NCBI RefSeq assembly: GCF_019649055.1
Contig: NW_026570248.1
Span: forward strand, 124,001 to 188,000
DNA length: 64,000 nucleotides
Reading direction: 5' to 3'
Source: Paramacrobiotus metropolitanus
Taxonomy: Eukaryota; Tardigrada; Eutardigrada; Parachela; Macrobiotidae
Part shown: piece after piece, positions 1-64,000 of the stretch
Layout of the letters: the number at the start of each line of letters is the position of its first letter
Position numbering within the stretch: the first letter of the stretch is position 1
The notes under the pieces: model-generated
What the model was told of the DNA's origin: nothing
The model's database searches: none
What the model saw: only the letters and a program-made list of their open reading frames with translations
Translations under genes and position numbers: made by a program

Positions 1-1387
1 ATATTTCTCAAGACACCCCAATTCGAAGTCATCGCAGCCGTCAAGAACCCATCCATCGCAACTTTGCACTTTAAACTACTCTAAGATCTCCCTCTCATTG
101 TCGCTTCTGCTATTTTTTCCACGGTCCACAGGGTAAGCGCGAGTCTGTTCAATGGTGCAACTTTTCTTTCGGGCATCTAATCGTTCTCTAAGCTGGTCCA
201 ATCATCCCTCCTATATGCGCGCAACTGCCCTGTATAACGTTATAACCTTGATTATTCCCGTTTTATCCGGGCCAATGATTCCGGATTTGAAGAGTGATCA
301 GCATGCAGTTAATAATGTCAAGAAATTTTGCGCTTAATAAGTGATACTACTGCAGTGGCCGGACTTGAGAATGTTACCGGCTTGCCGCTACGGCTGCTGC
401 TGCACACATGACAATCAACAACATGTGAGCAAGAAAGCAGCAGTAAGTAAGCAAATGACCAAAGATGAATATTTGCCTTAGCTTCGTCATTAAAAACTAA
501 GCAAACTGATAATTAAACACCGCTGCCACTGTCAGTACACATTCCCGGCCGTGGAAATTTCTCTCCAGAGTACCCACAATGTGTTCGCTTTCACTACATT
601 GCCATTGCGCGTACGGTAATAGCTCTGCGTGCTGCGGCACTGCTGCCATACCAGTACACAGCCGGCCACTTGTGCCATCCATAATCACCGTTTGCGCGGG
701 CACATATTTTATGTTGTTTTGTGTTGACATCGCTACCACAGAGACTTTATTACAGTTTTCCTATTTGTTCTTCTTTATATTAGTATAAAATGTCAGTGTG
801 TATATCGGCTGTGTGCTGTGAGCTCGTTGCAAAACCGAAAATGGCTTTGAATTTCCGCAACTCTTAAGCAAACGCCACCACAAGCTGCTTGCACCAGCTG
901 CCGTTTCTCATGGTCTGCATAGTATTCATGTCAATCCCAACCGCAGAGAGCAACCTGTTTACGAGCGTTACATGTTAGTGCCAGAAACATACTGTACATA
1001 ACAGACAAAACAGCACAACTAGCTCTTCCGCAACTTGCCACTTCGAGATCCCACATTACCCACATGCCCGACTAATAACAAGGCTAATTTGCTCAAGCCT
1101 CTCCAGAGTGTCGACATGGTACATTCTACCGAGTGCGGACAATGCAAGACAACTAACTGCTTAGCCATATAGATATCGCGGATCATTAGCATACAAATAC
1201 TTATGCTGGTCAGTGCTGACAATCTCACTGAAGAGGCTAATCAAAACTTAGCCAGCACTAAAATATTTTTGAAAAATAACGTAATAAGAGCAAATACAGC
1301 AGCACCAGTACTTATGAAAAACGTCGCTTATTTTTGGCATTCATAAAAAACCGCACGTCATATATATATAAAAACGTGGTGCCATAC
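1..1387 (-). other. Intron of the ONECUT gene (left part of window)
   Basis: This stretch follows the splice donor that ends the CUT-domain exon on the minus strand (CAG|GTATGG at 1388/1387), so it should be intron leading to a homeodomain exon beyond the left edge. I looked for a homeodomain (WFxNxR-type helix 3) on the minus strand and saw none. The short open frames here have no recognisable domain. Confidence 0.6.
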
Positions 1388-3343
1388 CTGCGACTCGTAG
1401 CGCGCCCATCCTCTGATACTCCGGCTCCTCCAGCCACTTGGCCATGCGCCGGAATGTTTCCCGGCCCGACTTAAGTTTGCTCCATGGTTTAGGGTTCCGT
1501 AATAAATCACTAAGGGTTCCTTGGCTGCGACACAAAACCCGCTGGGCAAAGATGGCCTGTGGGATTGAGTAGCGTTTTAATTCCGCCGATATCCTCTGGG
1601 CCAAATCTTTGGTGTTGATATCCTCCGCTTCATCGGAGCCCGTCGCGCCGGCGGCGGTCGTATTATTGTTGGCATTTTTGTTACCGGAAGATGAATGGCT
1701 TGTCGTTCGGTGTGCGGCATGGTGTTTATTCCCATGAGCCGCTGACCCATTGGTATTCCCCATACCAGCCGAACTGCCATGACTGTGCGAGGTGGCGCTC
1801 ATAACCGAATTGGCCGGACTATTATCCACAACAATCTGTCCGTTGTGGTTATTACCGTTGCCGTTCGTACTGTGCGGTGAGGAGGTCGGGGTGCCGGGTG
1901 GCGAGTGTGAGCCGTTGAGATTGCTCGGACTGCCGCCGCCCCGGTCATGATGGTGAGAATTCTCAGAGTCTTGGGAATGCTGCGATGCCTGCTGCGACTG
2001 GCCGAAGACACTGCTCTGCACTGACAGCCCACCGGCTAGCTGGATGGTCAGACTGACACCGTTGTTGGAATGTAGATTAGCTGAGGAGAAGGGCGACGTG
2101 GAACCTGCAAGATTATGTCGTTGAGGAGTGGGGTAGTTAAGAGAGTTAGCCGCTGCTAAGGCAATGTGATTTTCAAATCCGTTAGAAGGGGAAAACGATT
2201 TGGGTGATTGGAGGCCATTGTGTGAATATGCACCTGTATAACCGCCGATGCCCGCGCTGGCGGCGGCTGCCTGGTGGGCCGATATGGCCGTTAAGGGAGC
2301 AAATGATCCAGCCGCATACTGGTACGTATTGGTTATGTTGTGCACGGACAGTTGGTGATTCGGTGTTATAAAATGAAAGCCCTGTGGAGTAGCTACCGGA
2401 TTGTGGCTGAATTTCTCCGACACGCTGGCGATCGGTGGAAGAGGCTGTAGCGGTGTTAGTGTGGCATAGGAGCCGGCATTCCCCGAGAACTGTGACGGAG
2501 AAAGGCGTCCGTTAAATGTGGCATAGGCGGAATCAGGAATATTCATAACTGCATTGACACGAAACTCCGTGCTGTCGCTTAATGCAGAATTGGTCATGTT
2601 TGGCGAACGAGATCCTAAATCATGCCCGGATCCGGCACTCATTAGGGGATCTGAACTACCGTTACCGCTGCCTCCTCCATCCGATACGCCACCGGAATCA
2701 TGTAAGCCGTCTGACTGCTGGATGGCATCCATCTCCGGTACCACCGGTAGCCACTACAAAGAATAATGCAAAAGGTCAATATTATTGCGCCAATGCACAT
2801 TCGATAGGAAATGACAAATGAACGAATTTTGCAGTATCAATGTTAATGTACCACACTAACAAACCTAATGTAGTTTTTAATTTCTTGTAAATGTTTTTAA
2901 AATTAGTGCCTTTGTACTTCGTATGACTATGCGTTATAGACTTATAGTACTTGATACATTTCCCTCTTTTGGAAAGATTTGTTGTACAATTGCCCTTCTA
3001 CACATAAAGATTATTATAGTAATTCGATGATACTGTATATCCAAATTTGGAAAGAGAATTTTATTTCGGTCAGGTTTGGAGCTACCATAATTTTGCCCAT
3101 GAACAGCTCGTAGTCAGTTACTTTAATTTATAATACTCCGTGACAGTTTAACGAATTTTGGAATTATTATCAAAAGGTAAAAGATGTTAGCTGCCGTAAT
3201 TAAGCCGAACATTGTGGTACTACTGGTATTCGATGCGCGCCTACCCATTGATAACGACCGCTGTTCTGATAAGAAGCCGGCGATCTCGACTGATGGTAAC
3301 TGTGCGCCGCTGCCGCACGATTCATGCTGTTGACGTTGTACAT
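1388..3343 (-). CDS. onecut: ONECUT (CUT-homeodomain) transcription factor, 5' part
   Basis: Two exons are visible. Exon 1 (3245-3343) starts MYNVNSMNRAAAAHSYHQ and ends in phase 0 at a GTAGGC donor. Exon 2 (1388-2753) follows a TTTGTAG acceptor, also phase 0. Together they give about 488 residues. The first 380 or so are low complexity, rich in Ser, Asn, Gly and His, as in activation regions of this family. The last 80 or so residues are a CUT domain, nearly identical to that of HNF6/ONECUT (AQRISAELKRYSIPQAIF, LCRSQGTLSDLLRNPKPW). A single CUT domain of this type identifies ONECUT rather than Cux or SATB. The family acts in the nucleus, with the CUT domain and homeodomain binding DNA together, often in neurons and endoderm. 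The exon ends a few residues after the CUT domain in phase 1. The homeodomain is missing because the window ends, not because of damage. The exon 1 start is inferred from the splice fit. Confidence 0.9.
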
Positions 3344-6300
3344 AGAGTACTCCAGTTTAAATCACTTGGGGTAGCACTTAATGGGAAATAAGGTACTGAT
3401 ATCAGTTCAGCAACAATATTCTATCCTTTTCCATTAACTTTGGTATGAAAAATGATGACCAATGATTCGCACTTTGAGGGAAAACAAGGAGGCACAGGGT
3501 TATGAATGAAGCGGGCGCTATAGACAGACGCCGTTATACGGTACACAAATTATTGGCGGAATACATAAAGCGCAAGGCAGGAAGGAAAAGGCACCGCAGA
3601 TTCCCGGTTGTACGCTTATGGGTCTCGTAGCGTGATCAAAACTTTGGAGCAGTGTATGGGCAAAATAAAGTCTTCAGGTTCACAAGAGTGTTAATGCTAG
3701 CGATAGCAAACGCCAGCCACAACTGAGAAATGGCCACTTAATGCGAGCGCATTCGAGTACGGTTTATGCAGTGTCCGCACGCGCACCACTCGTCAGGCAG
3801 CCGATACGCTGCAAAATTAAAGAGTCCAGAAAATGTGGAGGAACGAGAGTTTCCTTCTCGTCTAACGGGAAGTGGAACAAACTCAGCTCTATTGTCGATG
3901 CACGCACCACTGCTCACTGCGGATATTACATAGACACACTGTGTGCCGAAACGAGTAAGGCTGAACCATTACAAAATAAAAATACTGGACGTCTCTCTCC
4001 CTGTGATTCTGTATGCTTCATCCCGCGCCGCGCCGGGCATGCGCCTAGTCAAAGCTGTGAGCGGGCCCGATATTATCCGTACGAAATTCTACGTGCTGGC
4101 TCAGGGCATACTCGCCTATACCAACAATGCAGCTAGTCAGGAATGATAAGGGCCGGACAAATTATGCGCAATAGCGTGTCCCGCTCCCTTTTATGTACTT
4201 GTGACGTGAAGCGAAGGAGAATTGCGTGAGGCATAGTACTTGTAGGAATAACACTCTCGCGCAGTGTGGAGTGTGTACGACTGAGCGGTCAGTCCACGGG
4301 AATCCCTATACAGCAGAGCGGAAGGCATGTGCACACTGGTTAACAGGTAAAAAATGGGCGTTACTGGATATGGCCAGATCCATCAGCCTGACGACGCTTC
4401 ACAACAAGGCGTATATAGATGGGAACCAAGGCCAATTACTGTCAAAGCCTTCTAATAATGGGCGCACTTGGCAAAACCGTTTAACGGCTGCACAAAACTC
4501 CACTCGATATTATGGCGACACAACATAAGCACAAAATTCGGTGGTTTCTAGCAAAACTATTTACTGCATCACGTAAATTACCTAATACCTATCCAACAGC
4601 TTCTTCCAGTACCCGGTTCCCATTGCTTTATTAAAGCAATAATGATTATAAAAATAACGAATTATTATGATATCGATGTTACAAAATCGTATAGTTAGCA
4701 GAAAAATTAAAAAAATTATGCAAAATCAATTGCATGTTCACTTAAGGGTTGCCCGGAACTGACTGACGGAGTCTCCGCCTTCCGAAAATTAATTATTATT
4801 TAATTAATCAATAATTCTGGGATATTTTTTGAACGAAGCCGTAAACCACAACACTATTTTAAAATGCACGTAAGTCCTCTGTACATGGCTGTTTACTGCA
4901 TGTATACTATAGCAGTTACACGCTCACGAAAATCACAAGGTCAAGTTCTATATAAAATTATTACCGGCAAGGAACAGAATAGTTCATGTAACTTTTCTAC
5001 GGTGCGAGTACAAAAGCGCAATTATTGTGTCACTATGTACTGAGGAGCACCATGAATTTGCAAACACTGCATGACGCTTCCCTACCGAGCTCGTACAGCA
5101 CAGGAAAAAGGAGCAGCTGTGAAACAAAGAAGTCCCAGATGGATTTCGTATAAGAGTATAAAGTTTTCTAAAAGCGAAAACACTGGTACACCGAAAGAAC
5201 AGTACCAAACAGCAACGCCAGTATGAAAAACGCTAGCTCGCTTGGTTGCAGTATCTCTCGATAGACGAAGTAAACGATTCGTTGTACTCGCACAGTAGTT
5301 CGTTCACTTCGCACCGCACGAATATTCGCATAGCTTCTTTGTTCAAGGAAGATGGAAAAGCGTTAAATGATGACGTAATTGAAATTAAAATTTATGCATA
5401 ATCTAGTCAGAATTTTTCCAATCAAATAAAAAGTGTTCAAAATCTGGGGTTTAGTAATCTCGTTGGAGCAAAGTTTGGAGGATACTATCAGTTTCAACAG
5501 AATGTTCAAACGCAGAAATGGCTTTTAACGCAAAACAAGCTTGATTAAAAATAAACACGCTATCAAACAGTACAAAGATTTAGCGTCAACAGCATTTCGT
5601 TTTACCATTGCCCTCCGTAATTAAGTTCGTTCTACAAAAATTCACTGGAGGGATCCTGTCAAACAGCGCTTTGAACACGTCGCCTGGTCATTTTTGGTGG
5701 GACACACCGAGCTCTGACGTGCCCGGAACAATTTTGTGACTATTTCATTTTCATAACATCAAAATAATTTCCGCCAGAATTAGGCAGTTTAAGCAAATAC
5801 CAAGAGTCACCGTGCAATTTCTATCGTTTCTTGAATTTTCAAAGGTCTAGCTTATAGAATCTGCTAACGAGGTTTGCTTCTTACATTTAAAAACAATGTG
5901 AAAAGATTCATCCTAACACCTAAACGAACTATCGAATAATTACATCATAAAATCGGATGCAGGTTTCAGCTTTACATCCTTTATAATAATGAACTGATGA
6001 GATTAAAAATCAGAGAATGTCATAAAGTAATTATGCTATGCTATTGTACTGTAATGCCTTGTGTACGTATTGGCATACTGTAGATATAAGTACTGTGCTG
6101 CATTTTGGTAATATAATTCATACACCTGCCGAGTAGGGATGTAATCATCGCATCAAATTAAGTTAGAACTTTATGATGGTCTTCTGGGATGTTGTAGTTA
6201 TTCAAATTTGTATTTGTTAAAATATACACAAAAAAACTGGATGCTGTAATTAGTCCTGGGAAATCTGAATATCACAAAATAATAACGTATAAAGGCTAAC

Positions 6301-8688
6301 AGTCAATCTGCGTCAAACAGCAGTGGAGCACTACTTGCTTCCGGTTGTTCCTAGATTCTTTAACCAAGTATAAGTGCCAAATCCAAATTTCACTTACCAT
6401 GTACACGTTCATTGCTGTCCGACTTAGGTCCACTTTTCTCTGATTTATGTGAAAACGCGAGCCTTGAATTTAAAACCACCGTCATGACACGTACCTGCAA
6501 GCGAAAGTACGAATAAGTATGATCATAGATTATTTGCATTTACTCGTATTTGCGTAAAGCTGTAACCCGTTAATCATCAATGAGGCGAAATTCTGTTGGA
6601 AAAAATTGTTATTCGATTCCTGTATACTCCAAGCCTTGCGCATTATACTTGCTAAGGCATCCCGATATTACTATGAACCGTGCATGATCGGTGTGCGTTT
6701 AATTGTGTGGCAATTTGTACTGCGGAAAATAATTTCTGCAGCAAAATAATTTATTGCTCTTATAAGAAATACTTTGTACTCCTTAAAATTATATCCTCAT
6801 AATTCATCTTCGAAGCCGTGTCGTTGTAAGCTTGCTCAGTACTCATACTGTACAAGTTCGCAGCTGTAGACTGAGGATTAATATATGTATACTGCTTATT
6901 CATTTCCCAATGTAATTTAGTCGGCTACCGTTTTATTAACATATCGATCTAATTATTGATTTTTTGTTTATATGCTAAGCAATTAGCCGGCAATCAATAA
7001 TACTGCAACCTACATATATCCGAAACAAAAATAGGCATATAATCAAGCAAAAAACTTCTGTATCTATTTTTAGCGCATATTAGTTAAAAATATTCGAAGT
7101 TAGTAAAAAGGCTTATTAATTAGTTATTACTACACACGAGCCAGGTTGTATACGTAGCTACCGTACTAACGTCGCAAACATGCATTTCGGACTTGTTAAA
7201 TTTTTTTACGCCGGAAATGTAAATAGGTAAGTATATAAATATAGAACAAAATTATGTTCGGAAATTTGAGTGATTTCGAAAAACAGCCCAATTTTACAAA
7301 ACATTAATGTCAGTAGCCAAGATTCCCACTTCCCAGTATATTTATACTGAACACACCGTACTATGCAATTATTAAATATAATATTGGTGAGATCTATCTA
7401 CTCATCTAGTACGTACAGCAGTCAGACTTATTTATTTGTACACAGTTCTGTTGTGCATTATTAAGTTGCTGTCCAATAAATCGAAGTCGTCGACGTTGTA
7501 TTTTATTTAAATCAATAGCAAAAAAATCAAGTTTAAACGAAAAATATTTTTTTATAAAGGCTTATCAAGTATAAACCACCTCTATCTAGAGTAGTACTCT
7601 GTAGGCTTGATGAAAACTCCAAACAAGTGTTTTAGGTTTTCCAAAATAAAATTAATGGCCATTCGGCATCCGTGACCAGAGCCGGTGTTCCACATTAATT
7701 ATCCACCTTCGTGTGCAGTAATCATATTATGTAAAAGCCCACTGTAAATTACGTTTCACAATCTAATTTTGCTACACCGACCATAAATCAATGAGTAAAC
7801 ACCGCTAAACGAAAAGCACACGAGAAAAATGTGGGTACACTATAATTCGGCAAATTATGAGACCTTGTGGTGCCCACGGAAAAGTAGCCTACACCGATGT
7901 GTATGCCTATCGAATAACGCGTGCATCTGCGTACACAAACCATCCCTGGCTACTGTTTCCTACTGCACTACGTCGCCAATGTTGTAAAACGCCATAGCTG
8001 CGCTGAAAGGAAGGCTTGCTAAATGCACATTTTGATCACGCTATCCCATAAAAGCACCAGAAGAGGCATGCATAACACGGCTTCCTTGTAGCCTCCACTG
8101 GCGCGGCCTGCAGCTGTCTCCTGCCCCTGTTCTCGATACGCACACACTTTTGGAAAAATACCCCCGAAGTTCGCGTACAAACGCAACGTACAGACGACGA
8201 ACAAAGCATAACACAAACAACGTCAAAATGGACCTAACTTTACCTGACATGGCATCAGCGCCAGATTCCGTTCAAGCTGGTCTTAAACGCTACGCGTAAT
8301 CCATTGTCTCTCTTCACATCTGCAATATAACATAACACGTCGAATTCAATGATGGTTATCGGACCTACAGAGTATTCCCATAATGTGTTGCGTTTTCGGT
8401 TACATAGAGTGGCGATTAGTCAAAGATTTGTGGATGAGCTCCTGGAACAGCACCGAGTATATGGTCTATATATTACTACATATACCAAGCGACCCAGAAC
8501 AGGCTGACTCTCGGATATTTAGAATAGGACAATGGAAGTCAAAAACTACGGGATATAGTATTCCTGTGTATTCCTGAAAACCATTTACGAGAGTAAATAA
8601 GCGCGTCAGCAGTCAAACAGGCAGGAGATGGTAGGGCAGTGTTGTATGGTGCCTCGTAGTGTGATTTTGAGGACATCCTAGACTTACT

Positions 8689-8746
8689 TTGTGTGTATGT
8701 ATGCGCGTGTATATGCTATGTGTGTGTGGTGGTGGTGTGTGTGTAC
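8689..8746. repeat. TG-rich microsatellite
   Basis: An imperfect run of TG/GTG units interrupted by TATG and GCG, about 58 bp long. It makes the start of an apparent open frame here look Cys/Val-rich, which is an artefact. Confidence 0.75.
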
Positions 8747-9440
8747 ATCTGCGCATATTCCTCCTGCAAAGCGCTATTCCCCCTTTGCTGCACTGTTATC
8801 CTTTCTGAGTTTTGCAGTGTTACCAGCTTTCCAGTTCACAGCACTGCCACAGAGGAAAAGCAGCACATCCGTCTGCCATGGTTGGGCGGTCCGATCCGGC
8901 AGTGCCCGATGATGAACGGCCAATCCAGCATGTACGGGCAGGCAGCACCGGAAATGGTTGCCGGTTTATACTGCACTATTTCTGCGGCGCACAACAAACA
9001 CACCACTGCAGGTTGGCCTCTCAGACTGTGCAATTTGGTGTGGATAACACATTCTCCCAGCCGCTACAACCCAGTAGTGGCCGGACAAACAGGCACAATA
9101 ATTTTGTACGTCATAATTATGCACTATGCATGTAACGCAGATTTGGGCAGACAACACAACGCAAACTATAGAGTAGTGCACTATCATTTCTCATCTAACA
9201 TGGTTTATTTGCCAGTTTTACGATAAACATATGAAACATTTATAGTGGCAGAGCGCTTTTATTTGATTTGGTCCCATACGGCCATACTTGGTATCATTTG
9301 TGGTGAAAAACGTTAGTTTTGGTATTTAAGTGTAAGACACCCTCATATTTAAACCGGAACCCCATATACATATATACCGGTAAATATGAAAATTTAGCGC
9401 AGACTACAAAGCAGGAAATGGATTTAGCTTATTGTGCTCT

Positions 9441-9471
9441 GTAGAAGTAATGTGTGTACGATTACTTCTAC
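9441..9471. repeat. Perfect 11-bp inverted repeat (hairpin)
   Basis: The arms GTAGAAGTAAT and ATTACTTCTAC are perfect reverse complements separated by 9 nt. No gene is adjacent. Function unknown. Confidence 0.7.
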
Positions 9472-11100
9472 ACACAATACACAGAAAATAACAAAAAATG
9501 CTCTGTACTCTGCATTTATACATATGTATATGTATTGTTTACTTGATTTTGTCGCAGTGGTTATCTGCCCCCTAGCTTCCGTCTGCTGATGAAAAATAAT
9601 AAATGTGACGGTCTCAATTTATTTTACGATGTAAATATACTGTCATTTACTATGACTTCTTTTACTTCTAATTCTCAGTAGAATTTTTAACGCAAAGTTG
9701 TAGCTTGTGTTAACTCCATTTTTATTCTTGTGAAGAACGATTTCGCTGCTTATATTAGTGCAGTAAGCGCTTAATAATGTATTCAAACCTCTTTCAAAAC
9801 ATGATGATTGTGGCATGGTAAACTGGATTTTGCAGTTTCACGCGGGTCTGACCTTTGTAAGTTAGTCGTACTTTTTTCTGAAATTTTTCAGCATTAGAAA
9901 AAGCAAAGTACCTCTCAATCCTACCTTTTTGTTGCCTGTTTTGAATTAAATCCGTTTTGAATCACTTAGCTTTGCAAATGGCTTGCCTTTGTTGTTATTT
10001 TCCTTAAAGTTAGTGAATGTCACCATCCTTGGCTTTGGCGGCATAACGTCTACATAAATTTTTTTTGTGGTCCGTGTTTAGATTTAACATAAATTGTAAG
10101 TTATTCCAACTGCAGGTTCTTTTACTACAGCAGGTTTAAGAAATTTTTGTTCACGGTTACAGTAACAATGTGGAAAAAATTGCGAAAATCAAAACTATAA
10201 TTATGGGGTCGAGCTCTACGATGCGAGTGACTACGATTTTCGGTGTACATTTAAATAAACCCAGAAACTCAAATATTTCAATATTTTACAGATATTTAAT
10301 ATTAAGTGTTTTACAGATACTCAAAGCCATTAGTGACGCGGTTTAATAAAAATATTACAACACCTAATTTTACCCATAATTATAGGGTCATATAGACGTG
10401 ATTACGTGATATACTCTGTACATATAGTGATGATGCAGTTAGGGCAATCTGGACATTTTCTTAGTGTACCATACAAAAATTATATCTGGCGAAAGGTCAA
10501 GATAATGCAAAGGATCGAGTACGGTCATATATTTTACTTTTCACATATATAATGCCAAGTGCAATTGTTAGTTAAGCCAAAACACCGCTTTCTTATTATA
10601 CTGTTAAAAAGTTAATTTTCACTGTCCCTTCATCAATGCTGGTTGCGCGAAACCTTATTCTGGAAATAAAATTAGCGCTACTATTTTGGCGAATTTTTAA
10701 TCTCTAAAGTAACTTTATTCAGTACCGCTTTGCATTCACAATGTCATCATCTGAATGAAAAATCCTTTCGAATTATCATGAGAGTCTGAGACGGAACAGT
10801 TCCCAGAACAATCTGAGCATTACCATGCACACTGAATTTCAAGGCTTAAATGTTGAAGAGAACAGGTGGATTTTTCATACTCTGTGATCGATGGTACGAA
10901 GTACGATTCATGTTGCGAAGACAAAGTAAAGTAAATCTTCGTGCCCTGCAGTTCTTTACTGGTGTCGGTATTAGTTTCCGCATTACACAGAAAATGTATT
11001 TTTTAGTATTTCGAAAGCTAATAATTATTATTAAAAGTCTCCCAAACCTTGGGAGGGCCATATATACAAGTAGCATTTCCGATGTTTGCGCATACGTGTG

Positions 11101-11160
11101 CGTTTGATTTGCAGTTGCAGATCCGCAGTGTGTAGCGGCGTTTGATGTGCAGTTGCAGAT
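11101..11160. repeat. Short direct repeat, 22 bp twice
   Basis: CGTTTGATTTGCAGTTGCAG at 11101 recurs at 11139 with one mismatch, a 38-bp period. It looks like a local tandem duplication. Confidence 0.6.
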
Positions 11161-11362
11161 ACTGAACGTGTTTTGGGAACCATACAATACATGTTTGGTA
11201 GTGAAGGGACCATACAAATTACCTTATTTATAACAGTGTAATAAGCAGGTGATTTTTTTGGTTTAACTGAAAACTGCAATCGACATTACACGAAGTATAC
11301 GACGGTACGCCATCCTTTACATCAGCTTGACCTTTCGACAGATTAAATTATTGTGGGTTTCA

Positions 11363-11408
11363 GTAAGGAATGTCCTGGACCTGATTGTCCAGCTGTACCA
11401 TTCCTTAC
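11363..11408. repeat. Nested perfect inverted repeat (46-nt hairpin)
   Basis: The outer arms GTAAGGAATG (11363-11372) and CATTCCTTAC (11399-11408) are perfect complements. Inside them, CTGGAC (11375-11380) pairs with GTCCAG (11387-11392) around a 6-nt loop. The unpaired spacers on the two sides are 2 and 6 nt. It is shorter than a usual microRNA precursor. Confidence 0.65.
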
Positions 11409-11866
11409 CTTATAGGCCAGTCTTTGTCTTAAATTACTTTTGATAAGGAAAGGAATAAGGAATGGACTACGAGATAACTCGCAAATTCAGTCTATTGAGA
11501 AGCACAGGTTTAAACTGCAACTTCACTTCACGAAAGCAAATCTGTAGCACGATGGTATAAAATGTACTGCAACATGAGCAGTATGAGCCGCACGTTTTAA
11601 CAAGCAATACATAATACAATATTTTTAATCATGTATTTTGTAAGTTTGACAATGAATGGGTAGCAATAGCAGACAAATATAGACAGAAAGTCAGGTATAT
11701 GCATAAAATAAACAGCTCTGTACAGGCACTCATTTACATTTACCTGGAAATTACATAGTTATTGGGCAGTATTATTCGGTCACCTGGAGTTTTTTCTAAT
11801 TGTTAGTATAAAACATGACGACTTGAGCCCCAATAGTAGTATCGGTTTGCAAACAGCTTGCGTAGT

Positions 11867-11880
11867 TGACGTAAACGTCA
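11867..11880. promoter_or_regulatory. CRE-like palindrome
   Basis: TGACGTAAACGTCA is a perfect 14-bp palindrome built of two TGACGT half-sites, the half-site bound by CREB/ATF-type bZIP factors. It lies about 1.2 kb upstream of the UNC-89 start codon. One site of this length may well be chance. Confidence 0.25.
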
Positions 11881-13061
11881 TTACGGTTTGACGGTAACGT
11901 AACGGTGTCACAGCCTGTTGTCTCAGATAGATTGTCTGATTTTAGTGCAACCAATGCACCACGTATAAATTAGCGCGGTATGAAAGACTTTGTAACAAAG
12001 CCGGTCAGGAAAGTATCATTTTGAATACATCATACATGTAATCAAAAGATTAAGGAAACGAATCGAATATTAAGTGGATCGGAATTCGACTTTTGTCTAG
12101 CAGGTACGCCGCGCGTAGCGACGGGACTGGGAGATACCGTTCTGTGCGCTTACACCAAATGCGCAGGACCAACGCAAGCATATCTCTAATTCAAAAGTCC
12201 AGATAAAACGTCATGCATTTGAATTATGAGTTTGTACGTACGATAGCCGAAAAAAGCAGGTATCGTTGCTAGTTTACAGTAGTTGAAAAGTACGAGTATG
12301 AATTATCATGACTGTAGCAGATCTGGAGACTTGTATGACAGACCAGGCGTAAGTTCAACAAATCTAAAAAAAGAAGCGCCTTATAAGGTTTCCGATGTTA
12401 TAAACCACGTACGAATTTTCGGTTGATCGGAGAGTTGAGGCATTCATTCTGATTGAATCTAGCACTGCAGCGATACATTTTCGTGGTCCACAAAACTTTC
12501 TCCCGTCCAATCGCCCCTGTCCACTTTGACTAGGGCTTTAAGGTAATTTTTTTTAGTGATTACAATATATAATTATTTTTTGATTTTTGCTGTTACCATT
12601 TTTTACCAACCTTTGGCACGTGCTATAAGTGATTGCATGCTCAAAAGTATCGTTGATGCGACGATTTGAATTACCTTAAACTGCATCCGAAATGATAACA
12701 ACAAGTTGTTCACTGGCACCGCACTAATTGTTGCTGAATTACTCTGATACTTGTGTGTTCCGCAGAAGCTTCCAGGCCTCCAGATGTTGTTCGAGTTCTT
12801 ATTTTGTTTCGTAACGCTTAGTCATACCGGCCGCAAATTCATAACGAGCTTTGTAATGTTGATGATGCGACTAACGAGCTCTGGTGGTGCAACTTTGCTC
12901 TGCTATCCCATTTAAGCAAACCCGGCTTCGTGGCATTTTTTTAAAAAGAGCCGGTATATTTTATACGCGGATTTTTTTACAGATCCATGTATACTGGGAG
13001 TGCTGGAAACTTCATGCAAACGAACTGTCTCGAATGATCACTGTCTTGAGCTGGGGCGATC

Positions 13062-16000
13062 ATGGATTCAAAAAGCCCTGGTACAAGGTCATCACGACGC
13101 ATCCTGAGATCGGAGGATGTCAGTGAATCCAGTGAAATATCGGGTGTTGCTCTCGAATCACGTTATTCAGGATCTATTAGCTCCCGGCTTCGGAATGTAA
13201 ACCGCGACGAATCGAGCGAAAAAGAGGCAGATGGAAGAGTATTAGAGGTACGATTATGCATGTCCAACATGGTTAGAGAAACAATTGTGAACTAAGAAGT
13301 GGCCGCAAAGCTTGAGATTACCAAAACCTCATGTGTCCGTTTGTGTCTGTAAGGGCGCAGCGTTACTACTACCGCTAGATACAGTAATGTCCAGGCGGCA
13401 TTTCAACTTTAAAATTATGTAAAAAATTTCCCGGTTATTTATCTATCTTTCTACAGCTACTCGTACTCTGTGAGTCTGTGTCATTGGCAGCTGTAAAATA
13501 AGCGCTGAGTTTGTAATGGGTATTGGATAACTGAGCATGTAAATTTTGTACAAACCGACAAATAATTTTTAAAAGCAACCAAATTTATCGTTTCATTGGG
13601 TGATAGGGAAGAAAGAGGAGTTTGAAAAACAATTTTTTTTTCTGGATACCGGTAACTGATGAATGTTTGTTTGTAGGCTGCATTGAACTGCTAAAAATAT
13701 AGTGAAGAAAATTTTCTGAAATTTTTTCATGTAGGCCTAAAACTTTTTGGACTAGCTGTATGGTGAATTTGGGGAACTTGATAATTCGGGTAATGGCATC
13801 CGATCTAACTGCAGTTAACAGCTGGTCAAACCCTAATAAAACTAAGCAGATGTGGGACGTTAAATTGTTTCTTACTGCAGTAGTTTAACCGTTAGCGACT
13901 TCTGGATGGGAATTTTTACTAACACCGGCAAAGCTACGTGCGATTTGGTTGTAATTGAATGTCCAAAAAAAGTGTGCATTTTGGTTGCAGAGCCTTGATT
14001 TATATGTTGCGATAGCGGATTACATTCCCGGTCCGGAAGACCCAGACGGACTGGCCGTCATCGAAGGGCAAGTTGTCGAGCTGTTGGATGCCGCGAATCC
14101 TAAGCGCTATTTGATGCGGACACGCCCCGTCAGGCATGTGGCAGTCCGACAGGGCTGGATACCATCCAGTTATCTGGAGAAAAAATCTGGCGAGAGTAAA
14201 CGAAAAACACGGGAGCTACCTGATATATCCAAAGTCTCCGGGGAATCAAAGGAAAAGGAAGCATTAGCGAAGCGGGAGTAAGGCATAGGCCTTGTAAGAT
14301 GGAGCTGTATAATACGCTGACAATCTGATTATTTCAGCGCTGTGATCAAAGACATAATCGACTCCGAGCGTCAGTACGTTCAAAAGTTAAAGTTCGTGCT
14401 GGACACGTACATTAGGGCACTAGACAGACCGTCGGTCCCGGAGAATTTGCGGGGGGAAAGCGAGATATTTCTTAACTGGAAGGAATTGTGCACCTTTCAT
14501 GAAACGTATGTTTGCTACAGATGTAGGAATGGTTTGCGTAGTTGTTCAGCGCACATGTTGTTGGATGCGGCACTTTATCACGGTCAAAGTCATCAATCCT
14601 ATCCGATTGCAAATTCCTGACTCGTAACCATTTGTCTTGCTGTTGTGTAGCGTCTTGCTGCCGGGACTTGAATTCTGTGTCGATGAACCACAATACTTGG
14701 AGAAGACATTTTTGAGGCTGGTATGTGTTGCGAGGGTGCTATTTTTAGCAGCCAGCGGATGCGGTCTACTTATCAATCATGATAGACTGCTCTGCTATAA
14801 GTGAGCCAACATAATTATAGGATTTTATATGGGCATTGCAATTTTATTAAAAGATACTGTGCTAAACAAGTTTCCCAAACTTTTTTTCTAAAATTAATGT
14901 CATAACCAGGAGCGGGACTTCGATAAGTTGACCACATACTGTCGCGATGAACCGGAGGCTCAAAAACTTCTGTCTGAATCACCAGAACTCTTGGAATTCC
15001 TCGGTGTAAGCTTGAATGGCGCACAAAAATATATTTATCAATGGAAAATATATTATTTTCAGAAAATTACCCCGTTCGGCAGTTTTGAAGAAGCGGAGAA
15101 AAACATTTCCGATCTGCTGCAGTTGCCCGTGCAGCGAGTGGCCGAATATCAAAATTTCATCAAAGAGATGATCAAGTACACCTCCCGTGCCAAGCAAGAT
15201 GTTACGGGGCTGCGCAAGACGCTAGATATGCTGTTGGGTGTGCCTCATCGCGCGCAGGACATTGAACTGCTCAAGTGCATCAAAGGTTACCGCGGGAATA
15301 TTCACAAACTTGGACGGATTATTCGCCATGTACGAAATTCAAGCTATAATTTTATGTTGTTGGCGCTGCGGCTTGGGGTTTATGAGCCATATTATAGGAT
15401 CCCGTAATTATATGGGAGGATGCCGATCCGAAAAAGAAAGCTAAAGATCGACATTTGTTTCTCTTCAAAGACCGGATATTAGTAACAAAAATGGTGCGGG
15501 CCGAATCGGCCGGCGGATCACCACCCCAGTTCAATAACAAAGGAGTAATTCAGGTAAGCGGTTCGTGATTATGCGGGTGAAGTACAGTACAGTAGCCTGT
15601 TCGATAAATTTTAGTAATTGACCTTTCCAACTTCCAGACAGTGCTTGGTCATATTTCGCGGCACATTTGCGCTGAGAATAGCTAAATTATCCAGACGCTT
15701 TTATTGGACGTTGCAGTCCAAATAACGGTCGAGGTTGAAACAACTTCTGGTGTTTTTTTAGCTGTTGAACATCGATATCCGAGATTTACCTGACGAGGAT
15801 GAACGGAACTTCGCCCTCGTGGACCGATCGGGAACAGCTGGCGGTGTTAAATTTCAAACCAAATCAGTTAATGTTAAACTGGCTTGGGTCGGTGAAGTGC
15901 GCAGCCTCATCAAGGGTGGTCTATGTAAGTTCAAGATCGTTTCTATAGAATAATGCTGTCGCAGTCTTTAGACGCTAAATTACGCAATTTATGATGATTA

Positions 16001-19000
16001 TGCAGCTAGGATAGGGAGTACTCTTACACCACGAAGCTCGCAAAAGATGATTGACTTTTTTAGCTGGACTTCCAATGATTGAAGTCGATGACCCAGATCG
16101 GTCCACTTTCAGTAATCTGGCCCGTAGTAATACGGAAGATTACGAAGATCGTTCGCGATCGGGCATGGTGGATGTTCGCAGTCATACCACGAAAACTGAA
16201 GCGCAAACCATGGAAGAAATGGTGCAGGACATGCAGGGCAAATATCTGCGAGTAATGACACGTAAGTATTTGGATTTTCTGTATACAAAGTAGCATTAAG
16301 ATGCTGCAGAAGCACGACATCCTTAAAGGGCAAGCGTTACGCAATACTTGGACGTGTAGGTTGGGAAAAGTAAAGTTTACCGTGTATTTATAGAATCACT
16401 GACACGCGAGGAAGAGTATCGGGAGCTGAAAAGTATATCTGAAGGTAGGCATGCACTTAAGAGATTATGGGAATGCTTTGTATGCGGTTGTGTCGTTGTT
16501 GTGTATACTGTAATAACCGTGACGTGCCGCTGTCTCTTTTTTCTATTCGTCTATTTTCGTACTATGCTGCGTTTGTCATCTTCATGTCTTTAACCCAACC
16601 GCCAAGCAAACCCGATAGTTGCTCGTATGTATTTGCATCCGCCGTCCAGATGAGTATTTTTCACTGGAATCTGAAACTACCCCTTCCACTTCGTCCTATT
16701 TCACAGCTCCTGAGTTTGAAGACGGAACTACATTACCGTATATGCGGAAATCGACTGAACGTATTTCTTGCGTTAGTAAGTTATTACTGTCAGCTTCCAA
16801 ATTATTTATCCATGGATGGTACAATTTTATGCGTTTTCAGTTGGTGAAACCGTCAAATTTGATTGCCGAGTATGTGGTAATCCTGTTCCGGAGGTCAGCT
16901 GGTGGAAGGATGGCAAAGAATTGGAGGCTGGGGAAAAGTACGAGTTCAAGGTGGACGGACAGATTTATACGCTTATTATCCGTGATACTATGCCGGAAGA
17001 TAGAGGACTGTATACTTGTCAAGCGCATAATAAAAATGGAACTGTTCGGTATCATCCCGAATTGCTGGTTCGTGGTGGTAAGTTAAAGAACTGAAAATTA
17101 ATTTATTATATACGATACGGCAATAAAGATCAGGTGTGATCATGTGCACTTGTGCTGCAACGTTGTAAACATGAACTTTGTAGCTTTTCCTACGGAACTT
17201 ATCGACCAGCACAACTGGGAATTTTTTCATCGCCGTTCTCATTCCGTTATGGATGTGGAATCCATCACATCGGAAGTGGCCAATCAGGACGACTTTGAAG
17301 ATCACGAACGAACATCGGCCAAACGAAAAGACGAGGATATGGATTTACCCGTAGAAGACCGGAAAAGGTGACGATCGTACCGACTTTTCCAATTGCTAAA
17401 TAATCGTAAATTTTATAGACTGCGGGAGGAAGGATTAGAGGAGCAACCGAAACGCCGACATGGCGACAACGCGCCGCCAAAACTGCATTTTGTACATTTT
17501 GAGGATGATACATTCACGCTGAAGCCAAAAGAGACGCTGAAAATTGAGATTCCGTACGAAGGCAAACCGAAACCCAATCTCAAGTTCACTAAAGACGGCC
17601 GACCACTTCCAGAATCCAGACATTACCAAGTCGAAGATGCAGATGAGACAGCGCGACTAACAGTTTGGGAAGTCAGTCCATCTGATGCTGGAACATACTC
17701 CATCATTGCCGAAAACCCGTATGGTGTGGACAAGGTGGATATCACAGTGGAAATTCGTGGCCTGCCGGATGCGCCGAGAAATTTCAAAGCATCTGAAATT
17801 ACTCCGGAAACATGTATGCTCAAATGGGATATCCCGGCTCATGACGGGGGTAACCCGATTTTGCGGTACAATATCGAGCGACGTGGCGTTGGCCGGAAAA
17901 CATGGCAGCGAATTGGCACAACGAGGGAAACACATTTTGAGGCCGAGAATTTACTGGAAGATCAAACCTATGAATTTCGAGTCGCCGCTGAGAATGCCGT
18001 GGGCGAGGGCGAAGGAGCCGAACTGCAGGAACCTGTTGTTGCGAAATACACGTTTGGTATGCGTTTGCAATTGTACATTTGTCCCAGATGAGATTATTTT
18101 TCAATTTTGTGTTTGTTGTTTTGCGATAGGTCCACCTGGTCCCCCGGATACACCCGTCATATCGAACATGGCCAATCGGACGTGCACAGTGTCCTGGCAG
18201 CCACCATTGGCCAATGGGGGCTCACAGATTGTTGGCTACATACTGGAACGGCGCCATTCAATTAGCCCGCGCTGGGTAAAAGTCACCAACGATCTAATCG
18301 AATCAACGGAGTTTGTTGTGCCGGATTTACTGTCATGTAAGAGTGTTGACCGCCGGTGTCATGCTGATTAAAAGTGTCAGAACACAGTGGATGTATTTTC
18401 AGCTACTGAATATGAATTTCGCGTAATTGCCCTCAATAAAGCTGGAGAAAGCCAACCTAGTCAACCGAGTCGACCAGTAAAAACACGCGCTTGGAGCGTT
18501 GCCAGTGAAGAAGATGATGCGATGAGTGGATCAGGAAGGGGATTCCGACCCTCAATGGAACGCTCGATTAGCAATGCATCTCTGCTTGATGATGGTAGGT
18601 ACTGATGTAATCAACTACCGGTTTAAACCAATTCCCATTTAAACGGCTTCTAAAAAGTTCAGAAACTATTCGCAATAATTTCTTCATCAGTAGTTCGCAG
18701 TCAGTTCAAATACTGTAGGTAATTTTTTCAAAACAAACAGACACATTGCGGTGTTTTGTTAGACAATGTTTTCCGCCGGACGGACTCGGTGTTAAGTGGT
18801 TCGAGAGAGTCCAGCGTCGCCCGTCGGATCGTAGAGCGTCGGCTCAACGGTGACCGGTCTCCTGATCTGCGCCGAGAACTGTCGTTTCAGAGAGAAGGCA
18901 GTTACGGATTCGAAGGGGAAACTGTGGAAGAGCGCATCGAACGACGTAATCGTATACGCAGTCGTGCAAGTCAGTCTAGTCAATTGGACGAGCTTGAAAA

Positions 19001-22000
19001 GAAATTCGCGGCTGAAGACCGCCAGATCAAAACTCAGCGTAGTCGTGAGGACACGTTTGCGTGGGACACGAGTACCGCTTCCGCAGACCGAATGCGAGTC
19101 ATACCGGAAAAGCGGAGTTTCGATGATGTGCAGTCGGATACGGCGCTAGAGAGAAAGGTTCCATACACGAAACGGGCGGAATCCAATCTTAGTTTCGACA
19201 GCGAATTTTCCAGTGAATTCGCCAAGGCTAATGGAGATTTGAGCGGTTTGTATTCTCGTTGTTGCTTTAATTATGTTAATTTCCCATCTGTTTATTAATA
19301 TGAGGTGTTTTGAAATTTAGGTATGCCTGGAGCGGTAGTGCAGGAGGACACAATTTTTGTAGAGAAAGGTCGATCTCTTCACATAAATATTCCTTTTTTC
19401 GGAAGCCCGACTCCGACAGCCGTATGGAAACATAATGAGACACCAATTCATGAATCGCCTCGCGTTCGGATTGATACGCTGGGCAATGAAACTTCGCTTA
19501 ACGTCCGACAAATGGGCCCGGAAGATGGTGGCGTTTATTCATTGATCTTGGAGAATGAAACAGGAAAACTGGAAGCGCATATCAATGTTAAAATCCTAGG
19601 TACACAAAGACTTTTTTATTCATAATGACTGACCGCATCCATGTGGCAGTGATGTTCTGTAACTGAACTAGTGTGACGATGATTTTTAAGATTTTTCGTT
19701 TTATTGCAGACGCCCCTTCGGCCCCTCGAAATTTAGTTCCTGTGACTAGCACACCGGATTCAGTTACTGTACGATGGGATGAACCTGAACATGCGGGAGG
19801 TGGCCCAGTCATCAATTATGTCCTGGAAAAGCGCATTAGCGGTCGCAAACTGTGGCAGCATGCTACGGAAACGGCAGCTACAGAAGCCACCGCGGATAAC
19901 TTATTGGAAGGCCAGGAATATTATTTCCGAGTGAAAGCCGAAAATCGTTATGGTGTCGGACCAGAAGTGGAAACTACGGAACCAGTTGCTGCTAAGTGGC
20001 CATTCAACCCACCCGGCCCTTGTGCTGCACCCGAAGTCAGTGACATCCGCAAGTCATCGGCAATATTATCATGGGAGCCGCCAGCTGATGATGGCGGCAG
20101 TCCGGTCACCGGGTATTTCATCGAAAGGCGATATGCCGGAGCGCAGCGCTTCATGAAAATTACACATGAACCAGTGACTAACACCGTTTTTATGGTAACG
20201 GATCTGGTGTTGGGATTTGATTACGAATTCCGAATCATCGCTATTAACCAAGCAGGAGAAGGTCTGCCAGGATCTTCTTGTTCGCCTGTCAAACCAGCAG
20301 GTCAGTTAATTCAACGCACAATTTTAAAGGCATGAAAATCTTCTGCTACAAATGATTACATAAGCAATAAATGTTTTGACTTTTTCCTTGTTGCCTGCTT
20401 GACCATCTCTTATGCATAAGTGCACAGTACTATACTTGTAGTATGGCTATTTAAAATTGATAAAGCGATAGTTGTGCTTCGTTTTTAAGATTCATCACTG
20501 CATAGCTTTACTTTACTAGAAACGCCTAACGAATACGCGCCGAGAAAATTACCGGAAGGTAAAAAGATTGTGCAAGAAATCGAAGATGTGGAAATGACCG
20601 AATACCGGGGTAAAAAGCATGCACTCTTGGAAGAGGATAAAAACCTCGTGGTTAGACAGCAAAAGGGCGCTGCTGATCGGGCCATGTCAGAAATAGCATC
20701 CACCGTTGACGATGTCGAGTCCATTCGAGAGGAAGTCTCGATCTCTGAGCGCACTGATACTGTTCGTAAAGTTATCGGTAAACCTCATACTCCCAAACAA
20801 CCCGGGGTCGCTGAGGAAGTCGAAACAGAAGATCGCTCCAGACTGTCAGCTAAAAAACCAAAGAAAACGCGTGCTCCAACTGACGACGATGAAGAATTTG
20901 ATGAGATTTCTGAAATAAGTGAAATAACGGAACATATCGAGCGACGTACCGTTAGGCGCACGAAAGCGAAGCCGAAAAAGGTCATGGTGGATATCGGCAC
21001 TGACGCTGCACCCTTCCAGCAACCACAGTTACGACGCCCAGGCAAAGATCAGAGGATGATTGCTGTTAAGGAGGAAGAGGATTTAACACTGGAAGTTCCG
21101 TACACAGCCGCTCCTAAGCCTGAATTCACTTGGCTGAAGGACGGAAAAGTGTTAAAAGATTCAAAGCATGTACAGACTGATTCAACCGAAGAACGAGTAA
21201 TTATTACCGTGAAAGACGTCAGCAAGACCGACGCCGGACGGTATACACTGATTGCGGAGAACTTTGCTGGAATCGATAAAATTGATATTGGCGTTCAAGT
21301 TTTAGGTATACGCACGCCACCCTTGCTATTCTGCTTGTGAATATTTGCTTACACTGTTTCTTTTGTGTTTAAAGGCCCGAAAGAAACCAAAGAATCCGCT
21401 ATGATGACGGAATCAGCAGATCAGGCCCCTAAACTATTCCTTTCGAAGAAATTCGACAAAGGCACTCAAGTAGATGAACATGAGCCGTTGGTTCTGGAAG
21501 TGGCTTACAGTGGTCATCCCGTTCCCAACATAACCTGGATGAAGGATGGCAAAGTTTTGACAGCGACTGAAACGGTTACGACGGAAGTTACAGAAGATAT
21601 CGTCCGACTGGTTATTTTGGACAGCCGCACAAAAGATACTGGAACGTACTCTATACTGGCGCAGAATAAACTTGGCAACGATAAAGTCGACATCGGAGTG
21701 AAAGTCATAAGTAAGGCGTCGAACGTTTCTTTTGTCTATACAACTTATTTACTGCTTTTTTGACAGAACACGAAGAGGTGCAGGTGGATCGAGAAGTACG
21801 CCAGGCGCCGAAAGTACAAAAACCTAAACAGTACAGTAAAGCTGTACACGTGCAAGAAAACGAAGATATACGAATCGAAGTTCCAGTCACTGGCACACCG
21901 AAACCGGAAGTCCAGTGGCTGAAGGATTCTAAGCCGATTACTCGGGATCAACGAGTGCAGACTGACTTCGATGAAGAGAAAGCTGTTCTGACAATTGAGA

Positions 22001-25000
22001 AAGCCACCGCAGCTGATGCTGGTACTTATACGTTGGTAGCAGAAAACGATGCCGGTGAAGATGAAGCTGATTTTGAAATCCAAGTGATCGGTACGTATAC
22101 ATTTTAACTTTCAAGCTGTATTTCATACAAAGTATGCAATATTCTGAACAGCTAATCCGTAGTAATACAATGGCATTAAATTTTGACAGAACGGAAGGAG
22201 ACTATTACGAAGATTACCCGGACGCGTAAAGCCCCAAAGATTACAAAGCCAGCCAAACTAGATAAGCCAGTTCAGGTCAAAGAAAATCAAGATGTGGAAC
22301 TAGGTTTGCCGTTCACGGCTGGACCGGATGCAAAAGTGTCATGGCTTAAAGACGGAAAACCAGTTACGGAATCCAGGACTGTACAGACCGATACAACTGA
22401 AGAGTTTTCTAAACTAGCCATTAAGAAAGCCACGAAAAAAGACGCTGGAACATACACAATGATCGTCCAAAACGAAGTGGGGGAAGACAAGGTCTCCATT
22501 GGAGTGGAAGTGATAGGTAGGTACTACTAAGTAATTCAGCAGAAGTTTATGTCCAACTGTAACCAGTCTATAACAGCGGTTGTATATGTTGTAATGTACA
22601 TAATTATCGTATTTTCTACGTTATAATTATTGAATGTAATTCATCTGTTTGCACTAATGGTCCTGTCTTCATAAACCGTTCGTGAGGTATCAGTGGCAGT
22701 CTCTAGGTCTCAGCGTCGGGTACAGCTTCTCGTGCGTTTCTTAACCACTTTCTAGACGTTCGTTTTTATGACAACAAGTCGTCTCGTTTTCTTCTCTTTT
22801 GTGGCTTTGCGCTTTGACTGTAATCTGCGTCATAATCTGTGGAGCTGTGTCGGCTAACTGCGTTGGATAACCCGAAGTTCTGAACAGCCCGCTGATGTCA
22901 ACTTATTCGGTCACACATTAAACAGAATCCACGCCGGAGCCGCGCGCGGTACCAAAGCATGCCGAAGAACTAGAAGCTCCGAAAATTCGACGACCGTTGA
23001 GCTATGAAAAAGGCATACAAGTGGACAGCGGGGAAACCGTTCAGTTGGGCCTGACTTATTTCGGAATACCAAAGCCGGAAGTGCAGATTTTCAAAGATGG
23101 AGTGCCTGTTCGACCAGATGACCATTTGTCTTTCAGCATAGATGCTTCAAAATTGACACTAAAAATCTCCGATGCCGATGCGGCGCACTCTGGCACTTAT
23201 CGGATAGTGGCGGAGAACGAAGCAGGAAGTGATGACACTGTGATAAAGATCGAAGTTAACGGTATGTGGGCACAGTGCATCAATGGAAACTTAATTACTT
23301 CATTTATTGTGGAAATTTCTGAATTTATTTTTCATTTAGAAGTGGAAACCAAAACCACGAAAGGCGGCCTGAAACCACAGGCTAAACGACCAGTACGAGA
23401 AACCGAGGAAGAAGAGGAAGTCTCGCGTCACGAAGAAACAAAGACAACCACAACAACGAAGACCGAACACGTGAAGAAATCACCGAAACCCAAGCGTCGC
23501 AGCAGTGTTGTCGAAAGCACAACGGTGGAGACAACCTCCACTGTCGATGTTGCAATGGAAGAAGGATCGGATGCCGAAGAAATATCTCGTATTGAAGAAA
23601 TCCATGATACCAAAATCCGTACAGTCGTAACTGAGAAGCGCGTTAGAGCGAAAAAAGAGCCAGTCCAAACGCGGGACGAGGAAATGGAAACCGATGAAAT
23701 GGAGGCAACAGAAGTGTCTCATGCCGCTACCAGTACCGACCGAGCCACGTTAGTGGAACGCGCATCAAGTCCGGTTAAACAACCGCAGAAACCAAAAAGA
23801 AAACCCAGTGTAACTACAGACGAACAGGTGGAGGAAATCGTGGAAACCGTTACAACCGAAGTGGTAACCGAACGGTCTCGGCGCCCGTCAGTCAAAGAAG
23901 CAGCTGTCCCTGTTAAAATGGAAATTGAGCAGAAACCAGCACCAAAAAAGCATAAACCAGAGACTGAAGTCAGAGAAACAAAGGATGAAGAGGTGGACGA
24001 AGAATTCGTGGAAACCAAGGTAACGAAAACAACCACCACCAAAACACAGAAACCAAAACCAGTGCCGACACCGTCAGAGACATCGGAAGCTCCATCCATT
24101 CCGGAAGACGAAGACATCGAAGAAACAGTGGAAACCAAAACCACAACAGTTGTCACCAAGAAAGGAGAGAAACCAACGGTAACCGAAGTGAAAACGGTGA
24201 CTGGAAAAGGCGAAACTGCATCGGTAGGCACTGAGACGATCGAAAAGCATCCCAAATCCGTTTCTCATGTGCGAGAAACCACGAAAGGAGTAACGAAAAA
24301 GGTGCACACCGAAACCTTGCCCGAGCGACTTATCGGAGAGCCAGTAGAAATTGCGGAAGCCGAAAACATCGAAGAAGTCGTGGAAACGCTGACCACCACA
24401 GTTACGACGAAAAAGCCTCAGAAACCAAAGGTCACCGATGTAGGAGTATCCCCTATCACAGCCGAAGAGAAAGATGTACCAAGACTTAAAAAGCACCCGA
24501 AACAGGAGGAAGAACTGCCAGTGGAAGAAAGCTTCGAAACGCTGAATGAAAGAAAAACCGTCACGACCGTTGTTACCCGTAAAGGAGAAAAGCCTGTTGT
24601 CAGTACAATAACCACTGACGCGGCCAATGGCGATATAACCGTCATCGAGGAAACTAAACCCAAAGTGGCCCAAACTAATTTGACAGCGGAGAAAATCCAC
24701 GAAGCAATCGTTAAAAATCTTCCGGAAAGACCCGAAGCTGAGTCAGATGAAGAAGAAGAAATTGAAGAGACGTATGAAAAGAGAACGGTAACGGTGAACA
24801 CGAAAACGCTACACAAGGCCCACATCACGGACGAGAGTGAAGTGTCTCAAAAAGCCGGTTTAGCAACATCTGCCGATACAACTGCTCGAGCAGATAAATT
24901 TCAGCTGTTGAACGAGGAGCGTTTTATCGAAGGCCCCAAAGCCGAGTCCGAAGAAGAGATCGAAGAGGCTGTAGAAAAGAAAACGACCAAAGTAGTCACT

Positions 25001-28000
25001 AAAAAAGTGCAAAAGCCGCAACGGCAGGACGTCTTGCACCAACCGGACATTGGGCAAGAAGAAGAGGTTTTGGAAGAAGTTGTGGAAACGACGGTAACCA
25101 CCACGACCAGCAAGCCTGGTGAAAAACCGGTTGTTACTGAAGTTACCACTGTGACGCCCACTGTCAAGCCCAAAGAGAAACTGATGCCACAAGAATCCAT
25201 CGAAGCTACGGAAGAAAGTGTGGAGGAGGTACTGGAAACAAAGACTACGACAACTACCACGACGCGAAAGGTGCGAAAACATTCGGTTACGGAAGTTCCT
25301 GAAATAGCCGACGTGGCAGAGATCGAGGAAGAAAAACCCAAGCCCAAGCCGGTAGAAAAACCTGAACGAAGAAAGCGACCTGATACGGTAGAAAGCAAAA
25401 CTACAGAGACCCAAGTGACGGAGGAGAGCACTAAGGTAGTAGAAGAGAAACCTACGGTCACGAAACCCGAAAAGTCCAAACCGGCAGCTGTGAGCCATAA
25501 GCCCGATCACGGGGAATACGAGGAAATCGCCGAAACGATAACTGAGGTGGAAACCAAGCGAACAACACAAGCACAAAACCCGGTTGTGGAGAAAGTGCAT
25601 AAACCCAGCCGAGCAGAGGAGGTTAGTTCCGATGAAGAGTTCGCAATCTCGGAAGAACTGCCCAAACCGAAGAAAAAGTCGCCTGCAAGAAGCCCTGAGA
25701 AGACGGTTGAGAAGAAACCAGTAAAATCACAACAGCCACGTTCGCCAAGCCCTGAGTTGGAAGAGTCTGAAATAATTGAAATCACCGAAACAACAACAAA
25801 GGTCACTTCGATTTCGAGCACAAAGCCGGAGAAGACCCCTCGGCAACCTCTATCCACGAAAGATAAGGAAAGTTCACCGGAAAAGCCCGCGATTACGCAA
25901 ATGAAACCAACAGTGAAACGACCAGTTCGCGATGAAGAGGAAGATTTCTGGGCTCAAATAGAAAAAGTGGAAGAAATCGCGATTGGAGAAGTTGCAGAAA
26001 GGCCTAACCAACAACCTGCATCGAAGCCAGAAACCGTCGATGTTGCCGAAGAGACGACCGTGGAAACTAAAACTGAGACTGCCGTTGAAAAAGCTCCTCG
26101 AAGGGAGCGACCGAAGAAAACAGAACAACCGGCTAAAAAGCCAGCGGCTGAAGAGGTTGAAGAGACCGAAGTTATCGAAGAAGTAACTGAAAGCAAGGTC
26201 GTTCAAAAGAGCACTACTACCCCTAAACCGAAACCTCTTTCCGAAAAGGTTGCAAAGCCAGACAAGGCTACAACTGTCGAAGAAGAGGAAGAGTGGTATC
26301 CGGGGAAGGGTGAAGAGGTCACGCCTAAGAAAAAGCTTCCTGTAATCGAGAAAACAGTCGAAACAGAGGAACAGTTGTTAAAGGAAGCGCATAAGCTTGG
26401 CTTAATAGAATCGAAAACGCCCAAGGCAATCGAGGTACCTGTTGTAGATACCCATCCTTTATCGGAGTTCTCGGCGCAGGCGGACTCTGTTAGCACGAAA
26501 GAACGGCATGTTACTGAAGAAGGTATTTTAGAAGAAGTTGAGACCACTACGACCAGATCCCGTTTGACCCGTGAACCCCAACCCTCAGACAAACGAAAGG
26601 TCACGGAGGTGGCCGAAATGGGAACAGACACCATTGATAAAGTTGTAGTCGAAAAACCCATCGAAATATACGTAATAGAAAACGAAGCGGGTGAAAAAAT
26701 AGAAATTGAAGTTGAAGAGCGCAACGGAAAATTATTCGACGTGAAAACGGGAAAGGAAGTCGAGATAGAAGGATACGAAACCGGTGAGTAAACGTTTTAC
26801 ACGGCAACAGCCAATATTGGATTACAACTATTATTATTCTCATTGAACATGAAATTGCAGTAAAAACAACGGTCGAAGAGTTTGTTGAGGAATGGGAAAT
26901 GGAAACCGTCCATGAAACGGGTAAAGAACCAGCAGTGAAGGGCCGTATGGAGCAGATATACAAAACGACAACAGCAACGGCCGAAGAAGGTGGCGTAGAG
27001 CAAGTGACGACCGGAAACATCAAGCGGATCGAGTATACACAAGACGAAACCGGCAAGCATGTGGTGGAAAAGAATGAACCAATTGAAGAAAAGCGCGCAC
27101 TACTCGGTCCAGAAGCGAAAAAGCTAATGCTCGAAGGGAAGTCTGAGGTAGAAGAAGGTGTTATCGAAGAAACGAAAGAACGAACAAAACAAGTGCGCCG
27201 GCGCCGCCCTGATGGGACACAAGAAGAAGTTCCAGAAATGGAAGAAAAGACAATTGAGAAAAAACGCACGCCCATGGAAAGTCGGGTTGTTGAGACAACG
27301 GAAGAAACTGTTACGAATACGACGGTTACGGAAGAAACCGATCAGCCAAAAAAGCCCGGAAAGAAACCAGCGCCCAAGAAGCAAAACGCGGAAGGTACTT
27401 TTACTCTTTGCAGTTTGTGTGTAACGCTTTAAATGTTTTTTTTCTTGTATTTTACAGAGGTGCCACAGAAAATAGAAACAATCGAAATTGAATCAGTCAC
27501 GGATACCAAAGTGCTGCTAACTTGGGATGAGCCAAAAACAGCAAAACCGGTAGAATATGTTGTAGAAAAGAGAAAGGAAGGCAAGCAAACGTGGGTGGAA
27601 GTAAAGACTACTAAAGCCACAGAAATGGAGATAACGGATCTGGAGGAAGGCACCGCTTATGATTTCCGTGTTACTCCGGTGAATGAAGCGGGATCGGGTG
27701 AGCCAACAACCGTGCCAGAAGCCGTCCACACGAAAACCAAGCCGCATGCGCCTCAAGCCGTTCATCTGGCGGAAAAGAAAAAGACGCCAACAATTGAGTG
27801 GAAGATCCCGGAAGCTGGCGAACAGACGGGATGGAGCGACATTGAGAAATTTGTCGTAGAAGAAAGAGCCGTTAAGGACGCGGAATGGCATACCTTAACG
27901 GAACTGCCGAAAACAGAAACATCCTTCGAAGTTCCGTTTGAGACCACCGAAACGTTGAAAGAGTTGCGTGTTGTTTCTGTGAATGATATCGGCGAAAGTG

Positions 28001-31000
28001 AGCCGAGTAAAGTGGTCAAGGTAGAGAATCCTAAAGCTAAAGCCACACGCCAGCGAAAACCCACTACACAGGCTGAGAATTTAGAGGTTATAAAAGTAAC
28101 GGACTCAACGGTGGAATTATCATGGGAAGAACCGAAGGAAGCGACACCGATTGACCAACTAGAGTACGTGGTGGAAAAGCGCACTGTCGGTCGAAAAGTG
28201 TGGACTAAGGTGGCTACGACAAAGGCCAGAGAATTCGAAATCTCTAATCTCATCGAAGGCGAGGCGTACGATTTTCGTGTGACGCCACAGAACAAGCTGG
28301 GTCTCGGCGAGCCGGCAACCACAGAAGCTGTACAGCTGATTAGTAAGCCAGAAGCACCCGTTTCTGTTCACGTTGCGGAGAAAGTGGATACTCCGACCAT
28401 TGAGTGGGATATACCAAAGGTCGATGAGAAGAAGAAACCGGTTAAGCAGTTCGTTATCGAAGAACGGTCGGAAGATAATCCTGTGTGGCACAAAGTCGCC
28501 GAGGTGCCTGCCGATGAGCAAAGCTTTGAAGTGCCTTTTGGTTCGGTTGAAAAAGAAAAAGAGCTGCGGGTTGTCTCCGTTAACGAAGCGGGAACGAGTA
28601 CTCCTAGCAAACCGGTCTCCGTTAAAAATGTCGAGAAGCCGCTGCATAAACCAAAACTAGAAGCGCAGCCTCAGCAGCTGGAGGTGGTGAAAGTTACAGA
28701 CACCAAGGTTAATTTATCCTGGGAAGAGCCGGAAGATGTGGAAGAAATAGAAGAAACCGAGTACGTTGTGGAAAAGAAAACCGTTACTACGAAAAAATGG
28801 ACGAAAGTGACAACCACCAAAGACACTGAAGCGGAAATCGAAGATCTTGACGAAGGTGAGCAGTATGAGTTTAGGGTCACTCCTAAAACCGCCGAGAAGG
28901 AAAGCTCGCCGATCACCCTGGCAGAGCCGGTGCAGATGAAGACCAAACCCGATGCTCCAAAGAAATTGGCTGTCGAAGAAACGGAAGAAACTACCACAGT
29001 GGAATGGAAAATAGAGGAAAGCGATAAACCTGGTCAAATGCCGATTGAGCGCTTCATCATCGAAAAACGCCCAGCCAGGACAAAAAGGGACATGGACTAA
29101 AGTTACAGAAATGCCTGCAAATGCAGAGTCCTTTGAAGTGCCATTTGAAGAGGACGAAACGGAGAAAGAAATCCGCATAATTGCTGTGAACGAAGTGGGA
29201 GAGAGCAAACCCAGTCAGACGGTTACCGTTCATAAACCGGAAAAGTCACAGACTGGGACCACCACCAGTGTTCAGACAACCACTACCAAAACAACAACCA
29301 CGAAAACTACTACCAAAACGACTTCGGCAAAGCACGCGGAGGAAGGCGAAATCAGTGAGATACCGGTTGAAAAGCCGGAAGCACCGTCGAACGTACGAGT
29401 GCTTGAATCGGCGGATGTACCAACGGTGAAATGGGAAGTGGAGACCACCGAGCAACCCGTGGAAAAATACATAATCGAAGAGAGAACTACGGAAGAGAAA
29501 GCTACTTGGAAGCGCATCAAGGAAGTGCCAGCGACCGCAGAAGTCGCTGAAGTGCCTTTTGAAGAGGATGTTCCGGAAAAAGAGGTTCGGATTGTTGCCG
29601 TTAATGAGGCCGGAGAAAGCAAGCCCAGTAAAGCCGTTAAAGTAGCCAATCCGGAACAACGCGGGAAATCTAAGACTGTTAAGAAGACGACGAAGACCAC
29701 TACAACTACTAAAACAACTACGCATGTCGAGGACGAAGGCGCCACAACAGAGAAAGTTGTTCCCGAGGAAAAACCGGTCAAGAAAATACCGGGTAACACT
29801 GCTGGGCACAATGGATGTCGCTTACGCCATACTAACTCAAATATTGCAAGATGCTACGCTGTTCTTAACGTGTTCATAACTGTTACAGCAATACAACTGG
29901 GCAATTGATGAAATGTCTGCCGGTATCTCTAATGAAAGGTTATCGCGTAACTTATCTGCTTGGTGGTTCGTTTTCTTTGTCGAGAACTAAATACTAATGG
30001 TTGCACAACTGACGATCTTGAAATAATAATAATTGTCGAAGCAGTACTAACGATATGTGCACAGTGGGTTCACTGACTTGTACTAATTACTTTTGTATGT
30101 ACTGTGCGCAGTGTCTGTGCTTATATAAAACTGTTGAAGCTTCGAAAGCATGGCGCTTTTGTGGTTCTTATTACTTAAACATAACTAAACCTGACAATGC
30201 TGCTAGTAAAAAGTCGTTGTTTTATGGTTTAACCATGAATTTGTTCCATGATGTTTAGAGGAAACTGAGGAACTTCCGGAAGAAGTGGAAACGCCAAAGC
30301 CTAAGAAAGCCGGTAAGCCAAAGCTTCATTTAAAATATTATCAAGGTGCATTCATTAAAAATCATCGCTCTGTGACTTTGTGTAGAGCCTTTGTCCTCTC
30401 CGGAGAACGTGCATGTTGTGCAGTCTACACCCGACAATGTCAAGCTGGCATGGGCAGCGCCCAAGAGTGACGGTGGTAGTCCAGTTCTTGGCTATATCGT
30501 GGAGAAAAAACGGTCAGAGCGAAAAGTGTGGCAAGCTGCTACGGAAACAACCGATGCAGAGTGCGTGGTGGAAAATCTGATCGAAGATGCAAAATATGAT
30601 TTCCGGGTGACAGCAAAAACTGCCGAAGGAATCAGTGTACCCACTGAACTGGCCAACGTGGTTGCTCGATTTTCATACGGTAAAATTACTTACAAATTTA
30701 ATAATATGGTGTAGGAAGTTTACAGTGAAAGGTCACGAACATATTGGCACGTAAAATCATAATTTTTGTAGTTGTGTGTGCATGTGAATGATTTTGAGAG
30801 GTACGTCTTTTAACTGAAGCATAGTTTTGCAATTGAATTGCTGAAACTAGTGTAAGATTTTCACAATGATTCATTGATTGATGATTGCATTTCCTGGAGG
30901 CTAAAGTTAGGTAGTAAATAACTCTAGTCTATAGGTACGCCCATAACGGTGGTAACGATCTTGTGGTCTTATGCAGAGGCTCCAGCGGTACCGTCCAAAC

Positions 31001-34000
31001 CGCGCATCACCGAAAGCGGACCAAAGGGAGTTACGATTGAGTGGGAAGCCGGGCCGAACGACGAAAATGTTCCGGTAGACGGTTACAATGTGTCCGTCAA
31101 AGAAAAGGGGTCTACTCGATGGAGGAAAGTGACGAAGAACGTTGTCAAGGATACATCCCATGAAATCACCGATCTGATTCCTGGTTCCGAATATGAAGCG
31201 CGCGTAACTGCCGTTAATCCTGCTGGCGAAAGTGAGCCGAGTGCTCCCTCAGACCTATTCAAGGCCGGAGAGGAAAAGAAACGAGAAATACCACAACCCG
31301 AAGGTGAAATGCAGTGGAAGACGCTAATAAAATTGTAACACACGAGCTTAATGTGATATTTCAGAGGAGGAAGAAGAAAAACCCAAACCCACACGAAAGC
31401 CTTCCAAAATGCCGGAAGTGACAAAGGCAGCTGGCAAGTCCTCAAAATATGTTTATAAAAAAGGGTAGACTGCAATCTGTATTATTGAAATAACAATTTA
31501 AATTAAATTTAGGCACACCAAGCGCTCCAGGAAAGCCGTTTGTGGTTGATGCCACTCCCACGGAAGTGACACTGGAATGGAATGAACCGGTCAATGCAGG
31601 TGACAGTCCGATTAAAAGTTATAACGTCCTCATTCAGGAGAAAGGCACCGACACTTGGCAGAACGCCACCGAAGAACCCGTACTCCAACCCACCGTGGTC
31701 ATCCAGAATCTGTCACCGGAAAAGGAATATTTAGTCAAAGTGGCCGCAGTGAATCAGTCTGGCGAAGGCAAGCCGAGCGTGCCTTCGGAGACATTCGTGC
31801 TACCGGCGAGCGAAGAGCTTGAGGAAACCGTTCCTGCAGAAAAACCGCCAAAACCCTCGAGAAAAGCGTCTCAGCAGGAAGAAATTGCTCCAGTGGAAGA
31901 TCTCCATGTACTCGACTCGACACCAAAGTCGGTCAAACTGGGATGGACTGAACCTGAAACAGATAAGCCTTTGGTTTTTGCTGTTGAGCACAAGCCGAGC
32001 GACACGGAAGAATGGATTTCCTCGGGACAGACCCCTAAAACGGAAATGGTAGTACCGAATCTGACACCCAAACAAGCGTATGACTTCCGTGTGACCCCAC
32101 AATCCGATGACCTCACTGGCCAGCCGGCGGAAATTCATGATGTGATCCCTGGCAAAAAAGCAACAGGTATGTACTGTATATAACTCGCGGTTGAGCTAAT
32201 ACTTAATTACCATAACTATTGTGATTAAATTTTAGAAATACCGGCGGCACCGGGACAACCGAAGGTAACGGATGTGACGCCGACGGAAGCAACGCTAACG
32301 TGGGTGGAGGGCGAATCTGATGGAGCGTCCCCGGCTGACGGCTATAACGTATACCTGCGCGAGAAAGGCACCAAGCAATGGAAGAAATCCACTAAACAAT
32401 TAGTGAAGAAAAAATCCCACTCTTTAACAGACCTGGAACCCGAAAAAGAATACGAGGCTCAGGTTACCGCGGTGAACGAGGCTGGAGAAAGCCAACCTAG
32501 TCCAGTATCCAAACCGTTCCAACTAACGCCCGAAGAAGCTGAAGTTGACAGTAAGTCGAACGTATTTGTTTCATGGACACAACCTTTTAGTACGGTTGAT
32601 TTTCCAGCTGTTCCATTGGCGCCGAAAAATCTCCAGGTGATTGAAGCTGCCCCAACCGGAGTTAAACTGAGCTGGAAGGCTCCTGATGACACGGGCAATA
32701 AGCCTGTCACCGAATATACCGTCGAACAAAAACCTTCTGACAGCAACAAATGGAAACCAGTTGGGAGCACTGCTGACACGGAACTGACCACTCCCAAGTT
32801 GGACGAAGGAAAATATGACTTCCGAGTGAAAGCGACGAATGAGATCGGCCAGTCCGAACCAGCGGAAGTCAAAGATGTCAAGGTTGAGGGGAAACCGAGA
32901 CGCGCTACGATGCAAGGTCAGTAGAAAGACTGTTTTTAGGTACCATCAAAGCGGCTGCATGAAATTATTCTGAATAATTTCTTACTTCCTGATTTACCAT
33001 AATTCATTCTTTAAATTCACTACATGCTGTTCTCCATTATAGTACCGGATGCCCCTGGCGAGCCAGCAGTGACGATAACCTTCCCAACGGAAGCAAAGGT
33101 TGAATGGCCGGTGTCCACAGCAACACCCACCAAACCGGTGGATGGATACAACGTTCACCTCCGAGAAAAAGGGAAGAAGACTTGGAAAAAGGTTACGAAA
33201 AAATTGGTGAAGACCAATGAATTCACGCTGACTGACCTTTTGCCCGGAGAGGAATATGAAGTGCAAGTCACGGCCTTTAACGAAGTGGGAGAAAGCGCGG
33301 CTAGTCCAGTGTCAAAACCATTCCTTTTGCCCAGTGAAATTGTTTTAATCGAAAGTAAGTGCACGAAAAAATCTCCTTATTACAATGTTTATTATCTGTA
33401 TAAAACTTCATTTATCCCATTAAATCTTGCTTTTATCCTGCTAGTTCCTTCTGCCCCGGGTGAACCCTCTGTACAGCCTACTTCCCCCACAACCGCCGAA
33501 ATCGAGTGGTCTGCTCCCGCCGAAGTCGATACTCAGCCCGTAGATGGCTACAATGTGTACCTTAGAGAGAAAGGCAAAAAAACCTGGAAGAAGGTCACCA
33601 AAAAGTTGGTGAAGACAACCACTCATACATTGACAGACTTAACTCCAGGACAGGAATATGAAGTCCAGATTACTGCTGTTAACGAAGTGGGTGAAAGCGA
33701 GCCTAGCCCCGTCTCCCAACCGTTCACCCAGCCCGCGGAAATCGCGGAGACTAAATGTATGTGTTCTGCATTCCCTTGAATACTTCCCGCTTTTGCATGT
33801 GTGTATTTGCAGCCGTCCCTTCGTCTCCCAAAAACCTTCAGGTATTAGAAATATCGCCCGAGGGTGTCAAACTGAGCTGGAAGGCACCCGATGAGACCGG
33901 CGGTTCACCTATCAAAGAATACTTGGTAGAACAGTCTCCGTCAGGCAAAAATGATTGGAAACCTGTTGGTACTACTTTGGAGACAGAATTAAAAACTCCT

Positions 34001-37000
34001 CGCTTGCCGGAAGGAAATTACGATTTCCGAGTTAGCGCGAGAAACGACACTGGACTTTCTGAACCGGCAGAAGTAAATGACGTGAAGATCAAACCGGCTA
34101 AAAAAGGCGTCACGGAAGGTAGCACGATACGCACAAGATTGGCTTCCCTGCATGTTAACGGTCCGTGCTTGTAGTACCTCTTGCCCCTGGTCAACCCGAA
34201 GTGAACCCCACCAGCCCTTCAGAAGCTGTCGTCGAATGGCCGGCGTCAACGGCGACACCCAATCAACCGGTTGATGGGTATAAAGTGTATATTAGGGAGA
34301 AGGGAAAGCGAGCATGGAAGAATATAACCAAGACGCTGGTCAAGACCACGCAACATACTTTGACTGATCTGATGCCCGGTCAAGAGTATGAAGTACAGGT
34401 TACGGCTGTGAATAAAGTGGGCGAAAGTGAACCCAGCCCCGTTAGCAAACCCTTTGTCCAGCCCACCGAGAAAACAGAAATTCAAAGTACGAAAACATCT
34501 TTGCGCTTGAGACAAATATTTTAGCTTAGAACTGCTTTGCAACAGTTTTAAGTTAACAGGAAAATGCCTATAGGGTTGCACGTTTTTCACACGTGGCGAC
34601 ATGTTTTTTCTGCTAACTAATTATGTTGACCTTTAGCTGTTCCGTCGGCGCCACGCGATTTTAAAGTGGTGGAAGCGGTTCCGGAAGGCGTTAAGCTGAC
34701 ATGGAAAGCACCAGAAGATGAAGGCAGTAATCCTGTGAAGGACTATGTTGTGGAAGAAAGACCGAGCGGAACAACGAAATGGAAGCCGGTTGGTACCACG
34801 GTGGATATGCAGCTGACCACGCCTAGCCTGCCTGAAGGTCCACATGATTTCCGGGTGATGGCACGGAACGAAATTGGGCTCTCAGAACCCGTGGAACTCA
34901 AGGATGTGGATGTAAAGAAGTCCAAAGCTGAAATGGAGGGTAAGTTTCGTTAAGAGTAAAAATACGTAACTTCAAATTTTCGCATAATAACCTTTTGCAT
35001 TACTTTAATTTCAACATTCACCAGGGCATGACAACAAACGCGTACAAAAATTAGAATGTTGATTTTATAAAAATAATACTCGTAATAAACCAGTATATGG
35101 CGTTTATTCCCAGTCCCTGTTGCCCCTGGTAAACCCTCGGTTAGTCCTGTCTCGTCAACGGAGGCGACGGTGCAGTGGCCTGCCGCTGAAGCAACACCAA
35201 CAAAACCCGTGGACGGTTACAATGTTTACCTAAGAGAAAAGGGCAAGAAGGAGTGGAAAAAGTAACGAAGAAACTGGTTAAGAAAACCGAGCATACCATT
35301 ACCGATTTGAAGTATGGACCCGAGTACGAAGTTCAGGTGACCGCCGTTAACGAAGTGGGAGAAAGTCAGCCAAGTCCACTGTCCGATGCGTTTACCACCA
35401 AGCCAGAAGAAAGTGAGTCTTGCCGTCAAAATGCCACCGTGCGCAGTGAATATAAAATTCTGTGGTCTATAGCGGTGCCTTCAGCTCCTAAAAACCTGAA
35501 AGTTTTGGAAGCCACAACGGAAAACGTGGCTTTGAAGTGGGAGGCGCCGGAGTCCGACGGACATTCACCGATTGTTGGTTACCTAGTCGAAAGAAAACCC
35601 AAAGGAGAGAAGAACTGGTTGCCTTTAGGAGAAACCGTTGATACCGCTTTTAACGTGCCAAAAGTTCCCGAAGGGATATCTGACTTCCGGGTTATTGCGA
35701 AAAATAAGCACGGCAAATCCGAGCCGGCCGAAGCGAAAAATGTGGAAATCAAAGGAAAACTGAGTGAGAATTCCGTTCCATCACTAACAAATGTGCAAGG
35801 CGGTGGAGCTACAATAAGTCAATAACCACTGACATCTGGAATGTGCTGGTCGTGTTCTGCTGCAAAAATTAACAAGTCGAGAGGCTTCTCACATCCAGTT
35901 ACAAACAAACATACTGATTGCTTTGGTTAACTGCGCGCAAACTTGACAAAGCTTTATATTTTTAATCAGCCGTTGGCATACAGGTTTTCGTGTCGTTTAA
36001 TGATTCACTCCATTGTAGAAGTACCAACGGCTCCTAACAAGCCGACCTCAAAGGTCACCGAGACGGAAGCCACAATCGAGTGGGATGGCCCGGCAGCCAC
36101 AAAAGAAACTCCGATCGATGGCTATCATGTTTATGTCCGTGAAAAGGAACGAAAGCTTGGAAAAAAGTGACCAAAGATCTGACCAAGAAAAAGACGCATG
36201 TGCTGAAGGATCTAAAACCAGGCACTGAATATGAAGTTCAAATCACCGCAGAAAATAAGGCCGGGGAAAGCGAGCCCAGTCCAGCGTCCGATGGATTTAT
36301 GCTGAAGCCAAAAGAAGGTATAATATTATGCGGTAAACAAAAATTAATTTAAAATTTGTTTTGAAAGGTTTTATGTTTCAAGGTGTTCCCACTGCTCCGC
36401 GAGACTTGGAAGTTGTCGAAGCGGTACCTGATAATGTAATACTTAAATGGAAAGCCCCGGAATCTGATGGAAATTCTCCAGTTACAAGCTATGTCATTGA
36501 AAAGCGCCCCAAAGGAGAACGTTCATGGCGTCCTGTCGGAGAATCACCAAAAACCGAATTCACCATCCCTAAAATTGCAGAAGGCACGTATGACTTCCGG
36601 GTCATGGCGGTCAACAAGCACGGACCCTCTGCGCCAGCGGAGATTGCGGATGTTAATGTAGCAGCTAAAATGAAACTTCCAGCGGCACCGGGTAAACCCG
36701 AAGTGACTGACATCACCGAAACTGAAGCGACTATTACCTGGCCGCCCTCCAAAACCGACGATAAATCGCCCGTCGACGGCTACAATGTATATCTCCGCGA
36801 AAGGGCTCGAAGAAATGGAGGAAAGTCACCAAAACTCTTTTGAAAACTACAACCCATACACTGGACGACTTGAAACCGGACGAAGAGTACGAAGCACAAA
36901 TAACCGCAGAGAATGAATGTGGTGAATCGGAACCCAGTCGACCGTCCGATGCGTTCATGCTCAAAAAGCCTGTTCGAAAGGGTACGTAAGAATACCATAT

Positions 37001-40000
37001 CTTAGAAATCCAGTGCAAATTGCAAGGAAAACTCAATTTTTAGCTGTGCCTTCGGCGCCCGAAAATCTGCGTGCTACGGATATTAAGCCAGAATCTGTGA
37101 AGCTAGTCTGGAAAGCTCCAGCGGATGATGGAGGATCACCCATTACGGCTTATGGAGTATTCAAACGACCAGCAGGATCGGAAGATTGGGAGGAGATTGG
37201 CGAAGTGCCGATCACTTCCATGACAATCCCGCAGCTGGAAAGTGGTGCCACCTATGACTTTAAAGTGGTTGCCAAGAATAAACACGGCGAAAGCGAGCCG
37301 GCGGAGCTGAAGGATGTGCAAACCAAGACTACCATCAGTAAACCAGAATAGCCTTATGATATGCTTTGATGGCAGTGATTACCATTGCTGCTGTTACAGA
37401 AGTGCCATCGGAGCCTGGAAAACCTACGGTTGAATGCACAGAGACAGAAGCGAATATTGAATGGACCGAGCCGAAGACCGACGGTGGTGCGCCGATTCAG
37501 GGCTACCATGTGTATATCAGGGAGATCGAAAGCACTAACTGGAAAAAGGTGACAAGAACACTGGTTACCACGAAAAACTACACCTGCCAAAACTTGGTTG
37601 TTGGAAAAATCTACGAAGTACAAATAACGGCAACTAATGATGCCGGAGAAAGCAAGGCCAGCGTTCCAAGTGACCAGTTCTTCCTAAAGAAACAACAGAA
37701 AGGTTTGTTAAATTTACGCACGAGAAATTGTGGTAAACCGTGAACTTGAATTAAGCTTTTGATAAACTGAGTTTTGTGAAGGTCCACCTTCTCCTCCTAC
37801 CAACCTTCATGTAACGGACGCTTCCCCTGAAAACGTCAAAATTGCGTGGTCTCCACCGGAAAGCGATGGCGGCGCTCCTATTACCGGTTATCAAATCAAA
37901 AACGCCGTACGGGCCGCAAAGCATGGCAGGATGTGGGAGAAACTGCCGATTTGACCTTTACAGTTCCTGGCTTAGTCGAAAATAGCAACTACGATTTTGC
38001 GGTATTTGCCGTTAATAAGAACGGCGCCAGTGAACCAGCTGTTTTGGAGGACGTTTACGCCAAGTATTCCTTCCGTGTGCCATCGGCGCCGGGTCAACCA
38101 AAAGTAGTGGAAACCACCGAGACTTCTGCTACCATCGAGTGGACACCGCCGGAAGACGACGGCGGTGAGCCGGTCGCCGGTTACGACGTCTATCTTAAGA
38201 CGCGTACGTCAACACACTGGCGAAAGGTCACTAAAACCGTCACTAAGCAGACCAAATTCACTCTGGAAAACCTGGAAATGGATATCGAATACGAAGCCCG
38301 AGTAGTGGCAGTTAACAAGGCTGGAGAAAGTGAGCCGAGTAAGGCGTCGGAGCCCTTCAAACTGACTAAGCAACGACCAGCCCGCAGAGATTCGGTTAAG
38401 GGGGAAACGACAGAAGCACCTAAAGGTGCAACGGACACCACGGAACCTGAGAAGATGGAGAAACCGTCTTGTCGTACTGATCAGGATACTCTGGAGGTGG
38501 TGGAAGGCGAAGACGCTGAGTTCGTTGTTGAATTCACCGGCAAACCAACACCAACCATTACATGGAATAGTACAGCCGACACCTTCCAAAACAAAACCAG
38601 ATTCGAACTGAAGACCACCGAAAAGACTACCAAATGCACTATCAAGCACTGCCGGTTAGAAGACACCGGAGAAATTCTAGTTACCTTTAAAAACAAAGGT
38701 ACTGTACATACATGAGTCGCACAGCTGCTGGTTTCAGTGGAGAATACAACAGTGAACAGTTCAATATTTTTGCGTTTACAGCGGGAAAGGCCGAAATGCC
38801 ACTGAACCTTAAAGTGAAACAGGCCGTCCAGGCTCCTCGAATTTTTGATTATCCCGAAGTAGTCGAAGCACAGACTGGAGAAAATCTGTCCATTATGGTG
38901 CGATTCGAGGGTGTCCCATATCCAGACGTGGACTGGTTCCATGCCGGCAAGCCTGTTAAAGAAACCCGCAGAGTGCGCGTGGAGAGCCTTCAAGATTACG
39001 AATCTCACATTGTTATAAAAAAGGCGGAACAATCTGACGTTGGATCGTATCTTGTCCGGGCCACCAACTCCGAAGGATCTGCTGAAGCGACGATAATTTT
39101 AAAACTGTTAGGTAATATAAAAACTCGCGATGTTTCCGTTGGTTGTCAAATGTTTTCATGATTTATTGCTTTCAACAGGCGTCCCATCGGCACCAAGAAA
39201 TCTCAAAGTCAAGGAAATTGGCCCAGAAAAAGCGACAATTACCTGGGAACCACCGGAATCCGATGGAGGAGCCCCGATTCAGCGGTACATTGTGGAGAAA
39301 CGTTCGGCCGGCCGTGTTACGTGGTCACGTGTGGCTGCTACCCAATCGCTTGAGCAAGAAATTGGGGAACTAGCGGAGGGTAAAATGTACGAATTCCGTG
39401 TGGTGGCTGAGAATAAATACGGGCCCGGAGAGGGGGCGGAAGTGGGACCAGTGCTGGCTGCTTTCACATTCGGTAAGAATAATGATAATTTGTCTTGCTA
39501 CCCTACAGTTTGACAACGTGTACGGAAGTTGTCTATAGCATGGCTACGTGCCGTAGCCACTACACTACACGGTGTATTACGGCTGTGTCAAGCGTACGCG
39601 TTTTTCGTTCAGATGTTCCTGGCCCCCCTGGAACGCCGGAATGTTTAGACACAACGGAAACATCCACTAATTTAGCCTGGGATCCGCCCGAGACTGACGG
39701 TGGCAGCCCGATACTGGGATATCACATTGAACGGCGAACCGGAAAGGTCGGACGATGGTCTAAAATCAACAAAACACTGGTGACGACGACGAAATTCAGC
39801 GTAACGGATCTGGTGGAAAGTGAGACGTATGAATTCCGCATTTTGGCGGAAAATAAAAAAGGCGTTGGGAAGCCGAGCGCGCCGTGCTCTCCCATGAAAA
39901 CTTTAACTAAACCCAGGAAACCCAAAGCCGATACGTCCATTATTGAACCTTCCGTTAGTCAAGCCCCAGAAGCTAGCAAAGCCGAAAAAGGTAGTACTTT

Positions 40001-43000
40001 ACTTAAGAGCAAATCTCAGTTTAAAAACTTAGCAAATTTAGTAGCTCAGTAGAATACGAATGCGGAACGATCTGAAGTGTATTTAAAATTTCTCGCAGAA
40101 GATGAGCGTACCGTGGACGACACGATCGGCTCCGATGTCGATATGGAGGAAGAGGAAGCAATCCCGGAAGATGAAGAGCAAGGCTCCAAACCCGAATTTA
40201 TCACCCCTCTGGAAACCCAAATCGTGCGGGAAGGTCAAAAGGCCATCTTCCAGTGCGAAGTTATCGGCGAGCCAAAACCATCGGTCATCTGGCAGAAAAA
40301 CGGAAAGACCATACGCGACAGTGATGAATACCGCTATGTCGTTAATGAAAACACCTACAAATTGATTATTAAAGAGGCATTCATGGAGGATGCTGGAGTC
40401 TTTGTCGCTTTGGCACGCAATCCAGCCGGAAAGGCAACCAGTGACGCTGACCTGATCGTTAAACAAGGTTTGCTGTGTTTTAGTTTAGTCTTTTTAAGAG
40501 GTATAACTAATTTGATTTGTGCCTTTTACAGACATTCCGGACAAAACGAGGAATCATGTTGTTCCCACGTTTGTCACTCCATTAAAAAACCAAACCGTCA
40601 CTGTTGGGCAGACGCTGACATTACGTGTTAGAGCTTCAGGATTTCCTAATCCCACGATTAAATGGTGGCGCGGCGAAAAGGAGATTCTTCCTGATTCGAG
40701 AATCTCCGTTTCGGACGATGGTCATGGCGGCTCGGTTTTGACCGTCAGGAAAGTTGTGATGAATGACGCTGATTTGTACCGCTGTACAGCAACCAATGCA
40801 GCGGGTGAAGCGTCTACAGAATGCACCATTACGGTCGAAGGTGAGCAACGTACATACGTACCATACTGCGGAAACCTCATTGCGCCCGTTAGCAGTGGGT
40901 TGTTATAGTTATGCGATAACAAAATACTGCTCTACGCTTTTAATTGGCTACAATGCTGACGGAAAAGTTTTGCAGAGAAAACGGAAATTGCTGGCCACGA
41001 AGCTCCTTATTTTACGAAGAAACCCAGAGAGCAGACAGTCAACGAAGGCGAACCTCTGAATCTGGATTGTGCATTTGTCGGAGTTCCTGCTCCAACGGTG
41101 AAATGGTTTTTGAATGATCGATTAATTCAGTCACACAAAGACGTGACAATTACCAGCGATGCAACAACCTCCTCTCTGCAAATCGCGGCTGCCATGCCGG
41201 AAGATTCCGGTGTTTATACCGTCGAGATATCTAATTCAGTCGGACAAGCTCGTTGTTTTGCTGCCATCAACGTAGCACGGCTGCCGGTCAAACGGAAGCC
41301 GCATGGCGTGGCGCCGCGATTCGTCCGCCGCTTCACGGATGCTGAAGCATCCAGTGGATACGACGTGCACTTTGAATGTCAAGTGACCGGTGAGCCTATG
41401 CCGACAATTAAATGGCTCTTCAACAAGGACGAGATCACCGAAACCGGGTCGAAGTACGAAATTGTGCACAAGGAAAGAATCGGATGGAGCCGGTTGCTTA
41501 TTCGTAACGTAACTAGAGAAAGTGTGGGTCAGTACACAGCGGTTGCTACGAATGAAGAGGGCGAAGCGCAATGCTCGGCGTACCTCAATGTCGTTGAACC
41601 GAAGCCGACTGGTGACAGAGGGGATACATCCGGTCGACCTAAAGGAGAAATTCGTGCTCCAGCCTTCGCCAAACCTCTTCGCGATACAGAAGTGGTAGAA
41701 GGCGAAAAGGTTAAGTTAGACTGCAAACTGACCGAGCCCATGGAGGTGGTAGTAAAATGGTAAGCTTTCAAAATAACTGCTAAGCGTTGCAGCTCAGTAA
41801 CCAAATGAGCACCATTTTTCTAGGTTCAAGGACGGTATTGAACTGAGTGAAGGACCCAAATACAGTATCGATGCCCACCCGGACGGTACGCTGGTCTTGC
41901 AAATTAAGGAATCCCGAAAGCGAGACGAAGGCCGATACAGCTGCGTTGTCACTAACGAAGCTGGACGAGCCAAAACGAACTGTGAACTTAAGGTCACCGT
42001 GCCCAAAGATGACGATTCGCGTCGGGACGATTCTGGCTTACGAGGACGGCGACGTGTTGCAGGTAAATAAAACTTTTACTTCCTCGGGATTTTTTGTAGA
42101 ACATCGTTACCTTGTTGTACACACAAGAATCATCAGCGACATGATCTTTTCTATTGCGCTTTACAGGTCCACCTTGGCCTTTGGCGTCAGCCCCTTGGAT
42201 CAGTAACCTCACCGGAAGTGGTTGTTTACTTTCTTGGAAGCCATCCATAACGGATTCCACCGAAGCCACGCCCATTACGTACATAGTGGAAATGTGCGAG
42301 GTCCCACGAAGCGACTGGCATCCTATTGCGCACGGCATTCCTAATACTGAATACGAAATCTTGGGATTACTGAAACCCGATAGGAACTACCAGTTCCGTA
42401 TCCGAGCAGAAAATAAATTTGGTGTCAGTGATCCGTCACCATATGCTCGGACGGACCGAAAATTACCGGCGCCTGACCATGAACACTACGCAGTGAAACC
42501 ATCAGGTCAGAATTGATGAATGTTGTTGAAAGTGTTTGAGTAATCCCTTTTTCAAATACCGTAAAACACTGCGTAACTGTAAAATTATTATCTTGTTTGT
42601 TGATTGCAGATCGTAAAACATTTGAGAAAGAACCCCGTGAATACGAAGTCCAGCGTCCAGAACACGGTCTTTTTGGTGAAAAACCAAGATTTTACCGTGA
42701 AAACAACGATGTGCAATTTGGACTGGAAGGAGAGACCGCCACATTAGAAGTATATTGTTATGGGTATCCGCAGCCGAAAATCACGTGGTACCTTCGGGGT
42801 GAAGAAATTCGCTCTGGCGGTCGCTTTGCTAGTCGCTACGGTAGCAGCGGTCAAGTCCAGCTATCCATTGACAAACTGTCTTTCCGGGATGTCGGAGAAT
42901 ATACGTGCCGAGCAGTGAATGAACACGGAGAAGCCGAGATCCAACTGCGGTTAGAAGTAGCAGGTACGGTAACAGTTTTGTCCATTTTGACCGGAACCGC

Positions 43001-46000
43001 GCCGTAATGAGCAATTATCTTTTGCAGACCCACCTGTTTTCATTGAGTCGGTTGTGGATGGCATCTTCACAGTTGGTCAAGCAGCTCGACTAGACTGTCG
43101 GGTGGATGGCACGCCCTTCCCGGAAGTGCGTTGGCTGAAAGACTGGCGTCCGATTGCCCAGAGCTCCCGTGTGGAAATGGTGACAACAGAAACCGGGCAC
43201 TGTACATTAATCATCCATGATGTCCGTGTATTCGATGGGGGCTTGTATACCTGCGAAGCCAAGAATATTGGAGGCACTGCGCTATGCTCAGCCAATGTTC
43301 TGGTCGAGTCTCGGCCAGCCGCGACAGCCGCACCGTTCGATATACGAGTTCGACGTGTGCATCTCAAGAATAAGCGTGTCACCGATTTCTACGACTTCTT
43401 TGACGAGATTGGTCGCGGAACACAAGCGGTTGTGAAGAAGGCTGCCGAAAAGCTTTCCGGGCGCAATTATGCCGCAAAGATTTCCTTTGCTCCGCCCAGA
43501 GAACGGCAGTGGTTGGAGAATGAAATGCATATATTAAATGAGCTGCAGCATCCTAACATAGTCCGCTTACATGATGGATACGCTGGGAATTCTTACGTTG
43601 TCCTTATGCTGGAACTAGCAAAAGGTGGCGAAATTATCCCTCGCATGGTGCAGAATAAGACCTACGGCGAGGATTACGTACGCAGCATTATTAAACAGAT
43701 GCTGCAGACGTTGGAATACATCCATGAGAAGGGTTTTGCGCATTTGGACTTGAAGCCGGAAGATGTACTTTTCCAACATCCTGGCTCGGATAAGATCCTT
43801 TTGGTGGATTTTGGATTGGCTCAGAAGATTCCTCCAAGCGGTCATGTGATTTCCGAGTTCGGCACACCGGAATTTGTATGTCCCGAAATTGCCACCCGAA
43901 TGCCGTGCGGAACACCAGCTGATTTATGGAGCACCGGTATCATTACATACCTATTACTGTCGGGTGTGTCACCTTTCCTTGGACCAACGGATCGTGATAC
44001 ACTGCTGAACGTTCAGCGATGTGAATGGGATTTCAATCATCCAATCTTTTCGCACATTTCACCGGAGGGAAAAGATTTCATCTCATCGCTGTTGAAAAAA
44101 GAGCCCACACGGCGGTTAACGGCCAAGGAGGCTCTAGAACATCCGTGGTTTGGGGTATGCTTTGGTCTCTTGTTGTTTAGTGACTTTGAAATAATTTTGA
44201 ACGCGTATTTTAGTCTACATCCAACGTGGACATCAGTAGTCGTCCATTGGAAGATTACTGGGCTAAACGAAGGCAAAAGGTCAGCCCATTCGTTACTTTG
44301 ATCAACATGGAACTGGCACGTATTATAATTTATTCTAATTTATGGTTATAGCTTGGACAGCAAGCGGTGGTCAAATACGCCCGTCGCCGACCATTGCATA
44401 TGTGTCTGCAACATCCTCAAGGCTTGCTGTACCCGCCTGACATTGCGGATGGAGTTAATTTGGCTCACGATATGCGCGTGCGCGAGGGCAGTCCAGGAGC
44501 AAAAAGCCGCACTGAACGCGACGATCACAGCCGCCGCTCGTCGGTTTCCGAAGACTTCCGTGACTACCATTATTCGTTCTTTGGTCAAAGCGATTCGCAC
44601 TATCAAGTCGGACCCGAGACGGAATTACTACAGCTGCGAGATCCGGATCTACCGGTACGGAAATTTGTCTGTTAATTCCATAAGACAAATCAACTATTTA
44701 AAACAATTCGTTGATTGTTTTGCTTTATCAATTTTTCTTTGGTAGGCCCGCATTCGAGAATACCGTCGTTTAGTGACGGATCCATCAGGTCATGCCAGTT
44801 TCCGTGTAAAAGCTGATAATAAACTGTGGGGTCTGAAACCGGCAGTCAAGGAACGCCGGCGTATGATGGAGATCATGGATGACGAAGGTTTCGGTCAAGC
44901 CCAGCAGCTGGCGGCGCGCAGGAAGCGCAAGCGCATTTTAGCGGAACAAGACGAGGAATACGCACCGTTCTTCCGCGAGAAACTCAAAGATACTGCTTTC
45001 GCTGAGGGCAAACCCGTTACTTTGCGTACGGTGGTCATCGGGTGCCCACAACCGGTAATTCACTGGTATCATCATGACATTTTACTGGAAAACGGTCCGC
45101 ACATCCGAACCATGTCCAATGAAGACGGCACGTGCTTACTGACCCTGTCACCGGCTACCGGAGTGGAAGCCGGGGAATATAAGTGCGTAGCGCGAAACAA
45201 ACTAGGAGAAGCAGTTTGCCGCGCTACCTTAATGATTGGAGGTATGAAAGCATCGACTAAATATTTTCGTAATAAGAAAAATTCTAAAATAGTAATTTGA
45301 TGCAGTCGTCCCCGATCATCCTTCCTGGCCCGTTCTGGAGTACGTGAGCCCGAACGAAATGACCCTTACCTGGGAACCACCGGAATTCGACGGCAACGCC
45401 GAAATATTGGCCTATAAACTCGGAATATCGAGGCCGAGAAGATGTTGCGTGGAAAGTTGTATCCAGTGATCTGCTACACGAAAACGTCGTGGTGCAAAAC
45501 CTGTGCCCAGCTCATATTACCGGTTCCGTGTCGCTTGCCGAAATATGTTTGGATGGAGCTCGTACAGTTTTTCGTCCAACGAATATCGCACGCTTGTCGC
45601 CGGTAAAACTGCAAATCTTTGGTAAATTACTTGGCGGAATGCTGCAGCATATATCTTTTCAGGTGAATCGCCAAGAATGATTGAAGAGCCTCATCCCAGC
45701 TCTGGCTTGAAATGGCGGGAACGTGGAGCCGAACCGAAACCGGAAAAGCCGGTACGATTGATTAGCCTGATGGAGAAATATCCGGCGTCTCTCTATGAAG
45801 ATACATCACCGGAAGACCAGTACGACTTCTACGAGGAAATTTTCCGGTATGTTTTAAAAAAGGCATGTGGGATAAAAAGGTCTCAACTTAATATTCATTG
45901 CCTCGGTGGTGATTTCTGAGTTAGTTGATTTCTTAGTTGTCAGCACGGCCAAGTTGAAACTATGGTCTCGCTTGGCATCGTTTTATGAAATGCATTTGTT

Positions 46001-47338
46001 ATTTCAGAGGAGAGTTTTGCATTATCCGGAAGTGTTTTGACCGGAAAAACCAGCGTTCGTTTGCCGCGAAGATTATTGATATCCATGCACCGGATGCACG
46101 ACAAGAATACGACATTCTGAGTGGACTGAAGCACGAACGTATCGTCGAACTGCATGCGGCCTACACGTTCAACCATGCCTTCGTACTAGTCGAAGATCTT
46201 CTAGATGGTTACGATGTGTTGCATTATCTGTGCGAAAAACAAGTATACACGGAAGAAGATGTCGCACAGATTACGCGACAAGTATTGGATGGGTTGCAGT
46301 ATTTGCATTACGATGGCATCGCGCATCTGAACCTACAACCAGAAAATGTTGTCAGCAAAAGCAGAAGGAAACTGCTTATCAGTTTGGTAGACTTTGGAGC
46401 TGCCAAGCGGCTGCCGGAAGATGGCGCAGTTATTAAACTGCCCACTGTTCCTCTGGAGTTTACACGTAAGTACCGCGTAGTATCCGATACTGTCGTACCA
46501 AAGCATTTTGAAAATTAATTAGTTGACCCTGATGCGATCTCTTTATTTACAGCGCCAGAAGTGCTGACCGAAAAAGCAACAACAGTCAGCGCTGATATAT
46601 GGGGTGTTGGTGTTCTTGTATGGATCATGTGAGTCAGTTTCTTTCACAGATTATTTGTGTTCCATTACATTGTTTATATGTAGCTTTATCTATGATTTCC
46701 GTACTACAAAACGAACAATACGAAAATCATTAGACATCCAATTACTTGCTTTTATGTAAATGATGTAGATTTGGGACCGCACTCGAAGTGGCTATTTTAG
46801 ATGTAAATAGTAAATACGTAGTTCATTTTTGACCTTTCGCAGGCTAAGCGGGACTCACCCATTCTTGGGAGAAGATGATGAAGAAACGTACAATAATGTT
46901 TGTGGAGTGCGTTACCGTTCAGCAGATCTGTACCGTGGTCTGTCGGTCGAATCGACCAGATTATTAATGCAAACGCTGAAAGTGCTGCCGGGGTGAGTAC
47001 AGCTTAAATTGCTAATTAATATGACAACAAAGGGCATCCTCATGGCGGAAATTAGCACTGACGTATACTAATTACCCAAGTACTTCTGACATAGTTAATC
47101 AAGGTAATGAATCATATGATGTATTTAAAATTAATCAATTTCCAGAAATCGTCTTTCTGTGGATGAATGTCTGGAGCATCGGTGGATTATTCCCAACGAA
47201 ATTGCCATCAAGAAGCGGGAAAAATCTACCTTCCACTGCTATCACCTGGAGCAATACAGGAAGCAACGCAATCGTCATTTAACGCACCGCCATTTAACCG
47301 ATCAAAGTCTACTTCGTGCCTTTAATCCCAAGGGATGA
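13062..47338 (+). CDS. unc-89: UNC-89/obscurin giant muscle kinase with expanded FN3 array
   Basis: One continuous gene of about 65 exons encoding roughly 8,780 residues, a size usual for this family. UNC-89/obscurin is an M-line scaffold of the sarcomere. Order: Ser/Arg-rich N-terminus, SH3, DH-PH RhoGEF, Ig1, Ig2-FN3-FN3, Ser/Arg linker, Ig3-FN3-FN3, Ig4-8, PEVK-like region, long FN3 array, Ig9-10, FN3 pair, Ig11-15, FN3-Ig-Ig-kinase 1, linker, Ig-FN3, kinase 2. Exon 1 (13062-13247) resembles the UNC-89 N-terminus, and its ATG is the only good one before the SH3 exon. From the PH exon to the last FN3 nearly all introns are phase 1, so domain exons are symmetric and can be skipped or duplicated in frame. 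The FN3 core recalls titin/twitchin, but SH3-DH-PH plus the twin-kinase tail fix the identity. Single-base frame breaks occur near 29084, 35262, 36146, 36800, 37900, 45422 and 45517. Stop TGA at 47336-47338. Confidence 0.9.
13991..14277 (+). other. unc-89: UNC-89 exon 2: SH3 domain
   Basis: After an acceptor TTGCAG the exon reads YVAIADYIPGPEDPDGLAVI, then GQVVELLD and GWIPSSYLE. These are the ALYDY-, ELLD- and WxPxSYL-type elements of an SH3 fold and match the UNC-89 SH3 (YIAIQDY, GQIVEVLD, GWVPGSYFE). A basic linker follows. The exon ends in phase 2 so that ALAKRD joins the DH domain, as in the worm protein. Confidence 0.85.
14338..15924 (+). other. unc-89: UNC-89 exons 3-8: DH-PH (RhoGEF) module
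   Basis: The DH domain is spread over exons 14338-14505, 14651-14720, 14910-15005 and 15063-15329. It reads IIDSERQYVQKLKFVLDTYI at the start and LPVQRVAEYQNFIKEMIKYT in the conserved helix that contacts Rho-type GTPases. The PH domain is in 15398-15553 and 15762-15924 (DRHLFLFKDRILVTKM, then a C-terminal helix around LAWVGEVRSLIKGG). The family activates Rho-class GTPases; which one is used here cannot be told. The intron 15006-15062 is 57 nt, in frame and stop-free. Confidence 0.85.
16064..18594 (+). other. unc-89: UNC-89 exons 9-16: linkers, Ig1, Ig2, FN3-1 and FN3-2
   Basis: Exons 16064-16261, 16394-16444 and 16650-16775 are a charged linker. Ig1 is one exon (16841-17077) with the CRVCGNPVPEVSWWKDGKEL core and a DRGLYTC motif. 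An acidic linker (17184-17367) follows. Exon 17419-18056 holds Ig2, in which the usual cysteines are replaced, and FN3-1 (TPETCMLKWDIP, YEFRVAAENAVGEGE). FN3-2 is split over 18130-18336 and 18403-18594. This Ig-FN3-FN3 block is like the super-repeat of twitchin and titin. Confidence 0.8.
18763..20300 (+). other. unc-89: UNC-89 exons 17-19: Ser/Arg-rich linker, Ig3, FN3-3, FN3-4
   Basis: Exon 18763-19245 encodes about 160 residues rich in Arg, Ser and Glu without a fold I recognise (RRTDSVLSGSRESS, VEERIERRNRIRSR), probably disordered or coiled. Exon 19321-19599 is Ig3 (PFFGSPTPTAVWKHNE, EDGGVYSLILEN). Exon 19710-20300 carries two FN3 domains (APRNLVPVTSTPDSVTVRWD; YYFRVKAENRYGVGPE; YEFRIIAINQAGEGLP). 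The donor after the linker, GTTTGT, is weak. Confidence 0.75.
20490..23261 (+). other. unc-89: UNC-89 exons 20-24: acidic linker and five Ig domains (Ig4-Ig8)
   Basis: Exon 20490-21305 begins with a charged linker (EEFDEISEISEITEHIE) and ends in Ig4. The exons 21375-21710, 21767-22090, 22190-22516 and 22926-23261 each carry one Ig domain and start and end in phase 1. All share a V(P/A)YxGxPxPxxxWLKDGKxL strand and a KxDAGTYT(L/M)xxxNxxGxDKxxIxV tail. The canonical disulfide cysteines are absent in this set, as often in intracellular muscle Ig domains. Their closeness to one another points to tandem exon duplication. Confidence 0.8.
23340..27394 (+). other. unc-89: UNC-89 exons 25-26: PEVK/KSP-like charged region
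   Basis: Exon 23340-26783 is 3,444 nt long without interruption (1,148 codons), and exon 26861-27394 continues it. The composition is dominated by Glu, Lys, Thr, Val and Pro, with almost no aromatic residues. A motif of the form E-EE-(V/I)-ETKTTT-VTKK--KP-VTEV recurs at about 23820, 23995, 24115, 24370, 24525, 24760, 24960, 25070 and 25220. It occupies the place taken by the KSP-rich region in worm UNC-89 and resembles the elastic PEVK part of titin. The end of exon 25 (IYVIENEAGEKIEIEVEE) and exon 26 look less repetitive. The long antisense frames here are shadows of the codon bias. Confidence 0.8.
27458..29792 (+). other. unc-89: UNC-89 exon 27: seven FN3 domains in one exon
   Basis: This 2.3-kb exon holds FN3-5 to FN3-11 without introns, unlike the one-domain exons after it. 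Six of them form three copies of a two-domain unit: a first type ending (Y/E)DFRVTPxN and a second type reading PTIEWxIP, FxxEER, SFEVPF and ELRVVSVNExGES. Thr-rich linkers (TTTTKTTTTKTT) flank the last domain, FN3-11. Exon length is one base out of frame: the five-A run at 29082-29086 is one base too long for the FN3 reading to continue, and the protein similarity resumes immediately after it. Confidence 0.8.
30259..38698 (+). other. unc-89: UNC-89 exons 28-46: tandem FN3 array (FN3-12 to FN3-31) ending in Ig9
   Basis: Mostly one FN3 domain per phase-1 exon: 30386-30679, 30977-31303, 31513-32166 (two), 32236-32550, 32608-32916, 33043-33354, 33445-33756, 33813-34118, 34175-34486, 34637-34939, 35114-35412, 35473-35763, 36019-36317, 36383-36981 (two), 37044-37337, 37400-37702, 37782-38698 (two plus Ig9). 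Small linker exons lie at 30259-30312 and 31365-31433. Two domain types alternate: type A (VKLxWKAP, YDFRV, KHGxSEPAE) and type B (DGYNVYLREKGKKTWKKVTK, HTLTDL, EYEVQVTAVNEVGESEPSP). Exons 40, 42, 43 and 46 are each one base short, always within or beside a run of A or G, with the FN3 similarity continuing in the next frame. Confidence 0.8.
38782..42062 (+). other. unc-89: UNC-89 exons 47-53: Ig10, FN3-32, FN3-33, Ig11-Ig15
   Basis: Ig10 is 38782-39111, FN3-32 is 39179-39472, and FN3-33 with a linker is 39613-39990. Ig11 with an acidic leader is 40099-40467, and Ig12 is 40532-40840. Exon 40976-41759 holds Ig13, Ig14 and half of Ig15, which finishes in 41824-42062 across a phase-2 intron placed at the conserved Trp codon. 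Unlike Ig4-8, these Igs have the classical Cys/Trp/Tyr-Cys pattern (CQVTGEPMPTIKWLF, GRYSCVVTNEAG), as in the C-terminal Igs of worm UNC-89. Confidence 0.8.
42167..44154 (+). other. unc-89: UNC-89 exons 54-56: FN3-34, Ig16, Ig17 and protein kinase domain 1
   Basis: FN3-34 (42167-42505), Ig16 (42610-42963) and Ig17 plus kinase 1 (43028-44154) reproduce the FN3-Ig-Ig-kinase order of UNC-89, including a shared KDWRPIxxSSR segment in Ig17 (KEWRPIVESSR in the worm). Kinase 1 has a glycine loop (IGRGTQAVV), the VAIK lysine (YAAKISF), an alpha-C Glu (WLENEMHIL), the catalytic Asp in HLDLKPED (Asp at 43747-43749), DFG at 43807-43815 and a PE-type activation-segment end. The catalytic-loop Asn, the second metal ligand, is Asp (43762-43764). 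It is a relative of the titin/MLCK kinases and is largely intact. Confidence 0.85.
44214..45846 (+). other. unc-89: UNC-89 exons 57-61: interkinase linker, Ig18, FN3-35
   Basis: Exons 44214-44279 and 44352-44654 and the first part of 44746-45241 are a linker of about 190 residues. It contains SHYQVGPETELLQLRD and the RVKADNKLWGLKPAVKERRR region, which align with the SHYQIGPDTYL and GVRNRDITVRERRR stretches before the worm interkinase Ig. Ig18 ends exon 44746-45241. FN3-35 is 45306-45602 and has two opposite one-base frame breaks, near 45422 and 45517, between which the FN3 similarity runs in another frame. Exon 45663-45846 leads into kinase 2. Confidence 0.75.
45780..47338 (+). other. unc-89: UNC-89 exons 61-65: protein kinase domain 2 and C-terminus
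   Basis: Kinase 2 begins at the YDFYEEIFRGEF segment and spans 46008-46465, 46553-46628, 46843-46992 and 47146-47338. The glycine loop is degenerate (RGEFCIIRKCF). The VAIK lysine is present (FAAKIIDI) and DFG is present (46390-46398). In the catalytic loop HLNLQPEN the catalytic Asp is Asn (46330-46332), so phosphotransfer should be absent or very weak. The later lobe is recognisable (ADIWGVGVLVWIMLSGTHPF). The tail after the kinase is short and basic and ends FNPKG. Confidence 0.85.
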
Positions 47339-48901
47339 TTTTGGTTTTGGTGATGCCGAGTAAAATATTTCTACTTTGTATTAATATTCTCTACGAATTT
47401 CACGTGTCTGCGTTAGTGCGTATCGTTCCGTGATCAGTGTTGAATTTTGTTGTTGTGGTTCAATAATCTTAATATTTTTAGCTTTTCCTGTGGTACACAT
47501 CTTGACAAACAGAGCTACAGATAGGGCGCTAATTTTTGCACCGGTTGATTCAAAGCTCTTTTAAATTGACCCTTCGGATATTGATGCCTGAATTCAGTGG
47601 AGATGTACCGGTATCAGTTTCAGCGTTATATAAAAGTGAAGATTTAAAATGTAAGTTGAGAATAACTACTGACATGAACCAAGTAAATACCAACTAGTAT
47701 TAAGTACTTAGATGGTGAATCCACGATTCAAATTTATAGGATCTAAGGATAAAAATGCACTTAACATTAGCCTGATGCACAAAGCTAAACTGAAGATAAA
47801 TAGCCCCATCACCATGTACTGTACCGTACGAAATGAAGTACTTAAGCATAACAGATAACTGAGACAACACAAAAAAATAACTGAGATAAAAACACAAAAA
47901 GGATAAAAATTAAAGTCAAATCAAAAAAATTTATATTCCGCAAATATACGTATTATTCGTACGCCTATCGGTGAAGACCGAGCACTGCGGCACTGCGGCT
48001 ACAAAAAGTAGTAATAAATAATTATATCATTGATACGGATAAATAAAGGAAAACATTTTTTTGCCACTGAACTGCTTGTGTTCGTATACGAGTGGGAGCA
48101 TTTGATTGCAAATATGGATAGAAGTATGGATGCTTCGTAAAAAAATTCATGGTTTCTGTAGGCTCCTAGTCTGGAACAGTGTACAGAGGTTTGTAATAGT
48201 CTGTAATTTATTGTTATTAGTAATAATTATTAGTAACCAATGTATGCATATTGACAATTGTCAGCAGTATTTTTGTTAGACAATTGTTAGCAGTAATTTT
48301 GTTAATATTTTTGTTAGCAGTATTATTACTGTATTGTACACCGCGCAGAGCGCCAAGCCGGAAGTTACTGATGTCCAAGTTCTCACGCAGCATGAGGGGC
48401 GCAGTATCGGTATCAGCTGCCGCCCTGTACAGAGGTGGTTCAGTAGGCAAGTCGCGCCAGGCCTACTCAGTACTCAGCACTGAAACCACTCCGCCTCCTA
48501 TCTGAATCTACCAATAGAACTGCGTTAATATTTTTGTTAAACCAGTCCGAGCCAATAAGAAACCTGGACACGTCTCATACCGGAAGATGCTACGCGTTTG
48601 TTCATTTTTGCCAACAATCAACACTCAACAGCAGCAAAACTGCAAAAACAATTTTGATTTAAGACTCATTTAAATAACGAGCAATACTTTTGAACGTGCA
48701 ATTTTTGGAAGTGAAACCAATCGTTTTTGCATCTTTTCTCGCAGATAAGCTCCTGGATTCGTTAAACGTAAGTAAGAATGCAGAGTTTATTGGTTTCACT
48801 TGTTTCACTGTCACCGTGAGTGGGGAACTTTGCTCTAATCTGCATATTGCACCTGTTGTATAGGTGTAGTGACTGCTGTGCACCAAATCCCGTTATCCAA
48901 C
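47339..48901. other. Spacer between UNC-89 and SSR3
   Basis: AT-rich DNA holding the UNC-89 3' UTR and the SSR3 promoter and leader. Short TTTTGTTA-type repeats occur at about 48258-48330. A candidate intron in the SSR3 leader runs from GTGAGT near 48818 to TATAG at 48863. A small frame at about 48369-48505 is discussed as a finding. No other gene seen. Confidence 0.5.
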
Positions 48902-49450
48902 ATGTCGAAGAAAGGTGGCAAGTTGACCAAGGAAGAGGAGCTTCTGCTGCAGGATTTCAGCCGCCATGTCAGCGTGCGATCATCGGCCCTCTTCTACGGC
49001 AGCGGCTTCGTGGCGGCCTTGACGCCGATCTGGCTCTTCTGGCGCATCCACCACATGGACCTCTCCGTGTACTGGATCGCCTACATTCTAGTCTCCCTGG
49101 GCAGTGCCTGGCTGATCGCCTTCGCCTACAAGAACACCAAATTCGGATTGAAGCACCGGATTGCGCTGAAGCGGGAGGAAGGCATTTCGCGGGATATCAA
49201 TAAGCAGCTGCAGGACGACAAGAAGGTGACGAAGAAGGAGAAGGACGAGCGCATTCTGTGGAAGAAGAACGAAATCGCCGATTACGAGGCCACAACATAT
49301 TCGCTGTTTTATAACAACCTGCTCTTTCTCTTCGTTACCGTTGTGCTGTCCTTTTTCGTGCTGCGCTCAGCGGCTCCTCTGGCAAACTACGGGCTGTCCA
49401 CCCTCGGTGCGGCTGGACTGGTGGCACTGCTCTCCACCGGTTCCAAATAG
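48902..49450 (+). CDS. SSR3: Translocon-associated protein subunit gamma (TRAP-gamma)
   Basis: 182 residues, against 185 in human SSR3. TRAP is an ER-membrane complex beside the Sec61 channel that helps certain secretory and membrane proteins to translocate; gamma is its four-span subunit. Family signatures are SKKGGKLTKEEELLLQDFSR at the start, ALFYGSGFVAALTPIWLFWR, AFAYKNTKFGLKHRIA and EATTYSLFYNNLLF. Membrane spans lie near residues 28-49, 54-76, 134-154 and 160-178, with a charged cytosolic loop (77-127) between the second and third. The start is the ATG in AACATGTCG; an upstream in-frame extension lacks an ATG at its head and lacks similarity. The coding part has no intron, and its codons are GC-rich at third positions, unlike the neighbours, which suggests high expression or possibly retroposition. 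Confidence 0.95.
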   Translation: MSKKGGKLTKEEELLLQDFSRHVSVRSSALFYGSGFVAALTPIWLFWRIHHMDLSVYWIAYILVSLGSAWLIAFAYKNTKFGLKHRIALKREEGISRDINKQLQDDKKVTKKEKDERILWKKNEIADYEATTYSLFYNNLLFLFVTVVLSFFVLRSAAPLANYGLSTLGAAGLVALLSTGSK

Positions 49451-50322
49451 GTTCAGCGCGCAGAGGTAGCCAGTGTTCGCCTTTGTATCTTTTACAATGT
49501 TTCACTGTTTTAATATAATTAAAATTTTTCAGCAAGTTTATTGAGCAAACAGCCTGAGTGGGTGTTTCAGGTGTACTTGTTTAAGCCGTAAACAATTCTG
49601 TTCATACAATATTCACGATCAATACAACTGCGTGTGGATGTTCACTTAAACGTATACGAAGCATTCATATGGTTATCCACATGCAGTTGAAAAATAACGC
49701 TTACAATGCAACAAACAACAAAGTGATAGCATTACATGCATCAACAGCATCACTTTACAACAAAAAAAATGTCGGAAATTTATTTGCAATACGTACATAA
49801 GCCAGCACGGCTTACAGAAAATAAAATAGGATATCCGTCTTCAAATTAATAAGAGATCCGAAAAGGCAGAACTGTGGTCGATCATGGCCCGCCCGACTGG
49901 TACTTACAGTATTGTGTGGTGTAAAAAAAGAAACTCACTACGGAGTTATAGACGGTCAACTTTTACCATTTTGCAGCAACATGATATATATTTTTTAACA
50001 ATTATTAGAAACGAAGTATTAGACAAGCCGCATAAAGAGAATATCAACCTTTAACGTGAACAACAAGGTGATTACCGGTGATTTGGCTGAAAACTGAAAA
50101 TGAGAAAAACTGCGAAATTCTAGAAAAAAGACGGTTAAACTCACGAAAAAGACTTAACGATTAAGAGTCCAAATTAACTGTCAATTGTCAAAACTGAACG
50201 GAACGAAACTCAGCGCGAGCCGCATCACTCAAAAATAAAGGTAGATAAATGTGCAGTCAGTGCAATACATCTTACACAAAGAAACTCGTTTGGAATTCGA
50301 TGACTCCCCATAGAAACCAGCA
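49451..50322. other. Convergent 3' spacer between SSR3 and UBC9
   Basis: The two genes converge here, so this should hold both 3' UTRs. An ATTAAA lies shortly after the SSR3 stop (about 49518), and a minus-strand AATAAA (TTTATT on the plus strand, about 49781) could serve UBC9. Nothing else is seen. Confidence 0.4.
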
Positions 50323-51559
50323 CTAGGACTTGCTCGCTGATGGTGCATAACGTCGCGCCTGCTCCCGCACTTTCCTGTCGTACTCCTCCCGGCTACGAAT
50401 GTAAATATTGTAGGCATCCGCCTGGGCTGGATCCTAACCCCGAATCACCACATTACAATTACAATGATTACCACCCAGCGCGTCTTTAAATTAACATATG
50501 GCAAGCATACTCGTTCGTTAGGATTGACTAGCAGATCTTGAATTCCTAACAGGATTTCTTTGACGGTGATACCCGGTCGCCATCCCTTATCGTCATCCAA
50601 AATTGATAAGCAGACGGTACCGGAAGGATAAATATTGGGATGGAATAAGGGTGGATCGAAGCGGCATTTGGGTGCCGTGCCGGGATAATCCTCACGGAAC
50701 ATCATCTTCAGATGGTACTGCCCTGGCTCCCATAGTGTACCTTTCGGGCCAGGAATGATACCTGCAACGAATTAACATCAACAATATTCTACTTCAGATT
50801 TGCTGGATTACCGCCATCTACAAACTCACGACCGCACGAGAAAGGCGCAGTACAGCTTAATTACAAAATTTTGCTTTACAATTAAATTAGTGAAAATCCA
50901 GAAAAGATAAAATTACATAAGCTACGAAAAAATAATGAAGAAATACTACTTATGATTAGTCATTATTATTAACTTACAGTCCCAGACCCACATATTCATA
51001 GTACCATCGGCGTTTTCCGAAGGCTTAGCGACGAATCTGAAAGGAGAAGGCATAGTTCAAATAACCAACAATTGAGCAATACTAGCTGTATTAAGTACTG
51101 AAAAATCAAATTCATTAAATAACCGGAATCTTTCACATCAGTTGGAGTACGTTAAGAGTATTACAAATCTGTCTAACGAAAGTTCGCAATATCCTGCATC
51201 ACCAGCTCAAGCCCTAATCAATGCCGAAACTGTACATATTTAGATATTAAGAATACAATGCAACCATTACTTTATTAACTTAAAGCACCGAAAAGTGCAC
51301 ATACAAAATTTAATGTGATATTTATATCCTATCCTTGGAAAGTGGAACGCAGTACATACCCAAAAGGATGATCTTTGCGCCTGTAACATTAACATAACGT
51401 AATAGTTACTGCTTTGGTAATCTGTCTAGCAATGCCACTGAATCTAATTAAGAATAATGACAATCAATCTACAATTGTCGCAAGATCCGCTCACATTTAG
51501 GAGATTCTCACTTACCACGCTTTGCGTTCTTCCGCCAGCCGACTGAGTGCTAAACTCAT
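50323..51559 (-). CDS. UBE2I: SUMO-conjugating enzyme UBC9
   Basis: Five exons on the minus strand: 51516-51559, 51360-51380, 50978-51036, 50511-50761 and 50323-50433. They join in phase to 161 residues, close to the 158 of human UBC9. The enzyme takes SUMO from the E1 as a thioester and passes it to lysines of mostly nuclear proteins. Signatures are [20 protein letters not shown] at the N-terminus, the HPN motif ([10 protein letters not shown]), the catalytic Cys in GTVCLSIL at about residue 92, the UBC9-specific DDDKGWRP insertion, and [11 protein letters not shown] near the C-terminus. The SUMO-type N-terminal basic patch and this insertion separate it from ubiquitin E2s. Exon 2 is only 21 nt and encodes RKDHPFG. 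All introns have GT-AG ends. No damage is seen. Confidence 0.95.
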
Positions 51560-53573
51560 CTCTGCGGTTTATTAGAAACCAGTATACAATAACCAAATAT
51601 TCCCACTGGAACACAGTGCTGAAGTTGTTGCACCAGCAAAATAGCCTTGTATAAACTCTCAAAATCGGGGAAACGACTTCGAAATGAACGACATCATAGC
51701 GAAGTCCAGTGAGTAATGATTAATCGGAAACCATCAAAGTGATCAAACAACAAAACGTGGACATAACAAAGAAAAACAGCTAGCTGTAACCAGCTTTAGT
51801 TTTGTGAAATTCTTTAGACAACACCAAAGCTTTTGACTTATTCAGCAATAAATGATTCGAAGAGCCGCTATTTTGTTAGATGCGAATTGCGAACAGTAAA
51901 CACCACAGAATGGACGATGAAAGTAGGAGTTCAACTTGGGACACTTGACTTGCAATCAAATGTCACCAGCCAAAAACGGCAAAAGCCTTACTTAAAATTT
52001 CGAGTTGGATGATTCAAAATCGTTTTATAATTATTGGTCGTATGATGTGCAGTGTGCAACCCACTTCGGCGGCAGTGCGCTAAAATAAAATGGTGCTATT
52101 GGTACCAGGCAACGCTGGCAACCAGACCTAACGCTGGCTGATACTTACAATAACAGGAATAAGTAGTTAGTAAGGTAGCAATTTCAGAGTTGAAATTACC
52201 TAAATGAGATGAAGAGAAGCCAAATCTACCATGAGTAAAGCTTCTGATTAATAATAGCCAGCAGACTTTCCATGGTTGGGACAATATCATAAAAAAATTT
52301 CTCAAAATGATGCATAATTATATTTATAACATATATATTTTGGAGGCGAGAAATCGTCCGTAGACGACCTAAGTACCGGTCGGGGTGTTGTAAGCCAGTA
52401 GAGCAGCCACCATACTGCGATCTGTTGAGACTCATCCTTCGACCGGAAGATTTATCACATTAGACGGACACGTCTTCCAAAGTCGAATGGATTCAAATTT
52501 TTATCTTATTTTTCATCGTTGCTCATCAGAGCATTTTGTATAAACTACATTTTATTTAAAATTTTCTTCTAAGTATAAAATAATTCCTTTTAATTTTCAA
52601 AATGATGCACTTCTCTTTTTGGGCGAAGACCACAAAAACAGTCGCCGCAAGTTGAAATCAGGGAAAGATCTACATTAAATTCACCTTTGCATGGAACTTA
52701 TATAATCCAAAAACCATTGTAATCCAACAACAATTTAAACAGCAACATCGAAAGACAAAAACCAAAAGTCCAAACTGTGCGTCAGCTCCAAATAACGTAC
52801 AGGATTACTTGGATTAGCCATAAACCATGACCAAAGAATCCGCAGGGTTCAGTAAAATAATCTCATTAAATGTCCGTAAAAGAAAAAAACAACAAAAGTT
52901 CGCAAATCCGAATTGCAAAAAGGAAGAAACGAACGAGCGGATCTGAATCATAAAGTTCCTTTTGTACAATAATTATTCTTGAGACGCAGCCGCTATCTCC
53001 AGGTCCAGCTTCGCAACGGCACATTTTATAGCTTGCATGTAGCGTTTTTTGTTAGCTGGCTCCACAGTCCCCAGGACACCGTAGATATACTGCACTGCAA
53101 AAAAATCCGCATACGTACACTCAAGTTACACGCCAGGCGACAATGTGTTATCGGCTATGCAAATTACCAAAACGTTCTTCTTCCTGTGAGAATACTGGAA
53201 CAGGTGCAGATGTCGATGTCCGCTGTGTAGTTGCTTCCCCACAAATGGACGGAGGCAAGGTTGTCGCATATGAATCATGTTGGACGGAGGCAAGGTTGTC
53301 ATGAATACTTTTCCGTGGTACAAACGTTTTCCTCGTTCTTCTTAAAGGTATCGATTCATCTCCTTCAACCGGCGTAAAGAATTACGAATACTGCATTTAC
53401 ATTTGCATTTACGATTTGTTACGCAAATAGACAACTTACAATTTAAAGTTTCTCTTATCAAAACAAAAAAATGTGCTGCCGAATAAAATAACAAATTTAA
53501 AGCAGCTATTCAAAAGCAGCTAAATAACAGTTTCAAATTGGCGAGCATTTCTGCCAGTTTTGTCGAGAAATTT
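51560..53573. other. Gene-free spacer upstream of UBC9
   Basis: About 2 kb of AT-rich DNA, presumably holding the UBC9 promoter close to 51600. The small open frames show no domain, and no RNA gene is recognised. A short direct repeat is listed separately. Confidence 0.5.
53246..53300. repeat. 20-bp direct repeat
   Basis: TGGACGGAGGCAAGGTTGTC occurs at 53246-53265 and, identical, at 53281-53300, a 35-bp period. Probably a small tandem duplication. Confidence 0.65.
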
Positions 53574-54029
53574 TCAAGTGCAAAAATCCAGAAAATTTTC
53601 ACTATCAAATTTAAAAATAAGTGTCCGCCCATTGAAATATATATAATGCAACGCACTCTGAAATTCGTCAGCCTCGTTCCTGGGTATCGACTCTCGAACA
53701 TCCCAGTGCTCCGATGTCAACGGCGGTGATCCGTTTTCCGCTTGGAAATTCTGTGTGCCGGAACGATAGGTGTCTTTCGTAAGTTGATCGACATATGGAC
53801 ATTTGTAGAAATGCGCTTCCATGACGCGCTTTTCTCCGCGCACCGGATGGCCGCTCCCCGAGTTGTCCAGACACGCCAGGCAAATCGCCTCCCAAAAGCT
53901 CGACCGCTTTACCGTGCCTTGTTGGAAAAAATTCCAGATAGGCAATCGACGTGCAGACCCTCTTACGTTTTTGACTGCTACAAAGCGCTGCGTTGACACA
54001 CTTATCTTCTGCGTTCTACACATAATCAC
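53574..54029 (-). mobile_element. Possible BED-finger remnant of a hAT-like transposase
   Basis: The minus strand is open for about 150 codons and contains a possible BED-type zinc finger: WEAICLACLDN, then about 20 residues, then HFYKCPYV, giving C-x2-C-xn-H-x3-C. The KCP-(H/Y)-V ending recalls N-terminal BED fingers of hAT transposases. No catalytic part is seen around it, so at most this is a relic. It could also be a chance frame. Confidence 0.3.
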
Positions 54030-55056
54030 GCTGATTTACGCATCAACAGTTAGGATTTTTTACCAATAAGTTCCGTATCACCAGCAGGCTTTCGCTTTTT
54101 CCGTCCATCGGAAGACTCGTTAACGCTTTCAGACTGAAATTCCATTTCTCGACTCCCATCATCATTGCCACTCAACTAAAAACCAATCCCACTAGTTACA
54201 GTACTCATCTACAAAATCAATAGAATTTTTACAAATCCTTCAAACTGTACCAGTAACGGCAAAATTAAACTTCTACAGCTTGCTTTAATGAGCTTGAACT
54301 CAACCCTAGAAACCTAGCAGAAATGCATGATTGTACACTGTAAATAAGTTAAAGTTGTAAAGGCTTATAAATGGGCAGCCACAAAAAAATATTAATAAGA
54401 TTGTGTCGCCAATCATTCATCGACTGTAAAATTCACAAATAGGTTCCAAAACAATAGTAACGTGAAACTGCCGTCGTGAATAGTTCTAAAATAACCACCG
54501 TCCGCAATACTTGCTTCTGCCGGCTCGAGGGTTTCGACGCTGTTTTCACTTGTGGTTGTTGACATTGCAAGGAGAATACCAGAGTTCCAAAGATTTCTCG
54601 GGTCACATCGCAATGATCAATTTCTCAAGGTATCTGTATAACAATTAAGATCGTGCAAGTATCTCGAAGACTCGAACTCGAAGTTGGGAAATTCAAACGG
54701 GTAGAAGCAATCGAGAATCCAAAACTTTTAAAAAAAGACAAGTTATTGAAAATAACCTAAAAATTGTACAAATGTCTGACAAAGAAAATCGTACCATTAA
54801 CTTTAATTTCATTCGCAAGACTCGGTAAGAGAAACAAAAACTCAACGAAATGTCTGCGGTTTGGAACTTTGGAGCTGCAAAAGGCCACAAGCTGTTGCTG
54901 TTGACTTGCGCCCAAGGTGGGCGGTGTAGCATGTGGCGAACATATCGTTTTGCGCTAATTATTACGGTACATATTATTTTATTTCAAAACTCAAGGTACA
55001 CGAGTATTTGTCGCAAATTTTCTATAAAAGTGAAAGATTTGTACTGAATACACAGC
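54030..55056. other. Spacer without recognised features
   Basis: About 1 kb of AT-rich sequence between the two possible transposon remnants. I see no supported gene, repeat or RNA here. Confidence 0.5.
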
Positions 55057-55338
55057 TCAGCCGATTACTGAAATGGGCGGCCTAATCACGCAGAACATTT
55101 CGTCTAAGATAGCCGATGCTGGTGCTGTTCCCATGACTGAGGCCGCGTTCCCGCGTTGGATGTCGATGCTGATCCGTTGGCGCAGGAACTCCGTCGCCCG
55201 TACCTCGCCTGTTTCCTGTTGTATCATCTTCCCGACTTCGGTGACCAAACGAGAGGCGTCCGGTCCGAGTGGTCCGAGTGTTTCGACGCCAACTGCACGG
55301 AACAGGTAGTCTCGGGTGAGTTCCCGATACTTTGCCAC
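55057..55338 (-). mobile_element. C-terminal fragment of a reverse-transcriptase ORF (probably non-LTR)
   Basis: The minus-strand frame of 93 residues reads YRELTRDYLFRAVGVETLGP, then an R-x-TEFLRQRIS stretch and an IQRGNAASVMGT end. I recognise this pattern (xPVAVETLGxxG, FLFQRIS, IQRGNAA) as the tail that follows the reverse-transcriptase domain in many invertebrate retroelement proteins, most likely LINE-like. The reverse-transcriptase core itself is not seen in the window, so this is an isolated fragment. The assignment rests on memory of the family, not on a search. Confidence 0.45.
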
Positions 55339-56187
55339 TTTATTATTACGGTAATTGTAAGTACCGGTTTAGTTTAGTTTATTCAAGAGCAGACAAACCA
55401 CGACGACCGGTACAAAAAATCTGGGTTGCTAATTTACTTCGTTGTGAATTCATTGTGATTACATATATATAAAAATTTATATGGAATTTGGCAATACTGT
55501 ACCGCTACAGGCATCCCCTTCCACCAAAAGCTGCATGCACCCCATTTTGAGAAAGGAAACGAACAGTCTGCTGCCTATCTTGTGATATTTTTAACCTTAG
55601 GAAATTTTTCTAAGATACAGAGTATGCAGTAAGTAATCGAAAATCGGGTGTAAAGGGCACCAACGGGGTGGGTAGTACTGTATAATAATTATAATGAATG
55701 GGGTGGAGGTACTTATAATAAACGTAAGTGAAAAGAGCGCCTGCAGTAGCAACCAGTTTACATTTTGCCTATTTAATTTTATCGTTAATCACTTTATGAA
55801 AACACATCATGGGGAAAATAAAGTATTAATAGCTATCCCCGAAAAATTAAGGTCTAGGTAGATCTCACATTAGGTTGATAATACTGAACGCTGGACTGCA
55901 TTGCTGCCTACTTGCCACTTGAAGTTATCATCATGGCAGAGCGCAGTGTCTGCGTTCGAAGGACATCAGAGATTCATGAAAACTAACATTTACGTACAGT
56001 ATATTCTTGAGCATTAACGTACCCATTGCAACGAAGATTTTGTACGCACAAAAATAGTACTAGCTTCATCTGATACCAAATTTATTTCAGAGAAAGAGAA
56101 TTTGATGCCTAAAATATACATGTAATTATGGAAACGTGAGCAAAATTATGATCAGCAAAGGTCAACTTCACAACAGTGGGCCAGTGG
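55339..56187. other. Spacer downstream of the antiporter gene
   Basis: AT-rich, with no supported coding sequence. It should contain the 3' UTR of the minus-strand antiporter gene. No clear repeat is seen. Confidence 0.5.
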
Positions 56188-59185
56188 CTATTCTGTTTTT
56201 GCATCCGTAGCGGTTTCAGACAAAGTCTGCGTGGTTGCATCGACCCGGCCAAATTTTAATGTCACCCGGCTTTCCTGTCTCGGAAGTTCTGCAGTAAACT
56301 GGCTTTCCAGCTCCCTTTCGATGGAGTTGGCGGTTACTGGTGCAGAAGCCCGTTCTAAAAGTCGATTTTGTGTCAGAGTTATTCCCAGCGCTCCAATCGG
56401 CGCCGTTATAACGATGCAGAGAACCGCAGTAGTCAGAATCTAGCCCATAAAGTAACCTTTATCATCAGACCTAGTAAGTAAGAACGAAAACATTGAAATA
56501 AATACTGCATTTCTTACCTGAATTCCAGTTTTCTGAACGGAGAGCATGTACGTGCTGTCAACTGCAGCAGTCCCACCGTGTCCGGATCCAGCTGCAATAG
56601 TTGCCAATGCGAAAACTGTGTAATCATACACACTTGAGCCCAGAGCCGCTTGGACTGTCGCTTTTGGAATCCATGCGATTGCCGCGAATAAACGTTCCTT
56701 CCAATTAAACCCAGCGAACGATACGGTGAACAGCGTAACGAGGAAACGCACCGTAGATCCAATGCAAATTACCGCAATACTTAATCCTGTTTAAACCAAG
56801 AAAGTTACCTCAAAGAAACTTTAAACTGTAGGTAAGATTAATTGTTAACGGACGACCTAACGATTCAGCTAGGAGCGTAAGCTTAAACGTATGCTAAAAG
56901 GCACAAGAAACGACATAAAATAGTACTTATACAAACACAGTTAACATGACTACATAGTTAACATGACTGATAAACCATGCGGTTGAATGTATAATTACAA
57001 GAGTAATTAGCAGCAATATATTCGCGCGGCTGCAGCCTTTTAACGGACTCATAAATTATTGGTACTTAGCAGGATCATGGATGCCAGAAATTTCTTATAG
57101 AAAATATATAAAAGTGCGTATCGCCAATGCGGAAACTGAAATAAATTAGAGCACTGATTCTAATTTCTAAATACACTTGCCGATCGTATCAGCTTGTATT
57201 TTGGATATGGAAACAGCGGCTCCAATCAATCCGAAAAGAACCGGTTGGAAATATCTCCACAATATCCCAAATTTTCCGGAAACGATCTATAAGTGCTACA
57301 CGTTACCAGACGGATACCGTTAACATACTAAAGAAGACTTACTAAAATATACAGAGTGGAGTATTATTTGTGCTCACTTTTAATGAAACAGGATCAGCTT
57401 TTCCCCAGTGAATACCAGCCATGAAAGCCATCACAAGACACGCTAAAGGTCCTGCGCCAGCGTAGCCGAAAGCGTTTCCACCGAAAACAGCTGTTATTCC
57501 AGCGGTCAGTAAGATTATGAATCTGTAATCTGCCTTCCTTGGCTAAAATGTCAGACGGCAATCAAAGTATATTGAAAAACACATTATTGTTTTTGCACGG
57601 AATTACTAACTACGCACGTGAGCTTCGTGTGGGAAATACCAGAACAAAACTCCGAAAAGCATCCCATAGGTCAGCCCGATTGCGATTTGTATGGGTGCCA
57701 AAGCAATCTGCATGCCTATTCCTTCTGCAACGTGCACAGCAGTGTTATCAGAAATCATGTTGTCGAAAATTTACATTTTTGCTTCAAGTCATTGAGTAAA
57801 ATAGAAAGGAAAATAATGATGACGTAAATGCTACTCTTACAACAACTGCATGTTCCAATAATATTTCAAGAATCTCCGAATTTGTTTTCAAGTTTCACTT
57901 TGCTGATCATATATAAAGCTCTCAACATGCAACTCACACTTCGTATTCGTACCTGCAGAAAATCCAGCACTGATAAGAACACTCATCACAACAATGACGT
58001 ATACGTTCTCGATGGATGCGGCAGCCATGAGTAAAATGGGCAAACCTTTTTCGACGCCGAGGCCGATTTCATGCAGAAGAATCATATTAGGCACCAGCAC
58101 AGCCGGCGAGACGCCACATAAAAGGAAGCCCAGCACAAAACTCCATAACCACTCGAATCCCAATAAATAACGAATGGCAACCGCTCCAACGATGGATTCA
58201 ATAGTAGCCGGAAGGAAGGCCAGCATAGCAATGCTGCGGCTTAATCGACGCAGCACAATCACATCCATTCCCAGTCCGGCTCGAATTAGAATCATGACTA
58301 GCGCAATGCTACGAAGAGCGGATGACCAGCCAGGAGATATCTGGGCCGCTACGCTAATTCCAGGAATATTTTGCAGCATAAATCCAGCTACTAACATTCC
58401 TATCAGAACAACCAGCTGTTTTATGCTTATCAAAGTAAATCATAATAATTTATTATCATTTAGCATGCTCATCTCTATACATCAACAGTACCCGTAGCAG
58501 ACGAAAATAATTAAACATCTGACATAAAATGACAAAAACATAATGACAAAAAAATCTGGCAACAAGTTATCGCGTCCATAGTAGTAAACCGGCAACATAA
58601 AGGCACGTTCGCCTTTCGATCACCACTGATAACGTTAACTATTATTCCTGTATTTTCGTTTTTTTAACCGATGCTAATAGCAATTAATATTAACAGACTG
58701 TAGATTGGATGTGCTTGTTGTGGGCGAAAACGAGAGTATGAAGATTTGCACGTATCTTCTTAGTGCAGTTCTTCGCATCAAACAGTAACAATCGTACCTA
58801 GTAATTCTGGAAGTCGCAATTTTTTAACGATTTCCCCTCCTACCATTGCGCCCATTATAACGATGCATAATCCCCAAAAGTTGCTTCCGGGTAACGCTTG
58901 CTTTTTCAGGAGTGTAATGACAGTTAACCAGGTGAAAACGACAGCGGCAATTTTGGTGATGTTGTATGCAACGCGTCCATGAGGTGGACACTGGATAGCT
59001 TTAAGCATTTGCTCCATCCTGGTCGGATGCTCCACTTCTGGACCATGCTTGAGCAGGATTTTATCTTTGATATCGAGGAAAATGGGATAACCGACGAAGC
59101 GTTTTTTGGCATGCTTATTGTTAGCGGAGCTGTGCTGGCCAGATTCTGTTGCACCAGAGGCCATGTCTTCGACTACAATATTCAT
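56188..59185 (-). CDS. Sodium/proton antiporter of the SLC9B (NHA) family
   Basis: Seven exons on the minus strand: 58798-59185, 57953-58399, 57618-57724, 57378-57542, 57181-57286, 56518-56786 and 56188-56439. They join in phase to 577 residues, against 537 in human SLC9B2. NHA proteins exchange Na+ or Li+ for protons across plasma or organelle membranes. Matches to NHA2 run along the whole length: CPPHGRVAYNITK, MLVAGFMLQNIP, WSSALRSIALVMILIRAGLG, GVEKGLPILLMAA, FQPVLFGLIGAAVSI and AWIPKATVQAALGS. About 12-13 hydrophobic spans are present, with hydrophilic ends. The paired Asp of the ion site (SFDD in NHA2) reads SIEN here (58005-58010), so ion coupling may differ. The start is the first ATG in frame (MNIVVEDMAS). 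The fifth intron uses a GC donor (G|GCAAGT at 57181/57180). Confidence 0.92.
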
Positions 59186-60459
59186 GGCGATGCGGTTGGT
59201 TATTATGCGGTAATTACTGCTCCATTGCGGCACATTAAAACAATACTGAGTAGTGTAACTGGTTGTGCAGTAAGTAGTACTGACAAATTACAAATTGTGA
59301 GCACCGACTCCTACCGGTTAGTTAACGGCATTCAGTACAGCGCGTGCCATGACGGAAATTAGTAATGGAAGCCGTACATGAGTTTTCGTTTAAGAAGTGA
59401 TTTATATGCATAATAAATAATCCATGAAAATATTATTTACGATCACTTTAACTATGCCTTAAGGATCCGATGGAAGCAGAAAGTCTTCAAAACAGATTTT
59501 TAAAGCAAGGCCCAAAATCGCTCGCACAAGCCGCGCGATTCTGATAAAACTGGTTTAGCATTGCTAAAGTTTAACTATTATTAAAGACTGTTACAGAACT
59601 TTCCTGGTGGCACCTTGCACGCGATCTATGGCCTAGTAAATTTATTAAAAACAAATTAGGGATCATAATAATCTGCATGTACCTGGAGTATGTATGTAGT
59701 ACTCGTTATGTTTTACATTAGCTACGTACACGAGTACAATATTTATTTATTAACGGCACAAAGATATGCGCGTTTTTGGTGAATTTCGCATGCGAGCATT
59801 TTGATTTAAGCAGCACTTTATATGCTATTGCTGTAGACGCCGCAAACCATCCTGGTGCGTCTAACCTAAGATTCAATGATATCAGCTGTTTAAAATTATG
59901 TTACGGTAACAATATTATGGCGGTGTTTTCCGAAGCTCTTGTAGAGTAATTAGTAATTAGCACTAATCAAACCCTTGGATTTAAAAGGATAAAAAGCCCG
60001 AGCAGCAGTTTTCGCGCACCACTATGTGCACATACAGAGTATTCGATAAGTACACTAAAATTCCAAAATTAGACGCTCTTGAGAACGGAGAAATGCTATA
60101 CGATTTAATTTTAAGTATAACCATGTGTATAGAGATTTCAGGCGCTGCAAAACTGACATCAGGTTGTAGTTATGCTTTAACTGATTTTATACAGTAATGG
60201 ATCTAACTGATTTTGTAATGGATTTAACTGATTTTATACTGCGCAAGTGCGCATGCAGCTGGACAACGTGTATTTTACGTCTCAAGCTGTCAGTGCTGCG
60301 AACCTGCGCCGTCCTGCGGTTACCATCGAATGAAAGACCCGACGATCGAAAAAAGTTCTAACTGCCTGCTGTGGAGTCGCGGCATATTTTCTGACGAAGG
60401 ACAACTACGAGTACCTTCAAAATACTGTACGAATAATCTTACTATTACGCTGATAACAT
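59186..60459. other. Spacer upstream of the antiporter gene
   Basis: AT-rich DNA that should carry the antiporter 5' UTR and promoter. The few short frames lack any domain. No RNA gene seen. Confidence 0.5.
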
Positions 60460-60905
60460 TGGTAAAATCGCAATATACGGATATGGCCAGATTTGCATAA
60501 AATGGACTGATCCTTTATGTTTCCAACTCAGAATTTTTTTCTGAGTCGAATGGACCGGGACAACAATGGTTCTGAAGTCACGTGACTGAGCTCCAAGCTA
60601 ATTTGCATAAAGGTGCCTTGCTATAACTTTTTCAGGAACTTTCAAACAAAAGTGGCCATTTCATAGCTTGTTTGGCTCAGAAAAAAATTCCGAGTCGAAT
60701 GATATATAACTCATGCGGATGTAATGTCACGTGACCAACTTATGCATTTTTTGCCTGTTATTGGCAATTTGTTATTGTGGTGGTTTTGACAGAAGGTTCG
60801 TATGACGTCACGAATGCACGTCAATCGACTAAATTTTTTAAGTCGAAAGCTCGTGACCTTTTATCACGATAGGGTCATCCAAAGGTCATTGGTCAGTACG
60901 GCTTG
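60460..60905 (+). repeat. Left terminal inverted repeat
   Basis: Pairs with 62812-63257. It contains three short near-palindromes with a poly-A/T centre followed by AGTCGAA (about 60534, 60677 and 60825), and CACGTG palindromes at 60576-60587 and 60726-60735. The same series appears in the same order in the right arm. Confidence 0.7.
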
Positions 60906-61353
60906 TAATAGCAAGTTATTCACTTTTAGCAATTTGCGGTGCATGGAAACAAGAAACCAAACAAACTGAAGAATCCTAAAAAAGTCAGAAACCTGAAAAA
61001 CCACGCCAAAATAAATCGTAAGAAGCGTAACCAGTAAAGTAAGTTACCTAAGAAAATCCTAAGAAAGCACCGCTAGCGCGAAACAGTAACTTGGCTTCCC
61101 GAGAAAGAACTCTAAAAACCTAAGAAACCACCGCTAATATAAAACAGCATATTGCGTTACGGTGTTACCTAAGAAAGAAACCCTAAGAACTTCAAAAACC
61201 AGAAACTACCATCAGAAACCAGAAAGAGACCAAATAAGAATACAATAAAAACTAAAAGAATTACCTGGAGAAAGTGAAGAATGAACTAGAATCTGTGGTT
61301 AAACCTCGTGTACAGTCCAGGAAATCAAAAGCAAACCTGGGGTGCCACTATTC

Positions 61354-62700
61354 ATCAGTCTCGTTAAGAAAGGAGTAATATTCCCTGTAGTTGATCCTTC
61401 TTTTGTTCCGTTTAGAGAAAGGAGTAACATTGCTGTGGGGTGCTACAGCCACTGCTACTGGTTCTACGGGGTGTTAATAGTTCTGTTTTGTGAATAACAT
61501 TGCTGTGAGTTGTTACTGCTTCTGTCTCGTTTAATGAAAGGAGTAACACTGCTGTGGGGTGTTACTAGTTCTGTCTTGTTTAAAGAAAGGAGTAACACTA
61601 TTGTGAGTTGTGAATTCTTCTGTCTCGTTTAATGAAAGGAGTAACACTGCTGCGGGGTGTTACCAGTTGTCTTGTTTAAAGAAAGTTTAAAGAAAGGAGT
61701 AACAGTATTGTGAGTTGTTAATTTTTCTGTCTCGTTTAACGAAGGAAGTAGCATTGCTGTGGGGTGTTACTAGTTCTGTCTCGTTTAAAGAAAGGAGTAG
61801 CACTGCTGTGGGTTGTTACTGGGTCTGTCTCGTTTAAAGAAAGGAGTAACATTGCTGTGAGTTGTTACTGCTTCTGTCTCGTTTAATGAAAGGAGTAACA
61901 CTGCTGTGGGGTGTTACTAGTTCTGTCTTGTTTAAAGAAAGGAGTAACACTATTGTGAGTTGTGAATTCTTCTGTCTCGTTTAATGAAAGGAGTAACACT
62001 GCTGCGGGGTGTTACCAGTTGTCTTGTTTAAAGAAAGTTTAAAGAAAGGAGTAACAGTATTGTGAGTTGTTAATTTTTCTGTCTCGTTTAACGAAGGAAG
62101 TAGCATTGCTGTGGGGTGTTACTAGTTCTGTCTCGTTTAAAGAAAGGAGTAGCACTGCTGTGGGTTGTTACTGGGTCTGTCTCGTTTAAAGAAAGGAGTA
62201 ACATTGCTGTGAGTTGTTACTTCTTCTGTCCCGTTTAATGAAAGGAGTAACACTGCTGTGGGCTGTTACTAGTTCTGTCTCGTTTAAAGAAAGGAGTAAC
62301 ATTGCTGTGAGTTGTTACTTCTTCTGTCCCGTTTAATGAAAGGAGTAACACTGCTGTGGGGTGTTAATTCTTCTGTCTCGTTTAACGAAGGAAGTAGCAT
62401 TGCAGTGGGGTGTTACTAGTTCTGTCTGGTTTAAAGAAAGGAGTGACATTTCTTGGGGTGTTACTTCTGTTCCGCTTAAAGAAAGGAGTAACATTGGTTA
62501 AAGATGCTACTTCTTGTTTTGTTTATAGAAAGGAGTAACACTGCTGTGGGGTGTTACTTTTTCTGTCTTGTTTAAAGAAAGGAGAAACATTACTGTGGGC
62601 GGTAACCGGTTGATATCTCGTTTAAAAGAAGGGGTAAGTGCTGTTGGCTGTAACCAGCCCATATATCTCGATTAAAGAAGCGAATCACCTAGCTGTGAAG
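61354..62700 (+). repeat. Minisatellite, about 27 units of about 50 bp
   Basis: The unit is roughly TCTGTCTCGTTTAAAGAAAG followed by GAGTAACACTGCTGTGGGGT and GTTACTAGT. Units vary at a few positions, and edge units are the most diverged, as expected for an array kept uniform by unequal exchange. A block of seven units, 352 bp, is repeated without visible change (61509-61860 and 61861-62212). It sits wholly inside the inverted-repeat element. Units are contiguous variants with no constant spacer pattern, so this is not a CRISPR array. Confidence 0.9.
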
Positions 62701-62811
62701 TGTGAACAAAGAAACAGTTTGAGAAACCTAAAATATCTTGCGAGAAAATAGTTGGCTAAGTAATAGCATTACCGCGTAAGTAACTATAATTTAATTGTAA
62801 CCATTTTCAGT

Positions 62812-63257
62812 ATTTCAGTCAAGTGACCTTTGAGACCTAGCTTGACCTTTACGACTGAAAAAAATTTCTGAGTCGACCGTGTCATTTATGACTTATATAT
62901 GACGTCATTAGCAGAAAAGAAGTATTAAACTCCTTAAATCCAGAAAATGATTGAATAAATCGATATTAAATTCAGAACTTAGTCACGTGATCTTGCATCC
63001 ACGCGATTCATATATCATTCGATTCAGAATTTTTTTCTGAACAAAATTAGCTATAAAACGTGTGCTTATCAAAGGTATTCCATACAAAAACTATAACAAA
63101 GCACCTAATAGGCAAATTAGCCCGTAGTCAGTCACGTGACTTCGGATCCGTTCCTGTCCCGGCTTATTCGATTCAGAAAAAAATTCTGAGTAAGAAACAG
63201 TCAAAATCAGTCCATTTTAGGCAAATCTGACCATATCCGTATATTGCGATATTGCCA
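62812..63257 (-). repeat. Right terminal inverted repeat
   Basis: Reverse complement partner of 60460-60905. It carries CACGTG palindromes at 62981-62990 and 63130-63141 and a TGACGTCA site near 62900, in positions matching the left arm. Confidence 0.7.
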
Positions 63258-64000
63258 TAACGTTATATTTGTGTTAACTGCTAAAGATCTGACGTGAATA
63301 AGATCATAAAGTTTGATAAATTACGTTCACAAGCCACAGATTATTACCACAGAAGGAAACACAGCTAAATTCGATCACGAACCTTCACGCTGGACAACGG
63401 TCTATCCAAACCGCACGTGTCTTCACGAGTGCCACTAATGCTTCTACAAGTATCGTACTGCAGCTCCACAGATCAAAAAGTCACATCATGCTCCTGAGAA
63501 TTGTAGCGGACCGCGAGCACGAAGTGCCAAGCCTATTGGTAAAAGAACGGTATCGGTACTGTGTCCCACATCGGCTAGAACAATAACAAAATTCGCAACT
63601 ATTTTGTACTGCAGTTGTTCAGTTTCGGTACAGACTGTCGCTCTCACTTACTGTACATACGCGTGCCGGCTAGTTACGCGTATTAAACACACGTACTTAC
63701 CTTTTACAGTTATTGGTTTTGCATACCCCTAAATAATCCTACTCACCATAAGCTTAATTTTAATTTATTGCTACACGTACTTACAAAAGTTACAATGGAG
63801 TAGTGCATTGACACAGAGCACCAGTTCTAATAGAAAACCAGAAATTATTTAAACTGGTCTCCTATTAATTTTCTGATTTTCACAAAAACGGGAATTATGG
63901 GTTAAGCGCATTTATGTAGATTCGAGAATCATAGCATGTTGATTTTTGCTTAAGCGCTTGGGGCGAAGCGATTTTCAACTTTACGCGCACGGTACAGTAT
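63258..64000. other. Right edge without recognised features
   Basis: About 740 bp beyond the inverted-repeat element. No open frame of note, RNA gene or repeat is seen. Confidence 0.5.

Follow-up and report, generated by a model that had tools for sequence, protein, structure and literature searches.

Members of the obscurin family are credited with Rho activation, anchoring at the M-line, scaffolding through the kinase region and an elastic interkinase region, and the general ecdysozoan plan, as set out in the same source, is an N-terminal RhoGEF, Ig domains and two C-terminal kinases (PMC12812942). An Ig-FN3 pair lies between the two kinases of invertebrate UNC-89 (PMC10129394); the first kinase (PK1) is described as a pseudokinase and the second (PK2) as probably active (PMC10129394; also PMC7957886). 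In Drosophila PK1, Gly replaces the catalytic Asp and Asp replaces the catalytic-loop Asn, the former change being reported as strict across arthropods (PMC10129394). C. elegans UNC-89 comprises SH3, DH and PH domains, many Ig domains, two FN3 domains and two kinases (PMC3388081), and the part of ecdysozoan UNC-89/obscurin that lies between the signalling ends is described as consisting mainly of Ig domains (PMC3388081, PMC12812942). Invertebrates are said to have a single obscurin gene (PMC12812942). The name "connectitin" has been given to a proposed ancestor of titin; in cnidarians, connectitin is described as having a RhoGEF and, at its C-terminus, two or three kinases (PMC12198301, with no mention of tardigrades in the text searched).

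The 64,000-base stretch of the tardigrade Paramacrobiotus metropolitanus analysed here (the window; bases 124001-188000 of contig C28) contains a 34-kb gene on the plus strand, with 63 predicted exons, 62 introns and a product of 8,782 residues. The predicted protein retains SH3-RhoGEF-PH at one end and kinase-Ig-FN3-kinase at the other, and most of the rod between them is FN3. Very probably this is the RhoGEF-bearing UNC-89/obscurin of the tardigrade, with its signalling ends kept, its rod made mostly of FN3 and an array of alternating FN3 types (A and B) grown inside the gene. The features are as follows (positions are those of the window).

13062-47338, + strand: whole UNC-89/obscurin gene from predicted start codon to stop, 63 exons (gene finder with hand finishing, seven frame breaks read through)
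14003-14182, + strand: SH3 domain (Pfam SH3_2, 9.5e-5; obscurin SH3 1v1c, 2.4e-14)
14342-15233, + strand: RhoGEF (DH) domain in several exons (Pfam, 3.8e-25; Trio 6d8z, 2.1e-36 for DH-PH; no other close copy of DH plus PH turned up in the own-genome search)
15300-15905, + strand: PH domain in several exons (Pfam PF22697, SOS1/NGEF-like, 8.2e-18; UNC-89 PH 1fho, 5.3e-8)
16831-17770, + strand: Ig 1-2 (Pfam, own profile)
17765-18494, + strand: FN3 1-2, types A and B (Pfam, own profile, FN3 tree, identities)
19323-20299, + strand: Ig 3, then FN3 3-4, types A and B (Pfam, own profile, FN3 tree, identities)
21023-23263, + strand: Ig 4-8 (Pfam, own profile)
23261-27394, + strand: E/T/K-rich stretch of 1,326 residues (composition: E 19.5%, T 14.6%, K 12.2%, V 11.0%, P 7.5%)
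27394-29659, + strand: FN3 5-11, diverged block, types F5/F7/F9 and F6/F8/F10/F11 alternating as far as F10 (own profile, FN3 tree, identities)
30386-38373, + strand: FN3 12-31, A/B pair array, 17 exons, 15 of which begin and end in phase 1 (Pfam, own profile, FN3 tree, identities, exon phases)
38461-39119, + strand: Ig 9-10 (own profile)
39181-39917, + strand: FN3 32-33, types A and B, start of the block common to a gene on contig C101 (own profile, FN3 tree, tail alignment)
40188-42013, + strand: Ig 11-15 (own profile)
42184-42459, + strand: FN3 34 (own profile)
42681-43317, + strand: Ig 16-17 (own profile)
43378-44151, + strand: protein kinase 1, with AAK, HLDLKPED and DFG (Pfam, 1.1e-59; Drosophila obscurin PK1 8ak2 match; motifs)
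44152-44961, + strand: interkinase linker, 171 residues (gene model)
44962-45249, + strand: Ig 18 (own profile)
45306-45602, + strand: FN3 35, with two frame breaks (own profile, gene model)
45821-47194, + strand: protein kinase 2, with AAK, HLNLQPEN (Asn for the catalytic Asp) and DFG (Pfam, 3e-45; motifs)
47195-47338, + strand: C-terminal tail and stop codon (gene model)

The gene model is a prediction from genomic DNA, made with a simple gene finder that uses dynamic programming and was trained on the gene's own long reading frames; both ends and the frame breaks were completed by hand. The ATG at 13062 opens a Ser/Arg-rich leader able to splice to the SH3 domain, the final codon ends at 47335, and TGA occupies 47336-47338. 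Because the gene finder permits GT-AG introns only, the 62 of 62 introns with these borders are so by construction and lend the model no independent support. The biggest modelled introns measure 743 (the first), 466 and 409 bases, the last two being gaps in the model at 29793 and 22517, respectively; with introns no larger than these, no gap points to two genes. Seven frame breaks were read through (29087, 35256, 36158, 36792, 37909, 45420 and 45509), all within FN3 domains and five of them between FN3 5 and FN3 31; they resemble errors of a long-read assembly. The assembly of Paramacrobiotus sp. TYO was built from nanopore and Illumina reads (PMC8277472). Neither the N-domain of nematode cuticle collagen (PF01484) nor the arthropod cuticle domain Chitin_bind_4 (PF00379) gave a match, both weak negatives, as neither family matched in any of 14 controls.

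Profile-HMM annotation with Pfam covered ten pieces that total 6,725 of the 8,782 residues; it did not extend to the E/T/K-rich stretch or to several linkers, and kinase 2 was scanned separately. The ten pieces yielded 18 I-set stretches (2+1+5+6+4), 33 fn3 stretches (2+2+4+5+9+7+2+2), the three N-terminal signalling domains and kinase 1; kinase 2 was matched in the separate scan. Our own profiles resolved 42 FN3 pieces into 35 domains, seven of them interrupted by an intron or a frame break, and 19 Ig pieces into 18 domains; these profiles were built from the same gene and so are not independent evidence. The two FN3 domains missed by Pfam belong to the piece with the diverged FN3 5-10, of whose six domains it recovered four. 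FN3 domains thus stand to Ig domains as 33-35 (Pfam and own profile, respectively) to 18, about two to one and far beyond chance. The predicted order is SH3-DH-PH, Ig, Ig-FN3-FN3, Ig-FN3-FN3, five Ig and the E/T/K-rich stretch in the N-terminal part, followed by 27 FN3, two Ig, FN3-FN3, five Ig, FN3, two Ig, kinase 1, the linker, Ig, FN3 and kinase 2. In C. elegans UNC-89, too, the first Ig domains are followed by a charged repeat.

Assignment to UNC-89/obscurin draws on both ends of the protein and on the rest of the genome (169.8 Mb in 533 contigs, the one tardigrade genome covered by our searches). Of the listed PDB chains that consist of an SH3 domain only, obscurin's matches the SH3 domain best; the DH-PH unit matches Trio-type GEFs, and its PH domain also matches that of UNC-89. 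In a tree of only eight sequences, kinase 1 clusters with Drosophila obscurin PK1 (8ak2) at 89/88, apart from twitchin and DAPK3, though a plain PDB search ranks DAPK and one twitchin kinase slightly above 8ak2. A search of the genome with DH-PH gave seven matches; six fall at the window gene and the seventh at another place on C28, and the search revealed no further RhoGEF copy of the window UNC-89. A separate twitchin on contig C11 has Ig-FN3-FN3 units and a kinase 73% identical to that of Aplysia twitchin, and a separate kettin-like gene at C28:318326-348236 has Ig-linker repeats, the linkers of which we take to be of kettin's type. No kettin/zormin-like N-terminal Ig region, as in titin/sallimus, was seen on the window gene; over Ig 1-Ig 8, the five best-matching pieces reach 22-25% with the kettin-like protein, a level read as ordinary Ig-Ig similarity. 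Of the features of UNC-89/obscurin, the predicted protein has the N-terminal SH3 and DH-PH, Ig and FN3 domains between RhoGEF and kinases, and two C-terminal kinases parted by a linker, Ig and FN3; a usual but not defining one, a mainly-Ig rod with two or three FN3 domains, is absent. The Drosophila obscurin rod is Ig-dominated. Twitchin and projectin have one kinase, repeated Ig-FN3-FN3 units and no RhoGEF, a combination that the window gene does not show. With both ends matching the family, and a twitchin and a kettin-like gene present elsewhere in the genome, the window gene is identified as UNC-89. The original prediction, which had named UNC-89/obscurin with these two ends, about 35 FN3 domains and roughly twice as many FN3 as Ig, agrees with the Pfam, own-profile and PDB results and with the kinase 1 tree, and its coordinates are exact to the base with the predicted ATG and TGA.

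The FN3 domains of the window gene were placed in a tree of 87 domains over 100 columns, together with 26 from the C101 gene and 26 of 28 pieces from the C11 twitchin (two half domains were dropped); only 25 of its 84 inner branches are well supported, and many forks are unresolved. FN3 12-31 all fall in two window-only clades, one of 11 type B domains (99/78) and one of nine type A domains (97/92), with none of the 26 twitchin FN3 inside either. All 15 window type A domains (FN3 1, 3, 5, 7, 9, 32 and the nine of the array) share a clade with 15 C101 FN3 (98/94); none of the 26 twitchin FN3 lies within it, and FN3 5, 7 and 9 are closer to the C101 domains there. FN3 6, 8, 10 and 11 form one clade (100/99), on a branch of length 1.34, and this clade neighbours seven twitchin FN3 (85/87). 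There is no Ig from 27.4 to 38.4 kb, and the array consists of FN3(A)-FN3(B) repeated; exceptions to the pairing are B-B at FN3 13-14 and 18-19, and FN3 10-11, which are alike. Across FN3 16-31, neighbouring domains average 31% identity and domains two places apart 51%, and the phase-1 exons noted above lie in 30.3-38.6 kb. The tree and the spacing show the pattern of tandem duplication of an A-B exon pair within the UNC-89 gene; with the exon phases, they indicate that the main array grew by such duplications, with a few irregular steps. Assembly stutter as a source of extra FN3 domains is ruled out, since the closest two array copies differ by 31% at the protein level. Three Ig-A-B units flank the array (Ig2-F1-F2, Ig3-F3-F4 and Ig10-F32-F33), and an Ig-FN3(A)-FN3(B) unit may have been its seed.

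The gene on contig C101 (minus strand, about 137.8 to 47.7 kb) is modelled as a giant of 23,767 residues with four frame breaks. In the last 2,110 residues of the window UNC-89 (FN3 32 to the end), positions 5-2106 align in one piece with C101 residues 21583-23751 at 41.8% identity; the common tail reads FN3-FN3-Ig5-FN3-Ig-Ig-PK1-linker-Ig-FN3-PK2, and the two genes have 55% identity in kinase 1 and again in kinase 2. Each kinase 1 is 42-43% like that of Drosophila, and the eight-sequence tree leaves the three as a three-way fork, so the duplication that gave the window and C101 genes may be older or younger than the split between tardigrades and arthropods. Ahead of the tail, the C101 gene has Ig-FN3 repeats, a long E/V/T/P-rich, spring-like middle and a kettin/sallimus-like start, with 44 Ig and 26 FN3 domains in all as counted by the window-derived profile. 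The middle, taken between borders of our choice (4200-17400), has 13,200 residues (22.6% E, 14.4% V, 12.4% T, 8.1% P) and three Ig matches, one at its end. Alignment of the N-terminal Ig region to the kettin-like gene gave two blocks in collinear order, one of 972 columns at 28% and one of 304 columns at 46%; the latter is well above the other pieces in that search (21-28%), except for one short piece at 36%. All seven matches of the DH-PH search were on C28 and none on C101. Two of the helical reading frames upstream of the C101 gene were scanned for spectrin repeats and had no Pfam match. Given its N-terminal alignment and the lack of a DH-PH match, the C101 gene is ruled out as a plain second UNC-89; as modelled, it is a titin-like start on an UNC-89-like end, which may have come about by fusion or may be what remains of a two-kinase "connectitin".

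Several other readings of the window gene were weighed against that of an UNC-89 with an expanded FN3 rod. One is that two or three genes lie side by side or overlap here, one for the N-terminal RhoGEF-Ig part, one rich in FN3 and one for the kinases, and never yield a single protein; the joined gene is predicted from genomic DNA alone, C. elegans UNC-89 uses three promoters (PMC12812942), and the 409- and 466-base gaps offer places for a division. We regard such a split as improbable: coding is continuous on one strand, no modelled intron after the first exceeds 466 bases, and the two ends belong to one known family and stand in that family's order. Less probable still is a titin/twitchin-type protein that acquired a RhoGEF, although FN3 domains exceed Ig domains in number and, in a single-sequence PDB search with kinase 1, DAPK and one twitchin kinase score slightly above obscurin 8ak2. 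The genome has its own twitchin and its own kettin-like gene, and an N-terminal SH3-DH-PH with two kinases split by Ig-FN3 is the ecdysozoan UNC-89 plan, as far as the sources describe it (PMC12812942, PMC10129394).

The FN3 core, or part of it, might also have been captured from twitchin or titin by exon shuffling and not grown from UNC-89's own FN3 domains. On the strength of the two window-only clades, twitchin capture is rejected for FN3 12-31. The position of FN3 6, 8, 10 and 11 beside seven twitchin domains is what capture would give, but the place of these four in an alternating row suggests that they are diverged B domains, and for FN3 6, 8 and 10, which hold B positions on a long branch, divergence would explain the twitchin-adjacent placement too. 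Likewise, the clade uniting window type A domains with those of the C101 giant could reflect capture, but it also fits shared ancestry of the collinear UNC-89 tail. Capture is accordingly given a small chance, and growth from within UNC-89 is preferred. The titin/twitchin-like core of the original prediction needs to be refined: FN3 12-31 are not twitchin-like, standing apart from all 26 twitchin FN3 and lacking regular Ig-FN3-FN3 units, and a link to twitchin is possible for FN3 6, 8, 10 and 11.

The catalytic residues of the kinases are distributed alike in the window and C101 genes. Kinase 1 has HLD[LI]KPED, AAK and DFG, with the catalytic Asp present; kinase 2 has HLNLQP[ED]N, AAK and DFG, with Asn at the position of the catalytic Asp. 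That the same state occurs in two genes only 55% alike argues against a sequencing error. Judged from residues, kinase 1 would be the potentially active one and kinase 2 a pseudokinase, so that the roles look swapped with respect to published descriptions of invertebrate UNC-89; with its Asn-to-Asp change, kinase 1 may itself be atypical.

By analogy with its family, the protein would lie at the M-line, with Rho signalling or activation at the SH3-RhoGEF end and scaffolding through the kinases at the C-terminal end. The FN3 array would form a rod, long, uniform and probably extensible, that fixes how far apart the Rho-signalling and kinase ends lie, a spacer that may be longer, stiffer or differently binding compared with an Ig rod; the E/T/K-rich stretch could act as a disordered spring. 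A mostly-FN3 rod suggests that the ends of UNC-89, and not its middle, are conserved, and offers a natural test of rod function. The Asp/Asn swap would make the obscurin model in which a pseudokinase regulates a kinase testable where the roles should be reversed, and the kinase tail common to UNC-89 and a titin-like gene bears on the descent of titin, twitchin and obscurin from one ancestor. More speculatively, the sarcomere giants of tardigrades might have been rebuilt as a set: the Ig rod of UNC-89 replaced by FN3 pairs; its tail also ending a titin-like protein of about 24,000 residues with a sallimus/kettin-like start, possibly one Z-disc-to-M-line polypeptide as in vertebrate titin, whether by separate evolution or by retention from an ancestral titin with two kinases; and active and dead kinases swapped in both relative to insects and nematodes.

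A literature search (most subscription journals and sequence-database annotation lay outside it) gave no paper on tardigrades and UNC-89, and among the papers listed, judged by title and the start of the abstract, none described an FN3-rich obscurin, other animals included. A gene prediction for Paramacrobiotus metropolitanus exists (PMC8277472) and may already carry the FN3-rich UNC-89, unnamed.

Compared with C. elegans UNC-89, the tardigrade protein shares SH3, DH, PH, Ig domains and two kinases, with Ig and FN3 between the kinases (PMC3388081, PMC12812942); it differs in having 33-35 FN3 and 18 Ig domains against two FN3 and many Ig, and in retaining the catalytic Asp in PK1 and losing it in PK2, whereas PK1 is reported to be the pseudokinase and PK2 to be probably active in invertebrate UNC-89 (PMC10129394). 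Drosophila obscurin (Unc-89) likewise has an N-terminal SH3/RhoGEF (PMC9886281) and two kinases with Ig-FN3 between them, and in both proteins the catalytic-loop Asn of PK1 is replaced by Asp; the catalytic Asp, retained in the tardigrade, is Gly in Drosophila PK1 (PMC10129394). Twitchin and projectin resemble the window gene in their long FN3-rich rod, and the window gene has Ig-A-B units at the edges of its array; they differ in their single kinase, lack of a RhoGEF and regular Ig-FN3-FN3 arrangement, and the genome's own twitchin is on C11. Titin/connectin, sallimus/kettin and "connectitin" share with the window gene a low-complexity stretch, an Ig/FN3 rod and a kinase (PMC12198301). No kettin-like N-terminus was seen on the window gene, whereas the C101 gene has one, joined to the window gene's kinase tail.

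The genome (G000) encodes a titin-like giant gene on contig C101 that, in its gene model, ends in an UNC-89-type tandem-kinase tail collinear with that of the window gene. Twitchin and a gene with Ig domains joined by repeated linkers were also modeled, the latter on C28, the contig that carries the window.

C101, about 47677-137763, minus strand: titin-like giant gene (loci L005-L011 and L019-L021)
C11, about 53-89 kb, minus strand: twitchin (loci L028-L031)
C28, 318326-348236, plus strand: gene with Ig domains and repeated linkers (loci L033-L036)
C28, 486681-486998: match to the window DH-PH in a search of the own genome (31% identity)

The C101 model (23,767 residues) runs from kettin-like N-terminal Ig domains through an E/V/T/P-rich middle of 13,200 residues and Ig-FN3 repeats to the tail. 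Twitchin has an Ig-rich start, Ig-FN3-FN3 units, and a single kinase whose HLDLKPEN motif is intact. The linker-containing gene, which follows the window gene downstream at a distance of about 150 kb, has a helical-looking N-terminal region and linkers that we take to be of the kettin type; its model, which contains no FN3, overran the last Ig exon into apparent other genes, and the end coordinate is our cut. The DH-PH match, the only other one that this search gave, lies farther along C28, with some 315 kb between it and the window gene upstream; as a guess, it may belong to Trio/Kalirin.

In the FN3 tree, FN3 domains 6, 8, 10, and 11 of the window gene (window 27739-29659) group beside seven twitchin FN3 (branch support 85/87) and not with the alternating A/B array; they are perhaps diverged B domains. 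All seven frame breaks (window 29087, 35256, 36158, 36792, 37909, 45420, and 45509) fall inside FN3 domains, and several adjoin runs of A or G; they are probably nanopore assembly errors, left at spots that short reads could not polish.

The window gene is flanked by a CUT-domain protein on one side and a sodium/hydrogen exchanger fragment on the other, with a gene for a translocon-associated protein subunit about 1.5 kb downstream; a Pfam scan of four further flanking frames in the window gave no matches.

1344-2753, minus strand: CUT-domain protein (Pfam, 1.2e-33)
48899-49447, plus strand: TRAP-gamma (Pfam, 2.3e-77)
57891-58439, minus strand: sodium/hydrogen exchanger fragment (Pfam, 1e-8)

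The two C-terminal kinases of the window gene differ at the catalytic residue.

43378-44151: kinase 1, catalytic Asp retained
45821-47194: kinase 2, Asn where the catalytic Asp is expected

The C101 gene has the same Asp/Asn state; in both genes it is the opposite of that reported for invertebrate UNC-89 (PMC10129394).
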